64,000 bases of DNA, taken from positions 744,001-808,000 of the forward strand of contig NZ_JADDXU010000002.1 of assembly GCF_015163075.1 (NCBI RefSeq), given 5' to 3'. Origin of the DNA: Streptomyces justiciae. Lineage in GTDB: Bacteria > Actinomycetota > Actinomycetes > Streptomycetales > Streptomycetaceae. Below, in pieces: positions 1-64,000 of this stretch (positions are counted from its first letter, which is position 1; each line of letters begins with the position of its first letter). Below the pieces are notes generated by a model. It saw nothing but the letters and a program-made list of their open reading frames with translations. It made no database searches and had not been told where the DNA came from. Position numbers and translations under genes: made by a program.

Positions 1-861
1 CGGTTGCCGGACGGCAAGCGCGTCGAGACGACCGCCGCGGGTTACGACGACAAGGTGGACGACGTCGCCCATGTGACGTACGCGGACGGGGACTCGGCGG
101 CGGCGCTGGCGCCCGGCAGCATGGGCATGGACGTCGACTTCGCCAAGGACCACGACGTACGGATCGGGGACACGCTCCCCGTGGAGTTCCCCGGCGGGCA
201 GCGCACCGAGATGAAGGTCGCCGCCTTCACCGACCAGGACGGCTCCGACGGGTTCGGCATGCAGGGCGGGCTGTTCTTCGGCATCGCCACGGTCGAGAAG
301 TACGTGCCGGGCGGCCAGGACTCCGCGCTGTACGTCAACGCGGCCTCCGGCACGAGCGCCGACCAGCTGCGGGCCCGGCTGGACAAGTCCCTCGACCCGT
401 ATCCGCAGGTCCAGGTCCGTGACCTGGCCGACTACAAGAAGCTGGTGCACGACCAGATCGCCGTCCTGCTCTACCTCGTGTACGCGCTGCTCGGCCTCGC
501 GATCGTCATCGCGGTGCTCGGCGTGGTCAACACCCTTGCCCTGTCGGTGGTGGAGCGCACCCGGGAGATCGGGCTGCTGCGCGCCATCGGGCTCGCCCGG
601 CGCCAGCTGCGCCGGATGATCCGCCTCGAGTCGGTGGTGATCGCCGTGTTCGGCGCGGTCCTGGGGCTGGCGCTCGGGCTGGTGTGGGGGGTGTGCGTGC
701 AGCAGGTGCTGGCGTTGCAGGGCATGAACGCGCTCGCGATCCCGTGGACGACGATCGTCGCGGTGGTGGTCGGCTCGGCGGTCGTCGGCATCGTGGCGGC
801 CCTGCTCCCGGCGTTGCGTGCATCGCGCATGAATGTGCTGGCGGCCATCGCGCACGAGTGA
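1..861 (+). CDS. ABC transporter permease, FtsX/MacB type (C-terminal part)
   Basis: The reading frame is open from the first base and ends at TGA 859-861, so the N-terminus lies left of the window. The first ~145 visible residues are a hydrophilic extracytoplasmic (MacB_PCD-like) domain. After it come three hydrophobic segments (about residues 150-175, 200-230 and 245-275) separated by a cytoplasmic loop with the family-typical VERTREIGLLRAIG motif. This is the conserved C-terminal FtsX domain of permeases that work with a MacB/LolD-type ATPase to move lipids, peptides or drugs, or to act mechanically on the envelope. The ATPase partner is probably upstream, outside the window. The substrate cannot be inferred. 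Confidence 0.9.
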   Translation, partial: RLPDGKRVETTAAGYDDKVDDVAHVTYADGDSAAALAPGSMGMDVDFAKDHDVRIGDTLPVEFPGGQRTEMKVAAFTDQDGSDGFGMQGGLFFGIATVEKYVPGGQDSALYVNAASGTSADQLRARLDKSLDPYPQVQVRDLADYKKLVHDQIAVLLYLVYALLGLAIVIAVLGVVNTLALSVVERTREIGLLRAIGLARRQLRRMIRLESVVIAVFGAVLGLALGLVWGVCVQQVLALQGMNALAIPWTTIVAVVVGSAVVGIVAALLPALRASRMNVLAAIAHE

Positions 862-905
862 TGGAATCGGCGTGACCTCAAGTCGTAGGCGATCGAGGAG
901 AGTTC

Positions 906-1763
906 ATGCCGCGTCCGTTCCGCTTCGGCGTCAGCCTGATCGACCCCGCGCCCGCCGGGGAGTGGCGCGCCAAGTGTCGCCGGGCCGAGGAGATCGGGTA
1001 CGACGTGATCCTCGTCCCGGACCATCTGGGCATGCCCGCGCCCTTCCCGGCGCTGGTCGCGGCGGCCGCGGCCACCGAACGGCCCCGGCTCGGCACGTTC
1101 GTGCTCAACGCGGGTTTCTGGAACCCGGCGTTGCTCGCCCGCGAGGTGGCGACGACGGAGGCGCTGACGGACGGGCGTCTCGAACTGGGCCTGGGCACCG
1201 GGTACGTACAGGCGGAGCACGACCGGGCCGGGCTGCCCTTCGGGACGCCCCGCGCGCGTGTGGACCATCTCCGGCACACGGTCGAGGAGTTGGGGCGGCT
1301 CCTCGATGCGAAGGTGCCGCTGCTGCTCGGCGGAAACGGCGAGCGGATGCTGCGGCTCACCGCCGAGCACGCGGACATCGCCGCGTTCACGGGCGCGTAT
1401 CTGGTGCCGGGGAACACCGAGGGCAAGCTGGTGCCGACGACCCTCGCGGAGTTCGACGCGCGGTTCGCCCGGTACCGGGAGCTGGCGGCCGGGCGCGCGG
1501 AACCGGCCGAACTCAACCTGCTCATCCAGATGGTGGTCGTCACAGACGACCCGGAGGCCGCCGTACGACCGCTCGTCGACCGGGTCCCGGGCTTCACCGT
1601 CGAACAGGCGCTGGAGCTGCCCATCCTGCTGGTCGGCAGCCAGGCGGAGGTCACCGCGAAGGTGCGCGCGCTGCGCGAGACGTACGGGTTCAGCTATCTG
1701 ACCGTGCTGGAGCCGCACATGGAGGCGTTCGCGCCGGTCGTCGCGGAGCTGGGCGGCAAGTGA
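906..1763 (+). CDS. LLM-class F420-dependent oxidoreductase
   Basis: This 285-residue protein fits the luciferase-like monooxygenase TIM-barrel fold. It opens with a FRFGVSL strand, has the LVPDHLG motif after strand 2, and has the characteristic DGRLELGLGTGYV motif near residue 95-107, which binds the deazaflavin/flavin phosphate. It most resembles the actinobacterial F420-dependent family of unknown substrate (TIGR03621-like). The start is supported by a GAGGAG ribosome-binding site 6-7 bases upstream. It follows the permease fragment by 44 bp and may share its transcript. The exact reaction cannot be predicted. Confidence 0.9.
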   Translation: MPRPFRFGVSLIDPAPAGEWRAKCRRAEEIGYDVILVPDHLGMPAPFPALVAAAAATERPRLGTFVLNAGFWNPALLAREVATTEALTDGRLELGLGTGYVQAEHDRAGLPFGTPRARVDHLRHTVEELGRLLDAKVPLLLGGNGERMLRLTAEHADIAAFTGAYLVPGNTEGKLVPTTLAEFDARFARYRELAAGRAEPAELNLLIQMVVVTDDPEAAVRPLVDRVPGFTVEQALELPILLVGSQAEVTAKVRALRETYGFSYLTVLEPHMEAFAPVVAELGGK

Positions 1764-1837
1764 CCGGCCGGCGTCCGGATGCCGTCCGGATGCTGGAATT
1801 CCGGGTCTCGCCGCCGAGTGCGTGATGGGATCGTCGT

Positions 1838-2263
1838 ATGACTGAACTGCACATCAGGGCCGCCGCCCCCGAGGACCTCGACGCCGTGCTGGCCTTCTGG
1901 AAGACGGCCGCCGAGGGCACGAGCATCAGCGACGACCGGGACGGCGTCGAGCGGCTCGTCGCCCGGGACCCCGAGGCGCTGATCCTGGCCGAACGGGACG
2001 GCGAACTGGTCGGCACGGTGATCGCGGGCTTCGACGGCTGGCGCTGCCATCTGTACCGGCTCGCGGTGCATCCGGAGCGTCGCCGCCAGGGCATCGGCTC
2101 GGCGCTGCTCGCCGCCGCGGAGGAACGGTTCGTGGCGCTCGGCGGGCGCCGCGGGGACGCGATGGTGCTGGTGCGCAACGAGACGGGACAGGCGGCATGG
2201 CGGGCGGCCGGGTACGCGCCGGAGGAGAAGTGGCGGCGCTGGGTGAAGCACCTCACGGTCTGA
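1838..2263 (+). CDS. GNAT family N-acetyltransferase
   Basis: A single-domain GNAT protein of 141 residues. It shows motif A (LAVHPERRRQGIGSALL, about residues 75-91) with the R/Q-x-x-G-x-G/A acetyl-CoA pyrophosphate loop, and a C-terminal MVLVRNETGQAAWRAAGY segment typical of motif B. The family moves an acetyl group from acetyl-CoA to an amine. The substrate is unknown. It lies 74 bp after the LLM gene in the same direction and is followed by the AT-rich promoter-like region of the next transcription unit. Confidence 0.88.
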   Translation: MTELHIRAAAPEDLDAVLAFWKTAAEGTSISDDRDGVERLVARDPEALILAERDGELVGTVIAGFDGWRCHLYRLAVHPERRRQGIGSALLAAAEERFVALGGRRGDAMVLVRNETGQAAWRAAGYAPEEKWRRWVKHLTV

Positions 2264-2280
2264 GCGGCTCACGGGTATGG

Positions 2281-2314
2281 GTCTGAAGGTTTAAGTGGTC
2301 TGAAGGTTTAAGTG
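2281..2314. repeat. perfect 17-bp tandem direct repeat upstream of the CorC-like operon
   Basis: GTCTGAAGGTTTAAGTG occurs twice head-to-tail (2281-2297 and 2298-2314) in an unusually AT-rich island about 100 bp before the ATG at 2411. Its position is compatible with an operator or a duplicated regulator half-site for the two CNNM/CorC-like genes. No regulator can be named. Confidence 0.7.
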
Positions 2315-2410
2315 GTTTTACTTTTCCTTTGCCATGGGTAGGTCACCCGACCTCCCGGCGAAAGGTGTGGGCTGCCACGCCCTGTCCGATCATGGGACGG
2401 AGGTGACCCG

Positions 2411-3745
2411 ATGACCGAAGTGCTCCTGCTGCTCGTGGCGATCCTGCTCTCCGTGGCCTGTGGCGCCTTCGTGGCCGCGGAGTTCTCGCTGACCACGGTC
2501 GAGCGCGGCGCCCTGGAGCGGGCCGTGGAGCGCGGCGAGCGGGGCGCGTCGGGCGCCCTGAAGGCCGTACGGAATCTGACCTTCCAGCTCTCCGGGGCGC
2601 AGCTCGGCATCACCGTCACCAACCTGGTCGTCGGCATGCTGGCCGAGCCGTCGATCGCCAAGCTGATCGCCGGCCCGCTGGAGTCGCTCGGCATCTCCGC
2701 GTCGACGGCCTCCTCACTCGCGCTGGTGCTGGGTACGGCGCTGTCGACGGTGTTCCTGATGGTCGTCGGCGAGCTGGTCCCGAAGAACTGGGCGATCTCC
2801 TCGCCGCTGGCCGTGGCCAAACGGGTCGGCAACGCGCAGCGCTGGTTCAGCGCCGCGTTCCGGCCCTTCATCACGCATCTCAACAACACCGCCAACCGTG
2901 TCGTACGGCGTCTCGGCGTGGAGCCCACCGAGGAGCTGGCCGCCGCGCGCGGACCGCAGGAGCTGGCGGCGCTGGCCCGCTACTCCGCCAAGGAGGGCGC
3001 GCTGGAGGCCGACACCGCCGAACTCTTCGTACGCACCCTGAACCTCGCGGACCTCACCGCGGAGAACGTGATGACGCCGCGCGTGCAGGTCATCGCGCTG
3101 GACGCGCAGGCGACCTGCGAGGACGTCGCCAACGCCACGCGCGCGACCGGGCTGTCCCGCTTCCCGGTCTACCGCGGCAACCTCGACTCGGTCGTGGGCA
3201 CCGCGCACATCAAGGACGTCCTGACCGTCCCCGCCGAGCGTCGGCCCAGGGTGCCCGTCTCCGAACTGATGCGCGAGCCGCTGCTCGTACCGGAGTCCCT
3301 CACCGTGGACCGGCTCCTGGACCGGCTGTCCGGGAAGCGCACGATGGCCGTGGTCATCGACGAGTACGGCGGCACGGCCGGGGTGGCGACGCTGGAGGAC
3401 ATCGTCGAGGAGGTCGTCGGCGAGGTCCGCGACGAGCACGACCCGCACGAGACGCCCGACCTCGCCGCCGCCGGGAACGACGACGAGGGCCGCGCGCTGT
3501 ACTCGGCCGACGGCTCGGCCCGCGTCGACCAGCTCGCGCGCGTGGGGCTGCGGGCGCCCGAGGGGCCGTACGAGACGCTGGCGGGGCTCGTGGCGACCGA
3601 GCTGGGCCGTATCCCTGTCGTCGGCGACACGGTCGAGGTCACCGGGTGGCGGCTGGACGTCGTGGACGCCTCGGGGCGCCGGGCCGCGCGGGTGCTGCTG
3701 CACGCGCCGCTCGACGATCCTCAGGACGGGGAGGTCGGGCCGTGA
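2411..3745 (+). CDS. hemolysin family protein (CNNM/CorC type: DUF21-CBS-CorC_HlyC)
   Basis: This 444-residue integral membrane protein has an N-terminal DUF21/CNNM transmembrane domain with three to four hydrophobic segments (about 1-140). A CBS pair follows (about 205-330, with ENVMTPR and TMAVVIDEYGGTAGVATLEDIVEEVVGE), then a C-terminal CorC_HlyC domain (about 350-435). Members act as Mg2+/Co2+ transporters or efflux regulators; the hemolysin name is historical. An AGGTGA ribosome-binding site precedes the ATG. Its stop overlaps the GTG of the next gene, so the pair is probably translationally coupled and the two paralogues may heterodimerise. Confidence 0.92.
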   Translation: MTEVLLLLVAILLSVACGAFVAAEFSLTTVERGALERAVERGERGASGALKAVRNLTFQLSGAQLGITVTNLVVGMLAEPSIAKLIAGPLESLGISASTASSLALVLGTALSTVFLMVVGELVPKNWAISSPLAVAKRVGNAQRWFSAAFRPFITHLNNTANRVVRRLGVEPTEELAAARGPQELAALARYSAKEGALEADTAELFVRTLNLADLTAENVMTPRVQVIALDAQATCEDVANATRATGLSRFPVYRGNLDSVVGTAHIKDVLTVPAERRPRVPVSELMREPLLVPESLTVDRLLDRLSGKRTMAVVIDEYGGTAGVATLEDIVEEVVGEVRDEHDPHETPDLAAAGNDDEGRALYSADGSARVDQLARVGLRAPEGPYETLAGLVATELGRIPVVGDTVEVTGWRLDVVDASGRRAARVLLHAPLDDPQDGEVGP

Positions 3746-4755
3746 CCGCCGTCCAGCTGCTGATCGGTTTCGCGACCCTCGTGGTCAACGCGTTCTTCGT
3801 GGGAGCCGAGTTCGCGCTGATCTCCGTGCGCCGCAGCCAGATCGAGCCGTATGCCGAGGACGGCGACCGGCGCGCCGACAGTGTGCTGTGGGGGCTGCGG
3901 CACGTGTCGGCGCTGATGGCGGCCGCGCAGCTCGGCATCACGCTGTGCACCCTGGTCCTGGGTGTCGTCGCCGAACCGGCGATCGCGCATCTGCTGGAGC
4001 CGGTGTTCCACGCGCTGGGCGTGCCGAAGGGCGCGGGGCACGCGGTGTCGTTCGTGATCGCGCTGACCTTGGCGACCTATCTGCACATGCTGCTCGGCGA
4101 GATGGTGCCGAAGAACATCGCGCTGGCGGAGCCGGTGCGCAGCGCGCTGATGCTCGGCCCGCCCCTGGTCACCCTGGCCCGGGGGCTGCGCCCGGTGATC
4201 TTCGCGATCAACGCCTTCGCGAACGCCCTGCTGCGGCTGCTGAGGATCGAGACCAAGGACGAGGTCACGGCGACCTTCTCGGACGCCGAGCTGGCCCGCC
4301 TGGTGAAAGACTCCGACGAGGCGGGGCTGATCGACGACCGCACCCGGGAGCGGCTGCACGACGCGCTGGAGCTGGGCCGCCGCCCGGTGGGCGACGTGGT
4401 GCTCCCGCTGGAACGCGTCGTCTACGCGCGCGTGGGCGTCACTCCCGAGGAGCTGGAGCGGCTGTCGGCCGAGTCCGGGTTCTCCCGGTTCCCGGTCGTG
4501 GACGAGACCCGCAGGATCGTCGGTTATCTGCATGTGAAGGACGCGTTGGACGCCTCGCCGCGGGACGTGCCGTTCCGGGTGCGCGAGATGCGGCCCATCG
4601 CGCGCGTGCGGGAGAGCACACCGCTGGACGACGTGCTGACCGCGATGCGGGGCAGCCGGACGCATCTGGCGGCGGCGGTCGGGGACGACGGGCGGCTGGC
4701 GGGGCTGGTGACGATGGAGGACGTGCTGCGCAGGCTGTTCGGGCAGCGGGCCTGA
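3742..4755 (+). CDS. hemolysin family protein (CNNM type, DUF21-CBS, no CorC domain)
   Basis: A paralogue of the preceding gene, 337 residues. The start chosen is the GTG at 3742, which overlaps the previous stop in a GTGA arrangement and places the first transmembrane segment at the N-terminus; upstream in-frame starts would add an Arg/Gly-rich tail that is antisense-like. It has a DUF21 membrane domain (1 to about 180, with MLLGEMVPKNIAL) and a CBS pair (about 195-335, ending GLVTMEDVLRRLFG). It lacks the C-terminal CorC_HlyC domain of its neighbour, so the two genes look like a long and a short subunit. Confidence 0.9.
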   Translation: MTAVQLLIGFATLVVNAFFVGAEFALISVRRSQIEPYAEDGDRRADSVLWGLRHVSALMAAAQLGITLCTLVLGVVAEPAIAHLLEPVFHALGVPKGAGHAVSFVIALTLATYLHMLLGEMVPKNIALAEPVRSALMLGPPLVTLARGLRPVIFAINAFANALLRLLRIETKDEVTATFSDAELARLVKDSDEAGLIDDRTRERLHDALELGRRPVGDVVLPLERVVYARVGVTPEELERLSAESGFSRFPVVDETRRIVGYLHVKDALDASPRDVPFRVREMRPIARVRESTPLDDVLTAMRGSRTHLAAAVGDDGRLAGLVTMEDVLRRLFGQRA

Positions 4756-4856
4756 GCGCTGCGAGGCCCCCGGGGGCCGGCCGCCGCGCCTGAGTCCGGG
4801 GTCACGCGGAGGGGACCGACCACCGGGTATGTGCACGGGATACCATTTCTGTCGCC

Positions 4857-5639
4857 ATGCAGAAGAACCCCACACACACCAGCCTCGTCGCGGTCGGCGA
4901 CTCCTTCACCGAGGGCATGTCGGACCTGCTGCCGGACGGCACCTACCGCGGTTGGGCCGATGTCCTGGCCGGCCGGATGGCCGCCCGCACGCCCGGTTTC
5001 CGCTACGCGAACCTCGCGGTGCGCGGCAAGCTGATCCAGCAGATCGTCGACGAGCAGGTCGACGTCGCGGCGGCCATGCAGCCGGACGTGATCACGCTGG
5101 TCGGCGGGCTGAACGACACCCTGCGCCCCAAGTGCGACATGGTCCGCGTACGGGATCTGCTGACCGAGGCCGTGGAGCGGCTCGCCCCCTCCTGCAAGCA
5201 ACTGGTCCTCATGCGCAGCCCCGGCCGCGAGGGCCCCGTCCAGCAGCGCTTCCGGCCGCGCATGGAGGAGTTGTTCGCCTGCGTCGACGAGCTGGCCGAG
5301 CGGCACGGCGCCCTGGTCGTCGACCTGTACGGGGCGCCGTCGCTGAGCGACCCGCGCATGTGGGACGTGGACCGGCTGCACCTCACCCCCGAGGGGCACC
5401 GCCGGGTCGCGGAGGCCGTGTGGCAGACGCTCGGCTACGACCCCGAGGACACCGAGTGGCGTACGCCGATGCCGGCGACGGTGCCGCCGCACTGGCTCGC
5501 GCGGCGCATCGCCGACGCCCGCTTCGCCAAGCAGCACCTGCTGCCCTGGATCGGTCGGCGCCTGACGGGCCGGTCGTCCGGGGACGGACTGCCGCCGAAG
5601 CGGCCGGAACTGCTGCCGTACCAGGACCCGACGGCCTGA
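4857..5639 (+). CDS. SGNH/GDSL-family hydrolase
   Basis: A 260-residue serine hydrolase of the SGNH fold. Block I is AVGDSFTEG (about residues 12-20, nucleophile Ser in GDS-F). Block II Gly is in LAVRGK, block III is VGGLNDTL (about 80-87) with the conserved Asn, and block V is DRLHLTPEGH (about 170-179) with the catalytic Asp and His. Proteins of this type deacylate lipids or sugars; this one has no signal peptide, so it is probably cytoplasmic. It is followed 83 bp later by purB. Confidence 0.9.
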   Translation: MQKNPTHTSLVAVGDSFTEGMSDLLPDGTYRGWADVLAGRMAARTPGFRYANLAVRGKLIQQIVDEQVDVAAAMQPDVITLVGGLNDTLRPKCDMVRVRDLLTEAVERLAPSCKQLVLMRSPGREGPVQQRFRPRMEELFACVDELAERHGALVVDLYGAPSLSDPRMWDVDRLHLTPEGHRRVAEAVWQTLGYDPEDTEWRTPMPATVPPHWLARRIADARFAKQHLLPWIGRRLTGRSSGDGLPPKRPELLPYQDPTA

Positions 5640-5708
5640 CCTGGCGTGACGCAGGTCTCGTAGGTTCCGCCGAAGCCACCCATGGCGCTGGCCTGCACGA
5701 TTCGCCAG

Positions 5709-5714
5709 TAGAAT
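5709..5714 (+). promoter_or_regulatory. probable -10 element of purB (leaderless transcript)
   Basis: TAGAAT lies 8 bases before the GTG start of purB, and no Shine-Dalgarno sequence precedes that GTG. This spacing places the transcription start at or very near the start codon, a common leaderless arrangement in Streptomyces. No convincing -35 hexamer was found. Confidence 0.4.
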
Positions 5715-5722
5715 CCGTACAC

Positions 5723-7165
5723 GTGACTTCTGCGCCCGCCAAGCCCCGCATCCCGAACGTCCTCGCCGGACGCTACGCCTCCGCCGAGCTCGCCACGCTC
5801 TGGTCGCCCGAGCAGAAGGTGAAGCTCGAGCGGCAGCTCTGGCTCGCCGTGCTGAAGGCCCAGAAGGACCTCGGCATCGAGGTCCCGGACGCGGCGATCG
5901 CCGACTACGAGCGTGTCCTCGACACCGTCGACCTGGCCTCCATCGCCGAGCGCGAGAAGGTCACCCGGCACGACGTGAAGGCACGGATCGAGGAGTTCAA
6001 CGACCTCGCCGGGCACGAGCACGTTCACAAGGGCATGACCTCGCGCGACCTCACCGAGAACGTCGAGCAGCTCCAGATCCGGCTGTCCCTGGAGCTGATG
6101 CGCGACCGTACGGTGGCCGTGCTGGCCCGTCTCGGCAAGCTGGCCGGCGAGTACGCCGAGCTGGTCATGGCCGGCCGCTCCCACAACGTGGCCGCGCAGG
6201 CCACGACGCTGGGCAAGCGGTTCGCGACCGCCGCCGACGAGCTGCTCGTCGCGTACGGCCGCGTCGAGGAGCTGCTCGGCCGCTACCCGCTGCGCGGCAT
6301 CAAGGGCCCGGTCGGCACCGCGCAGGACATGCTGGACCTGCTGGGCGGGGACGCCGGCAAGCTGGCCGACCTGGAGGACCGGATCGCGCAGCACCTGGGC
6401 TTCTCGCAGGCGTTCACGTCGGTCGGCCAGGTCTACCCGCGCTCGCTGGACTACGAGGTCGTCACCGCGCTGGTGCAGCTGGCGGCGGCGCCTTCGTCCC
6501 TCGCCAAGACGATCCGTCTGATGGCCGGGCACGAGCTGGTGACCGAGGGCTTCAAGCCGGGCCAGGTGGGCTCCTCGGCGATGCCGCACAAGATGAACAC
6601 GCGGTCCTGCGAGCGCGTCAACGGCCTGATGGTCATCCTGCGCGGCTACGCGTCGATGACCGGCGAGCTGGCGGGCGACCAGTGGAACGAGGGCGACGTG
6701 TCCTGCTCGGTGGTGCGCCGGGTCGCGCTGCCGGACGCGTTCTTCGCGCTGGACGGTCTGCTGGAGACGTTCCTGACCGTGCTCGACGAGTTCGGCGCCT
6801 TCCCGGCGGTCGTGGCCCGGGAGCTGGACCGCTACCTGCCGTTCCTCGCCACCACCAAGGTGCTGATGGGCGCGGTCCGCGCGGGCGTCGGCCGTGAGGT
6901 CGCGCACGAGGCGATCAAGGAGAACGCCGTGGCGTCGGCGCTGGCGATGCGCGAGCAGGGTGCCGAGCGCAACGAGCTCCTCGACAAGCTGGCCGCCGAC
7001 GAGCGCATCCCGCTCGACCGGGCCCAGCTGGACGCGCTGATGGCCGACAAGCTGTCCTTCACGGGCGCCGCGGCCGACCAGGTCGGCGTGGTCGTCGGCC
7101 GGATCGAGGAGATCGCGAAGCAGCACCCGGAGGCCGCCGGTTACACCCCCGGAGCCATCCTCTGA
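5723..7165 (+). CDS. purB: adenylosuccinate lyase
   Basis: PurB cleaves SAICAR to AICAR and adenylosuccinate to AMP, releasing fumarate, in purine synthesis. The 480-residue protein carries the fumarase/aspartase superfamily signature GSSAMPHKMNTRSCERV (about residues 283-299) with the catalytic Ser loop. It also has the early RYASAELATLWS motif and the HKGMTSRDLTEN region with the active-site His/Thr. The GTG at 5723 gives the usual family length; the longer upstream frame reads through the SGNH gene and is not coding. Its stop overlaps the start of the glycosylase gene. Confidence 0.96.
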   Translation: MTSAPAKPRIPNVLAGRYASAELATLWSPEQKVKLERQLWLAVLKAQKDLGIEVPDAAIADYERVLDTVDLASIAEREKVTRHDVKARIEEFNDLAGHEHVHKGMTSRDLTENVEQLQIRLSLELMRDRTVAVLARLGKLAGEYAELVMAGRSHNVAAQATTLGKRFATAADELLVAYGRVEELLGRYPLRGIKGPVGTAQDMLDLLGGDAGKLADLEDRIAQHLGFSQAFTSVGQVYPRSLDYEVVTALVQLAAAPSSLAKTIRLMAGHELVTEGFKPGQVGSSAMPHKMNTRSCERVNGLMVILRGYASMTGELAGDQWNEGDVSCSVVRRVALPDAFFALDGLLETFLTVLDEFGAFPAVVARELDRYLPFLATTKVLMGAVRAGVGREVAHEAIKENAVASALAMREQGAERNELLDKLAADERIPLDRAQLDALMADKLSFTGAAADQVGVVVGRIEEIAKQHPEAAGYTPGAIL

Positions 7166-7707
7166 CGCGCTTCACCGCCGCCGAGCTGGAGGCCGCCCGC
7201 GACCGTCTGGTACCGGACGTCGTCGCGGACGGTCTCCGCGTGCTGTTCTGCGGGATCAACCCCGGTCTGATGACGGCGGCGACGGGCCATCACTTCGCCC
7301 GTCCGGGCAACCGCTTCTGGCCGGTGCTGCATCTGTCGGGCTTCACGCCTCGGCTGCTGAAGCCGGCGGAGCAGCAGGAGTTGCTGTCGTACGGGCTCGG
7401 TATCACGAACGTCGTGGCGCGGGCGACCGCGCGGGCGGACGAGCTGAGCGCGGAGGAGTATCGCGAGGGCGGGCGGCGACTGGCGCTGAAGGTGGCGCGG
7501 TTGCGGCCGCGCTGGCTGGCGGTCGTCGGGGTGACCGCGTACCGGGCGGCGTTCGACGACAAGAAGGCCCAGGTGGGTCCGCAGGGGCGGACGATCGGGG
7601 ACACGCGCGTGTGGGTGCTGCCGAATCCGAGCGGGCTGAACGCGCACTGGACGGCGGCGACGATGGCCGAGGAGTTCGCGCGGCTGCGGCTGGCGGCGGA
7701 GGCCTGA
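7162..7707 (+). CDS. mug: G/U mismatch-specific uracil-DNA glycosylase (Mug family)
   Basis: A 181-residue protein of the Mug/TDG uracil-DNA glycosylase superfamily. It has the family motif LFCGINPGL (active-site Asn in GINPG, about residues 29-36) and the C-terminal VLPNPSGLNAHWT loop (about 152-164) that inserts into the DNA helix. It removes uracil or ethenocytosine opposite G. Homology starts well before the first ATG/GTG at 7240; the conserved N-terminus TRFTAAELEAARDR begins at a CTG (7162) that overlaps the purB stop as CTGA. The start is therefore probably the rare CTG, coupled to purB translation. Confidence 0.88.
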   Translation: MTRFTAAELEAARDRLVPDVVADGLRVLFCGINPGLMTAATGHHFARPGNRFWPVLHLSGFTPRLLKPAEQQELLSYGLGITNVVARATARADELSAEEYREGGRRLALKVARLRPRWLAVVGVTAYRAAFDDKKAQVGPQGRTIGDTRVWVLPNPSGLNAHWTAATMAEEFARLRLAAEA

Positions 7708-7711
7708 CCGG

Positions 7712-8098
7712 TCACGGTGGGGCCGTCTCCGTGACGGCGGCCCATATCCGTGGCCGGTTCTCGTCCTCCCGGTCGGCCACCGCCAGGGTGACCCGGCGGA
7801 TGCTGTCGGACACCTCCCACGTCCGCACGTCGATGGCCAAGTCGGTGAGCAACGCCCAGGGTTCGGGTATCTCCTCACCTCGCGCGATGCGCTCCTCCAG
7901 GGTCACGGTCCCCCAGCGTGCCGCCTCCCCCCATCTCTGTGTGAACCGTTCGACGAGCGCCGCCTCGTACGCGTAGCAGTCGCTCACGTCCGGCCAGTCC
8001 CCCGGCCCTAACCACGCGATGTGGTAGCGCTCGTGCTCCGAGGGAAAGTCCCGGGCGCACAGTTGGTCGATCAGGGCGAGGTCCTTCGCGATGTCCAT
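7712..8098 (-). CDS. hypothetical protein
   Basis: A 128-residue soluble acidic protein from the ATG at 8098, rich in Trp and Asp (for example WLGPGDWPDVSD and WGEAARWGTVTLEERIARGEE). No membrane segment, signal peptide or catalytic motif is visible. Longer in-frame starts would run into the antisense of the ABC permease gene and were rejected. It faces mug convergently, with only 4 bp between their stops. No family is recognised; its conservation in other actinomycetes would be the first test. Confidence 0.65.
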   Translation of the reverse strand: MDIAKDLALIDQLCARDFPSEHERYHIAWLGPGDWPDVSDCYAYEAALVERFTQRWGEAARWGTVTLEERIARGEEIPEPWALLTDLAIDVRTWEVSDSIRRVTLAVADREDENRPRIWAAVTETAPP

Positions 8099-8139
8099 GT
8101 GATCCAGTAAACCGGGCCCCACTGACAACTGGTGTGCCG

Positions 8140-8865
8140 TCAGGCATCCCTGCGCCGCACGCTCCACGCAGCCGCGGTGATCGCCGCCGCGGTCCACAGC
8201 GCGGTCACCGCCAGCCCGGACCACGGCCCCAACCGCCCGTCGTACGTCTCGTACAGCACGATCTGGCCCGCCCGGTCGGGCATGAAGTCGGTGACGCCGC
8301 CGGGTACGTCCCCGACGACGAACGAGACGACGAGGATGAACGGGATCAGCAGCGACAGGGCTCCCACGCCGCTGCGCAGCAACGCCGCCAGGCCCGCCGC
8401 GAACAGCGCCATCAGCATGATGTAGACGCCGCAGCCCACGACGCCGCGCGCCTGTTCGCCGACGCTGAGGCCGCTCGCCGCGTCGCCGAGGCCCGCGCGG
8501 GCGACGGCAAGAGCGGCGAAGGCGGTGACGAGGCCCACCAGCAGGGCCGGTACGACGATGGCGGTGAGCTTGGCCGTGAACCACCGCCCGCGCTGCGGCA
8601 CCGCGGCGAGCGAGAGCCGGAGTCCACCCCCGTGGAACTCCGAGGAGACCGCCATGGCACCGAAGGAGATCGCGGCGATCTGGCCGGGCATGACGCCGGA
8701 CAGTGCCATGAACAGCGGGTCGAACTCCGGGTCGGAGGTCTCGGAGACGCCGGCGATCGCGGAGAACGCCGTGGTCGCCGCGAACAGCGCCAGCAGCGCC
8801 CCGAGCAGGGAGCGGAGCGTGCGGATCTTCAGCCACTCCGCTTGAAGGACGGGAACGAACAGCAT
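8140..8865 (-). CDS. ABC-2 type transporter permease
   Basis: A 241-residue membrane protein that opens with VLQAEWLKIRTLRS, the typical short cytoplasmic start of actinobacterial ABC-2 permeases, followed by about six hydrophobic segments. It starts 1 bp after the stop of the ATPase gene (8867), so the two form an exporter pair read leftward. The small size and gene order fit efflux of a drug, lantibiotic or peptide. The divergent two-component system next to it is its likely regulator. Confidence 0.88.
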   Translation of the reverse strand: MLFVPVLQAEWLKIRTLRSLLGALLALFAATTAFSAIAGVSETSDPEFDPLFMALSGVMPGQIAAISFGAMAVSSEFHGGGLRLSLAAVPQRGRWFTAKLTAIVVPALLVGLVTAFAALAVARAGLGDAASGLSVGEQARGVVGCGVYIMLMALFAAGLAALLRSGVGALSLLIPFILVVSFVVGDVPGGVTDFMPDRAGQIVLYETYDGRLGPWSGLAVTALWTAAAITAAAWSVRRRDA

Positions 8866-8866
8866 C

Positions 8867-9787
8867 TCAGGCCTCCTGCGGCTGTGCGGTGAACTCGGTC
8901 TCGGTGGCGGTGAGGTCCAGATACGCCTGCTCCAACGTGGCCTCCTCAGCGGCCAGTTCGAGAAGGGGGACGCCGGCGGCGGAGGCGAGGCGTCCGATGT
9001 CGTCCACGCGTGCGTGCCGCACGCTCCAGTGCCCGTCCTCGTGTTCGGCGGCGTCGTGACCGTGCTCGGCGAGGACCGCCTTGAGGGCGGTGGGGTCCGT
9101 GGTGCGGACGCGTACGCTCGGCTGCACGCGCGCGTGGATGAACTCCCGCATCGGGGTGTCCGCGAGGAGCCGGCCGCGGCCCAGCACCACGAGGTGGTCG
9201 GCGAAAGACGCGGTCTCGTTCATCAGGTGGCTGGAGACCAGGACCGTGCGCCCCTCCCCCGCGAGCCGGCGCAGCAACTCCCGGATCCAGATGATGCCTT
9301 CGGGGTCGAGCCCGTTGGAGGGCTCGTCGAGCATCACCACCTCGGGGTCGCCGAGCAGGGCGGCCGCGATGCCGAGGCGCTGGCGCATGCCCAGGGAGTA
9401 CGTCTTCACCCGGCGCCGGGCCGCCGGAGCGAGGCCGGTCTCCTCCAGCAGTTCGTCCACGCGGCGGCCCGGGATGCGGTTGCTCGCGGCCAGCGTGCGC
9501 AGATGGTCGCGGCCGGTGCGCGAGCCGTGCGCGGCCTGCGCGTCGAGCAGGGCGCCCACGTGGCGCAGCGGCTCCTGGAGCGTGGGGTAGGCGCGGCCGC
9601 CGACCGTGGCGGTGCCGGACGTCGGCCGGTCGAGGCCGAGGACGAGCCGCAGGGTGGTGGACTTTCCGGCGCCGTTGGGGCCGAGGAATCCGGTGACACG
9701 GCCGGGGAGGACGGTGAAGGTGAGCTCGTCCACGGCTCGCCGGGTGCCGAACTCCTTGGTGAGGGCCTGGACTTCGATGCTGGTCAT
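8867..9787 (-). CDS. ABC transporter ATP-binding protein (DrrA/CcmA type)
   Basis: A 306-residue ATPase from the ATG at 9787. Walker A is GPNGAGKST (about residues 39-47), the signature is YSLGMRQRLGIA (about 132-143) and Walker B is VVMLDEPSNGLDP (about 152-164). The C-terminal ~90 residues are the extra domain common to actinobacterial drug exporters of the DrrA class. The upstream in-frame extension overlaps the histidine kinase gene on the other strand and is not coding. It energises the permease encoded immediately downstream. Confidence 0.92.
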   Translation of the reverse strand: MTSIEVQALTKEFGTRRAVDELTFTVLPGRVTGFLGPNGAGKSTTLRLVLGLDRPTSGTATVGGRAYPTLQEPLRHVGALLDAQAAHGSRTGRDHLRTLAASNRIPGRRVDELLEETGLAPAARRRVKTYSLGMRQRLGIAAALLGDPEVVMLDEPSNGLDPEGIIWIRELLRRLAGEGRTVLVSSHLMNETASFADHLVVLGRGRLLADTPMREFIHARVQPSVRVRTTDPTALKAVLAEHGHDAAEHEDGHWSVRHARVDDIGRLASAAGVPLLELAAEEATLEQAYLDLTATETEFTAQPQEA

Positions 9788-9819
9788 GGCAGCAGCCTCG
9801 CCGCCGGGGGCGGGTCGGG

Positions 9820-9863
9820 GCCTCCCCCGCGGGTGGAGATCGTCTCCCCCGTGCGGGGGAGGC
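9820..9863. promoter_or_regulatory. nested inverted repeat in the divergent ABC/two-component promoter region
   Basis: An 11-bp perfect inverted repeat, GCCTCCCCCGC (9820-9830) and GCGGGGGAGGC (9853-9863), encloses a second small palindrome, GGAGA-TCG-TCTCC (9835-9847). It occupies the 108 bp between the divergent starts at 9787 and 9896. This is the expected place for the operator of the LuxR-type response regulator encoded downstream. Function is inferred from position only. Confidence 0.5.
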
Positions 9864-9895
9864 TCGCTGTCAGTGGCGGCTGGCACGATGACGCA

Positions 9896-11065
9896 ATGGC
9901 CCGCTTGCTGCGCCCGTTCGGTCGGGCGGTGACGTACACACGATTGCTGCATCTGTACATCGCGATCGTGTGGCCGTCCATGTGGCTGTTCATCGAGGAG
10001 GCCTGGTGGACCTGGGTGGTGGCGGGTGTGGTGCTCGCCCCGGCCGGGCTGGTGCCGGCGATGCGGACCGTGGAGGGGTTGCAGGCAAGGCTGCTGCTGA
10101 CCGGTCACCGGCACGACAGCGAGAGCACCGAGATCGTCGTCGCACCCTCCGCGTCCTGGAGCGACCGGGGGCGGGTGGTCCTCTGGCTGGAGGCGCGGCT
10201 CCTGCTGGGCTGCGCGACCTCGATGTTCACCTTCCAACTCCTTCTGGCGACCGTGGACCTGACGCTGTCCCCGTTCGGCGCCGACGCCGACGAGGGCGTG
10301 CTGTTCCTGCTCGACGGCCACCATTGGTGGCACTTGCTGCTGGCGCCTGTGACGCTCGCGGTCCTGGCGGCGTCCGTGGTGGGCTCGGGGCACTTCATCA
10401 CCGCACTCGCCCGCCGTCTCCTCGGCCCTTCCCCGGCCGACCGGCTCGCCGCCATGGAGGAGCGCACCGAGCAACTCCTGGAGCGCACCCGCATCGCCCG
10501 TGAGCTGCACGACTCCATCGGCCACGCCCTCACCGTGGCCGTCGTCCAGGCAGGAGCGGCCCGGGCGGCCGACGATCCGGCGTTCACCGACCGGGCCCTG
10601 GACGCCATCGAGGAGACCGGCCGGGCCGCCCTGGAGGACCTGGAACGCGTCCTCGGCATCCTGCGCGAGTCCGAGCGGCCGGTCAGCAGCCGCCCGACGC
10701 TGGCGGACGCCGACCGGTTGCTGGAGTCCGCGCGGGCGTCGGGCGCGAAGGTCGAGGTCGACATGACCGGCCCCCTCGACACCGTCCCCGGGCCGGTCTC
10801 CCGCGAGGGGTACCGCATCCTCCAGGAGTCGCTGACCAATGTGCTGCGGCACGCGGGCGCCGTCCCCGTCCGGGTCCGGGTCACGGTGGCCGGCGGCGCG
10901 CTCGTGCTGGAGGTCCGCAATCCGCTCACCGCCGACATAGCCGGGCCCGGCAGAGGCAGCGGGCTGCGCGGGATACGCGAGCGCGCGGCACTGCTGGGCG
11001 GGCGGGCCCACACCGGGCCGGACCAGGGTGACTGGCAGGTGCATGTAGAGCTGCCGGCGCGCTGA
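9896..11065 (+). CDS. sensor histidine kinase (NarL/DesK type)
   Basis: A 389-residue kinase from the ATG at 9896. The N-terminal ~180 residues hold about four hydrophobic segments. A HisKA_3 dimerisation/phosphoacceptor domain follows with RIARELHDSIGHALT (His at about residue 205), then a HATPase domain with the N box ILQESLTNVLRHA and the glycine motif GSGLRGIRERAALLGG. It has no large extracytoplasmic loop, so it probably senses the membrane or a bound transporter, as kinases paired with ABC exporters do. The partner regulator starts 14 bp downstream. Confidence 0.92.
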   Translation: MARLLRPFGRAVTYTRLLHLYIAIVWPSMWLFIEEAWWTWVVAGVVLAPAGLVPAMRTVEGLQARLLLTGHRHDSESTEIVVAPSASWSDRGRVVLWLEARLLLGCATSMFTFQLLLATVDLTLSPFGADADEGVLFLLDGHHWWHLLLAPVTLAVLAASVVGSGHFITALARRLLGPSPADRLAAMEERTEQLLERTRIARELHDSIGHALTVAVVQAGAARAADDPAFTDRALDAIEETGRAALEDLERVLGILRESERPVSSRPTLADADRLLESARASGAKVEVDMTGPLDTVPGPVSREGYRILQESLTNVLRHAGAVPVRVRVTVAGGALVLEVRNPLTADIAGPGRGSGLRGIRERAALLGGRAHTGPDQGDWQVHVELPAR

Positions 11066-11079
11066 TCTACGCTGGCCGG

Positions 11080-11742
11080 ATGCCGGTCACCGTTCTCCTC
11101 GTCGACGACGAACCCCTCGTACGCGCGGGTCTGCGGGCCGTGTTGGAGGCGCAGCCCGACATCGAGGTGGTCGGGGAGGCGGCGGACGGGGCGGCGGTCA
11201 TTCCGCTGGTACGGCAGCTGCGGCCGGACGTGGTGGCCATGGACGTACGGATGCCGCTGCTGGACGGGATCGAGGCCACGCGCGCGGTGCTGCGGACGGT
11301 GGCCGAGCCACCGAAGATCCTCGTGGTGACCACGTTCGAGAACGACGAGTACGTGTACGAGGCGCTGCGGGCCGGGGCCGACGGGTTCCTGCTGAAGCGG
11401 GCGCGGCCGGCCGAGATCGTGCACGCGGTGCGGCTGGTCGCCGAGGGCGAGTCACTGCTGTTCCCGGCGTCGGTGCGGCGGCTCGCCGCGGAGTACGGGG
11501 AGGGCGACGGGAACCGCGCGGCCCGCGCGGTGATGGAACGGGCGCAGTTGACCGAGCGGGAGGCCGAGGTGCTGCGGCTGATGGCGCGGGGGCTGTCGAA
11601 CGCGGAGATCGCCGAGCGGCTGGTGGTGGGGACGGAGACGGTGAAGTCCCATGTGAGCGCCGTCCTGGCCAAGCTGGGGGCGCGGGATCGCACGCAGGCG
11701 GTGATCGCGGCGTACGAGTCGGGGTTCGTGGCGCCCGGCTGA
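11080..11742 (+). CDS. two-component response regulator, NarL/LuxR type
   Basis: A 220-residue regulator. The receiver domain (1 to about 120) has the acidic pocket DDE (about 8-10), the phosphorylated Asp in VVAMDVRMP (Asp55) and the conserved Lys in FLLKR. The C-terminal LuxR helix-turn-helix (about 155-210) reads LTEREAEVLRLMARGLSNAEIAERL. It follows its kinase by 14 bp and probably controls the divergent ABC exporter through the inverted repeat at 9820-9863. Confidence 0.93.
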   Translation: MPVTVLLVDDEPLVRAGLRAVLEAQPDIEVVGEAADGAAVIPLVRQLRPDVVAMDVRMPLLDGIEATRAVLRTVAEPPKILVVTTFENDEYVYEALRAGADGFLLKRARPAEIVHAVRLVAEGESLLFPASVRRLAAEYGEGDGNRAARAVMERAQLTEREAEVLRLMARGLSNAEIAERLVVGTETVKSHVSAVLAKLGARDRTQAVIAAYESGFVAPG

Positions 11743-11860
11743 CCGGAGCGACGAACGGCGCCCTCGGGGCAGCAAGCGATCTCTGCGTCCCCGCACTCGC
11801 CGGGGTCCGCCGTGCCGAGTACGATCCGGCCAACACGCGCACTAGCTGGGAGGACGGACG

Positions 11861-13018
11861 GTGGGGCGGCTGACCGGCGGGGATCCCTCGCTGCTGCGGA
11901 GGATCAACTCCGCGGTGGTGCTGCACGCGCTGCGCGCCACGGACTGCGCGACGCTCACCGAGATCACCCGCGTGACGGGCCTGTCCCGGCCGACGGTCGA
12001 AGGTGTGGTCGAGGGACTGATCGAGGCCGGGTACGTCGTCGAGAAGGCCGCGGACGAGAGCGTCGTACGGCGTCAGGGGCGGCCCGCGCGGCGGTTCCGG
12101 TTCCGGGCCGAGGCCGGTCATCTGCTGGGCCTCGACATCGGCTCGCACCGGGTGGCCGCGCTTCTGTCCGACCTCGACGGCCGGGTGCTCGGCGCGGTCG
12201 CGAAGGACGTGTCCGAGTCTGCCCCCGCCGACGAGCGGTTGGAGCGGCTGCGGACCGCGGTGGCGGAGCTGCTGCGCCGGGCCGGGGTGTCACGGGACTC
12301 GCTGCGGGCCGTGGGGGTGGCCTCGCCGGGGATCGTGGAGGCGGACGGCACGGTGCGGCTGTGTGCCGCGCTGCCCGAGTGGACGGGGCTGCGGCTCGGC
12401 GAGCGGCTGAGCCGGTCCTTCAAGTGCCCGGTGCTGGTGGAGAACGACGCCAACGCCGCGGCGGTCGCCGAGCACTGGAAGGGTGCGGCCACCGAGTCGG
12501 ACGACGTGGTGTTCGTGCTGGCCGGGTTGAGTCCGGGGGCCGGGTCGCTGATCGGGGGGCGGCTGCACCGGGGGTTCGGCGGGGCGGCGGGTGAGATCGG
12601 CGCGCTGCATCTGCTGGGCCGTGAGGTGACGCCGGAGACGCTGCTGTCCACCACGGACGAGCCGTTGCACCCGCTCGACGAGCAGGCGGTCGCCGAGGTC
12701 TTCGCGCAGGCCCGCGAGGGCGATCAGCGGGCCCGCGCGGCCGTCGAACGCTTCATCCAGCGACTCGTCCACGACGTGGCCGCGCTCGCCCTCGCCCTCG
12801 ACCCGGAGCTGGTGGTGATCGGCGGCTGGGCGGCCGGTCTGGACGGCGTACTGGAGCCGCTGCGACGGGAGTTGGCGCGCTACTGTCTCCGGCCGCCGAA
12901 GGTCACCCTGTCGCTCCTCGGCGAGGCGGCGGTGGCGACGGGCGCGCTGCGGCTGGCCCTGGACCACGTGGAGGAGCAGCTCTTCGCGGTGGAGGGCACG
13001 GTGACGGCGCGGCGGTGA
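11861..13018 (+). CDS. ROK family transcriptional regulator
   Basis: A 385-residue protein from a GTG with a good AGGA ribosome-binding site. An N-terminal winged helix-turn-helix (about 10-75, LTEITRVTGLSRPTVEGVVEGL) is fused to a ROK/actin-like ATPase fold (about 85-375). That fold has LLGLDIGSH (phosphate 1), VLVENDANAAAV (catalytic-type Asp) and GGAAGEIGALHLLG. The CxCGxxGCxE zinc motif of ROK sugar kinases is missing, which points to a sugar-responsive regulator rather than a kinase. No sugar operon adjoins it, so the regulon is probably elsewhere. Confidence 0.9.
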   Translation: MGRLTGGDPSLLRRINSAVVLHALRATDCATLTEITRVTGLSRPTVEGVVEGLIEAGYVVEKAADESVVRRQGRPARRFRFRAEAGHLLGLDIGSHRVAALLSDLDGRVLGAVAKDVSESAPADERLERLRTAVAELLRRAGVSRDSLRAVGVASPGIVEADGTVRLCAALPEWTGLRLGERLSRSFKCPVLVENDANAAAVAEHWKGAATESDDVVFVLAGLSPGAGSLIGGRLHRGFGGAAGEIGALHLLGREVTPETLLSTTDEPLHPLDEQAVAEVFAQAREGDQRARAAVERFIQRLVHDVAALALALDPELVVIGGWAAGLDGVLEPLRRELARYCLRPPKVTLSLLGEAAVATGALRLALDHVEEQLFAVEGTVTARR

Positions 13019-13074
13019 GCGCTGCACGGGCAGTGCCGGACAGATCGTGGTCCGGCTGTGCGCCCGTAACGTGG

Positions 13075-13199
13075 CCGCTGATCGCGCGGCTGGGCGCTGT
13101 GGCTCGGCCGCTGATCGCGCGGCTGGGCACTGTAGCTCGGCCGCTGGTCGCGCGGCTGGGCACTGCGGCTCGGCCGCTGGTCGCGCGGCTGGGCACTGG
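13075..13199. repeat. 33-bp tandem repeat, about 3.8 copies, downstream of the ROK gene
   Basis: A 33-bp unit beginning CCGCTG(A/G)TCGCGCGGCTGG repeats head-to-tail at 13075, 13108, 13141 and 13174, with a few substitutions and no spacers. It makes up most of the 351-bp gene-free stretch 13019-13369 between the ROK and GntR genes. The rest of that stretch holds the GntR terminator and nothing else recognised. Periods divisible by three let long open frames run through it, but none looks like a real gene. Confidence 0.85.
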
Positions 13200-13318
13200 A
13201 CGCATCGGGGGCGACGGGCTTGGCGGCAAGTACCCGGCGAGCTGCCGTCGGCGTGCCCCGGCCGCACGTGGACGCGGCCCCGCGCCCCTTCCAGGCGCGT
13301 CGGGGAGCCACCCGGATC

Positions 13319-13352
13319 GACCCGCGCCCGGGACGTCGTCCAGGCGCGGGTC
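13319..13352 (-). terminator. hairpin terminator downstream of the GntR gene
   Basis: Perfect 10-bp arms, GACCCGCGCC (13319-13328) and GGCGCGGGTC (13343-13352), flank a 14-nt loop, 17 bp beyond the stop codon of the leftward GntR gene. There is no U-tract, as is usual in Streptomyces. Confidence 0.6.
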
Positions 13353-13369
13353 GTGGCGTGCTGCGGTGT

Positions 13370-14131
13370 TCAGGACGCCTGGCGTTCCGGATGCTGGTGG
13401 ATCTCCACGCCGCCGGAGTCGCCGAAGGTCAGCCGGCAGGTGTCGGCGCGGTACGTGGCGACGGAGAGCGCCGCGGTGCGGCCCCCGGCGAAGAAGCGGG
13501 TGGTGACGACGAGGACGGGGGCGCCCGGCAGCCGGTCCAGCTGCTTGGCGTCGTCCGCGCGGGCCGAGCCGAGCTCGACCGCGCTGTCCTGCCCCTCCAG
13601 CTCCAGCCGCTGCAACTCACGCAGCACGGCACGCGCGCGTGCCGTCCCGGAGGGGGCGTCGATGGCCGACAGGTCGGGCACCGACGACTGCGGGACGTAG
13701 AGCAGTTCCGCGGCGACGGGCTGGCCGTGGGTCATCCGGGAGCGGCGCACGATGTGCACGGTGTCCTCGGGGCCGGTCTCCAGCGCGACGGCGACGGCGG
13801 CCGGCGGGAGCTCCAGCGCGCTGTCGGCGAGCTGCCAGGCGTCGGTGGCCGTGCCCGGCCAGGCGTGCTGCTCGGTGCCGACCGCGACCCCCACGCGCGG
13901 CGGCGCGACCGTCGTACCGACTCCGCGACGGCGCTGGAGGCGGCCTTCCAGTTCGAGCTGTTCGAGGGCCTGGCGGAGCGTGGCGCGGGCGACGCCGAAG
14001 CGGGCGGCGAGGTCTCGCTCGTTGGGCAGGATCTCGCCCACGGAGAACTCGGAGTCCAAGGCCTCACTGAGCACCGTCTTGAGATGCCAGTACTTCGGTT
14101 CCGGCACCGATTCCAGTTGCGTGGTCCCCAC
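13370..14131 (-). CDS. GntR/HutC-type transcriptional regulator (DasR-like, UTRA domain)
   Basis: A 253-residue regulator with an N-terminal GntR winged helix (about 12-78, LPNERDLAARFGVARATLRQALEQLELEGRL written in pieces across the recognition helix) and a C-terminal UTRA ligand-binding domain (about 95-250). DasR-type members of this HutC subfamily bind aminosugar phosphates. The gene stands alone between a ROK regulator and a sigma factor. A palindrome with the TGGTC-N2-GACCA core of DasR sites lies 98 bp upstream (14229-14242), which suggests autoregulation or control by DasR. Confidence 0.87.
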   Translation of the reverse strand: MGTTQLESVPEPKYWHLKTVLSEALDSEFSVGEILPNERDLAARFGVARATLRQALEQLELEGRLQRRRGVGTTVAPPRVGVAVGTEQHAWPGTATDAWQLADSALELPPAAVAVALETGPEDTVHIVRRSRMTHGQPVAAELLYVPQSSVPDLSAIDAPSGTARARAVLRELQRLELEGQDSAVELGSARADDAKQLDRLPGAPVLVVTTRFFAGGRTAALSVATYRADTCRLTFGDSGGVEIHQHPERQAS

Positions 14132-14228
14132 CCTGTCCTCCGCAATCGCCGTGGTCCGGCGGCGTTTTAGCGCCCTTGTTTATTAAAGGTTGTTGCACTT
14201 CTCTGCGACCATAGGGCGGCCCCCACCC

Positions 14229-14242
14229 TTGGTCAAGACCAA
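14229..14242. promoter_or_regulatory. dre-like GntR/DasR operator
   Basis: TTGGTCAAGACCAA is a near-perfect palindrome. Its TGGTC-N2-GACCA core is the one in the DasR-responsive element of streptomycetes. It sits upstream of the leftward GntR gene, in the intergenic stretch between the sigJ terminator and the GntR start, so it most likely controls that gene. Confidence 0.55.
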
Positions 14243-14330
14243 TCCTCGATCCCTCGCGGCACTCACAGGGACGGCGCCGCGGAGCGTTCACGAAGCGTTC
14301 GTACCGGGCGGTGTTCGTGACATGACGGCA

Positions 14331-14358
14331 AAGCCCCCGTCGTAGGGGACGGGGGCTT
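14331..14358 (-). terminator. strong hairpin terminator of the ECF41 sigma gene
   Basis: Perfect 11-bp arms, AAGCCCCCGTC (14331-14341) and GACGGGGGCTT (14348-14358), close a 6-nt loop, 15 bp past the stop of the leftward sigma gene. It separates sigJ transcription from the GntR gene promoter. Confidence 0.8.
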
Positions 14359-14373
14359 CGAGCGCGGGCGCCG

Positions 14374-15255
14374 CTAGGCAGAAAGCGATTGCAGCTTGTC
14401 GGGGTTGCGCACGATGTAGACGGACTGGATGCGGCCGTCGGCGATGTCCACCTGGAAGACCGAGTCGGGCTTGCCACCGGACAGGACCAGCACCGCGGGG
14501 CCGCCGTTCACCTCGACGAAGCGCCAGGTCATGTCCTCGACACCCTTGCGGGCGGCACCGACGACGAAACGGCCCACGTGATCCGCCGTCTCGAGGACCC
14601 GCAGCGGTGCCCTCGACTTGCCGCCGCTGTCGCCGACGAGGCGGACGTCCGGCGCCAGCATCGACATGAGCCCCTCCAGGTCGCCCTCCGCGGCGGCGGC
14701 GAGGAAGCGTTCGGTGAGGTCCCGGCGCTGCACGGGGTCGACCTCGTAGCGGGGCCGGCGTTCCTCGACGTGCTTGCGGGCCCGTCCGGCGAGCTGGCGT
14801 ACCGCGGGCTCCTCGCGCTCCAGCATGGCGGCGATGTCCGCGTACGGGTACGCGAAGGCCTCCCGGAGCACGAACACCGCGCGTTCCAGGGGCGAGAGCG
14901 ACTCCAGGACGACGAGGACGGCGAGTGAGACGGAGTCGGCGAGCACGGCCTGCTCCGCGGTGTCCGGGACGACGTCCCCGAAGTCGGTGACGTACGGCTC
15001 CGGCAGCCACGGGCCGACGTAGGCCTCGTGGCGCGCCTTGATCTGGCGGAGCCGGTCGATGGCGAGGCGGGTCGTGATCCGCACGAGGTAGCCGCGCGGC
15101 TCGCGCACGTCGTCCCGGTCGGCTCCCGACCAGCGCAACCAGGCTTCCTGGACGACGTCTTCCGCGTCGGCCACCCGCCCCAGCATGCGGTAGGCCACTC
15201 CCAGCAGGACGGGGCGGTGCTCTTCGAATACGTCGGTCACGGTGTCGGTACTCAC
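14374..15255 (-). CDS. sigJ: ECF41-group RNA polymerase sigma factor (SigJ-like)
   Basis: A 293-residue ECF sigma factor. Sigma region 2 (about 10-75, MLGRVADAEDVVQEAWLRW) and region 4 (about 115-165, LSPLERAVFVLREAFAYPY) are followed by a C-terminal SnoaL-like domain (about 175-290). It has both ECF41 hallmarks: WLPEP in the linker (about 84-88) and NPDKL near the C-terminus (about 284-288). In this group the SnoaL extension acts as a built-in regulator instead of an anti-sigma factor. ECF41 genes usually adjoin a COE-type gene (carboxymuconolactone decarboxylase, oxidoreductase or epimerase); here an alpha/beta hydrolase is divergent instead, starting 142 bp away. Confidence 0.93.
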   Translation of the reverse strand: MSTDTVTDVFEEHRPVLLGVAYRMLGRVADAEDVVQEAWLRWSGADRDDVREPRGYLVRITTRLAIDRLRQIKARHEAYVGPWLPEPYVTDFGDVVPDTAEQAVLADSVSLAVLVVLESLSPLERAVFVLREAFAYPYADIAAMLEREEPAVRQLAGRARKHVEERRPRYEVDPVQRRDLTERFLAAAAEGDLEGLMSMLAPDVRLVGDSGGKSRAPLRVLETADHVGRFVVGAARKGVEDMTWRFVEVNGGPAVLVLSGGKPDSVFQVDIADGRIQSVYIVRNPDKLQSLSA

Positions 15256-15396
15256 GACTCCATCCCATCCGACGCACCCCGTGCTGTCCAGGCGGAATCA
15301 GGGGTCCGACCCACAAGGGCTACCCGCCGGTAGTAATTGCTGACAAGCTGTCTACGCAGCGTCCGTCAGCGAGCCCCAGACGAGGAGCACACCCCC

Positions 15397-16227
15397 ATGG
15401 CCGCCACCGTCTCGTTCAAGGTCCCTTCCCCGCACGGCCCGCGGTCGGTGACCGTCGACTACGCGCGCGTGGGCAGCGGTGAGCCGCTGCTCCTGCTGCA
15501 CGGCATCGGTCACCACCGGCAGGCCTGGGACCCGGTCGTGGACATCCTGGCCACCGAACGCGACGTGATCGCCGTGGACCTGCCCGGCTTCGGTGCCTCC
15601 CCGGGGCTGCCCGACGGACTCTCGTACGACCTGGCCAGCACGACCGCCGTGTTCGGCGCGCTCTGCGAGGAGCTGGAGCTGGACCGGCCGCATGTGGCGG
15701 GCAACTCGCTCGGCGGTCTGCTCGCCCTGGAACTCGGCCGGGAGAAGCTCGTACGGTCCGTCACCGCGCTGTCTCCCGCGGGCTTCTGGTCGGAGGCCGA
15801 GCGGCGCTACGCCTTCTCCGTGCTGCTCGCGATGCGGGGCATCGCCCAGCGGATGCCGCTGCCCCTGGTCGAGCGGCTGTCGCGGTCGGCGGCCGGCCGG
15901 ACCGCGCTGACGAGCACCATCTACGCCCGCCCGGGCCGCCGTTCACCCGAGGCCGTCGTCGCCGAGACGCTCGCGCTGGTGAACGCCACGGGCTTCGCCG
16001 ACACCCTCCGCGCGGGCGGTTCGGTGCGGTTCACGGACGACATCCCCGGCATCCCCGTCACCGTGGCCTGGGGCAGCAAGGACCGGCTCCTGCTGCGTCG
16101 CCAGGGAGTCCGCGCCAAGCAGATCATCCCCAAGGCCCGCCTCGTGCGGCTGCCCGGCTGCGGCCACTGCCCGATGAACGACGACCCGGCGCTCGTCGCG
16201 CGCGTGATCCTGGACGGCAGCCGCTGA
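15397..16227 (+). CDS. alpha/beta hydrolase
   Basis: A 276-residue alpha/beta-hydrolase from the ATG at 15397, with GAGGAG upstream. The oxyanion motif is LLLLHGIGHH (about 29-38), the nucleophile elbow is VAGNSLGG (Ser about 106), and the catalytic His is in PGCGHCPMND near residue 257. A cap region of about 60 residues lies between strands 6 and 7. Esterase, lactonase or ring-cleavage C-C hydrolase activity are all possible. It is divergent from sigJ and may be its target. Confidence 0.9.
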   Translation: MAATVSFKVPSPHGPRSVTVDYARVGSGEPLLLLHGIGHHRQAWDPVVDILATERDVIAVDLPGFGASPGLPDGLSYDLASTTAVFGALCEELELDRPHVAGNSLGGLLALELGREKLVRSVTALSPAGFWSEAERRYAFSVLLAMRGIAQRMPLPLVERLSRSAAGRTALTSTIYARPGRRSPEAVVAETLALVNATGFADTLRAGGSVRFTDDIPGIPVTVAWGSKDRLLLRRQGVRAKQIIPKARLVRLPGCGHCPMNDDPALVARVILDGSR

Positions 16228-17109
16228 CGTCGTCCTGTTCCTGATGAACGCCCCTGATCCCAGGGCGACTCCGGCGCCGACGAGGCCGCTGCCGACTGCC
16301 TGGGCGGCGCCGTAGGCGCCCGTGCCGACGAGCGGGGCGGTGCAGGCCGCGGCGACCGGGATGAGGCCGGAGAACAGCGTGGCGCGCTCCGCGCCGATCC
16401 GCTGCATGCCCATGTACCAGTACACGAAGCCGACGACCGTGACGACCGCCGCCTGCCACAGCAGCGCGGCGGCCTCGGTGCCGTCGGGCCTGCGCAGCCA
16501 TGCCGTGCCGTCCATGGCCAACCCCGCCGCCAGGGACTCGGCCGCGGCGACGCCGCACACCGTGGCGGACAGCAGCCGCGGGCCCAAGGGACGCAGCACG
16601 GGCACGGCGAGGACCGCGAAGCCGACCTCACCGGCCAGGGCGCAGACGGAGTAGGCGATCCCGGCCGCGTCCGTGCGCCCCCAGCCCTGGACCGTGAAGG
16701 CCCCGACGGCCACGAGCAACGCCCCGTACAGGACGACGCGTTGCGGCCGACGCCCGTCGAGCGCCGGGACGACGACGGCGACCACGACCGGCGCGCAGCC
16801 CACGAAGACGCCCGGGACGGCCGGTTCCGCGGTCCGTTCGGCGGCGATGACGGCCATGTTGAACGCGACCATGCCGACGGCCGAGAGGAGTGCCAGGCGG
16901 CCCCATGAGCGCGGTCCCAGCGCCCGCAGCCGGGCGGGGGCGCCCCGCCCGGCGAGGGGCAGGAGCAGCAGGCAGGCCAGGCCGTAGCGGAGGAACTGGC
17001 CGCCCGCGTACGGGTAGTCGCCGAGCTTGCTGTTGGCCGTGAAGGACGCGCCGACGAGGACGCACGCGAACCCGGCGAGCAGCGCTCCGCGGGTGGTGGT
17101 GGCGTTCAT
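15943..17109 (-). CDS. EamA/DMT-family transporter with anomalous antisense C-terminal extension
   Basis: A ten-helix drug/metabolite transporter from the ATG at 17109. The recognisable EamA repeat pair occupies about residues 1-294, ending VALGSGAFIRNR, and the usual family length is about 290-310. No stop occurs there; the frame stays open to 15943 and overlaps the last ~285 bp of the convergent hydrolase gene, adding ~95 low-complexity residues that are simply its antisense. Either the stop was lost or a frameshift near 16220 (real, or a sequencing error) hides it. It is divergent from a MocR regulator, a common EamA-MocR pairing. Confidence 0.8.
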   Translation of the reverse strand: MNATTTRGALLAGFACVLVGASFTANSKLGDYPYAGGQFLRYGLACLLLLPLAGRGAPARLRALGPRSWGRLALLSAVGMVAFNMAVIAAERTAEPAVPGVFVGCAPVVVAVVVPALDGRRPQRVVLYGALLVAVGAFTVQGWGRTDAAGIAYSVCALAGEVGFAVLAVPVLRPLGPRLLSATVCGVAAAESLAAGLAMDGTAWLRRPDGTEAAALLWQAAVVTVVGFVYWYMGMQRIGAERATLFSGLIPVAAACTAPLVGTGAYGAAQAVGSGLVGAGVALGSGAFIRNRTTSAAAVQDHARDERRVVVHRAVAAAGQPHEAGLGDDLLGADSLATQQEPVLAAPGHGDGDAGDVVREPHRTARAEGVGEARGVHQRERLGDDGLG

Positions 17110-17145
17110 GGGAGCGACGCTAGGCAGCGGGGCGGTCCGGTTTAA

Positions 17146-17178
17146 GGTCCATTTGTGGGACGTGATCGGGGACCAATC
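17146..17178. promoter_or_regulatory. probable MocR operator boxes between DMT and MocR genes
   Basis: The 92-bp divergent intergenic region holds GGTCCATTT (17146-17154) and GGACCAATC (17170-17178). These are inverted GGTCC/GGACC boxes about two helical turns apart. MocR/PdxR-type regulators typically bind paired boxes of this kind in such divergent promoters, so these are the likely sites of the adjacent regulator. Confidence 0.4.
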
Positions 17179-17201
17179 GGGACGGGTGCGGGGAGCGTGG
17201 C

Positions 17202-18641
17202 GTGGACGTAGGAGAGGCGGAGTCGGCGCCGGTGGTGCGGCAGGGCTCGGTCGCCTGGGAAGTGCTGCTTCCGGCGGCTTCCGCCCCCGCACGCGCGCGT
17301 GGGCGGTCGTTGCAGGCCGCCTTGCGGGAGGCGGTGCGGTCGGGTCGGCTCGCGCCGGGCACACGGTTGCCGTCGAGCCGGGATCTGGCGGCGGACCTCG
17401 GGGTGTCGCGGGGGCTGATCACGGAGGCGTACGAGCAGTTGGCGGCTGAGGGGTATCTGCGCAGCGGCCGGGGCGCGGGGACCTGGGTGGGCGGTGCCGT
17501 ACGGGCCGCATCGGCACGCGCGCGTGACCTCGCGCCGCGTCCGCCGGGCGCCCGGGCCGACTTCGTGCCGGGGACGCCGGACCTGTCGCTGTTTCCGCGG
17601 ACCGCCTGGGCGGCGGCCCAGCGCGCGGTGCTGGCGGAGCTGCCGCACCACGAGCTCGGCTATCCCGACCCGCGCGGGCTGCCCCGGCTGCGGACCGCGC
17701 TGGCCGAACTCCTCGCGCGCCGCCGGGGCGTGGTCGCCGATCCGGAGCGGATCGTGGTGGTCTCCGGGGTGGCCCAGGCGACGACACTGCTCGGCTTCGC
17801 ACTCCACGCGCGCGGGCTGCGCACGGTGGGCGTCGAGGATCCCGGCAGCCCGCAGCACGACGACCTCTACGCGGCGGCGGGCGTCACCCCGGTGCCCGTC
17901 CCGCTGGACGACGAGGGGCTCGCCCTGGGGCCGCTGCGGGCGTCGGGCGTACGGGCGGTCGTGACGACGCCCGCCCATCAGTACCCGACCGGCATTGCCT
18001 GCTCCGCGCGGCGCCGGGCCGAACTCCTCGACTGGGCGCGCTCGGTGGACGGGTTCCTCCTGGAGGACGACTACGACGGCGACTTCCGCTACGACCGCGC
18101 CCCCGTCGGCGCGCTCCAGGGCCTCGACCCCGAGCGGGTGGCGTACGCGGGCTCGGTCAGCAAGTCCCTCGCCCCGGGGCTGCGGCTGGGCTGGCTGCTC
18201 GTACCGGAGGCGCTCGCCGACGAGGTGATCGAGCGCAAGCGGACCATGGACCTCGGTCATCCCACCCTCGACCAGGCGGCGTTCACCCGGTTTGTGGAGC
18301 GCGGCGACTACGACCGTCAGCTGCGCCGCTGCCAGCACGCCTACCGCGAGCGGCGCGACGCGCTCGTGGCCGCGCTGGAGGAGCACTTCCCCGGTGCGCG
18401 GGTGTCCGGGATCGCCGCCGGACTGCATGTCATCGCCACGCTGCCGCGGCGGTACGGGCCCGAGGCACGCTTCCTCACCCGGGTGGCCGCGGCCGGAGTG
18501 GCCGTACGTCCGCTGTCGGCGTGCACGCACGCGCGTACCGGTGACTCGGCGGAGGTGCGGCTCGTGGTCGGCTACGCGCACCTCTCGCCCGCGCGCATCC
18601 GTGAGGGCATACGGCTGATGGCCGAGGCAGGCTCTCAATGA
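17202..18641 (+). CDS. MocR-type regulator (GntR helix-turn-helix fused to aminotransferase fold)
   Basis: A 479-residue PdxR/MocR protein from a GTG. A GntR winged helix (about 25-95, LPSSRDLAADLGVSRGLITEAYEQL) leads through a linker to a fold-type I aminotransferase domain (about 115-470). The PLP-binding Lys is in YAGSVSKSLAPGLRLGW and the Asp in LLEDDYDGDFRYD. Such proteins sense PLP or a PLP adduct of an amino compound. Its divergent neighbour is a DMT-family exporter, so it probably controls export of an amino compound or vitamin B6 traffic. Confidence 0.93.
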   Translation: MDVGEAESAPVVRQGSVAWEVLLPAASAPARARGRSLQAALREAVRSGRLAPGTRLPSSRDLAADLGVSRGLITEAYEQLAAEGYLRSGRGAGTWVGGAVRAASARARDLAPRPPGARADFVPGTPDLSLFPRTAWAAAQRAVLAELPHHELGYPDPRGLPRLRTALAELLARRRGVVADPERIVVVSGVAQATTLLGFALHARGLRTVGVEDPGSPQHDDLYAAAGVTPVPVPLDDEGLALGPLRASGVRAVVTTPAHQYPTGIACSARRRAELLDWARSVDGFLLEDDYDGDFRYDRAPVGALQGLDPERVAYAGSVSKSLAPGLRLGWLLVPEALADEVIERKRTMDLGHPTLDQAAFTRFVERGDYDRQLRRCQHAYRERRDALVAALEEHFPGARVSGIAAGLHVIATLPRRYGPEARFLTRVAAAGVAVRPLSACTHARTGDSAEVRLVVGYAHLSPARIREGIRLMAEAGSQ

Positions 18642-18715
18642 CCGCCCGACGCTGAAGGCCTCGCACGCGCGGGCTCTGTCTCGAAACGCCGGTTCCTTTG
18701 CGAATGCGGTCAGTT

Positions 18716-18737
18716 GTTCACTTGTGGTTTCCGTGTG
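18716..18737 (+). promoter_or_regulatory. possible PHO box upstream of phoD
   Basis: Two 11-bp units, GTTCACTTGTG (18716-18726) and GTTTCCGTGTG (18727-18737), lie head-to-tail 66 bp before the phosphatase start. They resemble the GTTCACC-type direct repeats bound by PhoP in Streptomyces; only the first unit is a good match. Phosphate-starvation control would suit the gene. Confidence 0.35.
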
Positions 18738-18802
18738 CGCTGCGGCGCACCAGTAGTCATGGCATCGCACACTGGCCGGATCCCGTCCCTGGAGGCGCAT
18801 CC

Positions 18803-20389
18803 ATGTCCCAACGTCCGTTCCCCGGCCGCCGCAGCGTGCTGCGCGGCTCCCTGGTCGCGTCGGCGGCCCTGACCCTGCCCGCCGCGGCCGGCGCGGCACC
18901 GGCGTTCGCCCTCTCGGGGCGTCCCGAGGCGGGGTGGGGTGTGCAGACCGGAGACGTGAGCGCGCACTCCGGGCTGGTGTGGGTGAGATCCGACCGTCCC
19001 GCGCGGATGATCGTCGAGACGTCCGCGACCGAGTCGTTCCGCAACGCGCACCACTGGCACGGCCCGCTGCTCGGCGCCGGCACGGACTTCACCGGCACCA
19101 CCCGGCTGCACGGCCTCCCTGCGGGCGAGCAGATCCACTACCGGGTGCTGCTCGCCGACCCGGACGACCCGCGCCGTACCGGCGAGCCGGTCACCGGCAC
19201 CTTCCGCACCGCGCCGGCCGGGCGCCGCGACGGTGTGCGCTTCCTGTGGTCCGGCGACCTCGCGGGCCAGGGCTGGGGCATCAACCCGGACTTCGGCGGC
19301 TACACGATCTACCGGGCGATGGCCGCGCTCGACCCGGACTTCTTCCTGTGCAGCGGCGACAACATCTACGCCGACGGCCCCATCTCGGCGACGGCCGCCC
19401 TGCCCGACGGGAGCGTCTGGCGGAACGTCACCACCGAGGAGAAGGCGAAGGTCGCCGAGACGCTGGCCGAGTTCCGCGGCAACTTCCGCTACAACCTGCT
19501 CGACGAGAACCTGCGGCGGTTCAACGCCCAGGTGCCGTCGATCATCCAGTGGGACGACCACGAGGTGCGCAACAACTGGTACCCGGGCGAGGTCATCGCG
19601 AACACCGACACCCGCTACACCGAGAAGAGCGTCGACGTGCTCGCGGCGCGGGCCCGGCGGGCGTTCGGCGAGTACTTCCCGATCTCCACCCTGCCGACGG
19701 GGAAGCGGGAGGGCCGGGTCTACCGGGTGCTGCGGCAGGGGCCGTTGCTGGACGTGTTCGTGCTGGACATGCGGACGTACCGCAACGCCAACTCGGCCGG
19801 CGACCAGACCGTGGACCCGCAGGGCATCCTCGGGCGCGAGCAGCTGGAGTGGCTCAAGCGGGAACTGTCGCGGTCGCGTGCGGTGTGGAAGGTGATCGCC
19901 GCCGACATGCCGCTCGGCCTGGTCGTGCCGGACACCACCGAGGGCAAGGCGAACATCGAGGCGGTGGCTCAGGGCGACCCCGGCGCGCCGCTCGGGCGTG
20001 AGCTGCAGATCGCCGAGCTGCTGCGGCACATCAAGCACCGGCGGATCACCGGCACGGTGTGGCTGACGGCCGACGTGCACCACACCTCAGCGCAGCACTA
20101 CCAGCCGTCGCGGGCCGCGTTCACGGACTTCGAGCCGTTCTGGGAGTTCGTCTCGGGTCCGCTGAACGCCGGCGCCTTCCCGGCGAACGCCCTCGACAAC
20201 ACCTTCGGCCCGGAGCGGGTGTTCGTGAAGGCGCCGACCGCGTCGAACGTCTCCCCTGCCGGCGGCTACCAGTTCTTCGGCGAGGTCGACATCGACGGCG
20301 ACAGCGGCGAACTGACGGTCCGACTCCGTGAGCAGGACGGCACCGTGCTGTTCACCCAGACGCTCCAGCCGGGCCGCGTGGGTCAGTAA
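18803..20389 (+). CDS. phoD: PhoD-type alkaline phosphatase, Tat-secreted
   Basis: A 528-residue secreted phosphodiesterase/phosphomonoesterase. The N-terminus has a twin-arginine signal (GRRSVLRGS, about 8-16, then a hydrophobic Ala-rich stretch ending near ALS at residue 41). A PhoD_N beta domain (about 45-135) precedes the metallophosphatase core, which has FLWSGD, FFLCSGDNIYADG (about 188-200) and WDDHEVRNN (about 251-259), motifs that bind Ca/Fe. The ATG at 18803 has a GGAGG site; the upstream extension lacks signal-peptide logic. It frees phosphate from organic phosphates outside the cell and stands alone, followed by a terminator. Confidence 0.93.
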   Translation: MSQRPFPGRRSVLRGSLVASAALTLPAAAGAAPAFALSGRPEAGWGVQTGDVSAHSGLVWVRSDRPARMIVETSATESFRNAHHWHGPLLGAGTDFTGTTRLHGLPAGEQIHYRVLLADPDDPRRTGEPVTGTFRTAPAGRRDGVRFLWSGDLAGQGWGINPDFGGYTIYRAMAALDPDFFLCSGDNIYADGPISATAALPDGSVWRNVTTEEKAKVAETLAEFRGNFRYNLLDENLRRFNAQVPSIIQWDDHEVRNNWYPGEVIANTDTRYTEKSVDVLAARARRAFGEYFPISTLPTGKREGRVYRVLRQGPLLDVFVLDMRTYRNANSAGDQTVDPQGILGREQLEWLKRELSRSRAVWKVIAADMPLGLVVPDTTEGKANIEAVAQGDPGAPLGRELQIAELLRHIKHRRITGTVWLTADVHHTSAQHYQPSRAAFTDFEPFWEFVSGPLNAGAFPANALDNTFGPERVFVKAPTASNVSPAGGYQFFGEVDIDGDSGELTVRLREQDGTVLFTQTLQPGRVGQ

Positions 20390-20412
20390 CCCCTCACCGG
20401 CTCCCGTACTCT

Positions 20413-20459
20413 CGACGGCGGGCCGCGTACCGGCGTCATCCCCCGGTACGCGGCCGTCG
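20413..20459 (+). terminator. hairpin terminator after phoD
   Basis: Arms CGACGG plus CCGCGTACCGG (20413-20433) pair with CCGGTACGCGG plus CCGTCG (20443-20459), forming a long interrupted stem 23 bp past the phoD stop. A U-tract is absent. Confidence 0.7.
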
Positions 20460-20500
20460 AACTCCCTCTCCCGCAGGGCGTTTTCGCAGGTCAGGGCCGA

Positions 20501-20523
20501 TTGTCAGTGGTCGCCTCTACGGT
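20501..20523 (+). promoter_or_regulatory. PafBC/RecA-NDp DNA-damage promoter of the SWIM operon
   Basis: TTGTCAGTG, 8 bases, then TACGGT is an exact match to TTGTCRGTG-N8-TAnnnT, the LexA-independent (RecA-NDp) motif that PafBC uses in actinobacteria. The TACGGT -10 ends 6 bases before the ATG at 20530 and no Shine-Dalgarno is present, so the transcript is probably leaderless. Confidence 0.75.
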
Positions 20524-20529
20524 TTTTCC

Positions 20530-21927
20530 ATGACGCGATCTTTGCAGGCCGTGGCCTATCGCCGACCCTCCGCGCTGGAGTCCGCGGCGGGTGCACAGCG
20601 CCTGGGACTGGAGACCTCGCGGGGTGCGACCCCATCGGGCATGGCGGACCATCCGCGGTTCTTCACCGGCTTCCTGACGTCTCCTCAGGTGGCGTCCGCA
20701 GGTCTGCTCGCGGTCGCCGACGTGGCGGCGGCCCGCTACTACCAGCGGCAGCTGCGCGCCTCGCTCGACCCGGTGGTGACGGGCAACGGCGACCGGCTGC
20801 GCTTCGAGTCCTTCTCCGGCTGCGGCGGGGTGTACGCCCGCCTGGACGTCCTGGAGCCGGGCCTCGACGGCGGCGAGGTGGGGCACGGCACGACGAACGT
20901 CGACGTGAACAACCCCCTGCGTGAGGCGCTTTCACGGATCGGCGCGGACGATCCGCTCCATCTGCGGGTCGGGCCCGAGGAGTTGGCCGTGACCACGCTG
21001 GACGGTCCGGTCGTGGAGAAGAAGGTGCCGCTCCCCGACCGCTGGCTGCGGGGCTTCGCGGAGGCCCAGGTGATCGCGGCGGGCTTCGATCTGCGGGCCG
21101 AGCTGTCTGCGGCCGAGGCGGTGCGGTTCCTGCGCTCGCTGCCGCGCGGTGCGGCGCGGGGCGGCCCGCGCTGGGTGGTGCCGGCGGGCGGCGCGCTGCG
21201 TCCGACGACGCGTGCGGTGCCGGGTGCGGTCTGTCTGCCGGGCCCGGAGCGGCTGATCGCCCTGCAGCGGGTGCTCCGGCACGCGACCGCGCTGCGGGTG
21301 TACGGCCCCACGGTGGCGGCGGGAGCTGACGCGACGGCCAGTGCCTGGGAGGCCGTCCTGCCGGGCATGCGGCTCACCCTCACCCTGTCCCCCGACGCCT
21401 CGCGCGGTTTCTCCGGCGAGGGCGGCGTCCTGGACGCGCTCGCCACCGACGAGGCCGCCGAGGACGCGGAGCTGATCTCGGTACTGCTGGCCTGGGAGCC
21501 CCGCGTCGACGTGACCGACCTCGCCGCGGCGGCGGGCCTCACGGCCGAGCGGGTCCGGGCGGCCCTGATACGCCTCGGCACCTCGGGCCGCGTCGGGTAC
21601 GACACGGCGGAGGCGGCCTACTTCCATCGCGAGCTGCCGTACGACGCCGAGCGCGTCGAGCGGCACAACCCCCGGCTGCGTTCGGCCCGGGCCCTGGTGG
21701 CGGCGGACGCGGTCGCGCTGGACGGCGCGGGGGGCACGGTGACGGCGGAGGACGGCCATGTGCACCGGGTGCGGGACACGGCCGGGGTGCTCACGTGCAG
21801 TTGTGTGTGGTGGGCGAAGTACCGGGGCGGGCGCGGCCCGTGCAAGCACGCGCTGGCGGTGCGGATGGTGCGGCGAGGTGCCGCGGTGGGGCGGGAGACG
21901 GTGCGGATCGACGGGGGTGTGCGATGA
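20530..21927 (+). CDS. SWIM zinc-finger protein
   Basis: A 465-residue protein with a C-terminal SWIM zinc finger (about 415-450): CSC (residues near 427-429), then CKH after a Trp/Gly-rich loop, the CxCx(n)CxH pattern. SWIM domains bind DNA or protein. The rest is an alpha/beta domain of no known function. Its start lies just behind a PafBC-type DNA-damage promoter, and its stop overlaps the ATG of the next gene (ATGA), so the pair is co-translated. A role in DNA-damage response is inferred. Confidence 0.85.
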   Translation: MTRSLQAVAYRRPSALESAAGAQRLGLETSRGATPSGMADHPRFFTGFLTSPQVASAGLLAVADVAAARYYQRQLRASLDPVVTGNGDRLRFESFSGCGGVYARLDVLEPGLDGGEVGHGTTNVDVNNPLREALSRIGADDPLHLRVGPEELAVTTLDGPVVEKKVPLPDRWLRGFAEAQVIAAGFDLRAELSAAEAVRFLRSLPRGAARGGPRWVVPAGGALRPTTRAVPGAVCLPGPERLIALQRVLRHATALRVYGPTVAAGADATASAWEAVLPGMRLTLTLSPDASRGFSGEGGVLDALATDEAAEDAELISVLLAWEPRVDVTDLAAAAGLTAERVRAALIRLGTSGRVGYDTAEAAYFHRELPYDAERVERHNPRLRSARALVAADAVALDGAGGTVTAEDGHVHRVRDTAGVLTCSCVWWAKYRGGRGPCKHALAVRMVRRGAAVGRETVRIDGGVR

Positions 21928-24566
21928 GCGCGTTGATGGAGGCGGTGCGGGCGGGGCGGACGGGTGAGCTGCCGGGCCTGCTGGACGGGATGACGGACGC
22001 CGAACGGCGGGCGTTCCTACCGGAGTTGAAGGAGCTGCGCAAGGAGCTGCGGGCGGACCGGTGGGGGGCGCAGGCCCGGCGTGCCTCCCCGGCGCTCCAG
22101 GTGGCCGGGGCGGCCTGCCAGACCGGTGCGGCCGCCGTGGCGAACTGGCTGGCGTCCGCCGACATGCGCTGGTGGCAGGCGCCCCCGGCGGTGCTGATCG
22201 ACGTCCTGGCCGACCGCGAGTCCGACTGGCTCGCCGATGTGGTGCACCGGCTCGCCCAGCGCCCGCCGAGCGCGGAGGTGCCGTACGAGCTGCTGGCGGG
22301 CCTGGTCCGGCTCTCGGCCTGCCGGGTCCCGACGACACAGGCCTACGTCGAGGGCTGGGTGCGGCACATCGGCAGCGTCTGGCAGCGCGGGGACACCGTG
22401 CTCGCCCGGCTCCGCAAGGACCCGCACCTCCCGCAGCTCGTGGCCGCGCTGTTCGAGACGGACGACATCGGCGGCACCCTGCAGTGGCCGGCCGAGGAGG
22501 GCCCGAACAGCTGGACCGGCGCGCTGGCCCAGCTCACCGCCGAGGGCGCGCTGGAGCGCGGGGCGATGGTCCACGCGTGTGTGTCCCGGCTGCTGCGGGG
22601 CGGATCCGCCGCCGATCACCGGGGGTTCCTGCGACTCCTCAAGACCCTCGCCCTCACCCGCGACGAGGAGCGGGAGCGCACGCCGGAGTGGCTGGCCCTG
22701 GCCGCGGACGCCCCCTCGGTGGTGGCCGGGTACGCGCAGTCGGTGCTGGGCGGCCTCGCTCTGGAGGGCCGGTTGTCGGGGCGCCAGCTGGCCGAGATGT
22801 CGGGCGGGGTGCTGTTCCGCACCGAGAAGAAACTCGTCCGCGCCCAACTGGTCCTGCTGGGCAAGGTCATGGCACGCGACGCCGCCACGGCCGACGAGTT
22901 GCTGCCCGCCGCCGCGCAGGCCTTCGGGCACGAGGACTCGGACGTCCAGGAGCGGGCGCTGAAGCTGGTGGAGCGGCACCTCAAGAAGGCCGGCCCCGAG
23001 ACGCGGGACGAACTCGCGGTGTCGGCCGAGCAGTTGATCCCGACGCTGCGCGCCCGGGCGGTCGCCTCGCTCGGCGCGGCCCCGGCGGCCATGGGGCCGG
23101 TGGTGTACGAGGAGGTGCTGCCGCCGGTACCGGAGCCCGTGCGGCTGGCGCCCGCCCCGGAGTCGGTGGCCGAACTCGCCGAGGAGGTCGGCGCGTTGTT
23201 GGTGACCGGCGATGACGTGGCGGCGTTCGAGCGCACCCTGGACGGGCTGGTGCGTCACGCCCACGACGACCGGGACGCCCTGGTCGAGGCGCTCGGCCCG
23301 GTCGTGGCGCGGCTGTGGTGGGTCACCACCGATGACGAACGCGTCCGGGAGAGTGCGTACTTCGCCAACTTCACCCACCTCCATCTCGTGCTCGCCTCGC
23401 TGTTGGGCAAGGTGCGGACGGCGGCGCTCCACGCGGCCGTCACCCAGGGGACGACGGGGCAGACCTGTGTGCACAGCGCCCTGGACCGCGCCTTCCAGGC
23501 ACGGATCGCCGAGGTGGCGTTCCGGATGCGGACCGACCCGCTGCCGTTCCTGCTGTCCACGCCGACCTGGAGCACGGGCCTCCTGGAACCCGAGGACCTG
23601 GTGGAGCGCCTGATCGAGTACCGGCGGCTGGGCGCCCGGCCCTCGGACGCCGACTTCGCGCAGGCGCTGCTGCGAGTGCGGCGCGGGGACCGGGCGACGG
23701 CAGCATCGGCGGCGGAGCGCGCGGCGGCCCTCGGCACCGCGGAAGGCACCCGGCTGGCCCAGTGGCTCACCTCCGGCGGACCGCAGCTCCCGGTCGGATG
23801 GCGTCGCACGACCCACGCCCGCGTTCTGGTCGAGTTCGATCAACTCGAGGAACTGCAGGACGACTTCCCGCGCGAGTTCCGGCCTCTGGGGCAGCCGGTG
23901 AGTGTCTACCGGGAGCGCTGGTACTGCCACCACTGGGACGACTCGATACGTCCGCACTGGCTCGCCCTGCTCCCCGAGCGCCGCGAGCTCGTCGCCGCCC
24001 GGATGCTCCGCGACCTCTCCACGGTCGCCGTCGAGGACACTCGTGGTGCCGCGGCCGTGCTCCCCCTGCTCGCCGAGTCCGGCGGCGAGGCGGGCGACGC
24101 CGTCCACCTGTGCGTGGCCTACGGGCTCGGTGCCCGCCACGAGGAGGACCGGCTCGCCGCGGTGGACGCACTGCTGGTGCTCGCGGCGCGGGGGCAGCTC
24201 GACGCGACGCTGCTGGGCACGGATCTCGGGCAGTTGGTGCGGGACGGGGTGGTGAAGCCGCTGCGCCTGGCCGACTCTCTGCGCACGGCGGCCTCGACGG
24301 GGGCGAACGCCACGATCTGGGGGGTGCTGCGCCACACCCTGCCGCTGCTGCTCGGCGACCTCGCCGTCGGCGGTCCGGAGGGACAGGCCGCGAGGAGCCG
24401 GGGGCTCGGGGAGCTGCTGGCGGTGGCCGCGGAGTGCGCCGAGCGGTCCGGAGCGCGGGGTGAGCTGCCGCATCTCGCCGGGGCGGCGGCCCGGCGCGGG
24501 TCGTCGCGGCTGGCGACGCAGGCCCGGCGGTTGCAGGGGGCGTTGGTCGAGGAGGTCGCGGCGTGA
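21924..24566 (+). CDS. large helical protein partnered with the SWIM protein (DUF6493-like)
   Basis: An 880-residue protein with no membrane segments, composed largely of Leu/Ala-rich helical repeats (a HEAT/ARM-like solenoid look, for example at about 250-380). No catalytic motif was found. The ATG at 21924 overlaps the SWIM gene stop. This two-gene order, SWIM protein then large helical protein, recurs in actinomycetes, where the second is classed as DUF6493-like. Co-control by the DNA-damage promoter at 20501 is expected. The biochemical role is unknown; it may scaffold the SWIM partner. Confidence 0.75.
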   Translation: MSALMEAVRAGRTGELPGLLDGMTDAERRAFLPELKELRKELRADRWGAQARRASPALQVAGAACQTGAAAVANWLASADMRWWQAPPAVLIDVLADRESDWLADVVHRLAQRPPSAEVPYELLAGLVRLSACRVPTTQAYVEGWVRHIGSVWQRGDTVLARLRKDPHLPQLVAALFETDDIGGTLQWPAEEGPNSWTGALAQLTAEGALERGAMVHACVSRLLRGGSAADHRGFLRLLKTLALTRDEERERTPEWLALAADAPSVVAGYAQSVLGGLALEGRLSGRQLAEMSGGVLFRTEKKLVRAQLVLLGKVMARDAATADELLPAAAQAFGHEDSDVQERALKLVERHLKKAGPETRDELAVSAEQLIPTLRARAVASLGAAPAAMGPVVYEEVLPPVPEPVRLAPAPESVAELAEEVGALLVTGDDVAAFERTLDGLVRHAHDDRDALVEALGPVVARLWWVTTDDERVRESAYFANFTHLHLVLASLLGKVRTAALHAAVTQGTTGQTCVHSALDRAFQARIAEVAFRMRTDPLPFLLSTPTWSTGLLEPEDLVERLIEYRRLGARPSDADFAQALLRVRRGDRATAASAAERAAALGTAEGTRLAQWLTSGGPQLPVGWRRTTHARVLVEFDQLEELQDDFPREFRPLGQPVSVYRERWYCHHWDDSIRPHWLALLPERRELVAARMLRDLSTVAVEDTRGAAAVLPLLAESGGEAGDAVHLCVAYGLGARHEEDRLAAVDALLVLAARGQLDATLLGTDLGQLVRDGVVKPLRLADSLRTAASTGANATIWGVLRHTLPLLLGDLAVGGPEGQAARSRGLGELLAVAAECAERSGARGELPHLAGAAARRGSSRLATQARRLQGALVEEVAA

Positions 24567-24680
24567 CGGGAGGGGCGTGACAGGACCGCAAAGAAACAGA
24601 CAAAAACCCCAGATCCAGTCTTTACCGCCCGGTCACAAACCGTTCGTGATCACGCAACACCGTTCCTTCACAGTGGCTGC

Positions 24681-26087
24681 ATGAGTCGAGAAATGTCTGA
24701 TGTGACGCGTGCGAAGCACGGACGTCCGGTGCACCACTGGCGCCGGGACGTCATCGAACTGGCCGCGCTGTTCACGGCGGTCGCGGTGGCGGACGCCGTC
24801 GCCAATGTGATCGGGCACGGGCCCGACGGGCCCGAGCTGCTGCTGGTCTCGGCGGTCGTGCTGGTCGCCACGGCGGCGTTCCACACATGGTGGGCACGCC
24901 GCCACGGTCACGCGCCGCCGGTGAGCGATACCGGTGCCCGGCCGCCCTCCGCGGAGGCGCAGGCCGGGCCGTCCGCCGACACCGGGGAGAGCGTGCTGTG
25001 GCGGATGCGGACGACCGTGAAGGACGAACCGGGGTCGCTGGCCGCGCTGTGCACGGCCCTCGCCGACCACCGGGTCGACATCCTCAGCCTCCAGACGCAC
25101 CCGCTGGCCGAGGGCACGGTGGACGAGTTCCTGCTGCGGGCGCCCGGTGAGCTGTCGGCGGCAGAGATCACGCGTGCCGTCGCGCTGGCCGGCGGTGCCG
25201 GTACCTGGATCGAGCGGGCCGACGCCCACGACCTGGTCGACGCGCCGACGCGGGTGCTCGGGCTGGCGACCCGTACCGCGCTGGACGCGGCGGAACTCCC
25301 CCTGGCGCTGCGGCAGTTGCTGGGCCGGTGCACCATCAGGTCGCTGCCCGGCACACCGGCCGGAGGGGGCCGTGGTCCGGAGGGCGTGCCCGTGGAAGGG
25401 GTGCTCGAGGACACCGCGATGAGGCTGCGGGCACCGGAAGGCGGAGTGATCACCGTGGAGCGGCCGTATCTGCCGTTCACCCCGACCGAGTTCGCCCGGG
25501 CGCGGGCGCTGGTGGAGCTGGACACGGTCCTCGGACCGCGCGTGCCGCACAGCCAGGACGTGCTGACGCTGCCCGAGGGCAACGACATCACGGTGCGGCG
25601 GGCGGACATCGGAGACCTGGAAGCGGCGAAGGCGATGCACGAGCGGTGCAGCCCTCGGACGCTGTCGTTGCGCTATCACGGGCCGGTGGGTGACGCGGAC
25701 CGGTACTTGAACCATCTGCTCAGTCCGCGGTTCGGGCGGACGCTGGCCGTTCAGACCGCGTCGGGGCGGCTGGTCGGGCTCGGGCATCTGCTGTGGGACG
25801 GGGACGAGACCGAGGTGGCGCTGCTCGTCGAGGACGAGTGGCAGCGGCGTGGGATCGGGGGCGAGTTGCTGCGCCGACTGGTGGGGATGGCTGGTGAGGC
25901 CGGGTGCGAGAGTGTGTACGCGGTGACTCAGTCGTCCAACACCGGGATGGTTGCGGCGATGCGGGATCTGGGGCTCCCCCTCGACTATCAGATCGAGGAG
26001 GGGACCCTGGTGATCACTGCGCGGTTGGATGCGCAGGGAGTTGCTGAGCAAGTGGGTTCAGGGACGCCTGAGCGCCGTAGGGGCTAG
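24681..26087 (+). CDS. membrane-anchored ACT-GNAT fusion protein
   Basis: A 468-residue three-part protein. Two hydrophobic segments (about 27-47 and 53-72) anchor the N-terminus. An ACT domain follows (about 107-175; RTTVKDEPGSLAALCTALADH is the typical start, shown here as a description of residues 110-130). A GNAT acetyltransferase domain (about 300-450) has VEDEWQRRGIGGELLRRLVG, the acetyl-CoA motif A. ACT domains bind amino acids, so acetylation is probably gated by an amino acid. Its stop codon overlaps that of the convergent PLP enzyme within CTAG. Confidence 0.85.
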   Translation: MSREMSDVTRAKHGRPVHHWRRDVIELAALFTAVAVADAVANVIGHGPDGPELLLVSAVVLVATAAFHTWWARRHGHAPPVSDTGARPPSAEAQAGPSADTGESVLWRMRTTVKDEPGSLAALCTALADHRVDILSLQTHPLAEGTVDEFLLRAPGELSAAEITRAVALAGGAGTWIERADAHDLVDAPTRVLGLATRTALDAAELPLALRQLLGRCTIRSLPGTPAGGGRGPEGVPVEGVLEDTAMRLRAPEGGVITVERPYLPFTPTEFARARALVELDTVLGPRVPHSQDVLTLPEGNDITVRRADIGDLEAAKAMHERCSPRTLSLRYHGPVGDADRYLNHLLSPRFGRTLAVQTASGRLVGLGHLLWDGDETEVALLVEDEWQRRGIGGELLRRLVGMAGEAGCESVYAVTQSSNTGMVAAMRDLGLPLDYQIEEGTLVITARLDAQGVAEQVGSGTPERRRG

Positions 26088-27286
26088 TGATGGCCGGCGG
26101 GTGCGGGTTCGTTGTGGCTGGTCGCGCAGTTCCCCGCGCCCCTGAGGGACGTCGCCCCCAGGGCGTTGTTCAGATCCGTCCAGAGATCTTCCACGTCCTC
26201 CAGGCCTACCGACATCCTTAGCAAGCCCTCGCTCACCCCGGCGTTCCGTCGGTCGCCCTCGTCGACTATGCGGTGGCTGATGGACGCCGGGTGCTGGATC
26301 AGGGTGTCCACGCTGCCCAGGCTCACCGCGGGGGTGATCAGGCGGACGTTCGCTATCACCTCGTGCGGGTCGCCGTGGACCTCGAAGGCGATCATCGCGC
26401 CGCCGATGCGTGGGTAGTGGACGCGGGCGACGCGCGGGTCGGCGGTGAGGCGGCGGGCCAGTTCCGCGGCGGTCGCGGAGGCGGCGTGGACGCGGACCGG
26501 GAGCGTCGACAGGCCGCGCAGGAGGAGATAGCCGGCCAGCGGGTGCAGGACGCCGCCGGTGGCGAAGCGGACCTGGCGGAGGCGGCCGGCGAACTCCTCG
26601 TCGCAGGCCACCACGCCGGCCATCACGTCACCGTGACCGCCGAGGTACTTGGTGGCGCTGTGCAGCACCAGGCGGGCGCCCTGTTCCGCCGGGCGCTGGA
26701 GCACGGGCGTGGCGAAGGTGTTGTCGGCGAGGAGCGGGATCGTGCCACAGGCGTGGGCGACCGCGCGCAGGTCCACCTCGGCGAGCGTCGGGTTGGCCGG
26801 GGACTCCACCATGACCAGGCCGGTGTCGGGGCGCAGGGCATCGGCGATGCCGGCCGGGTCCGTCCAGGTCACCTCGGAGCCGAGCAGGCCGGCGGTGAGG
26901 AGGTGGTCGCTACAGCCGTACAGGGGGCGGACGGCGACCACATGGCGCAGGCCCATCGAGCCCCGTACCAGAAGGACCGCACTCAGCGCGGCCATGCCGC
27001 TGGCGAAGGCGACCGCGGACTCGGTGCCCTCCAGGCGGGCCAGAGCGGTCTCGAAGCGGGCGACGGTCGGGTTGCCGAGGCGGCCGTAGACGGGCGGGCC
27101 GTCCGGGTCGGCGCCGGTGGCGGCGAAGGCGTCGATGCGGGCGGCCTCGGCGCGGCTGTCGTACGAGGGGTAGGTGGTCGACAGGTCGATGGGCGGGGCG
27201 TGCAGTCCCTGCCGGGCGAGGTCGTCGCGGCCGGCATGGACGGCCTCGGTGGCCAGGGCTCTGGTGGGCACAGGCGTCGTCTCCAT
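26084..27286 (-). CDS. transsulfuration-type PLP enzyme (cystathionine gamma-lyase/synthase family)
   Basis: A 400-residue Cys/Met-metabolism PLP enzyme. PLP-binding residues are in YGRLGNPTV (Tyr/Arg, about 71-79), [10 protein letters not shown] (about 97-106), ADNTFATP (Asp, about 189-196) and the Schiff-base Lys in [12 protein letters not shown] (about 213-224). Cystathionine gamma-lyase, methionine gamma-lyase or O-acylhomoserine sulfhydrylase activity are all possible. The start at 27286 fits homologues; an ATG at 27304 is also possible. It is divergent from an AsnC regulator 60 bp away that probably controls it. Confidence 0.9.
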
Positions 27287-27346
27287 GCGGGACAGGGTGA
27301 ACATCGGCCGGGGTGGTGGCGGCGAAGACCGTGCTACGTTCGGCGC

Positions 27347-27838
27347 ATGGCCGAATCTGTCGCACTGGATCCGGTGGACCTTCATCTTCTGCGGCTGTTG
27401 CAGAACGACGCCCGGACCACCTACCGCGACCTCGCCGCCCAGGTGGGGGTGGCGGCGTCGACCTGTCTGGACCGGGTGACCCGGCTGCGCCGGGCCGGGG
27501 TGATCCTCGGCCATCAGCTGCGGCTGGACCCGGCGAAGCTGGGGCGGGGGCTGGAAGCGCTGCTGTCCGTACAGGTGCGGCCGCATCGGCGGGAGTTGGT
27601 GGGGCCGTTCGTGGAGCGGATCAGGGCGCTGCCCGAGTCGCGGACCGTCTTCCATCTGACCGGGCCCGACGACTACCTCGTCCATGTCGCCGTCGCGGAC
27701 ATGACGGATCTGCAGCGGCTCGTCCTAGACGAGTTCACGGCCCATCGCGAAGTGGCCCGGGTGGAGACCCGGTTGATCTTCCAGCAGTGGGACTGCGGGC
27801 CGCTGCTCCCGCCTACGCCCTCGGCTCAATCCGGGTGA
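27347..27838 (+). CDS. Lrp/AsnC family regulator
   Basis: A 163-residue regulator from the ATG at 27347. An N-terminal HTH (about 8-65, DARTTYRDLAAQVGVAASTCLDRVTRL) is joined to a RAM/AsnC effector domain (about 70-150). TACGTT lies 6 bases before the ATG with no ribosome-binding site, suggesting a leaderless mRNA. Divergent from the transsulfuration enzyme, it probably regulates that gene in response to a sulfur or branched amino acid, as YbaO/DecR- and Lrp-type proteins do. Confidence 0.9.
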   Translation: MAESVALDPVDLHLLRLLQNDARTTYRDLAAQVGVAASTCLDRVTRLRRAGVILGHQLRLDPAKLGRGLEALLSVQVRPHRRELVGPFVERIRALPESRTVFHLTGPDDYLVHVAVADMTDLQRLVLDEFTAHREVARVETRLIFQQWDCGPLLPPTPSAQSG

Positions 27839-27862
27839 CGTGCGGCGTCCCCTCGTACGAGG

Positions 27863-29557
27863 ATGGACCGCATGTCACAGACCAACAGCCTGCCCCGTGA
27901 GGTGGCCGACGCCTACGTCGACGCCCTCATCGCCCTCGACCCGGTCACCGGCACCTACCTCGGCGTGAAGGAGAGTTCGAACCGCCTTCCCGACACCTCG
28001 CCCGCGGGCCAGGAGAAGCTCGCCGAGCTCCAACGGGCCACGCTCGCCCGCCTCGACGAGGCCGAGCGGCAGCCCGGCGCGGACAGTGACATCGAGCGGC
28101 GCTGCGCCCGGCTGCTGCGCGAGCGGCTCACCGCGGAACTCGCCGTGCACGAGGCGGACGAAGGGCTGCGCTCGGTCGGCAACATGGCGACGGCCGCGCA
28201 CTCGGTGCGCGAGGTGTTCACGGTGACGCCGAGCCAGACCGACGAGGACTGGGCGGCGATCGCCGAGCGGCTGCGGGCCGTACCGGCCGCGTTCGCCGGG
28301 TACCGCGAGTCCCTCGCGCTCGGTCTGGAGCGGAAGCTGTACGCGGCGCCGCGGCCGACGGCCACGTTCGTGGAGCAGTTGACGGAGTGGGCGGACACCG
28401 GGGAGGGGCGCGGCTGGTTCGAGGACTTCGCGGCGGACGGCCCCGAGGCGCTGCGTGCCGAGCTGGACGAGGCCGCGCGCGCCGCGACCGCCTCGGTCGT
28501 GGAGCTGCGGGACTGGATGCGGGACGTGTACGCGCCGACGATCGAGGGCGCGTCGAACACCGTCGGCCGGGACCGGTACGCCCGTTGGGCGCGCTACTTC
28601 AACGGCACGGACCTGGATCTGGACGAGGCGTACGCGTACGGCTGGTCGGAGTTCCACCGGCTGCTCGGCGAGATGAAGCGGGAGGCGGAGAAGATCCTGC
28701 CGGGTGCCGAGACGCCGTGGGTGGCGCTCAAGCACCTCGACGAGCACGGCACCCGCATCGAGGGCGTCGACGAGGTCCGTGAATGGCTGCAGGGTCTGAT
28801 GGACCAGGCGATCGAGTCGCTGGACGGCACGCACTTCGAACTGGCCGAGCGGGTACGGCGGGTGGAGGCGCGGATCGCCCCGCCCGGCGGTGCGGCGGCG
28901 CCGTACTACACGGCCCCCTCGGAGGACTTCTCCCGGCCGGGCCGCACCTGGCTGCCGACGATGGGCCAGACCAGCTTCCCCGCCTACGACCTGGTCTCCA
29001 CCTGGTACCACGAGGGTGTGCCGGGCCATCACCTCCAGCTGGCGCAGTGGGTGCACATCGCCGACAGCCTCTCCCGCTACCAGGCCACGGTCGGCATCGT
29101 CAGCGCCAACGCCGAGGGCTGGGCGCTGTACGCGGAGCGGCTCATGGACGAGCTCGGGTTCCTCACGGACGCGGAGCAGCGGCTCGGTTACCTCGACGCG
29201 CAGATGATGCGGGCGGCGCGGGTGATCGTGGACATCGGCATGCACCTGGAGCTGGAGATCCCGGCCGACTCGCCGTTCCACCCGGGCGAGCGCTGGACGC
29301 CGGAGCTGGCCCAGGAGTTCTTCGGCGCGCACAGCAGCCGGCCGGCGGACTTCGTGGAGAGCGAGCTGACCCGCTATCTGACGATCCCGGGCCAGGCCAT
29401 CGGCTACAAGCTGGGCGAGCGTGCCTGGCTGCTGGGCCGCGAGAAGGCCCGGCAGCGGCACGGCGAGGCGTTCGACCTCAAGGCCTGGCACATGGCGGCG
29501 CTGTCGCAGGGTTCGCTGGGGCTCGACGACCTGGTCGACGAGCTGGCGCAGCTGTAA
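27863..29557 (+). CDS. DUF885 family protein (putative zinc hydrolase)
   Basis: A 564-residue DUF885 protein, cytoplasmic because no signal peptide is present. The metal-binding motif WYHEGVPGHHLQ (about residues 374-385) contains HExxxHH, and a second conserved stretch has SANAEGWALYAERLM with the downstream Glu. The all-helical architecture resembles M32/neurolysin-like metallopeptidases. An ATG at 27872 is an alternative start. A 23-bp tandem repeat begins at its final codons. Confidence 0.9.
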   Translation: MDRMSQTNSLPREVADAYVDALIALDPVTGTYLGVKESSNRLPDTSPAGQEKLAELQRATLARLDEAERQPGADSDIERRCARLLRERLTAELAVHEADEGLRSVGNMATAAHSVREVFTVTPSQTDEDWAAIAERLRAVPAAFAGYRESLALGLERKLYAAPRPTATFVEQLTEWADTGEGRGWFEDFAADGPEALRAELDEAARAATASVVELRDWMRDVYAPTIEGASNTVGRDRYARWARYFNGTDLDLDEAYAYGWSEFHRLLGEMKREAEKILPGAETPWVALKHLDEHGTRIEGVDEVREWLQGLMDQAIESLDGTHFELAERVRRVEARIAPPGGAAAPYYTAPSEDFSRPGRTWLPTMGQTSFPAYDLVSTWYHEGVPGHHLQLAQWVHIADSLSRYQATVGIVSANAEGWALYAERLMDELGFLTDAEQRLGYLDAQMMRAARVIVDIGMHLELEIPADSPFHPGERWTPELAQEFFGAHSSRPADFVESELTRYLTIPGQAIGYKLGERAWLLGREKARQRHGEAFDLKAWHMAALSQGSLGLDDLVDELAQL

Positions 29558-29612
29558 GGGCTGAGCCGGCGGAGCTGTAAGGGCTGCGCCGGCGGAGCTG
29601 TAAGGGCTGGGC
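29550..29612. repeat. 23-bp tandem repeat copying the DUF885 stop codon
   Basis: AGCTGTAAGGGCTG(A/C)GCCGG-type units start at 29550, 29573 and 29596 (the third is partial). Each unit repeats the gene's last codons and its TAA stop (29555-29557). The array ends at the stop codon of the convergent SDR gene at 29613. Confidence 0.85.
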
Positions 29613-30446
29613 TCAGCGCCGGAACCCGCCCTCCGAGTCGATCACCTGCCCCGTGATCCAGCCCGCCTCGTCCGTCGCGAGCCATGCGAGGAGGCGGGCC
29701 GGGTCGTCGGGCATCCCCCAGCGTCCGGCGGGGAAGCGGGCGGCGACGGCCTCGTAGACCTCGCCGGTCAGGTAATCGGTGTCCACCGGGCCAGGGTTGA
29801 CGGTGTTCACGGTGATGCCCTGCTCGGCGAGCGTCGTCGACAGCGAGCGGGTGATGGAGGCGAGGGCGCCCTTCTGGAGCGCGTAGGCGATCTCGCCCGG
29901 CATGCCTCCGGCGATGTCCTGGCCGGAGGTCATCATCATGATCCGGCCTCCCGAGAGGCCCGCCCGGTGCCGCGCAAACGCCTGCACCAGCAGCAGCACC
30001 GAGCGGGTGTCGACCGCCCAGTGCGCGTCCAGCATGGCCGCGTCGATCTGGTCGAGGGTGCCGTCGCTGCCGCTCAGGGCGTGGTTGGCGACCAGGATGT
30101 CGAGCCGGCCGCCGAGTGCGCCGACGGCGGTGGCGATCAGTTCGGCCGGGGCGGCGGGGTCCGTGAGGTCACCGGGTCCGGCCACGACCCGCGCCTCGGG
30201 GTCGCCGAGCGCGCCGCGCACGGAGGCGAGCACGTCCTCGGGGCGGTCCGCTCCCCAGGGCTGGGCGGCGTCGTGCGGCACATGGTGGTGCAGATAGACG
30301 CTCGCCCCGTAGGCGGCCAGCCGCCGGGCCACGGCGTGCCCGATGCCGCCGCGTCTGCTGGCTCCGGTGACGAGGGCGATGCGGCCCCGCAGCGGCAGGG
30401 GGTCGCGGCGGAGTTCCTCGGGGGTGGGGTGGGGAAGTCGGGGCAT
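29613..30446 (-). CDS. SDR family oxidoreductase
   Basis: A 277-residue short-chain dehydrogenase/reductase. The cofactor motif is TGASRRGGIGHA (about 26-37), NHAL lies at about 121, the catalytic Ser is in MMMTSGQD (about 171) and YALQK (about 188-192) supplies the YxxxK pair. The C-terminal WITGQVIDSEGGF motif is typical of classical SDRs. The substrate is unknown. The three tandem DUF885 stop-region copies abut its 3' end. Confidence 0.92.
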   Translation of the reverse strand: MPRLPHPTPEELRRDPLPLRGRIALVTGASRRGGIGHAVARRLAAYGASVYLHHHVPHDAAQPWGADRPEDVLASVRGALGDPEARVVAGPGDLTDPAAPAELIATAVGALGGRLDILVANHALSGSDGTLDQIDAAMLDAHWAVDTRSVLLLVQAFARHRAGLSGGRIMMMTSGQDIAGGMPGEIAYALQKGALASITRSLSTTLAEQGITVNTVNPGPVDTDYLTGEVYEAVAARFPAGRWGMPDDPARLLAWLATDEAGWITGQVIDSEGGFRR

Positions 30447-30543
30447 GGACGACCATGATGGGGAAGCGATGCGTGCGGCGCACGGGAATTTCCCGGCCGT
30501 CCATGCACCGGGCGCCCAACTCGCCGGCCGCGCGCCACGGCCG

Positions 30544-31062
30544 CTATCCGTGCGCCAGCGGCCTCAGTTGGACGAGTCCCAGCCACGTCTCCGGCCCGGG
30601 CCGCACGTGCGCCGCGCGCACCGCGTAGCGGCCGGGGTCGAGGGCGATCCAGACGTGGTCGGTGCGCAGGGAGTCGGTCCCCGGCCAGGCGGCGTCGAAC
30701 AGCAGCACCGGGCCGGGTACGTTCCAGGCGACCTCCGGCCCCCACACCGCCGCGTCGAGTGCGGCCGGCACCTCGGCGAGCAGCTGTTCCTCGGACTCCG
30801 CCGCCGACCACCGTACGAAGACGCCGCGGTCCGGCAGATACGTGGTGGAGGCGGGCTCGTCGCCGAACACCAGCGCCGCGCTGTCGCCGACGGGCAGCAG
30901 GCCGACGTAGCCGTCGACCTCGCAGGCCCGGTCGTAGTCCGAGGCCGTCTCGTCCCCGTCGGCGCCCGCCCAGAACGGCAGCACGGTCTCCGGGACCGCT
31001 ATGAGCGGCCCACCGCCCGACTCCACCCACTCCGCCGCGCCCGGCTCCGCGTATCGCACCAT
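30544..31062 (-). CDS. Imm21-like immunity protein
   Basis: A 172-residue acidic protein from the ATG at 31062. It begins with a WVESGGGPLIAVPE motif and then ASDYDRACEVDGYVGLLPVGD, the pattern of the Imm21 immunity family associated with polymorphic toxins. No toxin gene (RHS, WXG100 or HNH carriers) lies nearby, so it appears to be an orphan. Longer upstream starts would extend through the promoter region and were rejected. The family assignment is from memory of the motif and is moderately sure. Confidence 0.7.
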   Translation of the reverse strand: MVRYAEPGAAEWVESGGGPLIAVPETVLPFWAGADGDETASDYDRACEVDGYVGLLPVGDSAALVFGDEPASTTYLPDRGVFVRWSAAESEEQLLAEVPAALDAAVWGPEVAWNVPGPVLLFDAAWPGTDSLRTDHVWIALDPGRYAVRAAHVRPGPETWLGLVQLRPLAHG

Positions 31063-31151
31063 GGCGCGGAATCTACCTGGTACATGACAGTGCGCGTCGC
31101 CGTTCACAGGAAGATCCGGAATCCATCATTCAGCAGCGGCCACGGCCCGGC

Positions 31152-31637
31152 TCAGCAGCCGCAGTTCTCCGCGTCCACCGGCGCCGTCAGCGGGTCGGCG
31201 TCGCGGCGCTGCCTGCCCTCCCAGGTCTCGTACTCGAAGCCCTCGCGCGCCCAGTACTCGAAGCCGCCGAGCATCTCCTTGACCTGGTAGCCGAGTTCGG
31301 CGAGGGCGAGCGCGGAGCGGGTGGCGCCGTTGCAGCCCGGTCCCCAGCAGTACGTCACGACCGGCACGGACTTGTCGAGGAGCTGCTCGGCCTGCTCGGG
31401 GACGAGGGCGGTCGGCAGGTGGACGGCGCCGGGGATGTGGCCCTGGTCCCAGGCCTCGGTGGAGCGGGAGTCCAGGACGACGAAACCGGGGTCGCCCTCG
31501 GCCGAGAGCGCGGCGGCGACGTCGGAGACGTCGGCGTGGAAGACGAGGCTCGCACGGAAGTAGGCGGCAGCCTCGGCCGGGGCCGCGGGGGCGACCCGCA
31601 GGACCGGGTTGACGGTGTTCGTGCTGACGCTGCTCAT
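31152..31637 (-). CDS. rhodanese-like domain protein
   Basis: A 161-residue single rhodanese domain. The active-site loop is YCWGPGCNGATR (about 98-109, two candidate Cys) and the CH2A-like motif is VLDSRSTEAWDQGHIPGAVHLP. It moves sulfane sulfur or acts as a thiol sensor. The C-terminus ends NCGC, adding a Cys pair. The ATG at 31637 has GGAAAGG at good spacing; a start 21 bases upstream is less well supported. It is divergent from an Lrp-type regulator. Confidence 0.88.
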   Translation of the reverse strand: MSSVSTNTVNPVLRVAPAAPAEAAAYFRASLVFHADVSDVAAALSAEGDPGFVVLDSRSTEAWDQGHIPGAVHLPTALVPEQAEQLLDKSVPVVTYCWGPGCNGATRSALALAELGYQVKEMLGGFEYWAREGFEYETWEGRQRRDADPLTAPVDAENCGC

Positions 31638-31723
31638 GCTCTGGCCTTTCCCTGACATGCCTCGCGGGGTTTCTCGTCGGGCCTCGTCGCCCTCCCCGCA
31701 CCCAGAAATCTACGTCGGACGAT

Positions 31724-31738
31724 CACTTCCCTGAAGTG
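31724..31738. promoter_or_regulatory. inverted repeat, probable Lrp/AsnC operator
   Basis: CACTTC-CCT-GAAGTG is a perfect 6-bp-arm inverted repeat in the 156-bp gap between the divergent rhodanese and Lrp genes. Its size and place fit an Lrp-family operator serving both genes. Confidence 0.45.
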
Positions 31739-31793
31739 GCGATCCCCGGCGTTCCGCTTGATCCGCCGGTGATTCCCCTGGTATCTCTCCGGC

Positions 31794-32240
31794 ATGACCG
31801 AGTTTTCCCCGGACGCCACCGACTGGCGCATCCTCGACGTCCTCCAGCGGGAGGGCCGCGCCAGCTTCGCCGAGCTCGCGCGTGCCGTCTCCATGTCCCC
31901 GAGCGCGGTCACGGAACGGGTGCGCCGGCTGGAGGAGGCGGGCGTGATCCAGGGGTACGCGGCGGTCGTCGACCCGGACCGGCTGGGGCTGCCGATCCTG
32001 GCGTTCGTGCGGCTGCGTTATCCGAACGGCAACTACAAGCCGTTCCACGACCTGGTCGAGGCGACGCCGGAGATCCTGGAGGCGCACCACGTCACGGGCG
32101 ACGACTGCTTCGTCATCAAGGTCGCCGCGCGGTCGATGCGGCACCTGGAGGAGGTGTCCGGCAAGATCGGCTCGCTCGGCGCGGTGACGACGAGCGTCGT
32201 CTACTCCTCACCCCTGCCGCGCCGCCCGCTGGGCCGCTGA
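31794..32240 (+). CDS. Lrp/AsnC family regulator
   Basis: A 148-residue regulator with an N-terminal HTH (about 9-62, GRASFAELARAVSMSPSAVTERV) and a C-terminal RAM domain (about 65-140; VTGDDCFVIKV is the effector-pocket strand). It is divergent from the rhodanese gene, with a palindrome between them. The last 33 bp overlap the convergent sbcC 3' end. Confidence 0.92.
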   Translation: MTEFSPDATDWRILDVLQREGRASFAELARAVSMSPSAVTERVRRLEEAGVIQGYAAVVDPDRLGLPILAFVRLRYPNGNYKPFHDLVEATPEILEAHHVTGDDCFVIKVAARSMRHLEEVSGKIGSLGAVTTSVVYSSPLPRRPLGR

Positions 32241-35222
32241 GCGCACCTTCAGGGCCGATCCGGCTCTGCCCTTCACGACCTCCAACTGGGCGTGGATGCG
32301 CCGCCGCAGATCGGCGACATGGCTCACGATGCCGACGCTGCGGTCCCGTTCGCGCAGCGAGTCGAGCACGTCGAGGACCTCGTCGAGGGTCTGGTCGTCG
32401 AGGCTGCCGAACCCTTCGTCGATGAAGAGCGTGTCGAGCCGGACCCCGCCCGCCTCGTCGGTGACGACGTCCGCGAGGCCGAGGGCGAGGGCGAGCGAGG
32501 CGAAGAACGTCTCGCCGCCGGACAGTGTGGCCGTGTCCCGTTCCCGTCCGGTCCAGGCGTCGACGACATGCAGCCCGAGCCCGCTGCGGCCGCGTCCGGC
32601 CCGGTCGTCGGAGTGGACGAGGGTGTAGCGGCCTGAGGACATCCGCAGCAGCCGTACGGTCGCTGCGGCGGCCACCTGTTCCAGGCGCGCGGCCAGCACG
32701 TAGGACTCCAGGCGCATCTTGCGTTCGTTGTCCGCCGAGGTGCCCGCGGTGAGGGAGGCGAGGCGGGCGACCCGGTCGTACTCCTCGCGCAGCGGGGCGA
32801 GGCGGCGTACGGAGACGGCCGCGCGCGCGGAGAGCCGGTCGAGGTCGGCGCAGCGCCGGGCGGCGGCGTCGCGCGCGGAGGCGGCGTCGCGGACCCGCTG
32901 GGCGGCGAGGGCGGCGGCCTGCTCGGCCGAGGCGAGGTCGGCGGGCGGCTGCTGGGCGGCGGCCGCGGTGTCGGGCTCGGCGAGGACGGCCCGTACGGCG
33001 GCCTCCTGCGACTGCCAGTCGTCGAGCCGCCGTTGGAGGTCGCGGTGGGCCGCGTCGTCGAGGAGGGCCTCCGCCGCGGCCTGCGGGGTGTCGAAGCCGG
33101 CCCGGAACGCGGCGTCGGCCAGCCGGGCGTCGGCGTCCTTGAGCCGTTGCGCGGTGTCCTCGGCGACGCGGGCCGCGTCGGCGGCGTCGGTGAGCAGTCT
33201 GACCTGCCGCTCCAGTTGGTCGGCGCGCGCGGCGACGCTGTCGAGGGCGCCGCGCGCCTGCGCCAACTCCTCCTCCAGCACGGCCCGTTCACGGTCGAGG
33301 CGGTCCCGGTGCCCGACGCGGGAGGCGGCCCGTACGGCGGCCTGCTGGCGTACGGCAGTGCGTCGCTCGTGCTCCTGCTCGGCCCGGCGCAGCTCCTCGT
33401 GCGCGGGGTGCAGCACCGAGGCGGCGTGCCGGGCCTGCGCGTAGAGCCGCTCCAACTCATCGGCAGCTGCCGCGAGTTGCTCGGTGGACGCGTCACCGGC
33501 CTCCGCCGTGGCGGCGGCAAGTGCCTCGCGTACGACGCCCAGTCGCTGTTCCTGCTCGCTGTGCCGTTCCTCCGCCTGCTGGTAGGCGGCCAGGGCCCGC
33601 TCCTCCGCTTCCCGGCCGACGTGCCCGGCGTCCTTGCGGGCCGGGGCCGGGTGTTCGGTCGCCCCGCAGACCGCGCAGGGCTCCCCGTCGGTCAGTTGCG
33701 CGGCAAGCTCGGCGGCGATGCCGTTCAGCCGCTGCTCCTTGACGTCCAGCCAACGCGCCTTGAGCGCCAGCGCGTCCGCCTGGGCGAGACGGACCTGTTC
33801 GGCGGCCGTGTCGGTGTCGCCGGCCAACTGGTCCCGCATCCGCGCGGCGCCCAGCCGCTTCTGCGCCGGCTCACGCTGTACGCCGAGCTGCTCGGCCCGG
33901 GTCGCCGCCTCCTGGGCGGAGTCGATCCGGGCCTGGAGCCCGGCGCGGGTCGCCTCCCACCCGGCGAGCCAGTCGTCCGCCTCGCGCAGTACGTCGTCGT
34001 CGGCACGCTCCTGCCGGTCCAGTCCTGCCCGCTCGGCGACCAGGTCGGCCAGCCGCTGCTCGGCACGGCGCGCCGACTCCAGCCCGCCCAGCTCCTCGGC
34101 GGCCCGGCGGGCTGCGGACGCGAGCCCGGCCGCCCCGGCGTCGGCGTAGGTGTCCGGCAGCAGGGCACGCGTGCGTGCCCGGGCCGCGTCCGCCCGGCGG
34201 TGCTCGGCGTCGGCGGCCTCTCTGAGCTCCAGCGCCGGTGCCACGGCCTCGGCCTTGCGGGCGCGTTCCATGCGGGCCAGCGCCTGCCGGTAGCCCTCGG
34301 ACCGCTCCTCCATCAGTGCGGCCCGCTGCTGTGCTTCCCCGAACCGCTGCTGGAGCCGCGCCACTTCGCGTACGTCGGCCAGGGCGCGCTCGGCGGCGGC
34401 CTGGGCGGACTCAGCGGCCGTGAGCCGGCTGTGGGCGATGGTGAGCTGTTCGCGGGCGGTGCTGCGGGCGACGGCGGCGGCGCTCATGACGGCGTCGGCG
34501 AGACCGGGCTCCCCGGGGGCGGCGTCCGGCAGGGCCATCGCGTCGCCCGCCGCCTGCTGCATGCGGTGGGCGTCGGCGAGCAGCTCGGTGTCCCCGTCGC
34601 GGACCTGTGCCTCGGTGGCGCGGCGGCGCTCGGCGAGGCGTTTCTCGACCTCGGCGAAGCGGTGGGTGTCGAAGAGGCGGCCCAGCAGCCGGCCGCGCGC
34701 CTCGGCGTCCGCGCGCAGGAAGCGGGCGAAGTCGCCCTGGGGCAACAGCACGACCTGACAGAACTGCTCGCGGCTCATGCCGAGCAGCTGGGTGATCTCC
34801 TCGCCGATCTCCTGGTGGGAGCGGCTGAGGTCCTTCCAGGCGCCGGTCTGGGCGTCGTACTCGCGCAGCCAGCTCTGGGCCTTGTCGAGGGTGCTGCCCG
34901 AACCGCGCTTCTTGGGGCGCTCCCAGGGCGGCTGGCGGGTGACCTCCAACCGGCGTCCGGCGACGGTCAGTTCGAGACGGACCTCCGTGCGCGTGCCGGG
35001 CGCGGCGTGGTCGCTGCGCAGGGTGAGGCCCTGGCCGGACTGGCGGGCGCCGGGGACGGAGCCGTACAGCGCGTAGCAGACGGCGTCGAGGACGGAGGTC
35101 TTGCCCGCGCCGGTCGGTCCGTGGAGCAGGAAGAGCCCGGCGACGGAGAGCTCGTCGAAGTCGACGGACTGGGCCCCTCCGAAGGGACCGAACGCGGTGA
35201 TGTCCAGTCGGTGCAGCCTCAT
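32208..35222 (-). CDS. sbcC: exonuclease SbcCD, ATPase subunit SbcC
   Basis: A 1004-residue SMC-like ATPase of the SbcCD (Mre11-Rad50-type) nuclease, which opens hairpins and processes DNA ends. Walker A is GPTGAGKTS (about residues 37-45). Long coiled coils surround a zinc hook, EPCAVCGA (about 530-537). The ABC signature is LSGGETFFASLAL and Walker B is LFIDEGFGSLD near the C-terminus. The ATG at 35222 gives MRLHRLDITAFGPF, the family's usual start. Two further copies of the MRLHRL start region lie upstream in a tandem repeat. It is transcribed with sbcD. Confidence 0.93.
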   Translation of the reverse strand: MRLHRLDITAFGPFGGAQSVDFDELSVAGLFLLHGPTGAGKTSVLDAVCYALYGSVPGARQSGQGLTLRSDHAAPGTRTEVRLELTVAGRRLEVTRQPPWERPKKRGSGSTLDKAQSWLREYDAQTGAWKDLSRSHQEIGEEITQLLGMSREQFCQVVLLPQGDFARFLRADAEARGRLLGRLFDTHRFAEVEKRLAERRRATEAQVRDGDTELLADAHRMQQAAGDAMALPDAAPGEPGLADAVMSAAAVARSTAREQLTIAHSRLTAAESAQAAAERALADVREVARLQQRFGEAQQRAALMEERSEGYRQALARMERARKAEAVAPALELREAADAEHRRADAARARTRALLPDTYADAGAAGLASAARRAAEELGGLESARRAEQRLADLVAERAGLDRQERADDDVLREADDWLAGWEATRAGLQARIDSAQEAATRAEQLGVQREPAQKRLGAARMRDQLAGDTDTAAEQVRLAQADALALKARWLDVKEQRLNGIAAELAAQLTDGEPCAVCGATEHPAPARKDAGHVGREAEERALAAYQQAEERHSEQEQRLGVVREALAAATAEAGDASTEQLAAAADELERLYAQARHAASVLHPAHEELRRAEQEHERRTAVRQQAAVRAASRVGHRDRLDRERAVLEEELAQARGALDSVAARADQLERQVRLLTDAADAARVAEDTAQRLKDADARLADAAFRAGFDTPQAAAEALLDDAAHRDLQRRLDDWQSQEAAVRAVLAEPDTAAAAQQPPADLASAEQAAALAAQRVRDAASARDAAARRCADLDRLSARAAVSVRRLAPLREEYDRVARLASLTAGTSADNERKMRLESYVLAARLEQVAAAATVRLLRMSSGRYTLVHSDDRAGRGRSGLGLHVVDAWTGRERDTATLSGGETFFASLALALGLADVVTDEAGGVRLDTLFIDEGFGSLDDQTLDEVLDVLDSLRERDRSVGIVSHVADLRRRIHAQLEVVKGRAGSALKVRSAAQRAARQG

Positions 35223-35335
35223 CGGACGCCCGCCCCGTTGTTGAGCCGATGCGGCCTCATCGGACGCCCTCCCCCCATGTTCAGCCGGTGCAGCCTCATC
35301 GGACGCCCTCGCCCCATGTTCAGCCGGTGCAGCCG
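35209..35335. repeat. 39-bp tandem repeat duplicating the sbcC start region
   Basis: Units of 38-39 bp start at 35209, 35247, 35286 and (partial) 35325. On the minus strand each full unit contains ATGAGG and codons for MR(L/P)HRL, the true sbcC N-terminus. The array fills the gap between the sbcD stop (35338) and the sbcC start (35222), so several decoy start codons precede the real gene. Confidence 0.88.
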
Positions 35336-35337
35336 CC

Positions 35338-36501
35338 TCACCGCGCGACCTCCTTGACCGTCTCGTCCGCCCGCACCGCGTCGAACGCGTCCCGCAGCAC
35401 GCCCTGTTCGTCCGTGTCGGGGCCCGCGCCCCGCACATGGGCCACGAAGTCCTCCGCGATCTCCTGGTCGCTGCGCCCCGCGAGCCGCTTGGCGTAGGAC
35501 ACCTCGGGGTCGTCCGGGGCGCGCTCGGGGTCGAAGACGAGGCTGAGGGTGTGCGGGAAGCGCTCGGTGAGGCGGGCCATGGGGTCGGCGGGGCGGACGG
35601 TGTCGGTGAGGGTCGCCTCGACCCACGCCTCCTCGTGCCGGACGAGGCCGGGGTCGGCGAGCAGCTCCTCCAGCGTCCCGCGCACCCGGGCCAGCGCGCG
35701 CGGCACCGGGCAGTCGACGCGCTCTGCGGTAACCGTGCCCTCGGCGTCGAGGTCGACGAGCCACATGGTCTTGCGGTGGTCGGCCTCGGAGAAGGAGTAC
35801 GGCAGCGGGGAGCCGGAGTAGCGGACGCGGTCGGTGATGGTCTGGCAGCCGTGCAGATGCCCGAGCGCCGCGTAGTCGACGCCGTCGAAGACGCCGGACG
35901 GTACGGCGGCCACCCCGCCGACCGTGATGTCCCGTTCGCTGTCGCTGGCCTCGCCGCCCGTCACGAAGGCGTGCGCGAGGACGACGGAGCGGGTGCCCCG
36001 CGCGCGCGTGGCGAGATCGGCGCGGACGCGGTCCATGGCGGCGGCGAGCACGGCCTCGTGCCCGGGCTTCTCCACCCCGAACTCGTCCTTGACCAGGGCG
36101 GGTTCGAGGTACGGCAGACCATAGAAGGCCACGTCACCGAAGGCGTCCTGAAGGACCACCGGTGTCCCGCAGGCCGCCGGCTCGGTCCGCAGATGGATGC
36201 CCGCGCGGTCGATGAGGCCCGCGCCGACGCCCAGCCGGCGCGCGGAGTCGTGGTTGCCGGAGATCATCACCGTCGGCACCCCGAGGTCGGCGAGCCGGTG
36301 CAGGGCGTCGTCGAAAAGCTCGACCGCGGCCAGCGGCGGCACCGCGCGGTCGTACACGTCTCCCGACACGACCACGGCGTCCACGCCGCGCTCACGCACG
36401 GTCGCGACCAGGTGGCCGATGAACTCGGCCTGCGCGCCGAGCATGTTGACCCGGTGGAACGCCCGGCCGAGATGCCAGTCGGAAGTGTGCAGCAGTCTCA
36501 T
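35338..36501 (-). CDS. sbcD: exonuclease SbcCD, nuclease subunit SbcD
   Basis: A 387-residue Mre11-type metallophosphoesterase. Motif I is HTSDWHLGR (5-13), motif II is VVSGDVYDR (about 44-52), motif III is MISGNHDS (about 78-85), and later motifs are HAF and GHLHGCQ (about 214-220). These chelate the two Mn2+ ions used for 3'-5' exonuclease and endonuclease activity. It is the first gene of the sbcDC unit and is preceded by a PafBC-like promoter, consistent with induction on DNA damage. Confidence 0.94.
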   Translation of the reverse strand: MRLLHTSDWHLGRAFHRVNMLGAQAEFIGHLVATVRERGVDAVVVSGDVYDRAVPPLAAVELFDDALHRLADLGVPTVMISGNHDSARRLGVGAGLIDRAGIHLRTEPAACGTPVVLQDAFGDVAFYGLPYLEPALVKDEFGVEKPGHEAVLAAAMDRVRADLATRARGTRSVVLAHAFVTGGEASDSERDITVGGVAAVPSGVFDGVDYAALGHLHGCQTITDRVRYSGSPLPYSFSEADHRKTMWLVDLDAEGTVTAERVDCPVPRALARVRGTLEELLADPGLVRHEEAWVEATLTDTVRPADPMARLTERFPHTLSLVFDPERAPDDPEVSYAKRLAGRSDQEIAEDFVAHVRGAGPDTDEQGVLRDAFDAVRADETVKEVAR

Positions 36502-36509
36502 GATCCCCG

Positions 36510-36532
36510 AGACTAACGGCCGGGTCTGACAA
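36510..36532 (-). promoter_or_regulatory. PafBC/RecA-NDp-like promoter of sbcDC
   Basis: On the minus strand TTGTCAGAC (36532-36524), 8 bases, then TAGTCT (36515-36510) matches TTGTCRGTG-N8-TAnnnT except for the last two bases of the upper box. The -10 ends 8 bases before the sbcD ATG. Confidence 0.6.
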
Positions 36533-36552
36533 CACGGGTGGTTACCTGCATT

Positions 36553-37179
36553 TCAGGCATCTCCGTAGGCCTCTCCACCCAGTTCGAACCCGGCCGTCCC
36601 GGCGGTCGCGTCCGCGAGCCACGCCTCGAAGGCCGGTACGTCCGCGTCCGGGAGGCCGATCTCGATGGTGACGGCCTCGCCGTAGTGCACGTCGCGGACC
36701 TCGCGGCCGGTGGAGCGCAGGTCGTTCTGGAGCTTGCCCGCGCGGTGGTGGTCCACGGTCACCGTGGCGAGGCGGAAGCGGCGGCGGGTGATGCTGCCGA
36801 GGGTGTCCAGGGCCTCGCCGACCGCGCCTCCGTACGCGCGGATGAGGCCGCCGGCGCCGAGCTTGACGCCGCCGTAGTAGCGGGTGACGACGGCGACGAC
36901 GTACCGCATGTCACGGCGCAGCAGCATCTGGAGCATGGGGACGCCGGCGGTGCCGCCCGGTTCGCCATCGTCGCTCGCCTTCTGGATCGCGCCGTCGGCG
37001 CCGATGACGTAGGCGAAGCAGTTGTGGGTGGCGTCGGCGTGCTCCTTGCGGACGGCCGCGACGAAGTCCTGGGCCTCCTGCTCGGTGGCCGCCGGGGCGA
37101 GGGCGCACAGGAAGCGGGAGCGGTTGACCTCGGTCTCGTGCACGCCCGCGTGGGCGACTGTGCGGTACTCGTCCTGCAT
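36553..37179 (-). CDS. YigZ/IMPACT family protein
   Basis: A 208-residue protein with the UPF0029 N-terminal domain (about 1-120), whose signature SDDGEPGGTAG (about 68-78) and VTRYYGGVKLG (about 98-108) are clear. A ferredoxin-like DUF1949 domain follows (about 135-200). Relatives (IMPACT, YigZ) bind nucleic acid or ribosome-associated factors; the precise role in bacteria is unsettled. It lies 51 bp upstream of the sbcD start region in the same direction but outside its promoter. Confidence 0.92.
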   Translation of the reverse strand: MQDEYRTVAHAGVHETEVNRSRFLCALAPAATEQEAQDFVAAVRKEHADATHNCFAYVIGADGAIQKASDDGEPGGTAGVPMLQMLLRRDMRYVVAVVTRYYGGVKLGAGGLIRAYGGAVGEALDTLGSITRRRFRLATVTVDHHRAGKLQNDLRSTGREVRDVHYGEAVTIEIGLPDADVPAFEAWLADATAGTAGFELGGEAYGDA

Positions 37180-37221
37180 CGGGCCAGCCTAGTCCGTGGC
37201 CGGGGCAGCCCTGCGCCTACC

Positions 37222-37653
37222 TCAGTCGGAGTTCTCCCAGGCCAGGAAGCCCGGCCCGTCCGGGGTCAGCACCGGCACCCATGCCTCGTCGGCCTCGGAC
37301 AGCCTGGACTCGTCCAGGGCGAGGGCGGCGGGCCAGGTGTCGTCGCGGTTCGCGGAGCCGTAGACGCGGAACTCCGCGACCGCGTCCCGGAGCCGGTCGA
37401 GGAGCTCCGGCGGCCAGTCCAGGCCGCGTGCGCCCTGCCCCTTCAGCTCGCCCACGAAGATCGCCTTCAGGTCGTCGTCGAGATCCCGTCCGAACAGGGG
37501 GATGAGATAGCCCTCCTGCTCGTACGGGACGCAGCCGAAGCCGCCGCCCTGGGTCTGGTAGACCACGCCGGTCGGCGCCGCCACGACCACGAAGGCCCAG
37601 CCCCGTTCGGTTCCGCTGCCGTCCGGGTCCAGGAACACGTACCGCTTGCTCAC
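37222..37653 (-). CDS. DUF6210-like hypothetical protein
   Basis: A 143-residue protein from a GTG at 37653 that overlaps the stop of the SixA-like gene as GTGA. It begins KRYVFLDPDGSG and has VYQTQGGGFGC, a pattern I associate with DUF6210. No catalytic residues or membrane segment are evident. Translational coupling ties it to the phosphatase upstream. Confidence 0.7.
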   Translation of the reverse strand: MSKRYVFLDPDGSGTERGWAFVVVAAPTGVVYQTQGGGFGCVPYEQEGYLIPLFGRDLDDDLKAIFVGELKGQGARGLDWPPELLDRLRDAVAEFRVYGSANRDDTWPAALALDESRLSEADEAWVPVLTPDGPGFLAWENSD

Positions 37654-38195
37654 TTCGCCTTCTTCCCCCGCGGCACCGTCACCGCCGTCAGCAGCGCCGT
37701 GCCCGGGGTGAGGGCCTCCCAGGCCGTGCCGCGCCAGCTCAGGACGGCGATGGCCGACGTGGGGAACTTCACCCGGACCGTGTCCAGGGTGTCGTCGAGG
37801 CCGTCGCCGGCGAGGTCGAGGACGAGGTCCTCCAGGCCGGGGTTGTGGCCGACCAGCAGCAGCGTCTCGACCTCGGCGGACACCTCGTGCACGACCTCCA
37901 GGAGTTCGGGCACGTCGGCGCCGTAGAGCCGGGCGTCGTGGCGGACCGGGGGCGGGGTGCCCCACTGGGCGGAGGCCAGGTCCCAGGTCTGCCGGGCGCG
38001 TACGGCGGTGGAGCACAGCGCGAGGTCGGGCAGGCAGTCGGCCTCGGCGAGCGCGCGGCCCGCCGCGGGAGCGTCGCGCAGACCACGCGGGGCGAGCGGG
38101 CGCTGGTGGTCGCGGACGCCTTCCGGCCAGGCGGATTTCGCGTGCCGCAGCACGACGAGGCGGCGCAGCGGTCCGGCTCCGGCGCGCGCGATCAT
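37650..38195 (-). CDS. SixA-like histidine phosphatase
   Basis: A 181-residue histidine phosphatase. The catalytic RHG-type motif is VLRHAKSAWP (His about 18), the second Arg is in STAVRARQT (about 63-71) and the second His is in LLVGHNPGLED (about 119-129). SixA-type enzymes remove phosphate from phosphohistidine, for example on HPt domains or PTS proteins. The ATG at 38195 overlaps the stop of the next gene upstream (ATGA). Confidence 0.9.
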   Translation of the reverse strand: MIARAGAGPLRRLVVLRHAKSAWPEGVRDHQRPLAPRGLRDAPAAGRALAEADCLPDLALCSTAVRARQTWDLASAQWGTPPPVRHDARLYGADVPELLEVVHEVSAEVETLLLVGHNPGLEDLVLDLAGDGLDDTLDTVRVKFPTSAIAVLSWRGTAWEALTPGTALLTAVTVPRGKKAK

Positions 38196-38896
38196 GCGAG
38201 CGAGCCGATGTCGCGGGTGAGTTCGAGGCCGAGGAGCCGATCCGCGTAGGCGTACGTCTCGAAGCGGGCGCCGGCCGGCAGGTCGGAGGTCTCGACCCAC
38301 CTCAGGACGCGCAGGACGCCGGGTACGTCGAGATCGTCCTCCCACGCCGCGCGCAGCTCTCCGCGCACCTCGTCGGGGACCGGCCGGGACGGCTCCCGCG
38401 CCCAGGTGGCGACGGCACGACGCCACCGTACGAGGGTGTCGTGGGCGTCCTGGAGGGCGGCCGCGTCGAGCCGCGCCGCCTGACCTCGACGCCGGGACAG
38501 CAGGGCGAGCCGCAGTACGTCGGGGTCGGCGCCCTCCGCCGGGTGCTCGACGGGGGCGACGGCGACCTGGACGCCGTCCGGCGTCGGGCTCCCCTCGGCC
38601 GCCACATGAATGACCTGCGTCCCCCCGAGGCCTGTGTCGTGGCTGTCCTCGAAGGGGCGGATGCCGAGCGCCGCGGCGCCCGCCCGTACCTCGGGCCGCT
38701 GCCGGGCGGCGTCGAGCCGGGCCCAGACCGGTGTGCCGGTGAGTTCGAGGGCGCGGACGAGGGTGTCGGCGACGAGCAGGACCCGCAGGGCGGTGCCGTC
38801 GAGGCCGGGCACATGGGCCTCGACGCGGGTCAGGCCACGGCGGGTGGGGGCGGCCTCGACGGGGTCGCCGGTTCGGGCGTCGATGATGCGGAGCAC
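38192..38896 (-). CDS. cysteinyl-tRNA-synthetase-like stand-alone protein
   Basis: A 234-residue protein starting at the GTG at 38896 (MLRIIDARTG). The N-terminal part resembles a degenerate nucleotidyl-transferase fold (DTLVRALELTGTPVWA; no HIGH or KMSKS motif). The C-terminal ~85 residues (HDTLVRWRRAVATW to YAYADRLLGLELTRDIG) resemble the anticodon-stem-binding helical tail of CysRS. It may be a decayed CysRS/MshC relative with a non-catalytic or new role. It is translationally coupled to the phosphatase. Homology is inferred from pattern only. Confidence 0.6.
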   Translation of the reverse strand: MLRIIDARTGDPVEAAPTRRGLTRVEAHVPGLDGTALRVLLVADTLVRALELTGTPVWARLDAARQRPEVRAGAAALGIRPFEDSHDTGLGGTQVIHVAAEGSPTPDGVQVAVAPVEHPAEGADPDVLRLALLSRRRGQAARLDAAALQDAHDTLVRWRRAVATWAREPSRPVPDEVRGELRAAWEDDLDVPGVLRVLRWVETSDLPAGARFETYAYADRLLGLELTRDIGSLA

Positions 38897-39091
38897 GGGG
38901 TGAGCGTAGGCGGGGCGGGGGCCGTCCGCAGGCAGGTGGCGCGGATTCCGGACAGGGTGGCGGGGTTCTGCGGGGCTCGCGGGCCCGCTGGTCAGGGGTG
39001 CGCTCGGGACGTCGTACTCCGGCATCGGTCACCCCCACACGGTGCGGACTGCCCGAACGCTACAGCGCCACCACCCCGGCCGAACAGACGT

Positions 39092-39862
39092 TCAGGCGAG
39101 GGTGCCCAGGAAGCGCACGTGCGGGCGGCCGTCCGCGCCGTCCCTGGTCACGGCGGCCCGTACGCCGTACACCTCGGCGATGAGCTCCTCCGTCAGGACG
39201 TCGCCGGGGGTGCCGCAGGCGTGGACGCGGCCGGTGTGCAGGACGGCGACGTGGTCGCAGTACATCGCCGCGAGGTTCAGGTCGTGCAGGGCGACGACCG
39301 TGGTGACGGGGAGGCCGGCCACCAGGTTCAGGAGGTCCAGCTGGTGGTGGATGTCGAGGTGGTTGGTGGGCTCGTCGAGGAGGAGTTCGCGGGGCTCCTG
39401 GGCGAGGGTGCGGGCGATCTGCACGCGCTGGCGTTCGCCGCCGGAGAGGGTGTGCCAGGGCTGGTGGGTGCGGTCGGCGAGGCCGGTGCGGGCGAGGGCG
39501 GCGCGTACGGCGTCCTCGTCCCGCGCGGTGGCCGGGGTCCAGGCGCGGCGGTGCGGGACGCGGCCGAGGCGTACGACGTCGATGACCGTCAACTCGACCT
39601 GGCTGTCGGCTTGTTGCTCGACCACGGCGAGTCTGCGGGCGACCTCGCGGCGGGGCAGGTCCGCCAGGGGGCTGCCGTCGAGGGTGACGACTCCGGCCGT
39701 GGGTGCGAGGAGCCCGGCCAGCAGGCGCAACAGGGTTGATTTCCCTGAGCCGTTGGGGCCGAGGAGACCGACGACGGAGCCGGGCTCGGGGGCGAGGGTG
39801 ACGCCGTCCAGGATGAGATGACCGTCGATCGTGCGACCGACGCGGTCCGCGCGCAGGCTCAT
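39092..39862 (-). CDS. btuD: corrinoid ABC transporter ATP-binding protein
   Basis: A 256-residue FepC/BtuD-type ATPase. Walker A is GPNGSGKST (about 33-41), the signature is LSGGERQRVQIAR (about 132-144) and Walker B is LLLDEPTNHLD (about 152-162), followed by the switch His. It energises import through the FecCD-type permease encoded just upstream. The ATG at 39862 was once probably overlapped by the permease stop; a 44-bp duplication now separates them. The corrinoid substrate is assigned because the operon starts with a cobalamin riboswitch. Confidence 0.88.
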   Translation of the reverse strand: MSLRADRVGRTIDGHLILDGVTLAPEPGSVVGLLGPNGSGKSTLLRLLAGLLAPTAGVVTLDGSPLADLPRREVARRLAVVEQQADSQVELTVIDVVRLGRVPHRRAWTPATARDEDAVRAALARTGLADRTHQPWHTLSGGERQRVQIARTLAQEPRELLLDEPTNHLDIHHQLDLLNLVAGLPVTTVVALHDLNLAAMYCDHVAVLHTGRVHACGTPGDVLTEELIAEVYGVRAAVTRDGADGRPHVRFLGTLA

Positions 39863-39920
39863 CGCGCACCCCGCGTGTGGCCGACCCGGTCGGCGTCGCG
39901 CCTCATCGCGCACCCCGCGT
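39858..39920. repeat. 44-bp partial duplication at the btuC/btuD junction
   Basis: CTCATCGCGCACCCCGCGT occurs at 39858-39876 and again at 39902-39920. The right copy contains the btuC stop and the left copy the btuD start. The original ATGA overlap seems to have been duplicated, which moved the two genes 44 bp apart. Confidence 0.8.
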
Positions 39921-40916
39921 CCGGTACAGCACGGCCACGAACGCCGGCACCCCGATCAGCGACGTCACCACGCCCACCGGCACCTCCTGCGGGTCGAGGA
40001 CGGTACGGGCCAGCGTGTCGACCCAGACCAGGAACACCGCCCCGGCCAGCGCCGACAGCGGCAGCAGCCGCGCGTGGCCGGGACCGGCGAGGGCGCGTAC
40101 GGCGTGCGGCAGGACGAGGCCCACGAAGCCGATCGCGCCCGCGGAGCTGACCAGCGCTGCCGTGAGCAGGGCGGTGACGCTGAGCAGCACCAGCCGGGTG
40201 CGGGCGACGGACACCCCGAGGGCGGCTGCGGCGTCCTGACCGAAGGCGAAGGCGTCGAGGGTACGGGCGTACGACAGGCAGACCACGAGCGCCACGGCGA
40301 GGACGGCCCCGCACACCCCCACGTCGGTCCAGCCCGCGCCGCTCAGCGAGCCCAGGAGCCAGAACAGCACGCCCCGGGTGGTCTCGGCGTCGGCGGCGGT
40401 CATCACGACGAACGACGTGAGCGCGGAGAAGAGTTGCATCGCGGCGACGCCGGCCAGGACGACCCGGTCGGTGCTGCCGCCGAGGGTGTGGCTGAGCAGC
40501 AGCACCAGCGCGAAGGAGACCAGGGCGCCCAGGAAGGCGCCCGCCGGGACGGACACCAGACCGCCGCCGATGCCGAGCACCACGACCGCGACGGCGCCCG
40601 TCGACGCTCCCGAGGAGACGCCGAGGACGAACGGGTCGGCGAGCGGGTTGCGCAGCAGCGACTGCATCACCGCGCCGCAGACGGCGAGTCCGGCCCCGCA
40701 CACGGCGGCGAGGAGGGTGCGGGGCAGCCGCAGCTGCCAGACGATGCCGTCCCGGATCGGCGTCAACTCCGAGGTGCCGACGCCGAGATGGGCGACGACC
40801 GTGGACCAGACGTCCTCGACCCGGATGTCGGCCGGGCCGATCGTGATGGCCAGTGCGACGGACACGGCCAGCAGGAGGGCCCCGGCCACCCCCAGGGCGA
40901 GGGGCCGCACGGTCAC
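39903..40916 (-). CDS. btuC: corrinoid ABC transporter permease (FecCD family)
   Basis: A 337-residue permease with about ten hydrophobic segments and FecCD signatures: LRLPRTLLAAVCGAGLAVCGAVMQ in the first third (residues about 60-83) and the GAIGFVGLVLPHAVR coupling helix (about 270-284) that contacts the ATPase. The GTG at 40916 overlaps the stop of the binding-protein gene (GTGA). FecCD permeases carry siderophores, haem or B12; the riboswitch upstream favours cobalamin. Confidence 0.9.
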   Translation of the reverse strand: MTVRPLALGVAGALLLAVSVALAITIGPADIRVEDVWSTVVAHLGVGTSELTPIRDGIVWQLRLPRTLLAAVCGAGLAVCGAVMQSLLRNPLADPFVLGVSSGASTGAVAVVVLGIGGGLVSVPAGAFLGALVSFALVLLLSHTLGGSTDRVVLAGVAAMQLFSALTSFVVMTAADAETTRGVLFWLLGSLSGAGWTDVGVCGAVLAVALVVCLSYARTLDAFAFGQDAAAALGVSVARTRLVLLSVTALLTAALVSSAGAIGFVGLVLPHAVRALAGPGHARLLPLSALAGAVFLVWVDTLARTVLDPQEVPVGVVTSLIGVPAFVAVLYRTRGAR

Positions 40917-41929
40917 TTGGCGAGCCCGAACTCGCGGAGCGCGGCCGCGACCTTCTCGACTCCCTCGACCGTGCGGATGGTCGGGTTCATGGCCTGCCCG
41001 CTGAGCAGGACGTACCGCTTGTGCCGTACCGCGTCCATGTTCCTGGTGACCGGGTCGGACTCCAGGAAGGCGATCTTCTTCGCGGCCGACTCGGCGGTCT
41101 GCGACTTGCGGGTCAGGTCGCCGATGACGAGGACGTCCGGGTCGCGGTCGGCGACGCTCTCCCAGTTGATCTGCGGCCACTCCTCATGGGTGTCGTCGAA
41201 GACGTTCTTCGCGCCGAGGGCCCGGGTGATGACGCCGGGGGCGCCGCAACAGCCCGCCATGTAGGGCGAGTCGGAGTTGGCGAACCAGTAGAGGAGGGTC
41301 ACGTCCGAGGCCTCGAGGCCCGAAGTGGCCTTCGTCATCCGCTGCTTGAGGGAGGCGATCAGCTTCTCGCCGCGGTCCTCCACCCCGAACACGGCTGCCA
41401 GGTCGCGGACTTCGCCGTAGACGGCGTCGATACCGAGGGCCTGCTTACGCGCCCCGTCCCCGTCACCGGAGTTGTCCTTGCCCGCGCAGTCGGACGGGGA
41501 GACGTACGTCGGGACGCCGAGCTTCTCGAACTGCTCCCGGGTGGCCACGCCGCCCTTGCCGAGGGTGGAGACGAAGGAGGCGGCGACGAAGTCGGGCTCG
41601 GTCTCCAGGACCCGTTCGTAGGAGGGGGCGTTGTCGGCGAGGCGCGTCACTTTCGCGTTCGCCTTCTCCAGCCCCTTCAGCACGGGGTCGGTCCAGGTGG
41701 CCGTGCCCACCATCCGGTCGGCGAGGCCGAGGGAGAGCATGATCTCGGTGGTGCCCTGGTTGAGGGAGACGGCCCGCTTCGGCGGGGAGTCGACGCGGAC
41801 GGTGTGACCGCAGTTCTTCAGGGTGACGGCGGCCTTCGGGGTGTCGGCGGCGTCGGAGGCGTCGGTCGCGGAGCAGGCGGTCAGCAGCAGGGCGCCCGCG
41901 GTCAGCAGGGCAGCGCGTGCGTGGGGCAC
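40913..41929 (-). CDS. btuF: corrinoid-binding lipoprotein of the ABC importer
   Basis: A 338-residue periplasmic-binding-protein-type lipoprotein. From the GTG at 41929 it has a short signal peptide with lipobox LLTAC (Cys about 18), a type III (BtuF/FhuD) binding fold and the usual strands AVSLNQGTTEIMLSLGL and PDFVAASFVS. GAGGAA lies 10 bases before the GTG. A stable hairpin (41954-41972) between riboswitch and ribosome-binding site may be the expression platform. It is the first gene of the btuFCD-like operon. Confidence 0.88.
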   Translation of the reverse strand: MPHARAALLTAGALLLTACSATDASDAADTPKAAVTLKNCGHTVRVDSPPKRAVSLNQGTTEIMLSLGLADRMVGTATWTDPVLKGLEKANAKVTRLADNAPSYERVLETEPDFVAASFVSTLGKGGVATREQFEKLGVPTYVSPSDCAGKDNSGDGDGARKQALGIDAVYGEVRDLAAVFGVEDRGEKLIASLKQRMTKATSGLEASDVTLLYWFANSDSPYMAGCCGAPGVITRALGAKNVFDDTHEEWPQINWESVADRDPDVLVIGDLTRKSQTAESAAKKIAFLESDPVTRNMDAVRHKRYVLLSGQAMNPTIRTVEGVEKVAAALREFGLAK

Positions 41930-42002
41930 GGGAGTCGGTTCCTCAGTCGTCGAGGGCTCGAACGCGGAGCCCGGTCGTACGGGTCTCCCCCGCCGTCCAC
42001 CG

Positions 42003-42194
42003 ACCGCGGGGGCCGCCAGCAGGTCTTCGGACTCGGGATCCTCCGGATCGGGGCGCCTTCCCGGACGCCGTACGACTCGTACGGCCCTCCAGTGGCGAAA
42101 GGCCCCGCCCGTCACCCTCACCGCTGCGCGTCAGCTCCGGATTCGCACCGGATTCCCTGACCCACGTACATGGGTTCGACTGGCCTCGGCAAGC
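42003..42194 (-). ncRNA. cobalamin (adenosylcobalamin) riboswitch
   Basis: On the minus strand the leader of the btuF gene carries the B12-class conserved blocks: GGGAA(T)CCGGTGCGAATCCGG, then GCTGACGCGCAGCGGT (complement of 42118-42133), the B12 box GCCACTG (complement of 42090-42096), and CGAGTCCGAAGACCTGC near the 3' end. B12 binding normally shuts off downstream expression through a terminator or ribosome-site mask. This assigns the ABC importer to corrinoids. Confidence 0.9.
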
Positions 42195-42274
42195 TATCAC
42201 GGCGGGGAATCAGCGGGAGCGGCGCACTGTTGTGCGGAAAGGCCCGGCAACGCAGACCTTCAAGGAGACCCACG

Positions 42275-42682
42275 GTGTACGGCGACGACGCGACGGTCCG
42301 CAAGATCCTCACCGAGAGCGGTGACACCTGGGCGGTGGTCGGCCTGTCCTCCAACCGGCGGCGGGCGGCCTACGGCGTGGCCGAGGTGCTCCAGCGGTAC
42401 GGCAAGCGGATCGTGCCCGTGCATCCCAAGGCGGAGACCGTGCATGGCGAGCAGGGATACCCCTCGCTGGAGGCGATCCCCTTCGAGGTCGACGTCGTGG
42501 ACGTGTTCGTCAACAGCGACCTCGCCGGCCCCGTCGCCGACGAGGCGATCGCCAAGGGCGCCAAGGCGGTCTGGTTCCAGCTCGACGTGATCGACGAGGC
42601 GGCGTACGACCGGGCGCGGGCCGCCGGGCTGGACATGGTCATGGACCGGTGCCCGGCGATCGAGATCCCGCGCCTGGGCTGA
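42275..42682 (+). CDS. CoA-binding domain protein (YccU type)
   Basis: A 135-residue stand-alone CoA-binding Rossmann domain from the GTG at 42275, which has an AAGGAGA site. VVGLSSNRRRAAYGVAEVL (about 22-40) is the nucleotide loop and VHPKAETVHGEQGYPSL the next conserved strand. The protein ends with MDRCPAIEIPR, a typical C-terminus. Its role is unclear; relatives bind CoA. It is divergent from the B12 riboswitch. Confidence 0.9.
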   Translation: MYGDDATVRKILTESGDTWAVVGLSSNRRRAAYGVAEVLQRYGKRIVPVHPKAETVHGEQGYPSLEAIPFEVDVVDVFVNSDLAGPVADEAIAKGAKAVWFQLDVIDEAAYDRARAAGLDMVMDRCPAIEIPRLG

Positions 42683-42695
42683 GCGCCCCGGCGTC

Positions 42696-43274
42696 CTAGC
42701 GGCCGCCCTCGCACGCGTTGATGTAGTACAGCTCTATCTCCACCCGGTCCGCCGAACCCCCGGACCAGAACGGGCGCGTGCCGACGTTGCCGCCGCAGAA
42801 GGCTTGGGGACGGCGGGACTTGAGGGTGGCGTTGACGTCCTCGGCGAGGTCCGTCGCCGCGCCGAGCATCGCCTGCGGGGCGACGCCGAACGTGATGACC
42901 ATGCCGATGCGACGGCCGTCGCCGCTCTTGCCCATCTCCTTGTCGAGGGCGGCGATGATCTTCTTCCGGTCGGCCGCGTTCAGGCCTCCGCTGCCGGCGG
43001 CGCGGCCGGTCGCGCCCGAGGACAGGGACACCGCGATGGTGTGCCGTTTCGGGTCGAGCCCCGTCGGCCCCTTCGCCGTGCGCGAGGGCGAGGGCGACGC
43101 GGAGGACGACGGGGACGCGGACGCCTTCGGGGACTTCTTCGCGCCCGTCTCGCCCGCGCCGTCGGAGGCGACCATGCCGAGCACGACGACGAACAGCACC
43201 AGGAACAGGTCCGCGAAGAGCCAGCCCGCGAGATGGCGCGGGGCGATTCCGGCGCCCGGCGGGCGTCGCCTCAC
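42696..43274 (-). CDS. small membrane protein with MotB/ZorB-like N-terminal helix and divergent OmpA-like domain
   Basis: A 192-residue protein with one transmembrane helix (about 16-36) that contains an Asp in the middle of an aromatic/Leu-rich stretch, GWLFADLFLVLFVVVLGM, the pattern of the MotB/ZorB/ExbD stator helix. A Ser/Pro-rich linker (about 48-66) and a ~110-residue outer domain follow. Its order (IGMVITFG, a helix with KSRRPQ, then DRVEIELYY) recalls a divergent OmpA/MotB fold. Homology is inferred. It is the last gene of the leftward operon; its ATG overlaps the previous stop by 4 bp. Confidence 0.65.
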   Translation of the reverse strand: MRRRPPGAGIAPRHLAGWLFADLFLVLFVVVLGMVASDGAGETGAKKSPKASASPSSSASPSPSRTAKGPTGLDPKRHTIAVSLSSGATGRAAGSGGLNAADRKKIIAALDKEMGKSGDGRRIGMVITFGVAPQAMLGAATDLAEDVNATLKSRRPQAFCGGNVGTRPFWSGGSADRVEIELYYINACEGGR

Positions 43275-44545
43275 CGCTGTTCCCCGCCGTACCAGTCGTC
43301 ACCGGGCCGGCGCGGCGACAGCGTGCCGGGGTCGGGACTGGGCGGCGCGGGCGGCGCCGGAGCGGCGGTGGTGCCGCCGGGGGAACCAGCACCGGGATGC
43401 CCGCCGCCGTTGCCGTTGTACGGGCCGGTGAAGGCGCCGCCGGAGTTCGACATCGGCGTGAGCACGGGCCCGGAGCTGACCGGCCGGTCGTTCTGGAGCA
43501 GCGCGAGGATCCGCTCCAGCGCGTCCATGTAGGCGTACATGCGCTCGCTGTTGTCGTTGAGGACGCCCATGGCCTCGCCGACCCTGCGAGTGGTCTCGGT
43601 GACCTCGTCGGCGACGGTCGCGTGCACCCGGTTGGCCTCCTGGGAGCTGCCCGCCGCGCGGCGCAGTTCGGCGAGGAGGCGGGTGAGGGACTCCCGGGTC
43701 GCCTGTTCGTCGCCGCGCAGGTCGTCGCGCATCTTGGCGAAGTCGCGCAGGAGTTGGTGCGGCACGGTCAGCGAGCGGCCCATCTCGCCCAACTCGCCCG
43801 CGGAGCGGGTCCACTGGTCGAGGGCGGTGACGAACCTGCCTTCGGGGCCGGGCGCGAAGATCCGCTCCATGCGGTCGGCGCTGTCGGAGAGGGTGCGGGA
43901 GAGTTCGGCGGTGCTGCGGGTGATGTCCCGTGCGATGCCGACGAGTTGGCCGGCCGGTACGACCTGGGCCTCCAGGACGGCGTGCTTGGACAGCTCCATG
44001 GTGAGGACGGTCAGCTGTCCGGCGATCCGGGTGCGCAGCCGTTCGCGTGACGCCTCGTGCTGGGCGGCCCATTCGAGGCGTTGCAGCCACATCGTGGCGA
44101 GGACCACCCCGCCGATGAGCAGCACCACGAGGAGCACGGCGGTGCCGCCGAAGCCCGACGCCCACAGCCTCAGGAAGTTGGTGCCCTTCGCGGAGTCCTC
44201 GAAGTCCCCGAAGGCGAACCACAGGGACAGCCAGGTCAGCACGATCGGCAGGAAGACGGACACGTCCCGCGCGGTCGACACCACGGCGATCAGCCCGCTG
44301 TGGCGCGGCTCGTCGTCCGGCACCAGCGCGTCGGGCGGGTAGGCGTGCAGCAGATTGACACCGGACAGGGCCCGGCCGCCGGCCCGGGCGTCGTCGGCGA
44401 TCCAGGTCAGCACCGAGCGCCCGGTGCTCTCCTCGGGGCACTCGCCGGCCAGCTCGGTCAGCCGGTCGGCGGCCGCCCTGAGCGCCCCAGAGGGTTCGGG
44501 CGCCGGGGGCGCGGGCTGATGTGTGGCGGGTTTCCTGCTGGACAA
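43271..44545 (-). CDS. two-TM coiled-coil membrane protein
   Basis: A 424-residue protein. Two transmembrane helices (about 88-107 and 132-153) have a soluble N-terminal ~80 residues before them. After TM2 a long helical/coiled-coil stalk (about 160-340) is followed by a Gly/Pro-rich tail. There is no enzymatic motif. TM helices, a long cytoplasmic helical rod and an adjacent MotB-like partner resemble the ZorA/ZorB arrangement of Zorya defence, but the MotA domain itself is not recognisable. It probably makes a membrane sensor or channel for this conflict operon. Confidence 0.65.
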   Translation of the reverse strand: MSSRKPATHQPAPPAPEPSGALRAAADRLTELAGECPEESTGRSVLTWIADDARAGGRALSGVNLLHAYPPDALVPDDEPRHSGLIAVVSTARDVSVFLPIVLTWLSLWFAFGDFEDSAKGTNFLRLWASGFGGTAVLLVVLLIGGVVLATMWLQRLEWAAQHEASRERLRTRIAGQLTVLTMELSKHAVLEAQVVPAGQLVGIARDITRSTAELSRTLSDSADRMERIFAPGPEGRFVTALDQWTRSAGELGEMGRSLTVPHQLLRDFAKMRDDLRGDEQATRESLTRLLAELRRAAGSSQEANRVHATVADEVTETTRRVGEAMGVLNDNSERMYAYMDALERILALLQNDRPVSSGPVLTPMSNSGGAFTGPYNGNGGGHPGAGSPGGTTAAPAPPAPPSPDPGTLSPRRPGDDWYGGEQR

Positions 44546-44555
44546 GACCTCTCCC

Positions 44556-46391
44556 TCAGTTCCGGGGACCGCGGCGGTCGGGGCCGTGGTCTCCGTCGTG
44601 CGGCCGGGCGGGCAGATGCTGCCGGAAGTACTGCTGGACGACGACGGCGTGGACGGTGTCCTGTGCCTTGCCGCGCCGGCAGCCGTCGAGCAGCGCCTGC
44701 AACAGGGCGGGCGACGGGTTACGCCCCGCCGCCTCCAGGACGTCCAGCACCTCGCGCTGGCCCAGCTGCTCCCCCGTCGTGCACAACAGGAGCAGCCGGT
44801 ACAGGTGCACTGCCTGCCAGGGGTTCTGGGGCGCCATCCGGTCCACGGCCTCGGCGTGGAACTGGGTGCGGCGCAGTACGTCGAAGGGGTGGTGGCGTTC
44901 CTTGCCGGGGCGGCGCCGGGCGCAGCTCTCCAGCAGGGTGCGGGCCTGCGCCGGGGCGATCCGGCTGATCCGGTCGACCTCGCTCATCAGGAAGGCCATG
45001 GAGAAGCGGGTCACGAGCACCCGCATCATGTCGTCCAGCACGGCCTGCGAGGCGCCGATCTGCAGGGCGATCCGCAGCAGGGGCAGGACGTCGAAGTCGG
45101 CCTGCCGGCGCGCGGCGCTCTCCAGCCGTTCCTCCAGCACCCGGTACACCACCCGCCCGCCGGGCGGCGCCAGGGACAGCTCGCGCAGCAGGTCCCGGCC
45201 GCCGCCGTCGAAGGCGCGGTGCAGCGCCCAGGTGTGGATCTCCTCCCGCAGATGCCGGTAGGGCTGGAGTTCGAGCGAGTCCGGGCGCCACAGGGCCAGC
45301 AGGCGGGCCAGCTGTCCCTCGGTGGCCCGGTCGAGTTCCAGCTGTATCCGGGGGATCGCGGCGGCGCTGCGCAGGTAGGCGTCCTCGCGGTCCGACAGGT
45401 CGCCGTGCGGGGCCGCCTCCAGCAGGCTCATCACATCGCTCATCAGCCCGGGGGCGACCTGGTGTCCGGCCGCCCACTCGCGGATCTTCGAGGGGTTGGC
45501 CATGGGCTGGTCCGGCAGCAGCCGGGTGAGCGCGCCGGTGCCGCGGCGCCGCTGGAAGGCGACGAGGCGTGCGGCCTGGTCGCGCAGGGGGCCGGGCGGG
45601 CCGGGGTCGGCCTTGGCGTCGACGCGGCGCCGGGTGGAGTGGCGGGTTCCGGTGCCGTCGCCCCGTACGAACACGAACTGCGGCAGGTCCTTCGCCGCGT
45701 CGTTCTCCTCCCGGGTGGCGAAGCCCCAGCTGCCCAGCACGACCCGGCCCAGCAGCCCGGCCAGCGCGTGCACGACGACCTCGCCGTCCACCGGCGAACC
45801 CACCACCGTGAGCGGTGCCCCGGGCTGCTCCATGAGCGCCTCGGCGAGGCGCACGAGCAGGTCGTCGGGCACGTCCTCGGCCGCCGTGTCGAGGGCGCCG
45901 AGGAGTCGCTGCTCCTCGACCAGCAACTGCCGTACGAGGTCCAGCGGGACCCGCTCCAGGCGCTCGGCGCCGCTGCCCCGGGCCGCCTGGCCGTCGAGGA
46001 GGGCGCTCTGCCGGACGGGCGGCGGCAGCCAGTCGTCCCAGTCGCTGCGGCAGGCGGCGAGCGCGAGGTGCAGGTCGATGCCGCCGGCCGGGCCGGTCAG
46101 AACGTGGGTGAGGGTGGAACCGGCGCGGCCGTTGGGGTCGCGGACCGGGAGTTTGCGCAGGACGGCGGCCTCGTTCTCGTGGCGGAAGTAGACGAAGCCG
46201 GGGGTGGTGTCGCCGGGGTGTTCCTGGCTGGCCCACACCAGGTGTTCGATACGGCTGTTCCAGCGCAGCAGCGCCTCGCGGTCGAGGGAGGTGGCGACCG
46301 GGCCGACGTCACCGCGGCCGGTGAGGGAGCGCTCGGACCACTGGTAGACGGTGATGTCGGCGCGCAGGCCGCCGCGCGCGGGCAGGCTCAT
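44556..46391 (-). CDS. GTPase-associated protein 1 (GAP1)-like protein
   Basis: A 611-residue protein from the ATG at 46391, which overlaps the stop of the GTPase gene (ATGA). The N-terminus (ADITVYQWSERSLTGRGDVGP, then ASLDREALLRW-like strands to about residue 130) resembles the GAP1-N domain of the bacterial GTPase-associated proteins; the rest is helical. In published surveys GAP1 partners a P-loop GTPase in actinobacterial conflict loci. No catalytic residues are visible. It probably transmits GTPase state to the membrane proteins encoded downstream. Confidence 0.7.
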   Translation of the reverse strand: MSLPARGGLRADITVYQWSERSLTGRGDVGPVATSLDREALLRWNSRIEHLVWASQEHPGDTTPGFVYFRHENEAAVLRKLPVRDPNGRAGSTLTHVLTGPAGGIDLHLALAACRSDWDDWLPPPVRQSALLDGQAARGSGAERLERVPLDLVRQLLVEEQRLLGALDTAAEDVPDDLLVRLAEALMEQPGAPLTVVGSPVDGEVVVHALAGLLGRVVLGSWGFATREENDAAKDLPQFVFVRGDGTGTRHSTRRRVDAKADPGPPGPLRDQAARLVAFQRRRGTGALTRLLPDQPMANPSKIREWAAGHQVAPGLMSDVMSLLEAAPHGDLSDREDAYLRSAAAIPRIQLELDRATEGQLARLLALWRPDSLELQPYRHLREEIHTWALHRAFDGGGRDLLRELSLAPPGGRVVYRVLEERLESAARRQADFDVLPLLRIALQIGASQAVLDDMMRVLVTRFSMAFLMSEVDRISRIAPAQARTLLESCARRRPGKERHHPFDVLRRTQFHAEAVDRMAPQNPWQAVHLYRLLLLCTTGEQLGQREVLDVLEAAGRNPSPALLQALLDGCRRGKAQDTVHAVVVQQYFRQHLPARPHDGDHGPDRRGPRN

Positions 46392-48514
46392 GTGCCGGGC
46401 CCCCGTCCCAGCAGCAGGGCGTCGGCGGCCGGTCCCGTCATGACGCCCTTCATGGCGAGCAGCGCCAACAGCGGTCGCAGTACCCGGTGTTGGCGGAAGA
46501 GGGCCTCGTCGAAGCGGCGGGCCGCGGCCTGGTCGGTCTGGGCTCGGGGGCCGGTCCCGGTGGCGGAGGCGAGATGCAGGGTGGAGCCCTGGCACTCGCC
46601 GGCGAGTTGCAGCCAATCGCCGCCGCCGCGGGCGCCGAGGAAGGCGTAGACGTCCTCGCTCTCCCGCTCGACGGTGCTCAAGTCGGCTTCGGCGTCCGGC
46701 TTTTCGTGCAGCCAGCCGTCGATCTCGCGGTAGCCGCGGAAGCGCAGCAGGTCGCTCTTGGTGACGACGAGGGCGCACGGGACCGGCAGGAACGGCAGGG
46801 CCGGGTTGGCCTGTTGCTGGCGCAGCCGCTGGCGGACGTGCTCGAACGCCGGGTCGCGTCCGGTCGTACCGCCCTGGGACGTCAGGCCGTACACCCGCGT
46901 CGGGTCGACGACGCAGAGCAGGGCGCTGAGCCGGTTGAGGAAGTCGGACTCGCGGCCGGGGCGTTCCAGGCGGCCGCCGGCCACGTCGAAGAAGACGACG
47001 CTGTGCGAGCGGCCGGAGTGCTCGTCGGTGACGACGAGGCCGGTGGAGTAGCGCAGTTCGGGGCGGTCGGCGGTGGCGACGAGTTCCTGGCGGCCGTCGA
47101 TGAAGGGGGCGACGACCTCGTTGAGGTAGAGGTGGTAACGCTGCGGGTCCAGGGCCTCGACACGCAGGCCGTAGCGGGCCATGACGGTGGACTTGCGGGC
47201 CTGGTCGATCATCGCGGCCAGCAGGTGGGACTTGCCGGTGCTGGACGCGCCGACCAGCCCGATGCGGACCGGTTCGGTGCCGAACAGGGGGTAGCGGTAC
47301 GGCAGTTCGTGCTGGGGCACGTCGTCGTTGCCGGGGCAGACCACGTAGGTGCGGGCGAGCTGGGCGTCCCGCTCGGCGTCGGAGTGGGTGGGCAGGTCTG
47401 CCTCGGGGAGCATGCCGCCGGAGGCGTCGAGGACGACCCGCTCGGCGGTGTCCCAGTTCAGCGCCCGCAGACACATGGGGCACTCGACGGGGCCGAGGGC
47501 GGGCAGCGGCCGGTCGGTGACGATCCGCAGCCGGCGACCCATCCGGCGCCACCAGCCGGGCGGTTGGACCGCGGGCGGGGCGTAGCCGTTGGCGCGCAGG
47601 CTGCCGGCGCCGGTGCGCTGGCGGGCGCGCAGGGCGCGGAACTCCTCGCGGGCGAGGGTCTCGCGGCGCTTGGCCTGTTCCGCGAGGGGCCGCTCGAACA
47701 GGCCGTTCGGCGCGGCGCCGTCGACGAGGCGGCGGACCAGTTCGCGGGCGGGCGGGGAGACGGCGGAACCCAACGGGAAGGCGGCGCGCAGGAGTTCCTG
47801 GAGCCATTCCTCGTGACCCTGGTCGAGGACGGCGTGGAGGTGTTCGCGGGAGGAGCCGCGCGGCAGGGTCTCGCCGGTGGCCATCCAGAACGCCACGAGG
47901 GCGGCGCTGAGCACGTCCTGGTCGGCCGAGGCCGGCAGCCCGGGGCGGAAGCCGGGCGCGTCCCACTCGGTCGCCGGGCGGTCGGGCAGCGGCTCGGTGG
48001 CGTACACGGCTCCGTCCAGACCGGCGAGTTGGAGCCCCTCCGCCTCGTCCCACCACAGGTGCTCGGGGCTGATCCGGCCGTGCACCAGGCGGGGTTCGTG
48101 CAGCCCGGCGACGGCCTCGAACAGGTCCTGCACGACACCGCGCAGCCGCGGCCCGTGCAGCACGTCGGGGGTCTCGAAGCCGGACAGGGGGACGCCCCGG
48201 CAGTCCAGCAGCAGCCGGTGCGGGCGCTCGGAGTCGTCGTAGGCGAGGACGTGGGCGAGCTGACGCGGCAGATGCGGGCCGTGGAAGTCGGCGAGGCTGC
48301 CGAAGAGTTCGAAGTGGCGGCGCATCCGCCGCTCGGCCTCCGGCCCGACCGCCTCCTGCACCATGACCGGGTGCCGGCCGGGCAGCCTGCGGTAGCGGCG
48401 TACCCGGAAGGGCGGCAGCTCCAGGCGGGCCTGCTCCCCCATGTCCTCCTCGAGGCTGAAGACCGCCTCTTCCCCGTCCCCCGAACCGGGCCGTCGGCCC
48501 CGGAACTCCACCAC
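46388..48514 (-). CDS. pseudokinase-zinc ribbon-GTPase fusion
   Basis: A 708-residue three-part protein from the GTG at 48514 (GGAGGAG upstream). The first ~260 residues look like a protein kinase lacking catalytic residues: VHGRISPEHL replaces HRDxKxxN and LDG replaces DFG. A zinc-ribbon CPMC (near 345) with a second Cys near 385 follows. A TRAFAC-type GTPase (about 410-700) has P-loop GASSTGKSH (422-430, Lys428), a VFFDVAGG switch-II-like DxxG and VTKSD (Thr585-Asp588) as G4. It heads the leftward conflict operon with GAP1. Confidence 0.75.
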   Translation of the reverse strand: MVEFRGRRPGSGDGEEAVFSLEEDMGEQARLELPPFRVRRYRRLPGRHPVMVQEAVGPEAERRMRRHFELFGSLADFHGPHLPRQLAHVLAYDDSERPHRLLLDCRGVPLSGFETPDVLHGPRLRGVVQDLFEAVAGLHEPRLVHGRISPEHLWWDEAEGLQLAGLDGAVYATEPLPDRPATEWDAPGFRPGLPASADQDVLSAALVAFWMATGETLPRGSSREHLHAVLDQGHEEWLQELLRAAFPLGSAVSPPARELVRRLVDGAAPNGLFERPLAEQAKRRETLAREEFRALRARQRTGAGSLRANGYAPPAVQPPGWWRRMGRRLRIVTDRPLPALGPVECPMCLRALNWDTAERVVLDASGGMLPEADLPTHSDAERDAQLARTYVVCPGNDDVPQHELPYRYPLFGTEPVRIGLVGASSTGKSHLLAAMIDQARKSTVMARYGLRVEALDPQRYHLYLNEVVAPFIDGRQELVATADRPELRYSTGLVVTDEHSGRSHSVVFFDVAGGRLERPGRESDFLNRLSALLCVVDPTRVYGLTSQGGTTGRDPAFEHVRQRLRQQQANPALPFLPVPCALVVTKSDLLRFRGYREIDGWLHEKPDAEADLSTVERESEDVYAFLGARGGGDWLQLAGECQGSTLHLASATGTGPRAQTDQAAARRFDEALFRQHRVLRPLLALLAMKGVMTGPAADALLLGRGPGT

Positions 48515-48649
48515 CCCCGCGTCTCCTCCCCGTAGCCCTCCCGAACACCAACTATCACAGAACGTTGCCCAGCCGACGGGTGCTTCAGGCAGAGCATCAA
48601 AATGAGTGCACCTGGCGTTCACCAGTTCCTGACGACTGATCAACTCCGG

Positions 48650-48677
48650 TTGGCGAAAGCCCAGTCGGGGGTATGAC
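48650..48677 (+). promoter_or_regulatory. possible sigma-70-like promoter of the CHAT/ubiquitin-like operon
   Basis: TTGGCG (48650-48655), 16 bases, then TATGAC (48672-48677), lies 45 bases before the CHAT ATG at 48723, in the 208-bp gap between the divergent conflict operons. It is a weak sequence match only. Confidence 0.3.
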
Positions 48678-48722
48678 CGGGGCCGGTACAGTCGGAGCAC
48701 CTGAGGCTGGGGGGAGCGGCAC

Positions 48723-49598
48723 ATGGCGGCACTGACGGCGGGGCAGTTGCAGCGGGACGGGGTGCTGCGGGTGCTCGCGGAGCTGTACGCCGACCCGCTG
48801 AGCGCCGAGCTGCTGCTGCGCGGGCTGGGTGCCGATCTGACCCGGTTGCCGCCCTTCGGGGGTTCCCAGGCACCGCTCGGTCACTGGTTCCGGATCTGTC
48901 TGACGATCGAGCACGGGGCGTTCGGCTTCACGTTGGAGGACCTCCTCCGGGCGGCGCACCGGGACTTCCCGACCAACGACGTGCTGGGCCGGTTCGCGAA
49001 GCCGCAGACGCCGGACGGATCGCCGGACGGCCGGCTGACCGTGCTGTGCCTGCTCGCGGGCCCCCGGGAGGCGTCCCAGCTCCAGCTGCGGCACGAGTAC
49101 CGCACCATCGAGGAGGCCGCCCGGCGCGGCCGTCGCCGCGTCCTCGACATCCGGCTGTCGGCCGCGACCCGGCGCCGCGACCTGATCCCGGCGCTCACCG
49201 AGCACAAGCCGGACGTCCTCCACTACGGCGGGCACGGCTCCGCCGACGGCGCTCTGCTGCTGGAGGGGGACGACGGCTCGGTCGCGCCGGTGCGCGCGGA
49301 GGCGCTCGGCGCGGTCCTGGAGGCGGTGGGCGGGGTCCCGGTCGCCGTCCTCAACGCCTGCCATCTGGGCCGGTACCTGGACGTCGTCAGACCCTACGTA
49401 GGCGAGGTCATCGGCTCCCCCGCGAAGCTGGACGACGACGACGCGCTCACGTTCTGCCAGGACTACTACGCGGCCCTCGCCCTCGGCGAGTCCTGGGAGG
49501 GCGCCTTCAAACAGGCCCGAGCAGGCGTGAGCCTCGGCCGCCCCGGACGACCGGACCTGCGACGCGAGGTGGGGTTCCGGGAGGGCGGGGCGGTATGA
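48723..49598 (+). CDS. EAD1-CHAT caspase-like protease
   Basis: A 291-residue protein. The N-terminal ~90 residues fit Effector-Associated Domain 1, a death-fold-like adaptor: a helical pattern with GFTLEDLLRAAHRDFPTN. The C-terminal CHAT (caspase HetF-associated with TPRs) domain (about 105-280) has the catalytic dyad: His171 in HYGGHG and Cys213 in NACHLG. It is predicted to be a soluble Cys protease activated by assembly through EAD1. It is the first gene of the rightward operon. The 48-bp repeat begins inside its final codons. A GGAG site supports the ATG. Confidence 0.88.
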   Translation: MAALTAGQLQRDGVLRVLAELYADPLSAELLLRGLGADLTRLPPFGGSQAPLGHWFRICLTIEHGAFGFTLEDLLRAAHRDFPTNDVLGRFAKPQTPDGSPDGRLTVLCLLAGPREASQLQLRHEYRTIEEAARRGRRRVLDIRLSAATRRRDLIPALTEHKPDVLHYGGHGSADGALLLEGDDGSVAPVRAEALGAVLEAVGGVPVAVLNACHLGRYLDVVRPYVGEVIGSPAKLDDDDALTFCQDYYAALALGESWEGAFKQARAGVSLGRPGRPDLRREVGFREGGAV

Positions 49599-49718
49599 CG
49601 GGGCGGGGCGCGGAAGGCGGGGTTTCGGGAGGGCGACGCGGCGTGGCGGGGCAGCGCGCGGAACTTGGGGGGCCGGTCGGGCGACGCGGTGTAACGGGAC
49701 AGCACGCGCGAGGACATC
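49575..49718. repeat. 48-bp tandem repeat copying the CHAT gene 3' end
   Basis: Imperfect 48-bp units start at 49575, 49623 and 49671. The first contains the CHAT stop codon (49596-49598); the later copies keep the GGGCGACGCGG-type core. Together with the 53-bp array that follows, this fills most of the 266-bp gap before the zinc-finger gene. No other feature was seen there. Confidence 0.75.
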
Positions 49719-49760
49719 ACCGTACGACCGGGCCGTTCGCCCGGACGGGCGGCGACGCAG

Positions 49761-49884
49761 GAGCGAGCAACGGTCCCCGAGCGGGCGGCCCCTCCAGAAG
49801 GGCGGCCGCGCATGAGTGAGCAGCGGTCCCCGACCCGGCGGTCCCTCCGGAAGGGCGGCGCCGTATGAGTGAGCAGCGGCCCCG
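49761..49884. repeat. 53-bp tandem repeat duplicating the zinc-finger gene start
   Basis: Units start at 49761, 49814 and 49867 (partial). The ATGAGTGAGCAGCGG start of the downstream gene (49865) has an upstream twin at 49812. As 53 is not a multiple of three, the twin ATG is in another frame and acts as a decoy start. Confidence 0.8.
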
Positions 49885-50614
49885 TACCGTGAGTGTCCAT
49901 GTGCCCGCCGGGGTGAACGTCGCCGAGCGGCGGCGGCGTAGTCAGGAGCGGGAGCGGGCGGAGGCCGGGGTGCGGGACGCGGCCGAGGGTGGGCCGAGTC
50001 CGGCGGCGTACGACTTCCTGCTCGGGCAGGCCGGCGGGCGCCGCGAGGCGGTCGACGTGCCGCAGCCGGACGGCGAGCCCGGCGAGGAGGTCACCGTCGT
50101 CACCTCCCAGTTGCTGCGCAAGCTCGGCTCGGCCGGGACCACCTGCCCGGTCTGCCACCACTCCTTCCGGCTGGGCGAGCAGATCTCCATCGAGCGCGCC
50201 GACGCGGGCCCCGGTGTCGTCCTCAAGCACCGCAGCCGCCGCCTGGACTGCCTCAACCCCGAGGCGGGCGAGCAGTCCTCCGCGTCGGCCGAGCTGTTCC
50301 ACCAGGGCCTCGACGAGGCCAATCCCCCGCCGCCGGAGCTGAACACCGTCCGGCTGCGTCGTGGACATCCCCTGCTCCGACTCCACCCGGGCCCGGGCGA
50401 CGGGGCGCCGACCCGGCACCGCTGCTGGGTGTGCGGGCACACCTTCCGGCCGGACGAGATGGTCATCCACTGCACCTGCGCACCCGACGCACCGAACTGC
50501 GCGAGCGCCGTCCACCGCGACCCCGACCACGGGCTGGTCTGCTACGACGACTGGAAGGCCCAGCATCCCGGAGTGCCGTGCCTCATGCTCAACTCCCCGC
50601 GGGACACCCGGTGA
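49865..50614 (+). CDS. protein with two treble-clef/RING-like zinc sites (candidate E3 or adaptor)
   Basis: A 249-residue protein. The first zinc site is CPVCHHSFRLGE (Cys94, Cys97) with a distal DCLNP Cys. The second is CWVCGHTFRPDE (Cys187, Cys190), followed by HCTC, NCASAVH and VCYDDW, a cross-braced Cys/His pattern like RING or other treble-clef fingers. Such fingers recruit E2 enzymes in eukaryotes. The gene lies between the CHAT protease and the E1 and overlaps the E1 start (GTGA), so an E3-like or substrate-adaptor role is inferred. The ATG at 49865 is preferred to the duplicate ATG at 49812. Confidence 0.7.
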   Translation: MSEQRPRTVSVHVPAGVNVAERRRRSQERERAEAGVRDAAEGGPSPAAYDFLLGQAGGRREAVDVPQPDGEPGEEVTVVTSQLLRKLGSAGTTCPVCHHSFRLGEQISIERADAGPGVVLKHRSRRLDCLNPEAGEQSSASAELFHQGLDEANPPPPELNTVRLRRGHPLLRLHPGPGDGAPTRHRCWVCGHTFRPDEMVIHCTCAPDAPNCASAVHRDPDHGLVCYDDWKAQHPGVPCLMLNSPRDTR

Positions 50615-51702
50615 CCGGCGACCGGTTCGCGCGGCACGCGCTGATCCCCGGCTGGGACCAGAAGCGGCTGGCCGACGCCACGGTCGTCCTCGCGGGCGCC
50701 GGGGCACTCGGCAACACCGTCGCCCAGACGCTGGCGTTGGCGGGCCTCGGCCGGCTGGTGGTGTGCGATCCGGACACGGTCGCGGTGAGCAACCTCAGCC
50801 GCTGCCCGCTGTTCCGCGCGGCGGACGTGGGCCGGCCGAAGGCGCAGGTGCTGGCCGGGGCGCTGGCGGACCTCGCGCCCGGCACGATCGTGGACGCCCG
50901 TGAGGCGCCGCATGTCTCCGGGACGGGGCTCGCCGAACTGCGGGACGCCGACCTGGTGGTGAGCGCACTGGACAGCCGGGCCGCCCGGATCTCCCTGGCC
51001 GGGCGGTGCACGCTCGCCGGGACCGGCATGCTCGACGGCGGCACGCACGCGTGGGGCGGCGAGGTCTCCTGGTACCCGCCCGGCGGACGCTGCCGGGCCT
51101 GCGGTCTCGGCCCGGCGGAGCGCGCGGTGCAGGACGACCCGTGGTCGTGCGCCGCGCCCGATCCGGCCGCCGAGGTGGGTGCCTCGGCTCCGGTGTCGGC
51201 GCTGGTCGGCGCGTGGCTCGCCGACTTCGCCGTACGACTGCTGCTGGGACTGTCCGTGCCGGACGCGCCGTTGCGCGTCGACGCCGCCGGGTTCGCCGTA
51301 CCGCTGTCCGGCGCCCCGTCGCCCGAGCTGCCCGACCCGGACTGCCCGCTGCACGAACGGCTCCCCGCGGCCGTCCCGGTGCTGCCGCTGGACCACGAGG
51401 CCACGGTGGCCGACCTGTTGGACCACGTCGACGTGCACGAAGAGCCGCTCGCCTGGGCAGGATTCAGCAGGCCGGTGCGGCGGCGGGCGGCGGTGCGCGC
51501 CGTCACCACCCGGCTGCGGTCCGCGCCCGCCTCGGCGCGGCTGAGCGCACTGGGGGTGGCGCCGCGTGAAGTACTGCCCGTGGCCCGACGGGACGGGTCG
51601 GGGCTGCGGTACGTCGAGTTGGCCGCCCTCCAGGAGGAACGGCAGGGCATACCGGGCGACTTGACCGAGGCACGGCGCGCGACGACGGAGGGTGTCCTGT
51701 GA
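50611..51702 (+). CDS. ThiF/E1-like ubiquitin-activating-type enzyme
   Basis: A 363-residue adenylating enzyme. The Rossmann loop is GAGALGN (29-35), the ATP-binding motif is DPDTVAVSNLSR (53-64) with Asp53 and Arg64, Lys77 follows and SALDSRAAR (118-126) closes the fold. A zinc pair CRAC (161-164) with Cys180 and Cys245 follows, one of which could carry the Ubl thioester. Many bacterial ThiF proteins serve sulfur carriers; adjacency to an E2 and JAB gene makes a conjugation role more likely here. GTGA overlaps link it to both neighbours. Confidence 0.85.
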   Translation: MTGDRFARHALIPGWDQKRLADATVVLAGAGALGNTVAQTLALAGLGRLVVCDPDTVAVSNLSRCPLFRAADVGRPKAQVLAGALADLAPGTIVDAREAPHVSGTGLAELRDADLVVSALDSRAARISLAGRCTLAGTGMLDGGTHAWGGEVSWYPPGGRCRACGLGPAERAVQDDPWSCAAPDPAAEVGASAPVSALVGAWLADFAVRLLLGLSVPDAPLRVDAAGFAVPLSGAPSPELPDPDCPLHERLPAAVPVLPLDHEATVADLLDHVDVHEEPLAWAGFSRPVRRRAAVRAVTTRLRSAPASARLSALGVAPREVLPVARRDGSGLRYVELAALQEERQGIPGDLTEARRATTEGVL

Positions 51703-53174
51703 GGGACGAGCTGTACAACGAGCTGGAGCGGGTGATCAACCCGCGCGAGGGCGAGATCATCCTGCGGACCATCGGCTTCCCGGAGAGCCGGCTGCCGTCC
51801 GTGGACGCGACCGCCCGGGTCTACTGGTCCGAGGCGCGTCGGCTGATCGACGCGGGCGTACTCGTGGACGGCGAGGCCCAGTTGGCGCGCGCCGTGCACA
51901 ACGAGTACCCGGGCAACGCGCTCTTCCGCGCCTCCGTCGAAGCGCTGGAACCGGTCACCGAGCCCCCGCAGCCGCCGCGCGCCGAGCAGCACCGCGTCCC
52001 GCCGCCCGCCGGTCCGACGCCCACCGCCGCTCCGCAGGCCGAACCGGAGCCGGACACCTACCCGACGCTGGTCTTCGTGTGCAGCACGCACCACGCGTCG
52101 TTCATCGAGGAGGTGCGCCGCCTCGACGCCCGCGCCGAGCTGTTCTTCGTCAGCCAGGGCGAGGAGGCCCAGGTCGGGCAGATCGCGATGTCGCTGACCC
52201 GCGAACTGACCTTGGGTCAGATCGAGGGTGTGCGCGGCGAGTTGATCGCGGCGGGCGCCCCGGCGGACCTGGAGATCCTCCAGGAGGTCTACGACCACCG
52301 GCCCTATCTGCTGGAGGCGCTCCGGGTCAACGGCCCCGACCAGCAGCCCTACGACCTGGCGGGCGTGCCGTCGATCACTCCGGTGCGGGACATCGCCGCC
52401 GCCGTGCTGGCGCACTACGAGGGCCGGATGGGGCGCCGCCCGCGCACCGTCGTCGACCATCAGCAGCCGGACGGCAGCTTCCGCCGTCTCGACCCCGCGC
52501 AGTCCCTGCACGAGGCGGGGGTGCGGGAGGGCGACACGCTCAACGTGTATCCCGAAGCGACCGCCGGGCACGCCGAGTTGCGGATGCAGGCGATCATCCG
52601 GGTCCGTGAGGAGATGCACCGCTACGCGGACCAGCACGAGGACTTCGAGATCGTCGACACCGACGACCCCGAGTTCCCCACCGACTACGAGATCCGCTTC
52701 AAGGGGCCGGGGCTGCGGCTCCCGGAACAGCAGAGCGAGAGCGCGCTGCCGCGTCCGGAGACGCAGGACAAGCACAACCTGCTGATCCTGCTGGGCCCGG
52801 ACTTCCCGCTGGTCGCCCCGGCCGTCTTCTGGCTGAGCCCGATCTTCCACCCGAACATCAAGGGACCCGACCCGCAGTACCCCGAGGCCGAAGGGGCGGT
52901 GTGCCTGGGCGTGCTGGCGCACTCCTGGCGCCCCGCCCTCGACTTCGGCCAACTGTGCCAGATGCTCGTGGACATGGCTGGGTATCGTAATTACGAGATC
53001 TCGGACAGTTTCAACCCAATCGCGGCATTGTGGGCCACGACGGAGGACGGTGCGGCCATGATCGAGGCCATCGGGGGCAAGCCGCCGGTGCCTGCCCCGC
53101 CGCCGGACGACGGCGCGCTCCGCGTCGGCGCGCTGCGGATACGGCGGACGGACGGGGCGGCCGATGGCACTTGA
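51699..53174 (+). CDS. EAD1-Ubl-E2 fusion (ubiquitin-conjugating-type enzyme)
   Basis: A 491-residue fusion. EAD1 spans 1 to about 75 (INPREGEIILRTIGFPESRLP and YPGNALF). An uncharacterised alpha/beta segment (about 115-205, TLVFVCSTHH) follows. A ubiquitin-like beta-grasp spans about 205-289 (ending REGDTLNVYPEATAG) and a C-terminal E2/UBC fold about 295-450. The E2 core has FHPNI (HPN at 384-386), the catalytic-position Cys402 in GAVCLGVL, and the Trp of HSWRP. The HPN-to-Cys gap is about 8 residues longer than usual. The Ubl is internal, with no free diglycine. The GTG overlaps the E1 stop. Confidence 0.87.
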   Translation: MRDELYNELERVINPREGEIILRTIGFPESRLPSVDATARVYWSEARRLIDAGVLVDGEAQLARAVHNEYPGNALFRASVEALEPVTEPPQPPRAEQHRVPPPAGPTPTAAPQAEPEPDTYPTLVFVCSTHHASFIEEVRRLDARAELFFVSQGEEAQVGQIAMSLTRELTLGQIEGVRGELIAAGAPADLEILQEVYDHRPYLLEALRVNGPDQQPYDLAGVPSITPVRDIAAAVLAHYEGRMGRRPRTVVDHQQPDGSFRRLDPAQSLHEAGVREGDTLNVYPEATAGHAELRMQAIIRVREEMHRYADQHEDFEIVDTDDPEFPTDYEIRFKGPGLRLPEQQSESALPRPETQDKHNLLILLGPDFPLVAPAVFWLSPIFHPNIKGPDPQYPEAEGAVCLGVLAHSWRPALDFGQLCQMLVDMAGYRNYEISDSFNPIAALWATTEDGAAMIEAIGGKPPVPAPPPDDGALRVGALRIRRTDGAADGT

Positions 53175-54231
53175 CATCGAGCTCTTCCAGGGCGAGTCAC
53201 GCCAACTGGTGCGCACCGAACCGCTGATCGCGCTGCTGAAGCCGGCCTTCGCGGCGGAGACGGCCCCCTTCAAGGGCCGGCCCCGCTTCGTGCTGATGCT
53301 GCGCAACGACCCCGGACCCGACACCTACGAGCCCGAGAGCTCCGAGACCCCTGGGGCCGACACGTACGAGGGAGATCTCCACCTCACCAATCTCCGCGCC
53401 GACTTCGGGTACATCCATGTCGCGATCCATATGGAGGGACGCGTGGTCTACCAGAAGCCCTACTCCGTCAACTCGCTCGTCGGCCCGGTGCTCGCCCGGC
53501 TGGCCCGGGAGATCTCCCCCGAGGAGCGCCAGTGGGCGTTCCGGATCGCCGGGCTGCCCTCGCCCGAGGACGGGGAGTCGGCGCAGCGGCTGCCCCCGGT
53601 GGTGGACGGCACGGACGACATCGACGTCTCCCGCTCCACCCGGCTGCCGTTCGGCATCCGCCCGGCGGCCGAGCCCGAGATCCCGCTGCTCGACCTGGCC
53701 GAGTACGGGGTGACGCTCAGCGACACCGGGGCGCCGGTGACCGTGCTGCTCGGCACCGGGGTGCAGCGCAGCATGATGGAGATGGAGCTGTCGACCGAGA
53801 TCGAGGAGGGCGGCTTCCTGGTCGGCCGGGCCTTCCGGCGGGCCGACGACCCCGCGCTGCACGCGGTGATCGTCGACGAGGTGCTGCCCGCCGAGCACTC
53901 GGGGGCCTCGCTGATGCACTTCACGTTCACCGGGGACTCGTTCCGCGCGATGAGCCGGACGCTCGGCGACCGCCAGCTCGTCGGCTGGTACCACACCCAT
54001 CTGTTCCAGACCGAGCGCACCATCGGCCTGTCCCGCACCGACATCGACCTGCACCGCGACACCTTCCGACGCCCCTGGCAGGTGGCCGCCCTGATCAACC
54101 TGACCTCGCGCCGACGGGTACTGACCTGCTACGCCTCCTCCGACGACTGGATGGCACCCTGTCCGATCCGGAACCTCGATGACGACCCTGACAGCCACCG
54201 CAGTACGCATCCTTCACTGGGCCATCACTGA
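53164..54231 (+). CDS. JAB/MPN (JAMM) metallopeptidase, deubiquitinase-like
   Basis: A 355-residue protein. The C-terminal JAMM domain (about 195-335) has Glu in EEGGFLVG (214-221), the zinc pair HTH (His277, His279), Ser290 and Asp293 in GLSRTDIDLH. The spacing between the second His and Ser is 10, slightly longer than the usual 7. The N-terminal ~180 residues (GESRQLVRTEPL...) are of unknown fold. It should cleave isopeptide or Ubl-processing bonds, removing or maturing the conjugate. It overlaps the E2 gene by 11 bp. Confidence 0.87.
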   Translation: MALDIELFQGESRQLVRTEPLIALLKPAFAAETAPFKGRPRFVLMLRNDPGPDTYEPESSETPGADTYEGDLHLTNLRADFGYIHVAIHMEGRVVYQKPYSVNSLVGPVLARLAREISPEERQWAFRIAGLPSPEDGESAQRLPPVVDGTDDIDVSRSTRLPFGIRPAAEPEIPLLDLAEYGVTLSDTGAPVTVLLGTGVQRSMMEMELSTEIEEGGFLVGRAFRRADDPALHAVIVDEVLPAEHSGASLMHFTFTGDSFRAMSRTLGDRQLVGWYHTHLFQTERTIGLSRTDIDLHRDTFRRPWQVAALINLTSRRRVLTCYASSDDWMAPCPIRNLDDDPDSHRSTHPSLGHH

Positions 54232-55081
54232 ACCGGCGCCCGACGGCACCCTGGTGCCGCCTCCGACCACCTCGGCGCGGCCGCCCGAGACCGACGACGA
54301 CCCGGTCGTCCTCCTCGAACGGCTGGCCCGGGTCACCGCGGCCCGGCTGCACCTGTCCGACCCGCCCCTCGGCGACCGCGGGCCGACGGGCCTGGAGCCG
54401 CTGATGGTCGCGGCCGCCCTGGCGCTACGGGACGATCCGCCGACGGCCCTGCTGGTGGCCGAGGGCGTGGGCGGCTCGGGCACCGTACGTGATCTGATGG
54501 CCCGTCACGGTCTCGTGGGGCGCGCCCTGTCGGCGACCCCGGTCAACGCCGAGCTGCGCACGGAACTGCTGCGCGCCTCGCCGCTGACGGCTCTCTTCGA
54601 CCACCCTCCGCCGGGCACGGAGGAGCGCTGCGGGCAGCTCCTCGACCGGTTCCTCGACCACACCGAGGGCAGACGCGCGGCGGTGGCGGGCCTCGCCGCA
54701 CCGCCGTCCTCGCCCGCCACCGCCCGTCACCGCGCGGCGCTGCTGCGCCGGTTCCGCTTCACCCCGGGGGAGAGAACAGTCGTGTACGAGGTGTACGAGA
54801 CGGCGCTGCTGCACCACGGCGGCCACTACCGCCGACTCACCGACGACGTACGGAAGTTGGCGCGCGACAGCGCGGCCCGGCTGCTCGCGGACGACGCCCG
54901 CGGCCAGTGGGCGCGGGCCACGCTCGACTGGTGGCAGCCCCTGGCCGTGCTGGCCCGGCGCCATCCCGACGAGCTGCGCCGCCGCCCGCTGCTGAGCGGC
55001 TACCGCATCGGCACGGAACTGCACCGCATCTACGGCCGGGTAAGGGAGTTCGAGGCGCTGCGCGAGGTGCTGGACCGATGA
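54179..55081 (+). CDS. hypothetical conflict-system accessory protein
   Basis: A 300-residue soluble helical protein, starting inside the JAB gene with a 53-bp overlap and ending at the AAA+ start (ATGA). A central Ala/Leu-rich segment (about 65-130, EGVGGSGTVRDLMARHGL) and a C-terminal helical region (about 205-300, YRRLTDDVRKLARDSAARLL) are visible. No known motif. Overlap at both ends shows it is an obligatory part of the operon; an adaptor between the JAB/E2 enzymes and the unfoldase is possible. Confidence 0.7.
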   Translation: MTTLTATAVRILHWAITEPAPDGTLVPPPTTSARPPETDDDPVVLLERLARVTAARLHLSDPPLGDRGPTGLEPLMVAAALALRDDPPTALLVAEGVGGSGTVRDLMARHGLVGRALSATPVNAELRTELLRASPLTALFDHPPPGTEERCGQLLDRFLDHTEGRRAAVAGLAAPPSSPATARHRAALLRRFRFTPGERTVVYEVYETALLHHGGHYRRLTDDVRKLARDSAARLLADDARGQWARATLDWWQPLAVLARRHPDELRRRPLLSGYRIGTELHRIYGRVREFEALREVLDR

Positions 55082-56943
55082 CCAGAGCGCTGCGCCTGGC
55101 CACCGCGGACCACGGCGACCGGATGGACCTGCTCGGCACCGCGGGCGACCGTCCGCTGCGGGAGGTGCTGGCCTCCTGCGAGGTATGGCTGCTCGACCCG
55201 CTGGACGAGGAGTTGCTGGACCGGCCCTGGTCGGACTTCGCCGCCGACATCCGGCTGCGGTCCGAACTCGCCCCGGGCACCTCGCTGTTCGCGCCCCCGG
55301 GAATCACGGCCGCCCCGGCGCCGACCTCGCTGACCAAGCCCCCCGCTCCCGGCGTCGAAGCGGCGCAGGAGCCCGAGCAGGCCGACCACCCGGACCGCAT
55401 CACCGACGCCCAGGCCGTCCGCCTCGCCTACTACCCGCACATCGAACGCGTGGCGTCCCTGCTGCGCAGCCGGCTGCCGGTGCTCGTCATCAGCGAGAAG
55501 CTGATCGTGACCCATCTGTGGGAGGAGATGGTCACGTTGGCCGAGTGCCGCGGCATCCGGCTCGACGACGACTCGCAGGAGGACGAGAGCGGCCGCGGCT
55601 CCGGTGACCCGGTCGGGGACATGAACGGCGCGTCGATGAACACCCGCCAGCGCCGCCTGGCCCGACTACGCGCCCAGCTGGAGGAGTTGAAGGAGGGCGA
55701 CGTCATCGTCCTCACCCACCTCGACCTGCTGGCCGGCAGCGCCGACATCGGCCGGCACGCCGAGGCGCGCGAACTGGTCGAGCTGCTCTACGCCTTCCCC
55801 GACCAGCTGGTCCTCGCCTTCGCCGACCCGACCCTGCCGTTGCCGGACGTGCTGGCCGAGCGGTTCAGCGCCCGCGTCACCCTCAGCGGTCTGCCACCGA
55901 AGGTGAAGACACCGGAGACCGAGGAGACACTCCTGGGGGCCGCCCTCGTGACCCGGGAGGAGGCGGAGACCTTCGAGGGGTTCCAGCCGCGCGAGTTCTA
56001 CAAGCACGTCGCCGGCATGAACCCCGTACGACTGCGCCAGGCCATGCGGTACGCGCACGAGAAGCACCGGACGCAGCCGAAGCGGGCCACCCAACAGGAT
56101 CTGCGGGAGACGCTGTTGACGTTCAAGGCGCAGCAGTCCTCGCACTTCGAGGTCCCCAACGTCACGCTGAACGACATCGGCGGCTACGACGAGGTCAAGG
56201 ACGAGATCCGGCAGACGCTCGCCATCATCAGCGGTGCGCAGAGCCTGCCCGACGACATGGAGGAGGTGCGCTCCGAACTCGTCCCGCGCGGCATCATCTT
56301 CTACGGCCCGCCCGGCACCGGTAAGACGCTCTTCGCGAAGGCCATCGCCAACGGCATGAACGCCACCATCCAGGTGGTGTCCGGGCCCGAGGTCACCGAC
56401 ATGTACGTCGGTGAGAGCGAGCGCAAGGTGCGGGAGATCTTCGCCTCCGCGCGGCGCAGCGCGCCCTCCGTCATCGTCTTCGACGAGATCGACGCGATCA
56501 CCATGGAGCGCAGCAACCGCCCCGACGGCGGCAGCCGGGCCGGCAACAGCGTGGTCGCGCAGATCCTCACCGAGATGGACGGCTTCCGGCCCGAGGTGCC
56601 GATGCTGGTGATCGGCACGACGAACCGCATCGACATCATCGACAAGGCGCTGCTGCGGCCGAGCCGGTTCCGCTCCATCGCCATCTCGCTGCCCGACGTC
56701 ACCGCCCGCCGCGCCATCCTGCGTCACCACGCGGGCCGCTACCACATCTCCCTGGACGACGAGGTGCTGGAGCTGATCGCCGAGGCGACCGCGGGCCGCA
56801 ACGGCGACGAGCTGCGCTCGCTGATGCGGGACGCGTTCGTCGGCCGCCACATGCACGGCATCGAACCGGACGCCCGCCGGCTGGGCTGGCTGGTGGGACG
56901 GCTCCAGCAGGGCCGCCTGGAAATGATCTCGGAGCGCCGATGA
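55078..56943 (+). CDS. Cdc48/FtsH-like AAA+ ATPase (unfoldase)
   Basis: A 621-residue AAA+ ATPase. An N-terminal ~340 residues hold no metallopeptidase or membrane helix; the stretch around 115-260 looks like a decayed AAA or P-loop fold. The C-terminal AAA module (about 365-600) has Walker A GPPGTGKT (410-417), Walker B VFDEID (Asp469, Glu470), sensor TTNR and Arg fingers in LRPSRFRS. The sequence is closest to the FtsH/Cdc48 clade, but the FtsH zinc protease (HEXXH) is absent, suggesting a substrate segregase or a chaperone for the CHAT protease. ATGA overlap with MoxR. Confidence 0.87.
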   Translation: MTRALRLATADHGDRMDLLGTAGDRPLREVLASCEVWLLDPLDEELLDRPWSDFAADIRLRSELAPGTSLFAPPGITAAPAPTSLTKPPAPGVEAAQEPEQADHPDRITDAQAVRLAYYPHIERVASLLRSRLPVLVISEKLIVTHLWEEMVTLAECRGIRLDDDSQEDESGRGSGDPVGDMNGASMNTRQRRLARLRAQLEELKEGDVIVLTHLDLLAGSADIGRHAEARELVELLYAFPDQLVLAFADPTLPLPDVLAERFSARVTLSGLPPKVKTPETEETLLGAALVTREEAETFEGFQPREFYKHVAGMNPVRLRQAMRYAHEKHRTQPKRATQQDLRETLLTFKAQQSSHFEVPNVTLNDIGGYDEVKDEIRQTLAIISGAQSLPDDMEEVRSELVPRGIIFYGPPGTGKTLFAKAIANGMNATIQVVSGPEVTDMYVGESERKVREIFASARRSAPSVIVFDEIDAITMERSNRPDGGSRAGNSVVAQILTEMDGFRPEVPMLVIGTTNRIDIIDKALLRPSRFRSIAISLPDVTARRAILRHHAGRYHISLDDEVLELIAEATAGRNGDELRSLMRDAFVGRHMHGIEPDARRLGWLVGRLQQGRLEMISERR

Positions 56944-58094
56944 GCACCGCGACGGCCACCTGGAGTGGCGACGACCTCAATGCCGTACGACGTCTCAAGG
57001 CGCTCGGCCGCAGCATCGACCAGCACTTCGTGGGGCGGCGGCTCGCCCTGGACCTGCTGGAGGTCGCGGTGCTGGCGCACGAGCACGTGCTGCTGCTCGG
57101 GCCGCCCGGCACCGGCAAGACGGACCTCGTCAGCCGGTTCGCGTCGGGGCTCGGCAGCCGTCCCTTCGTACGGCTGCTGACCCGGTTCACGGAACCGGCG
57201 GAGCTGTTCGGGCCGGTGGACGTGCCCGCCTTCCAGAACGGCGACCAGTACCGGTTCCGCACCGACGGCATGCTGCCGAAGGCTCATGTCGCGTTCCTCG
57301 ACGAGATCTTCCAGAGCGGCAGCCCGATCCTCAACACGCTGCTGACGGTGATGAACGAGCGCGTGTTCCACAACGGCCACGACGTCGAGGCCGTCCCGCT
57401 CATCACGCTCGTCGGCGCGGCCAACTCCCTTCCGCAGGACCCCTCGTTGCTCGCCTTCGCCGACCGGTTCCTGCTGCGGCTGACGATCCCGCCGGTGGCC
57501 GCGAACCGGCTGGACGAGCTCCTGGAGAAAGGCTCCGCGCCCGGCCGCGGCACGTCCGCCGGTGACGAGCACGCGTGGATCGACCCGGCCACCCTGGACC
57601 GCCTCGGCCGGCAGCTGGCGCACGCCGATCTGAGCGAGGTCACCCCCGAGTACGCCGAGCTCGTCCGTGAACTCCTCGGCCAGGGCGTGACGTTGTCCGA
57701 CCGCAGGATCATCCGGGGCCTGCGGCTCGTCGCCGCGGCGGCGCTGCGCGAGGAGCGGGTCCGGGCCGAGGCCCCCGACCTGTGGCCGCTGGAACACTTC
57801 TGGTCCGACCCGGCGCACGCGCCGGTGGTACAGGAGGCGGTACGCCGTCGCACCGGCGGCCCCGCCGAGGACCCCGACGAGCCCGCCCGGACCGTACAAC
57901 GCCTGGTCTCCGAGGCGCGCGTCCTCGGCCGCCAGGTCGGCGCCGGGTCGCCGCCCGCGTCCGTGGAACGCGTCCTGCGTCAACTCAATGCCCTGAGGCT
58001 GGAGTTGAGGCGTGCGGTTCCGGGCAACAGAGAGGGCGAGAGGGAGCTCGCGAGTATCATCGACAACACTCTGGCCTTGCTGGACCAGGGCTGA
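56940..58094 (+). CDS. MoxR-family AAA+ ATPase
   Basis: A 384-residue MoxR ATPase. Walker A is GPPGTGKT (54-61), Walker B is FLDEIF (Asp121, Glu122), LTVMNERVF is the typical helix after it and GAANSLP the sensor. The C-terminal lid (about 250-380) ends in a helical tail. MoxR proteins usually pair with a vWA protein; none is visible up to the window edge. Published surveys list MoxR-vWA-beta-propeller and FtsH-MoxR conflict systems, which fits the WD40 protein three genes later. Confidence 0.9.
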   Translation: MSTATATWSGDDLNAVRRLKALGRSIDQHFVGRRLALDLLEVAVLAHEHVLLLGPPGTGKTDLVSRFASGLGSRPFVRLLTRFTEPAELFGPVDVPAFQNGDQYRFRTDGMLPKAHVAFLDEIFQSGSPILNTLLTVMNERVFHNGHDVEAVPLITLVGAANSLPQDPSLLAFADRFLLRLTIPPVAANRLDELLEKGSAPGRGTSAGDEHAWIDPATLDRLGRQLAHADLSEVTPEYAELVRELLGQGVTLSDRRIIRGLRLVAAAALREERVRAEAPDLWPLEHFWSDPAHAPVVQEAVRRRTGGPAEDPDEPARTVQRLVSEARVLGRQVGAGSPPASVERVLRQLNALRLELRRAVPGNREGERELASIIDNTLALLDQG

Positions 58095-58148
58095 CGCACA
58101 CCTCCGGGCGCCCGCGCCCGGCCGCGGAATCAGGGGGACACCAACTCT

Positions 58149-58964
58149 ATGTGCAATCCGCGCAGGGTCCGTGTCGAAGCCACCAGGGAAGTCGTCGAGG
58201 CGTGGGAACTGGCCCTGGAGCGGCGTGCCAGCGCCAGCGACTCCGTGGTCAGCGAGCTGGAGGTGCGCCACCCCTTCGGCGGCACGCTGGGGCAGGCCAC
58301 CCGGCAGGTCTTCGAGGCCACGCTCACCACGGCCGAGGGCTGGCGCGCCGAAGGAGGCGGCCATGTCCTGGAGTTGACGGACGGCCGGGTCCGCTACGAC
58401 CCGGCCACCGGTGAACTCGTCGTCACCGCCCGTCTGGAGGACCAGGTCACCGTGGAGGGCCACGCCGCCGAGACGCTGCGCGGCACAGTCCGCGAACAGG
58501 CGACCGGCAGCGGTGAAGGGCGGTACTACGCCGACGGGTTCGCCGGACGCACCCGTGAGGTGGCCGAGCGCGAGGCGCAGGCGGTCGCCGAGGCCGACGC
58601 CGTGCGCCGGGCGCGTGAGCTGGCGGGGCGGCTGCGGGTGCAGGCGAGCCGCGAGTCGACCACCGCGGCCGCCGCGGCGGAGGCCCGGCTCCAGCGGGCC
58701 GCCGACGACGACGCGCGGGCCCGGCTGGCGGAGGAGCGCGAGCGGGTCCGGGCCGATCTGGAGGCCCGCAACCGGGAGCGCATCACCCGGCTCGGCCAGG
58801 ACGGGCTGCGGGCCGTCAACGGGGTGCTGGCCACGGCCTACCAGCGGGCGCTGCTCGACTTCGCCCGGCAGCACGGCGCCACCGGCATCCGGCAGGAGGA
58901 GTCCGACGGCGGCATCGACATCGAGTTCGAGCTCGACATCGACGTCGACGGGATGGCGAACTGA
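58149..58964 (+). CDS. ternary-system accessory protein (coiled coil)
   Basis: A 271-residue soluble protein. It opens MCNPRRVRVEATREVVEAW, then a beta-rich ~65-residue core (about 75-140). A long Ala/Arg/Glu-rich coiled coil follows (about 140-235), and the end is a very acidic DGGIDIEFELDIDVDG tail. It resembles accessory families seen next to FtsH/MoxR conflict ATPases, but no exact family can be named. A 34-bp repeat starts right after its stop. Confidence 0.65.
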   Translation: MCNPRRVRVEATREVVEAWELALERRASASDSVVSELEVRHPFGGTLGQATRQVFEATLTTAEGWRAEGGGHVLELTDGRVRYDPATGELVVTARLEDQVTVEGHAAETLRGTVREQATGSGEGRYYADGFAGRTREVAEREAQAVAEADAVRRARELAGRLRVQASRESTTAAAAAEARLQRAADDDARARLAEERERVRADLEARNRERITRLGQDGLRAVNGVLATAYQRALLDFARQHGATGIRQEESDGGIDIEFELDIDVDGMAN

Positions 58965-58976
58965 ACTCCGGACCCG

Positions 58977-59105
58977 CTCGGAGGCTTCGGCGGCGAGGGG
59001 AGTCCGGCTGGAGATCGGTTCCGGCGGCGAGGGGCGTCCCGCTGGAGATCGGTTCCGGCGGCGAGGGGCGTCCCGCTGGAGATCGGCTTCGGCGGCGTGG
59101 GGAAC
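58977..59105. repeat. 34-bp tandem repeat between accessory genes
   Basis: GGAGATCGG(T/C)TTCGGCGGCG-type units, period 34 bp, at about 58977 (diverged), 59011, 59045 and 59079. It fills the gap between the stop at 58964 and the ribosome-binding site of the gene at 59130. Confidence 0.82.
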
Positions 59106-59129
59106 TGATCCCGGAGGGAGAACTGATCG

Positions 59130-59411
59130 ATGCGGGTGCGGGTGCGGTTCCGGTTCAACACGGACACCGGAGAGGTCGAGCTGTTCCAGGTGGACGACAT
59201 CGGTACCGGCTCCGGTCCCGACCACGACGCCGAACACGACCGGATCAGCGCCGAGTTGGGGCAGGTCCTGGCGCGCAGACCGGACGTCGAGGAGATCTCG
59301 CCGTTCGACGAGCCGCCGCTGTGGCGGCACGACCCGACACCGCAGACCCCGGCGCACGACCGGGACGAGGAGACCGAGGGTCCCGAGCCGGGTGAGCGGG
59401 AGACCACATGA
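59130..59411 (+). CDS. small accessory protein
   Basis: A 93-residue protein whose first ~50 residues form a beta-rich strand pair (MRVRVRFRFNTDTGEVELFQVDD); the rest is an acidic, disordered tail. GGAGGGAG provides the start site. It overlaps the next gene (ATGA). It looks like a small partner of the MoxR module; the function is unknown. Confidence 0.65.
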   Translation: MRVRVRFRFNTDTGEVELFQVDDIGTGSGPDHDAEHDRISAELGQVLARRPDVEEISPFDEPPLWRHDPTPQTPAHDRDEETEGPEPGERETT

Positions 59412-60109
59412 GCCGGCGCACCCGGCTGCTGCTCAAGGCCGCGCGCTGCTACGCCGAGGCCCAGGCGCACACCGAGGCCGCCCGCTGCTACGACCTCCTC
59501 GGCTGGCAGTGGTCGGCGGCCGACGCCTACCAACGCGCCGGCGACCTGGAGCACGCCGCGCGCACCTACCGGCAGGCCGGCCACCCGGAGCAGGCGGCCC
59601 GCTGCTACCGGCTCCTCGGCCGCCCCGAACTCGCCGCCCGCTGCTGGCAGGAGCGCGGCCGCAGACTGGAAGCCGCCTGGGAGCTCCTCCTGGCCGGTGA
59701 CATCGCCCCCGCCCGCAGGCTCCTCGCCGCCGCGGACACCGTCGGCAAGGGCCCGCAGCAGCTCCGCCTCGAACTCGCCCGCGCCCTCGCCGACCGTCTC
59801 GGCGGCGGCCCGCCGGGCCCCCTCCTCGACCTCTTCCCGCGCGTGGAGGCCCGTCTGCCCGCCCTGGCCTCGCGCACCGAGCGGCGTCTGATGCTGGACT
59901 GGGGCGTCGAGGCCGCGGACCGCGTCGAACGGTTCGACTGGGGGGCACGGCTGTTCCGTGCGGCCTACGACGGCCAGGGCGGCGGCGACGTGCTGAACCG
60001 CTGGCGGGAGTGGGCCGGCGAGCGGCTCGGCTCCGCCGCCTGGCTGCCGTCCGGGCCGCCCGTGGAGGCGGGCGTCGCGGCGGAGGCCGGCCGGGCGGAA
60101 GGTCCCTGA
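59408..60109 (+). CDS. TPR-like repeat protein
   Basis: A 233-residue protein. The first ~100 residues hold tetratricopeptide-like repeats of about 18-20 residues (ARCYAEAQAHTEAARCYDLLG, then DAYQRAGDLEHAARTYRQAG, each shown as a description of its position near 12-32 and 38-57). The rest is helical. Such proteins scaffold multi-protein complexes. It overlaps the small gene before it and precedes the bpX-like gene by 4 bp. Confidence 0.75.
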   Translation: MSRRTRLLLKAARCYAEAQAHTEAARCYDLLGWQWSAADAYQRAGDLEHAARTYRQAGHPEQAARCYRLLGRPELAARCWQERGRRLEAAWELLLAGDIAPARRLLAAADTVGKGPQQLRLELARALADRLGGGPPGPLLDLFPRVEARLPALASRTERRLMLDWGVEAADRVERFDWGARLFRAAYDGQGGGDVLNRWREWAGERLGSAAWLPSGPPVEAGVAAEAGRAEGP

Positions 60110-60113
60110 TTCC

Positions 60114-61856
60114 ATGGAACGCAGCGAAAGCCCTCTGCGCCGGCTGCTGAACCGCATCACGCCGGAGAACGCGCCCTCCTCCGGCACTCCGCCGACGCCG
60201 ATCGTGGCCCGCCCCGCCCCGCGCGGAGCCCCGCCACCGGCCCCACCGACCCCGCAGCCGCCTCCGGCCCGCCCCCAGCCCCGGCCGCCGCACCAGTCCA
60301 ACGGTGCCCACGACCACGGCGTCCCCTTCAGCGTGCGCCCGGCACGTCCGCCGGAGGAGGAGCCGCCGATCCCGGTGCCGCCGGTGTCGTACACCTCCTC
60401 CCCCGTCGTCGACTGGCGGGTCGCCGCCCGTTTCCCCGCCCCGCACCGGATTCTGGGCGCGATCGAGGCGCTGCACCGGGCCGGGGCGGCGGAGTGGAGC
60501 TGTCACGTCGAGCCGGGCGGCGGGGCCGTCTGGCTGCTCAGCGTCATCGGCCCGGCCGTCGGCACCGACCTCCTGACACTGCACGGCGGGGAGCCCCGGC
60601 CGGTGCTCGGGCACGGCGCACTCGCCGAACGCAGCGGCGGGCCGCACCAGTTGGCAGAGGTGCTGTCCTGGCCCCGGCTCGACACGGTGGACCTGGTCTC
60701 CCGCCTCCCCCTCTCCCCACCGGACCGCACCACCCACCCCACGCTGCACGTCCTCGCGGCACCCCAACTCCTGTCCTCCGTGGCCCGCCAGGCTCTGACC
60801 TTCGGTGTGGAGGTGTCGACGCTCGCGGTGCGGGCCCGCCCGTTGGACAGCCCGGAGACACCTCAACGCGAGGCGACAGTCCTGTTGTTGACATCGCCCG
60901 ACGAGATCCCGCACGCGCTGCTCGTGGCCCTCTCCGCGCTTCCCCGCACCTCGGTGTGCCGCCCGGTGGCCGCCTGCGAACGCCTGCTGCTGGACGTACG
61001 ACTGCGCCCTCCCGTCGACGACGCGCTGCTGTACTCCCCGGTACCGCAAGGAGAGTTGTGGTTGATCGGGGACGTCGAGGAGTGGCCACCGCTAAGGCTG
61101 GAGCCGCTCGGCACGCCCTCACCGATACCGGCCGAACTGATCGGCGTGGCCCCCGAACCACCCTCCGCCTCCTACGTGTTGCCGGAGGGGGCACCCTCGG
61201 CGGAGATACGGCTGATGGCCGACGTGCACGCGCCCACCGCGGTCGACGCGGTCCTGCTGCACGACGACGAACTCCCGTTGCTACGGCGGTATCTGCCGGG
61301 CCGCCCCCTGGGCGAGGCGGGCTTCCTGCTGCCCGGCCCCGGCCATCATCTGCTCCTGGAACCGGCCGGGTTGGCCCGCGACCTGCCCTTCGGGGTGCCC
61401 TTGTGCCGGATCGGTCCCGGCAGCCTGTTCCTGGAGTCCGGGCACACGCTCACGCCCCCGCTGCCGCCCGCGGCCCGCGCCCGCCTGTTCGGCCTCGACG
61501 GCACGTCGGCGGTCGTCTGCTGGCACGGCGGCCGGCACCGCTTCCCGCTCGCCCCGATGGTGCCCCTGTGGGCCCTGTGGGCCCCACCGGACCCGGTCGC
61601 GGTCTCGACGGGCCTGTCCAAGGCGGGCCGCGAACTCCTCGACGCCCTGGACGCGCTGGCCGGCGCGACGGGCACGCCCCAGGGGCCGGCCCCGACACCT
61701 CACCAGGACCCCGGCGAAGCGCTCGAACGGGCCACGCGACTAAGGGCGTTGGGCGACCACGAGGCCGCCGCCGAGGCGTACCGTTCAGCGGGCGACCCAC
61801 TGGAGGCGGCCCGCCTGTTCGAACAGGCGGCGCTGGAGGGGACGGAGGACCGGTGA
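60114..61856 (+). CDS. bpX-like accessory protein of a MoxR/beta-propeller system
   Basis: A 580-residue protein. A Pro-rich tether (about 20-95) precedes two alpha/beta modules: one about 100-260 (PAPHRILGAIEALHRAGAAEW) and one about 370-500. The second has the pattern of bpX domains that accompany MoxR-vWA-beta-propeller systems (GFLLPGPGHHLLLEPAGLARDLPFG, residues about 401-425 in description only). The C-terminus has one TPR-like repeat. The bpX number cannot be assigned; bpX6 is the best guess. The 39-bp repeat begins at its stop codon. Confidence 0.62.
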   Translation: MERSESPLRRLLNRITPENAPSSGTPPTPIVARPAPRGAPPPAPPTPQPPPARPQPRPPHQSNGAHDHGVPFSVRPARPPEEEPPIPVPPVSYTSSPVVDWRVAARFPAPHRILGAIEALHRAGAAEWSCHVEPGGGAVWLLSVIGPAVGTDLLTLHGGEPRPVLGHGALAERSGGPHQLAEVLSWPRLDTVDLVSRLPLSPPDRTTHPTLHVLAAPQLLSSVARQALTFGVEVSTLAVRARPLDSPETPQREATVLLLTSPDEIPHALLVALSALPRTSVCRPVAACERLLLDVRLRPPVDDALLYSPVPQGELWLIGDVEEWPPLRLEPLGTPSPIPAELIGVAPEPPSASYVLPEGAPSAEIRLMADVHAPTAVDAVLLHDDELPLLRRYLPGRPLGEAGFLLPGPGHHLLLEPAGLARDLPFGVPLCRIGPGSLFLESGHTLTPPLPPAARARLFGLDGTSAVVCWHGGRHRFPLAPMVPLWALWAPPDPVAVSTGLSKAGRELLDALDALAGATGTPQGPAPTPHQDPGEALERATRLRALGDHEAAAEAYRSAGDPLEAARLFEQAALEGTEDR

Positions 61857-61929
61857 CGGCAGCACGTTTCGGCGCCGAGCGCCTCACAGTGGTGACGGCA
61901 GCGCTCTTCGGCGCCGAGCGCCTCTCAGG
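61852..61929. repeat. 39-bp direct duplication copying the bpX-like gene stop
   Basis: GGTGACGGCAGC(A/G)C-type units at 61852-61890 and 61891-61929. The first contains the TGA stop (61854-61856). The rest of the 307-bp gap 61857-62163 holds no convincing gene. An open frame from GTG 61853 to TGA 62167 overlaps both neighbours as GTGA, but its Arg/Pro/Ala composition and weak third-position GC bias argue against coding. Confidence 0.75.
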
Positions 61930-62163
61930 AAGCCGTACTGGAGCAGGAGCGGTAGGCCCCCATGCCGAGCGGCCCGCAGCGAGCCGTACACGTCCGCCGT
62001 GGCGAACGGCTGCCCGGCCGGCGTGGAGCGGGGCCGGTGCCGCAGATCTCGGCGGCCGGCCACCCGCGGGAAGCCGCCCGACCCACGGGCCCAGCCCCAC
62101 CGCTCCGGACGCCGTCGCCTCGCCGTCAATCCCCCATCGCCGACCCGGCGCATCGGAGTGCCC

Positions 62164-64000
62164 GTGACCGCCGCCCCCGGGACCACGGCCCCGCCCGGCC
62201 CCCGCCGGCTCCTCACCCTCACCGGTACCGACCCCTGCACCGGCCTCTCCCGTGACGGCACTGCCTTCGTGCATCTCACCGACCGCACCCTGAGTTGTCG
62301 CGACGACACCGGGCGGGTGTTGTGGTCGGCGGCCGGTGAGGGGCTGCCGGCGGCCGTGGCGTGGGGCCCGGACGGCGGTGAGGTGTTCGTGCTGCGGGCC
62401 GGGCGGGTCGAGGTGTACGACGGGGACAGCGGGGTCCTCGCCGACGACGGGTTCCCGGTGCCGGCGGGCGCGGACACGCTCACCGTGTCGCCCGACGGAC
62501 TGTGGCTGGCCTGCGCCGGCGACGGGGTGCTGGTGCACCACCGGGGCACGCTCACCTCGACCCCGCTGCCGACCGTGGACCCGGTGATCGCCCTGGCCTG
62601 GGACCCGCAGGGCCGCCAGCTGTGCCTGGCCACCGCCACCGCGCTCCAGCTGTGGAGCGTCTCCCCGGTCCGGATGGACTTCGCCCCGTGCACCGGCCGT
62701 ACCGGCATCACCGCGCTCGCCTGGTCACCGGACCGGGACGTGCTCGCCTTCGCCGACGCGACCGGCCTGCACCTGGTCGACCGGGCCACCGGCCGCCCCC
62801 TCGCCGACGCGTCGGTCTCCGGTGCCGTCGTGGGGCTGGGCTTCAGCCGGACCGGACGGTACGTGGTGGCCGCCACGGACCAGGAGGCGCTGCTCGTCCT
62901 GGACCGCGCGCTGGAGCGGGTCGCGACACTGCCCGCCCGCGCTACGTCACCGCGGGACCTGAGCGTGTCGGCGACGGGCCGGGTGCTCGTCACGGCCGGC
63001 GCGGGCACGGAGCTGTGGGAGCTGCCGGACGCGGCCCCGTATCGCGCGGAGCGCCGTGTGGGCGTAATGCTGCGCGGCTGGGCCGCGGCGATGTGCCGGT
63101 CCGTGGGCAGCTCGCTGCCGGCGCTGCGGGACCGGGCGCCACGGATCACCGGGCAGACGCTCCTGAACGACGGCGGCGACGGCCTGTGGGCCCCAGCGGT
63201 CGCGGCGTCGACACGCGACGGCCGATGGCTGCTGGAGACCGAACCGGGTTCGCTGGCCGCACTGCACACCGGCCGTAACTACGCCCACGGACAGCCGAGC
63301 GCACCCACCGGCCGTAACGACGCCCACCGACAGCCGAGCACACCCACCGGCCGTAACGACGCCCACCGACAGCCGAGCGCACCCACCGGCCGTAACGACG
63401 CCCACCGACAGCCGAGCGCACCCACCGGCCGAGCCGACACCCACCGACAGATCACCACGGCCACCGGCCCCGGCGGCGCCCACGACCTCGAACTCTCCCC
63501 CACCGCCCCCGATCTGCTGGCGTGCGCCTCGCGCGAAGGACAAGCCGGGCTGACCGTCCTCGACCTGGCCAGCGGTGAGGCCCGGGCCGTGCTGGAGGGC
63601 GGTCAAGGTCCCGCCTGGTGCCCGGCTCCGACCACCGACGGATCGGCGACGCTCGTCGTGCCCGAACCCGGACCCGCACCGACCCACCTGTTCGTCCACG
63701 TCCTGGACGCCCGCGGCACCCCGGCACAACAACGCAAGAGCCTGCATCTGCCGCAGGGCACCGGCCGCCCCTGCTGGTCACCGGACGGTACGACGCTGGC
63801 GGCCGGCACCCTGGGCGCGGTCATGCTGTGGCACATGCCGCGCCGGGAGCGGGCCCGTCGACTGCCCCTGCCCTCCGGCGCGTTCGCCACCCGCGTCGCC
63901 TGGTCGCCGGACGGCAGCCGGCTGGCCGCGACGCCGCCCGCCGGTCAGGGGTCGTTGGTGGTGTGGTCGACGCTCACCTGGCGCGTGCAGCGCGAGTTCG
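62164..64000 (+). CDS. WD40 beta-propeller protein (3' end beyond the window)
   Basis: An open frame of over 610 codons from GTG 62164 running off the right edge. It has WD40-type blades throughout (ALAWSPDRDVLAFADATGLHL, description of about residues 181-200; VAWSPDGSRLAATPP near the end), so it is probably a seven-blade propeller or more. An in-frame 39-bp repeat (13 residues, TGRNDAHRQPSAP) is inserted around residues 369-433. Propellers of this class read bound partners for MoxR conflict ATPases. The C-terminus is unknown. Confidence 0.85.
   Translation, partial: MTAAPGTTAPPGPRRLLTLTGTDPCTGLSRDGTAFVHLTDRTLSCRDDTGRVLWSAAGEGLPAAVAWGPDGGEVFVLRAGRVEVYDGDSGVLADDGFPVPAGADTLTVSPDGLWLACAGDGVLVHHRGTLTSTPLPTVDPVIALAWDPQGRQLCLATATALQLWSVSPVRMDFAPCTGRTGITALAWSPDRDVLAFADATGLHLVDRATGRPLADASVSGAVVGLGFSRTGRYVVAATDQEALLVLDRALERVATLPARATSPRDLSVSATGRVLVTAGAGTELWELPDAAPYRAERRVGVMLRGWAAAMCRSVGSSLPALRDRAPRITGQTLLNDGGDGLWAPAVAASTRDGRWLLETEPGSLAALHTGRNYAHGQPSAPTGRNDAHRQPSTPTGRNDAHRQPSAPTGRNDAHRQPSAPTGRADTHRQITTATGPGGAHDLELSPTAPDLLACASREGQAGLTVLDLASGEARAVLEGGQGPAWCPAPTTDGSATLVVPEPGPAPTHLFVHVLDARGTPAQQRKSLHLPQGTGRPCWSPDGTTLAAGTLGAVMLWHMPRRERARRLPLPSGAFATRVAWSPDGSRLAATPPAGQGSLVVWSTLTWRVQREF
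63268..63462. repeat. in-frame 39-bp tandem repeat (5 copies) inside the WD40 gene
   Basis: Five units of exactly 39 bp at 63268, 63307, 63346, 63385 and 63424 (the last diverged) encode TGRNDAHRQPSAP-type 13-residue repeats. Adjacent units are nearly identical, so the array is young or kept uniform. It would form a flexible loop between blades. Confidence 0.9.

What the first reader, a model, noticed from the sequence alone, without database searches (positions are those of the whole stretch)
48723..64000. Candidate ubiquitin-like conjugation and caspase-like conflict operon
One co-directional, mostly overlapping operon encodes an EAD1-CHAT protease, a double-zinc-finger protein, an E1-like enzyme, an EAD1-Ubl-E2 with HPN and Cys402, a JAB metallopeptidase, a Cdc48/FtsH-like unfoldase, MoxR and a WD40 propeller. 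E1, E2, candidate E3, candidate deubiquitinase and unfoldase together mirror the eukaryotic ubiquitin-proteasome logic, wired to a Cys protease. Families of this kind were predicted in computational surveys of NTP-dependent conflict systems; I know of no experimental study of this exact combination. The anti-phage or self-surveillance role is inference.
Basis: partly seen in the sequence, partly recalled or inferred. Interest (0 to 1): 0.93.

Follow-up and report, generated by a model that had tools for sequence, protein, structure and literature searches.

The report
Bacterial ubiquitin-like tagging and protease operon
This Streptomyces-type gene cluster encodes a ubiquitin-like tagging set together with a caspase-like protease; it is a member of a predicted defence-system type described in 2020, and comparison with relatives shows the glycine after which its tag protein is likely cut free.

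Summary
In detail: the operon is real, intact and longer than stated. It is not a new kind. Nearly every module matches the "FtsH-containing MoxR-vWA ternary system, complex variant" predicted by Kaur et al. 2020 (eLife e52696), down to Pfam families named for it. It also missed a head-to-head operon (42696-48724, minus strand) with a DO-GTPase2, a GAP1-like protein and two membrane proteins. That operon accompanies the Ubl operon in 14 of the 31 loci L008-L038, all within one E1 clade. Ala289-Gly290 at the end of the ubiquitin-like domain is invariant in 44 of 44 aligned proteins. All 46 free-standing relatives of that domain carry the same Ala-Gly, and 32 stop exactly there. Catalytic residues of E1, E2, JAB and CHAT are kept in nearly all aligned relatives. 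Conjugation, protease recruitment and anti-phage function remain inference; I found no experimental work in the held library.

The parts
42696..43274 (-). small membrane protein; one TM helix with an Asp invariant in 14 of 14 aligned proteins (AGWLFADLFLVLF); stator-like only at motif level
   Evidence: no stator match
43271..44545 (-). two-TM protein with long helical (coiled-coil-like) tail, conserved partner of the above
44556..46391 (-). GAP1-like protein (GAP1-N2 matched in 1 of 11 family members, 0.0016; no match for the window's own copy)
46388..48724 (-). kinase-like N-terminal part (weak matches), zinc-ribbon-like CPxC and DO-GTPase2 (Pfam DO-GTPase2 in 8 of 11 family members, best 2.2e-9; window's own copy 0.051); true start uncertain
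48723..49598 (+). EAD1-CHAT caspase-like protease (His171, Cys213; which His is catalytic is recalled)
   Evidence: Pfam; His167 and His171 kept in 17 of 17, Cys213 in 18 of 18 aligned CHATs
49865..50614 (+). double zinc-binding protein, candidate RING-type E3
   Evidence: eight Cys/His of the second cluster 26 of 26; alignment; fold not proven
50611..51702 (+). E1-like adenylating enzyme; Zn ligands C161, C164, C245, H248; candidate catalytic Cys180
   Evidence: Pfam ThiF; conservation
51699..53174 (+). EAD1-YukD_N-Ubl-E2 pro-protein; predicted cut after Gly290; E2 His384-Pro-Asn and Cys402
52563..52568 (+). codons of Ala289-Gly290, the predicted mature C terminus of the modifier
53164..54231 (+). 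fvmJAB_N-JAB metallopeptidase, JAMM residues E214, H277, H279, S290, D293
54179..55081 (+). fvmX1 (FtsH ternary system domain X1)
   Evidence: Pfam PF19998 1.9e-93
55078..56943 (+). FtsH/Cdc48-like AAA ATPase, no peptidase domain found
   Evidence: Pfam; NCBIfam; Walker residues
56940..58094 (+). MoxR AAA+ ATPase (bpMoxR)
   Evidence: Pfam PF20030 4.2e-65
58149..58964 (+). fvmX2
   Evidence: Pfam PF20000 2.6e-112
59130..59411 (+). fvmX3
   Evidence: Pfam PF19999 1.3e-30
59408..60109 (+). TPR-like protein (no Pfam match over a cut-off), relatives in 25 loci, window included
60114..61856 (+). fvmX7
   Evidence: Pfam PF20005 5.5e-106
62164..64000 (+). WD40 beta-propeller with C-terminal degenerate vWA; continues to 65454 outside the window; start uncertain. 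Further out, on the minus strand: radical-SAM-modified peptide ending Cys-Gly (65496-65708) and AmmeMemoSam-type radical SAM enzyme (65705-66739)

Best explanation
This is an FtsH-type MoxR-vWA ternary system in which a JAB peptidase likely cuts an EAD1-carrying ubiquitin-like modifier free from its own E2 after Gly290, so that E1, E2 and a RING-like protein would attach it to targets and EAD1 pairing would bring the CHAT protease to them. Shown by sequence: the gene set, the catalytic residues, the invariant Ala289-Gly290 at the Ubl-E2 border, free-standing relatives of the Ubl that end at that same Ala-Gly, and EAD1 found in this genome only on the modifier and on the CHAT protease. Inferred: that JAB does the cutting, that the modifier is conjugated, that EAD1 pairs with EAD1, that the FtsH/Cdc48-like and MoxR-vWA-propeller ATPases remodel the tagged complex, that the divergent GTPase/GAP1-like membrane module gates the response, and that the outcome is defence or self-killing after infection.
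Against: No experiment. One of 30 fusions (L018, Saprospiraceae) has Ala-Ala at the site and one second-copy E2 (L020) lacks the Cys. Most free-standing Ubls (32 of 46) need no trimming, so JAB must have another job there, such as deconjugation. These 46 come mostly from related planctomycetes and are not independent. Three Ubl copies without an attached E2 have lost the Ala-Gly (L011, L016 twice). The RING fold is not supported by a PDB profile match; CHAT is only just over its Pfam cut-off, and the YukD and JAB models fall under theirs in the window's own proteins. HPN conservation in the genome set is circular, because the scan pattern contained FHPN.
Confidence: 0.62

Rival explanations
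1. The Ubl stays attached to its E2 and acts as a built-in regulator or docking domain; Ala-Gly is a structural linker and the real substrate of E1 is another protein, such as the 70-residue radical-SAM peptide that ends in Cys-Gly.
For: All 120 listed homologues (of 354 found) of that peptide end in Cys-Gly, so it too offers a C-terminal Gly; three Ubl copies without Ala-Gly exist.
Against: Free-standing Ubls end at the same Ala-Gly with no E2 attached; E1 and E2 occur in the planctomycete and Chloroflexota loci L039-L086, where no such peptide was found in the stretches held.
Confidence: 0.12
2. The E1/JAB pair is a sulfur-carrier or cofactor pathway.
For: The E1 resembles ThiF/MoeB in general.
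Against: No ThiF/MoeB equivalog cut-off is reached; an HPN/Cys E2, a Zn-rich partner and a protease are co-encoded; the system is sporadic (PF20006 in 1 of 150 genus and 1 of 396 phylum genomes, the window's own both times).
Confidence: 0.03
3. The system is a developmental or self-surveillance proteolytic switch of multicellular bacteria rather than anti-phage defence.
For: Kaur et al. report enrichment in multicellular bacteria (Table 1 passage: 63 of 79 FtsH-system organisms); Cdc48-like and MoxR ATPases suit housekeeping remodelling (recalled).
Against: Very patchy presence and exchangeable CHAT/TIR effectors look like conflict genes.
Confidence: 0.25

Closest known systems
FtsH-containing MoxR-vWA ternary system, complex variant (Kaur, Burroughs, Iyer, Aravind 2020, eLife e52696)
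   Same: beta-propeller-vWA, MoxR, FtsH-type AAA, JAB, E1, RING-type protein, EAD1-Ubl-E2, EAD1-caspase effector, alpha-helical proteins, AmmeMemo-type radical SAM with peptide (parts 7 and 8 of section 3 read)
   Different: The passages read do not mention the glycine at the Ubl end (the only 'glycine' hit concerns EACC1) and do not couple a DO-GTPase/GAP1 operon to FtsH systems; figures and source tables were not available
DO-GTPase / GAP1-N2 systems (Kaur 2020)
   Same: Zn-ribbon GTPase of the DO-GTPase2 type with a downstream GAP1-like gene and membrane proteins in the divergent operon
   Different: Here head-to-head with the Ubl operon; GAP1-N2 match weak (1 of 11 members); the other two genes of the operon are the membrane proteins, with no FNIII, tubulin or HSP70 match in those scanned
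Bil (BilABCD) and Bub systems; CBASS Cap2 (E1-E2)
   Same: bacterial E1/E2/JAB-type conjugation in or near immunity operons
   Different: Those are described with other gene sets, without an EAD1-CHAT arm or MoxR-vWA (partly recalled; passages seen). PADLOC E1-E2 and BilD models match only the adenylation region of this E1
TERNS3 systems with Ubl conjugation (Kaur 2021, eLife e70394)
   Same: E1 with EAD1-fused Ubl and EAD1-fused E2 (passage)
   Different: Ubl and E2 are each fused to their own EAD1 there, and 'FtsH' does not occur in the text

Membership tests
FtsH-containing MoxR-vWA ternary system | MoxR AAA+ protein | tested here: met
   bpMoxR 4.2e-65
FtsH-containing MoxR-vWA ternary system | vWA protein, divergent, with N-terminal beta-propeller | tested here: met
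   WD40 by Pfam. The C-terminal region is homologous to that of the relative L026, whose AlphaFold model (pLDDT 78.4) matches ArnAB (4.4e-6) and vWA domains of Rpn10, CMG2, NorD and TFIIH (2.5e-5 to 1.9e-4; TM-scores modest, about 0.4 by query); the window's own copy was not modelled and no Pfam vWA match was found in it
FtsH-containing MoxR-vWA ternary system | FtsH-type AAA with active second domain | tested here: met
   AAA 8.2e-42; Walker A and B residues kept in 25-26 of 25-26
FtsH-containing MoxR-vWA ternary system | inactive N-terminal AAA copy in the same protein | tested here: inconclusive
   hhalign of the two halves is collinear but not significant, E 0.62
FtsH-containing MoxR-vWA ternary system | E1, JAB, and EAD1-Ubl-E2 fusion | tested here: met
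   JAB by fvmJAB_N and JAMM residues, the catalytic JAB model being under its cut-off
FtsH-containing MoxR-vWA ternary system | RING-type E3 | tested here: inconclusive
   Cross-brace-like Cys/His pattern in 26 of 26; no significant PDB profile match
FtsH-containing MoxR-vWA ternary system | EAD1-caspase-like effector | tested here: met
   His and Cys in 17 of 17 and 18 of 18 aligned
FtsH-containing MoxR-vWA ternary system | radical SAM and FtsH-associated peptide | tested here: met
   PF20007 5.5e-38, AmmeMemoSam_rS 234 bits over a cut-off of 220, 257 bases from the vWA gene
FtsH-containing MoxR-vWA ternary system | zincin-like metallopeptidase of the peptide system | tested here: inconclusive
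   None among the seven downstream ORFs scanned; other flanking ORFs were not scanned and the genome was not searched for one
DO-GTPase / GAP1-N2 system | DO-GTPase | tested here: met
   DO-GTPase2 in 8 of 11 family members, best 2.2e-9; the window's own copy gives only 0.051
DO-GTPase / GAP1-N2 system | GAP1 with GAP1-N2 domain | tested here: inconclusive
   1 of 11 members, 0.0016
Flagellar/Zorya-type stator | sequence or fold match to MotB/ZorB | tested here: inconclusive
   Invariant TM Asp 14 of 14 but no stator hit in PDB, PADLOC or Pfam

The most novel reading that the evidence does not exclude
The real unit is a two-switch machine: a membrane-linked GTPase/GAP1-like module, divergently transcribed and conserved across Streptomycetaceae, Streptosporangiaceae, Pseudonocardiaceae and Micromonosporaceae, controls release of a large (290-residue) death-adaptor-tagged ubiquitin-like modifier from its own E2 at Ala-Gly. 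Conjugation of that modifier turns any target into a docking site for a CHAT protease or a TIR enzyme: a bacterial inflammasome-like platform built by ubiquitin-like tagging.
Probability: 0.25. Interest if true: 0.85.

Novelty: new member of a known kind. Interest (0 to 1): 0.55.

Why it matters
If the model holds, bacteria use a ubiquitin-like tag that carries its own protein-protein docking domain to call in a caspase-like protease, joining two hallmarks of animal immunity in one operon. The passages of the 2020 prediction that I read name no cut site; the Ala289-Gly290 site gives a defined cut product, a defined tag end for mass spectrometry and clean point mutants. The linked GTPase module suggests where the infection signal might enter.

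Tried and rejected
Tried: sulfur-carrier reading (no equivalog cut-off reached). Anti-phage labels from PADLOC for the ten proteins given: general E1-E2 and BilD matches on the E1, IetA- and TRIP13-like matches on the AAA protein, and weak matches elsewhere such as MkoA on the kinase-like part, so no known defence system is named. A stator (MotA/MotB, Zorya) reading of the two membrane proteins was considered because of the invariant Asp in a TM helix. PDB profile searches, first with untrimmed and then with trimmed alignments, gave only helical or unrelated chains, and PADLOC and Pfam gave no stator for the one-TM protein, so it is kept only as a remark. C-terminal Gly in 11 other operon protein families was looked for and is not consistent. 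An HbYX proteasome-docking tail on the AAA protein was looked for by eye in the C-termini listed and is not a shared feature. Foldseek and VIA-align lists for the E2 protein are filled by its E2 domain, so the Ubl fold was not tested by structure; it rests on Pfam YukD and fvmYukDl_N. Literature searches returned no experimental study; Burroughs et al. 2011 on prokaryotic RING domains is not held. Papers: Kaur 2020, parts 7 and 8 of section 3 (of 21 parts) plus passages; Kaur 2021, Iyer 2006, PMC11354881 and PMC13373217, passages only; Gong 2025, Ye 2026, Chambers 2024 and Hor 2024 seen only as citations.
Full report
What is there. The window is positions 744001-808000 of contig 12 of a 10.45-Mb assembly. 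The closest database E2 protein, 99% identical, is labelled Streptomyces justiciae; the genus of the window is inferred from such matches. Gene calling and Pfam give one plus-strand operon from 48723 to 65454. In order it encodes EAD1-CHAT, a double zinc protein, E1, EAD1-YukD_N-Ubl-E2, JAB, fvmX1, an FtsH/Cdc48-like AAA, MoxR, fvmX2, fvmX3, a TPR-like protein, fvmX7 and WD40-vWA. Seven of 12 junctions overlap by 4-53 bases. It stopped at the window edge, missed five genes inside the operon and did not look at the opposite strand.

What it is. Kaur et al. 2020 describe the complex variant of their FtsH-containing ternary system as: a beta-propeller fused to a divergent vWA, MoxR, an FtsH-type AAA, separate JAB, E1 and RING-type genes, a protein joining Ubl and E2 with an N-terminal EAD1, an EAD1-fused caspase-like effector, several alpha-helical proteins, and often a peptide with an AmmeMemo-type radical SAM enzyme. 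Six of the nine features tested here are met and three are inconclusive (inactive first AAA copy, RING fold, zincin peptidase); see the membership rows. The vWA test needed a relative. The window's vWA region is homologous to the C-terminus of the L026 protein, whose model (mean pLDDT 78.4) matches vWA domains, among them NorD in complex with NorQ. Just past the window, on the minus strand, lie the peptide (Pfam PF20007, 5.5e-38) and the radical SAM enzyme (TIGR04337 above cut-off). I asked 13 relatives for the radical SAM gene. In these and the window the gap between the vWA and radical SAM genes is 220-316 bases. Two more (L015, L017) have fitting coordinates but an unconfirmed contig; in L014 and L037 the hit's place does not fit; L008 has only a weak hit elsewhere, and its contig ends about 1.1 kb past the stretch held. 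The peptide ends in Cys-Gly in all 15 loci where it was found (8 of them used to build the profile) and in the window, and in 120 of 120 listed homologues (of 354).

The cut site. In 44 aligned E2-type proteins (window plus 43 of 56 homologues) the columns with every row filled that never vary are W43, D214, L270, A289, G290 and G460; nine further columns, all in the E2 region and with one row missing, are also invariant. A289-G290 lies between the Ubl's last strand (ends at 285) and the first E2 helix (starts at 291). The 50 listed structural matches to known E2s begin at residues 287-296. A genome scan gave 79 loci, the best 80 hits of 264. In the 30 fused relatives taken from L008-L037, Ala is kept in 30 and Gly in 29; the exception is a Saprospiraceae bacterium with Ala-Ala. 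ORFs that did not span both halves, such as those of L026 and L038, were left out of that count. The decisive comparison comes from planctomycete, Chloroflexota and related loci (L039-L086), where Ubl and E2 are separate genes. There 46 free-standing Ubl ORFs were found in 48 loci: all 46 have the Ala-Gly, 32 stop directly after it and 14 have tails of 1-11 residues, as expected of precursors that need trimming. Many of these are close relatives of one another, so the number of independent cases is smaller. Frankia QA3 has a free EAD1-Ubl that also stops at ...EATAG. A linker-only role for the Ala-Gly is therefore unlikely. Three Ubl copies that are not joined to an E2 lack it (L011 minus strand, two in L016).

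Catalytic residues. JAMM residues E214, H277, H279, S290 and D293 are kept in 29 of 29 L008-L038 sequences and 47 of 47 others. In E1, G29, R64, K77, D121 and C180 are kept wherever aligned (28-29 and 47-48 sequences), next to four zinc ligands. C180 as the catalytic Cys is my inference, from its position relative to the zinc pairs and recalled ThiF biochemistry. CHAT His167 and His171 are kept in 17 of 17 and Cys213 in 18 of 18 aligned. Cys402 is kept in 29 of 30 fusions. Among separate E2s, 49 of 67 have the Cys; in many planctomycete loci a second E2 hit follows, which may be a UEV-like partner. HPN counts are not independent evidence, because the scan pattern contained FHPN.

The recruiting arm. 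EAD1 has two matches in the whole genome, on the CHAT protease and on the modifier. Of 23 EAD1 ORFs without an E2 (L033 left out because it is masked), 18 carry CHAT, 2 carry TIR (L016, L018) and 3 have neither (L012, L028, L038). L012 looks frame-disturbed after EAD1. EAD1 is thus kept while the effector changes, as the homotypic-adaptor idea predicts. Binding itself is not shown.

The divergent operon. Four minus-strand genes at 42696-48724 encode a one-TM protein, a two-TM helical protein, a GAP1-like protein and a DO-GTPase2. The GTPase and GAP1-like genes lie upstream of the Ubl operon, on the opposite strand, in 14 of 31 loci L008-L038; all four genes are present in 13, and the contig stretch of L019 ends early. 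A GTPase hit alone, without the other three genes, also turned up in L038 and L054. The E1 tree places all 15 GTPase-linked rows, the window included, in one 18-row group (support 94/94). The other three rows there are L010, whose contig starts too close, and L027 and L035, which show only E1 and E2 among the searched genes. Counted strictly the label needs 3 changes on the tree, and well-supported branches force at least 2, so one origin with losses fits but is not proven; shuffled labels need 11.8 on average and 0 of 500 come as low. Identity to the window within the GAP1-like family falls to 24%, so the linkage is old. With the GAP1-like protein as query, 149 other genus members gave one weak partial hit (4e-6) and 395 other phylum genomes two weak hits; only the top 8 and top 3 candidates per genome were scored there. 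The parts of Kaur 2020 that I read name three systems coupled to ternary systems (peptide processing, DGR, DUF397) and not this one. Their figures and source data were not available, so I do not claim that the link is unpublished. The family names are weaker here: DO-GTPase2 in 8 of 11 members, GAP1-N2 in 1 of 11.

How it most likely works. JAB likely trims the pro-protein after Gly290, giving a 290-residue modifier with an EAD1 docking domain, and a free E2. E1 would activate Gly290, E2 Cys402 would carry it, and the RING-like protein would direct it to targets. EAD1 pairing would place CHAT on tagged targets. The FtsH/Cdc48-like and MoxR-vWA-propeller proteins would remodel or threshold the complex, and JAB could also reverse tagging. 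The release and recruitment ideas are those of Kaur et al.. The GTPase module would gate it from the membrane. Trigger, targets and outcome are unknown; defence is inferred from patchy presence (PF20006 in 1 of 150 and 1 of 396 genomes, PF20007 in 1 of 150) and exchangeable effectors.

Verdict. A real and intact member of a known, computationally predicted system, with no experimental study found in the held library. The added value is the pinned Ala-Gly site, the conserved divergent GTPase operon and the CHAT/TIR exchange.

Noticed in passing
L038:16259-17254: Frankia QA3 encodes a stand-alone EAD1-YukD_N-Ubl that stops at ...EATAG, with the E2 in another ORF (9326-10669); it may be a TERNS3-type arrangement.
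   Followed up: partly
L016:5449-6531 and L016:6569-7342: An acidobacterial locus has a Ubl fused to a TIR-like domain (by eye) without the Ala-Gly end, beside an EAD1-TIR protein; it could be a non-conjugatable decoy or direct effector.
   Followed up: no
L039-L086: Planctomycete and related loci often carry a second E2-like ORF; 18 of 67 stand-alone E2 hits lack the catalytic Cys, like eukaryotic UEV proteins.
   Followed up: partly
window 63268-63450: The WD40-vWA gene contains tandem repeats of a TGRNDAHRQPSAP-like unit between propeller parts.
   Followed up: no
window 42696-43274: One-TM protein whose helix carries an Asp invariant in 14 of 14 aligned proteins, recalling stator proteins; no homology found.
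   Followed up: yes
contig 12, 809496-809708 (just past the window): 70-residue radical-SAM peptide with an invariant Cys-Gly C terminus (120 of 120 listed homologues); what the enzyme does to it is unknown.
   Followed up: partly
L020:11727-13961: A second Ubl-E2 copy in Dactylosporangium keeps the Ala-Gly but has Gln in place of the E2 catalytic Cys.
   Followed up: no
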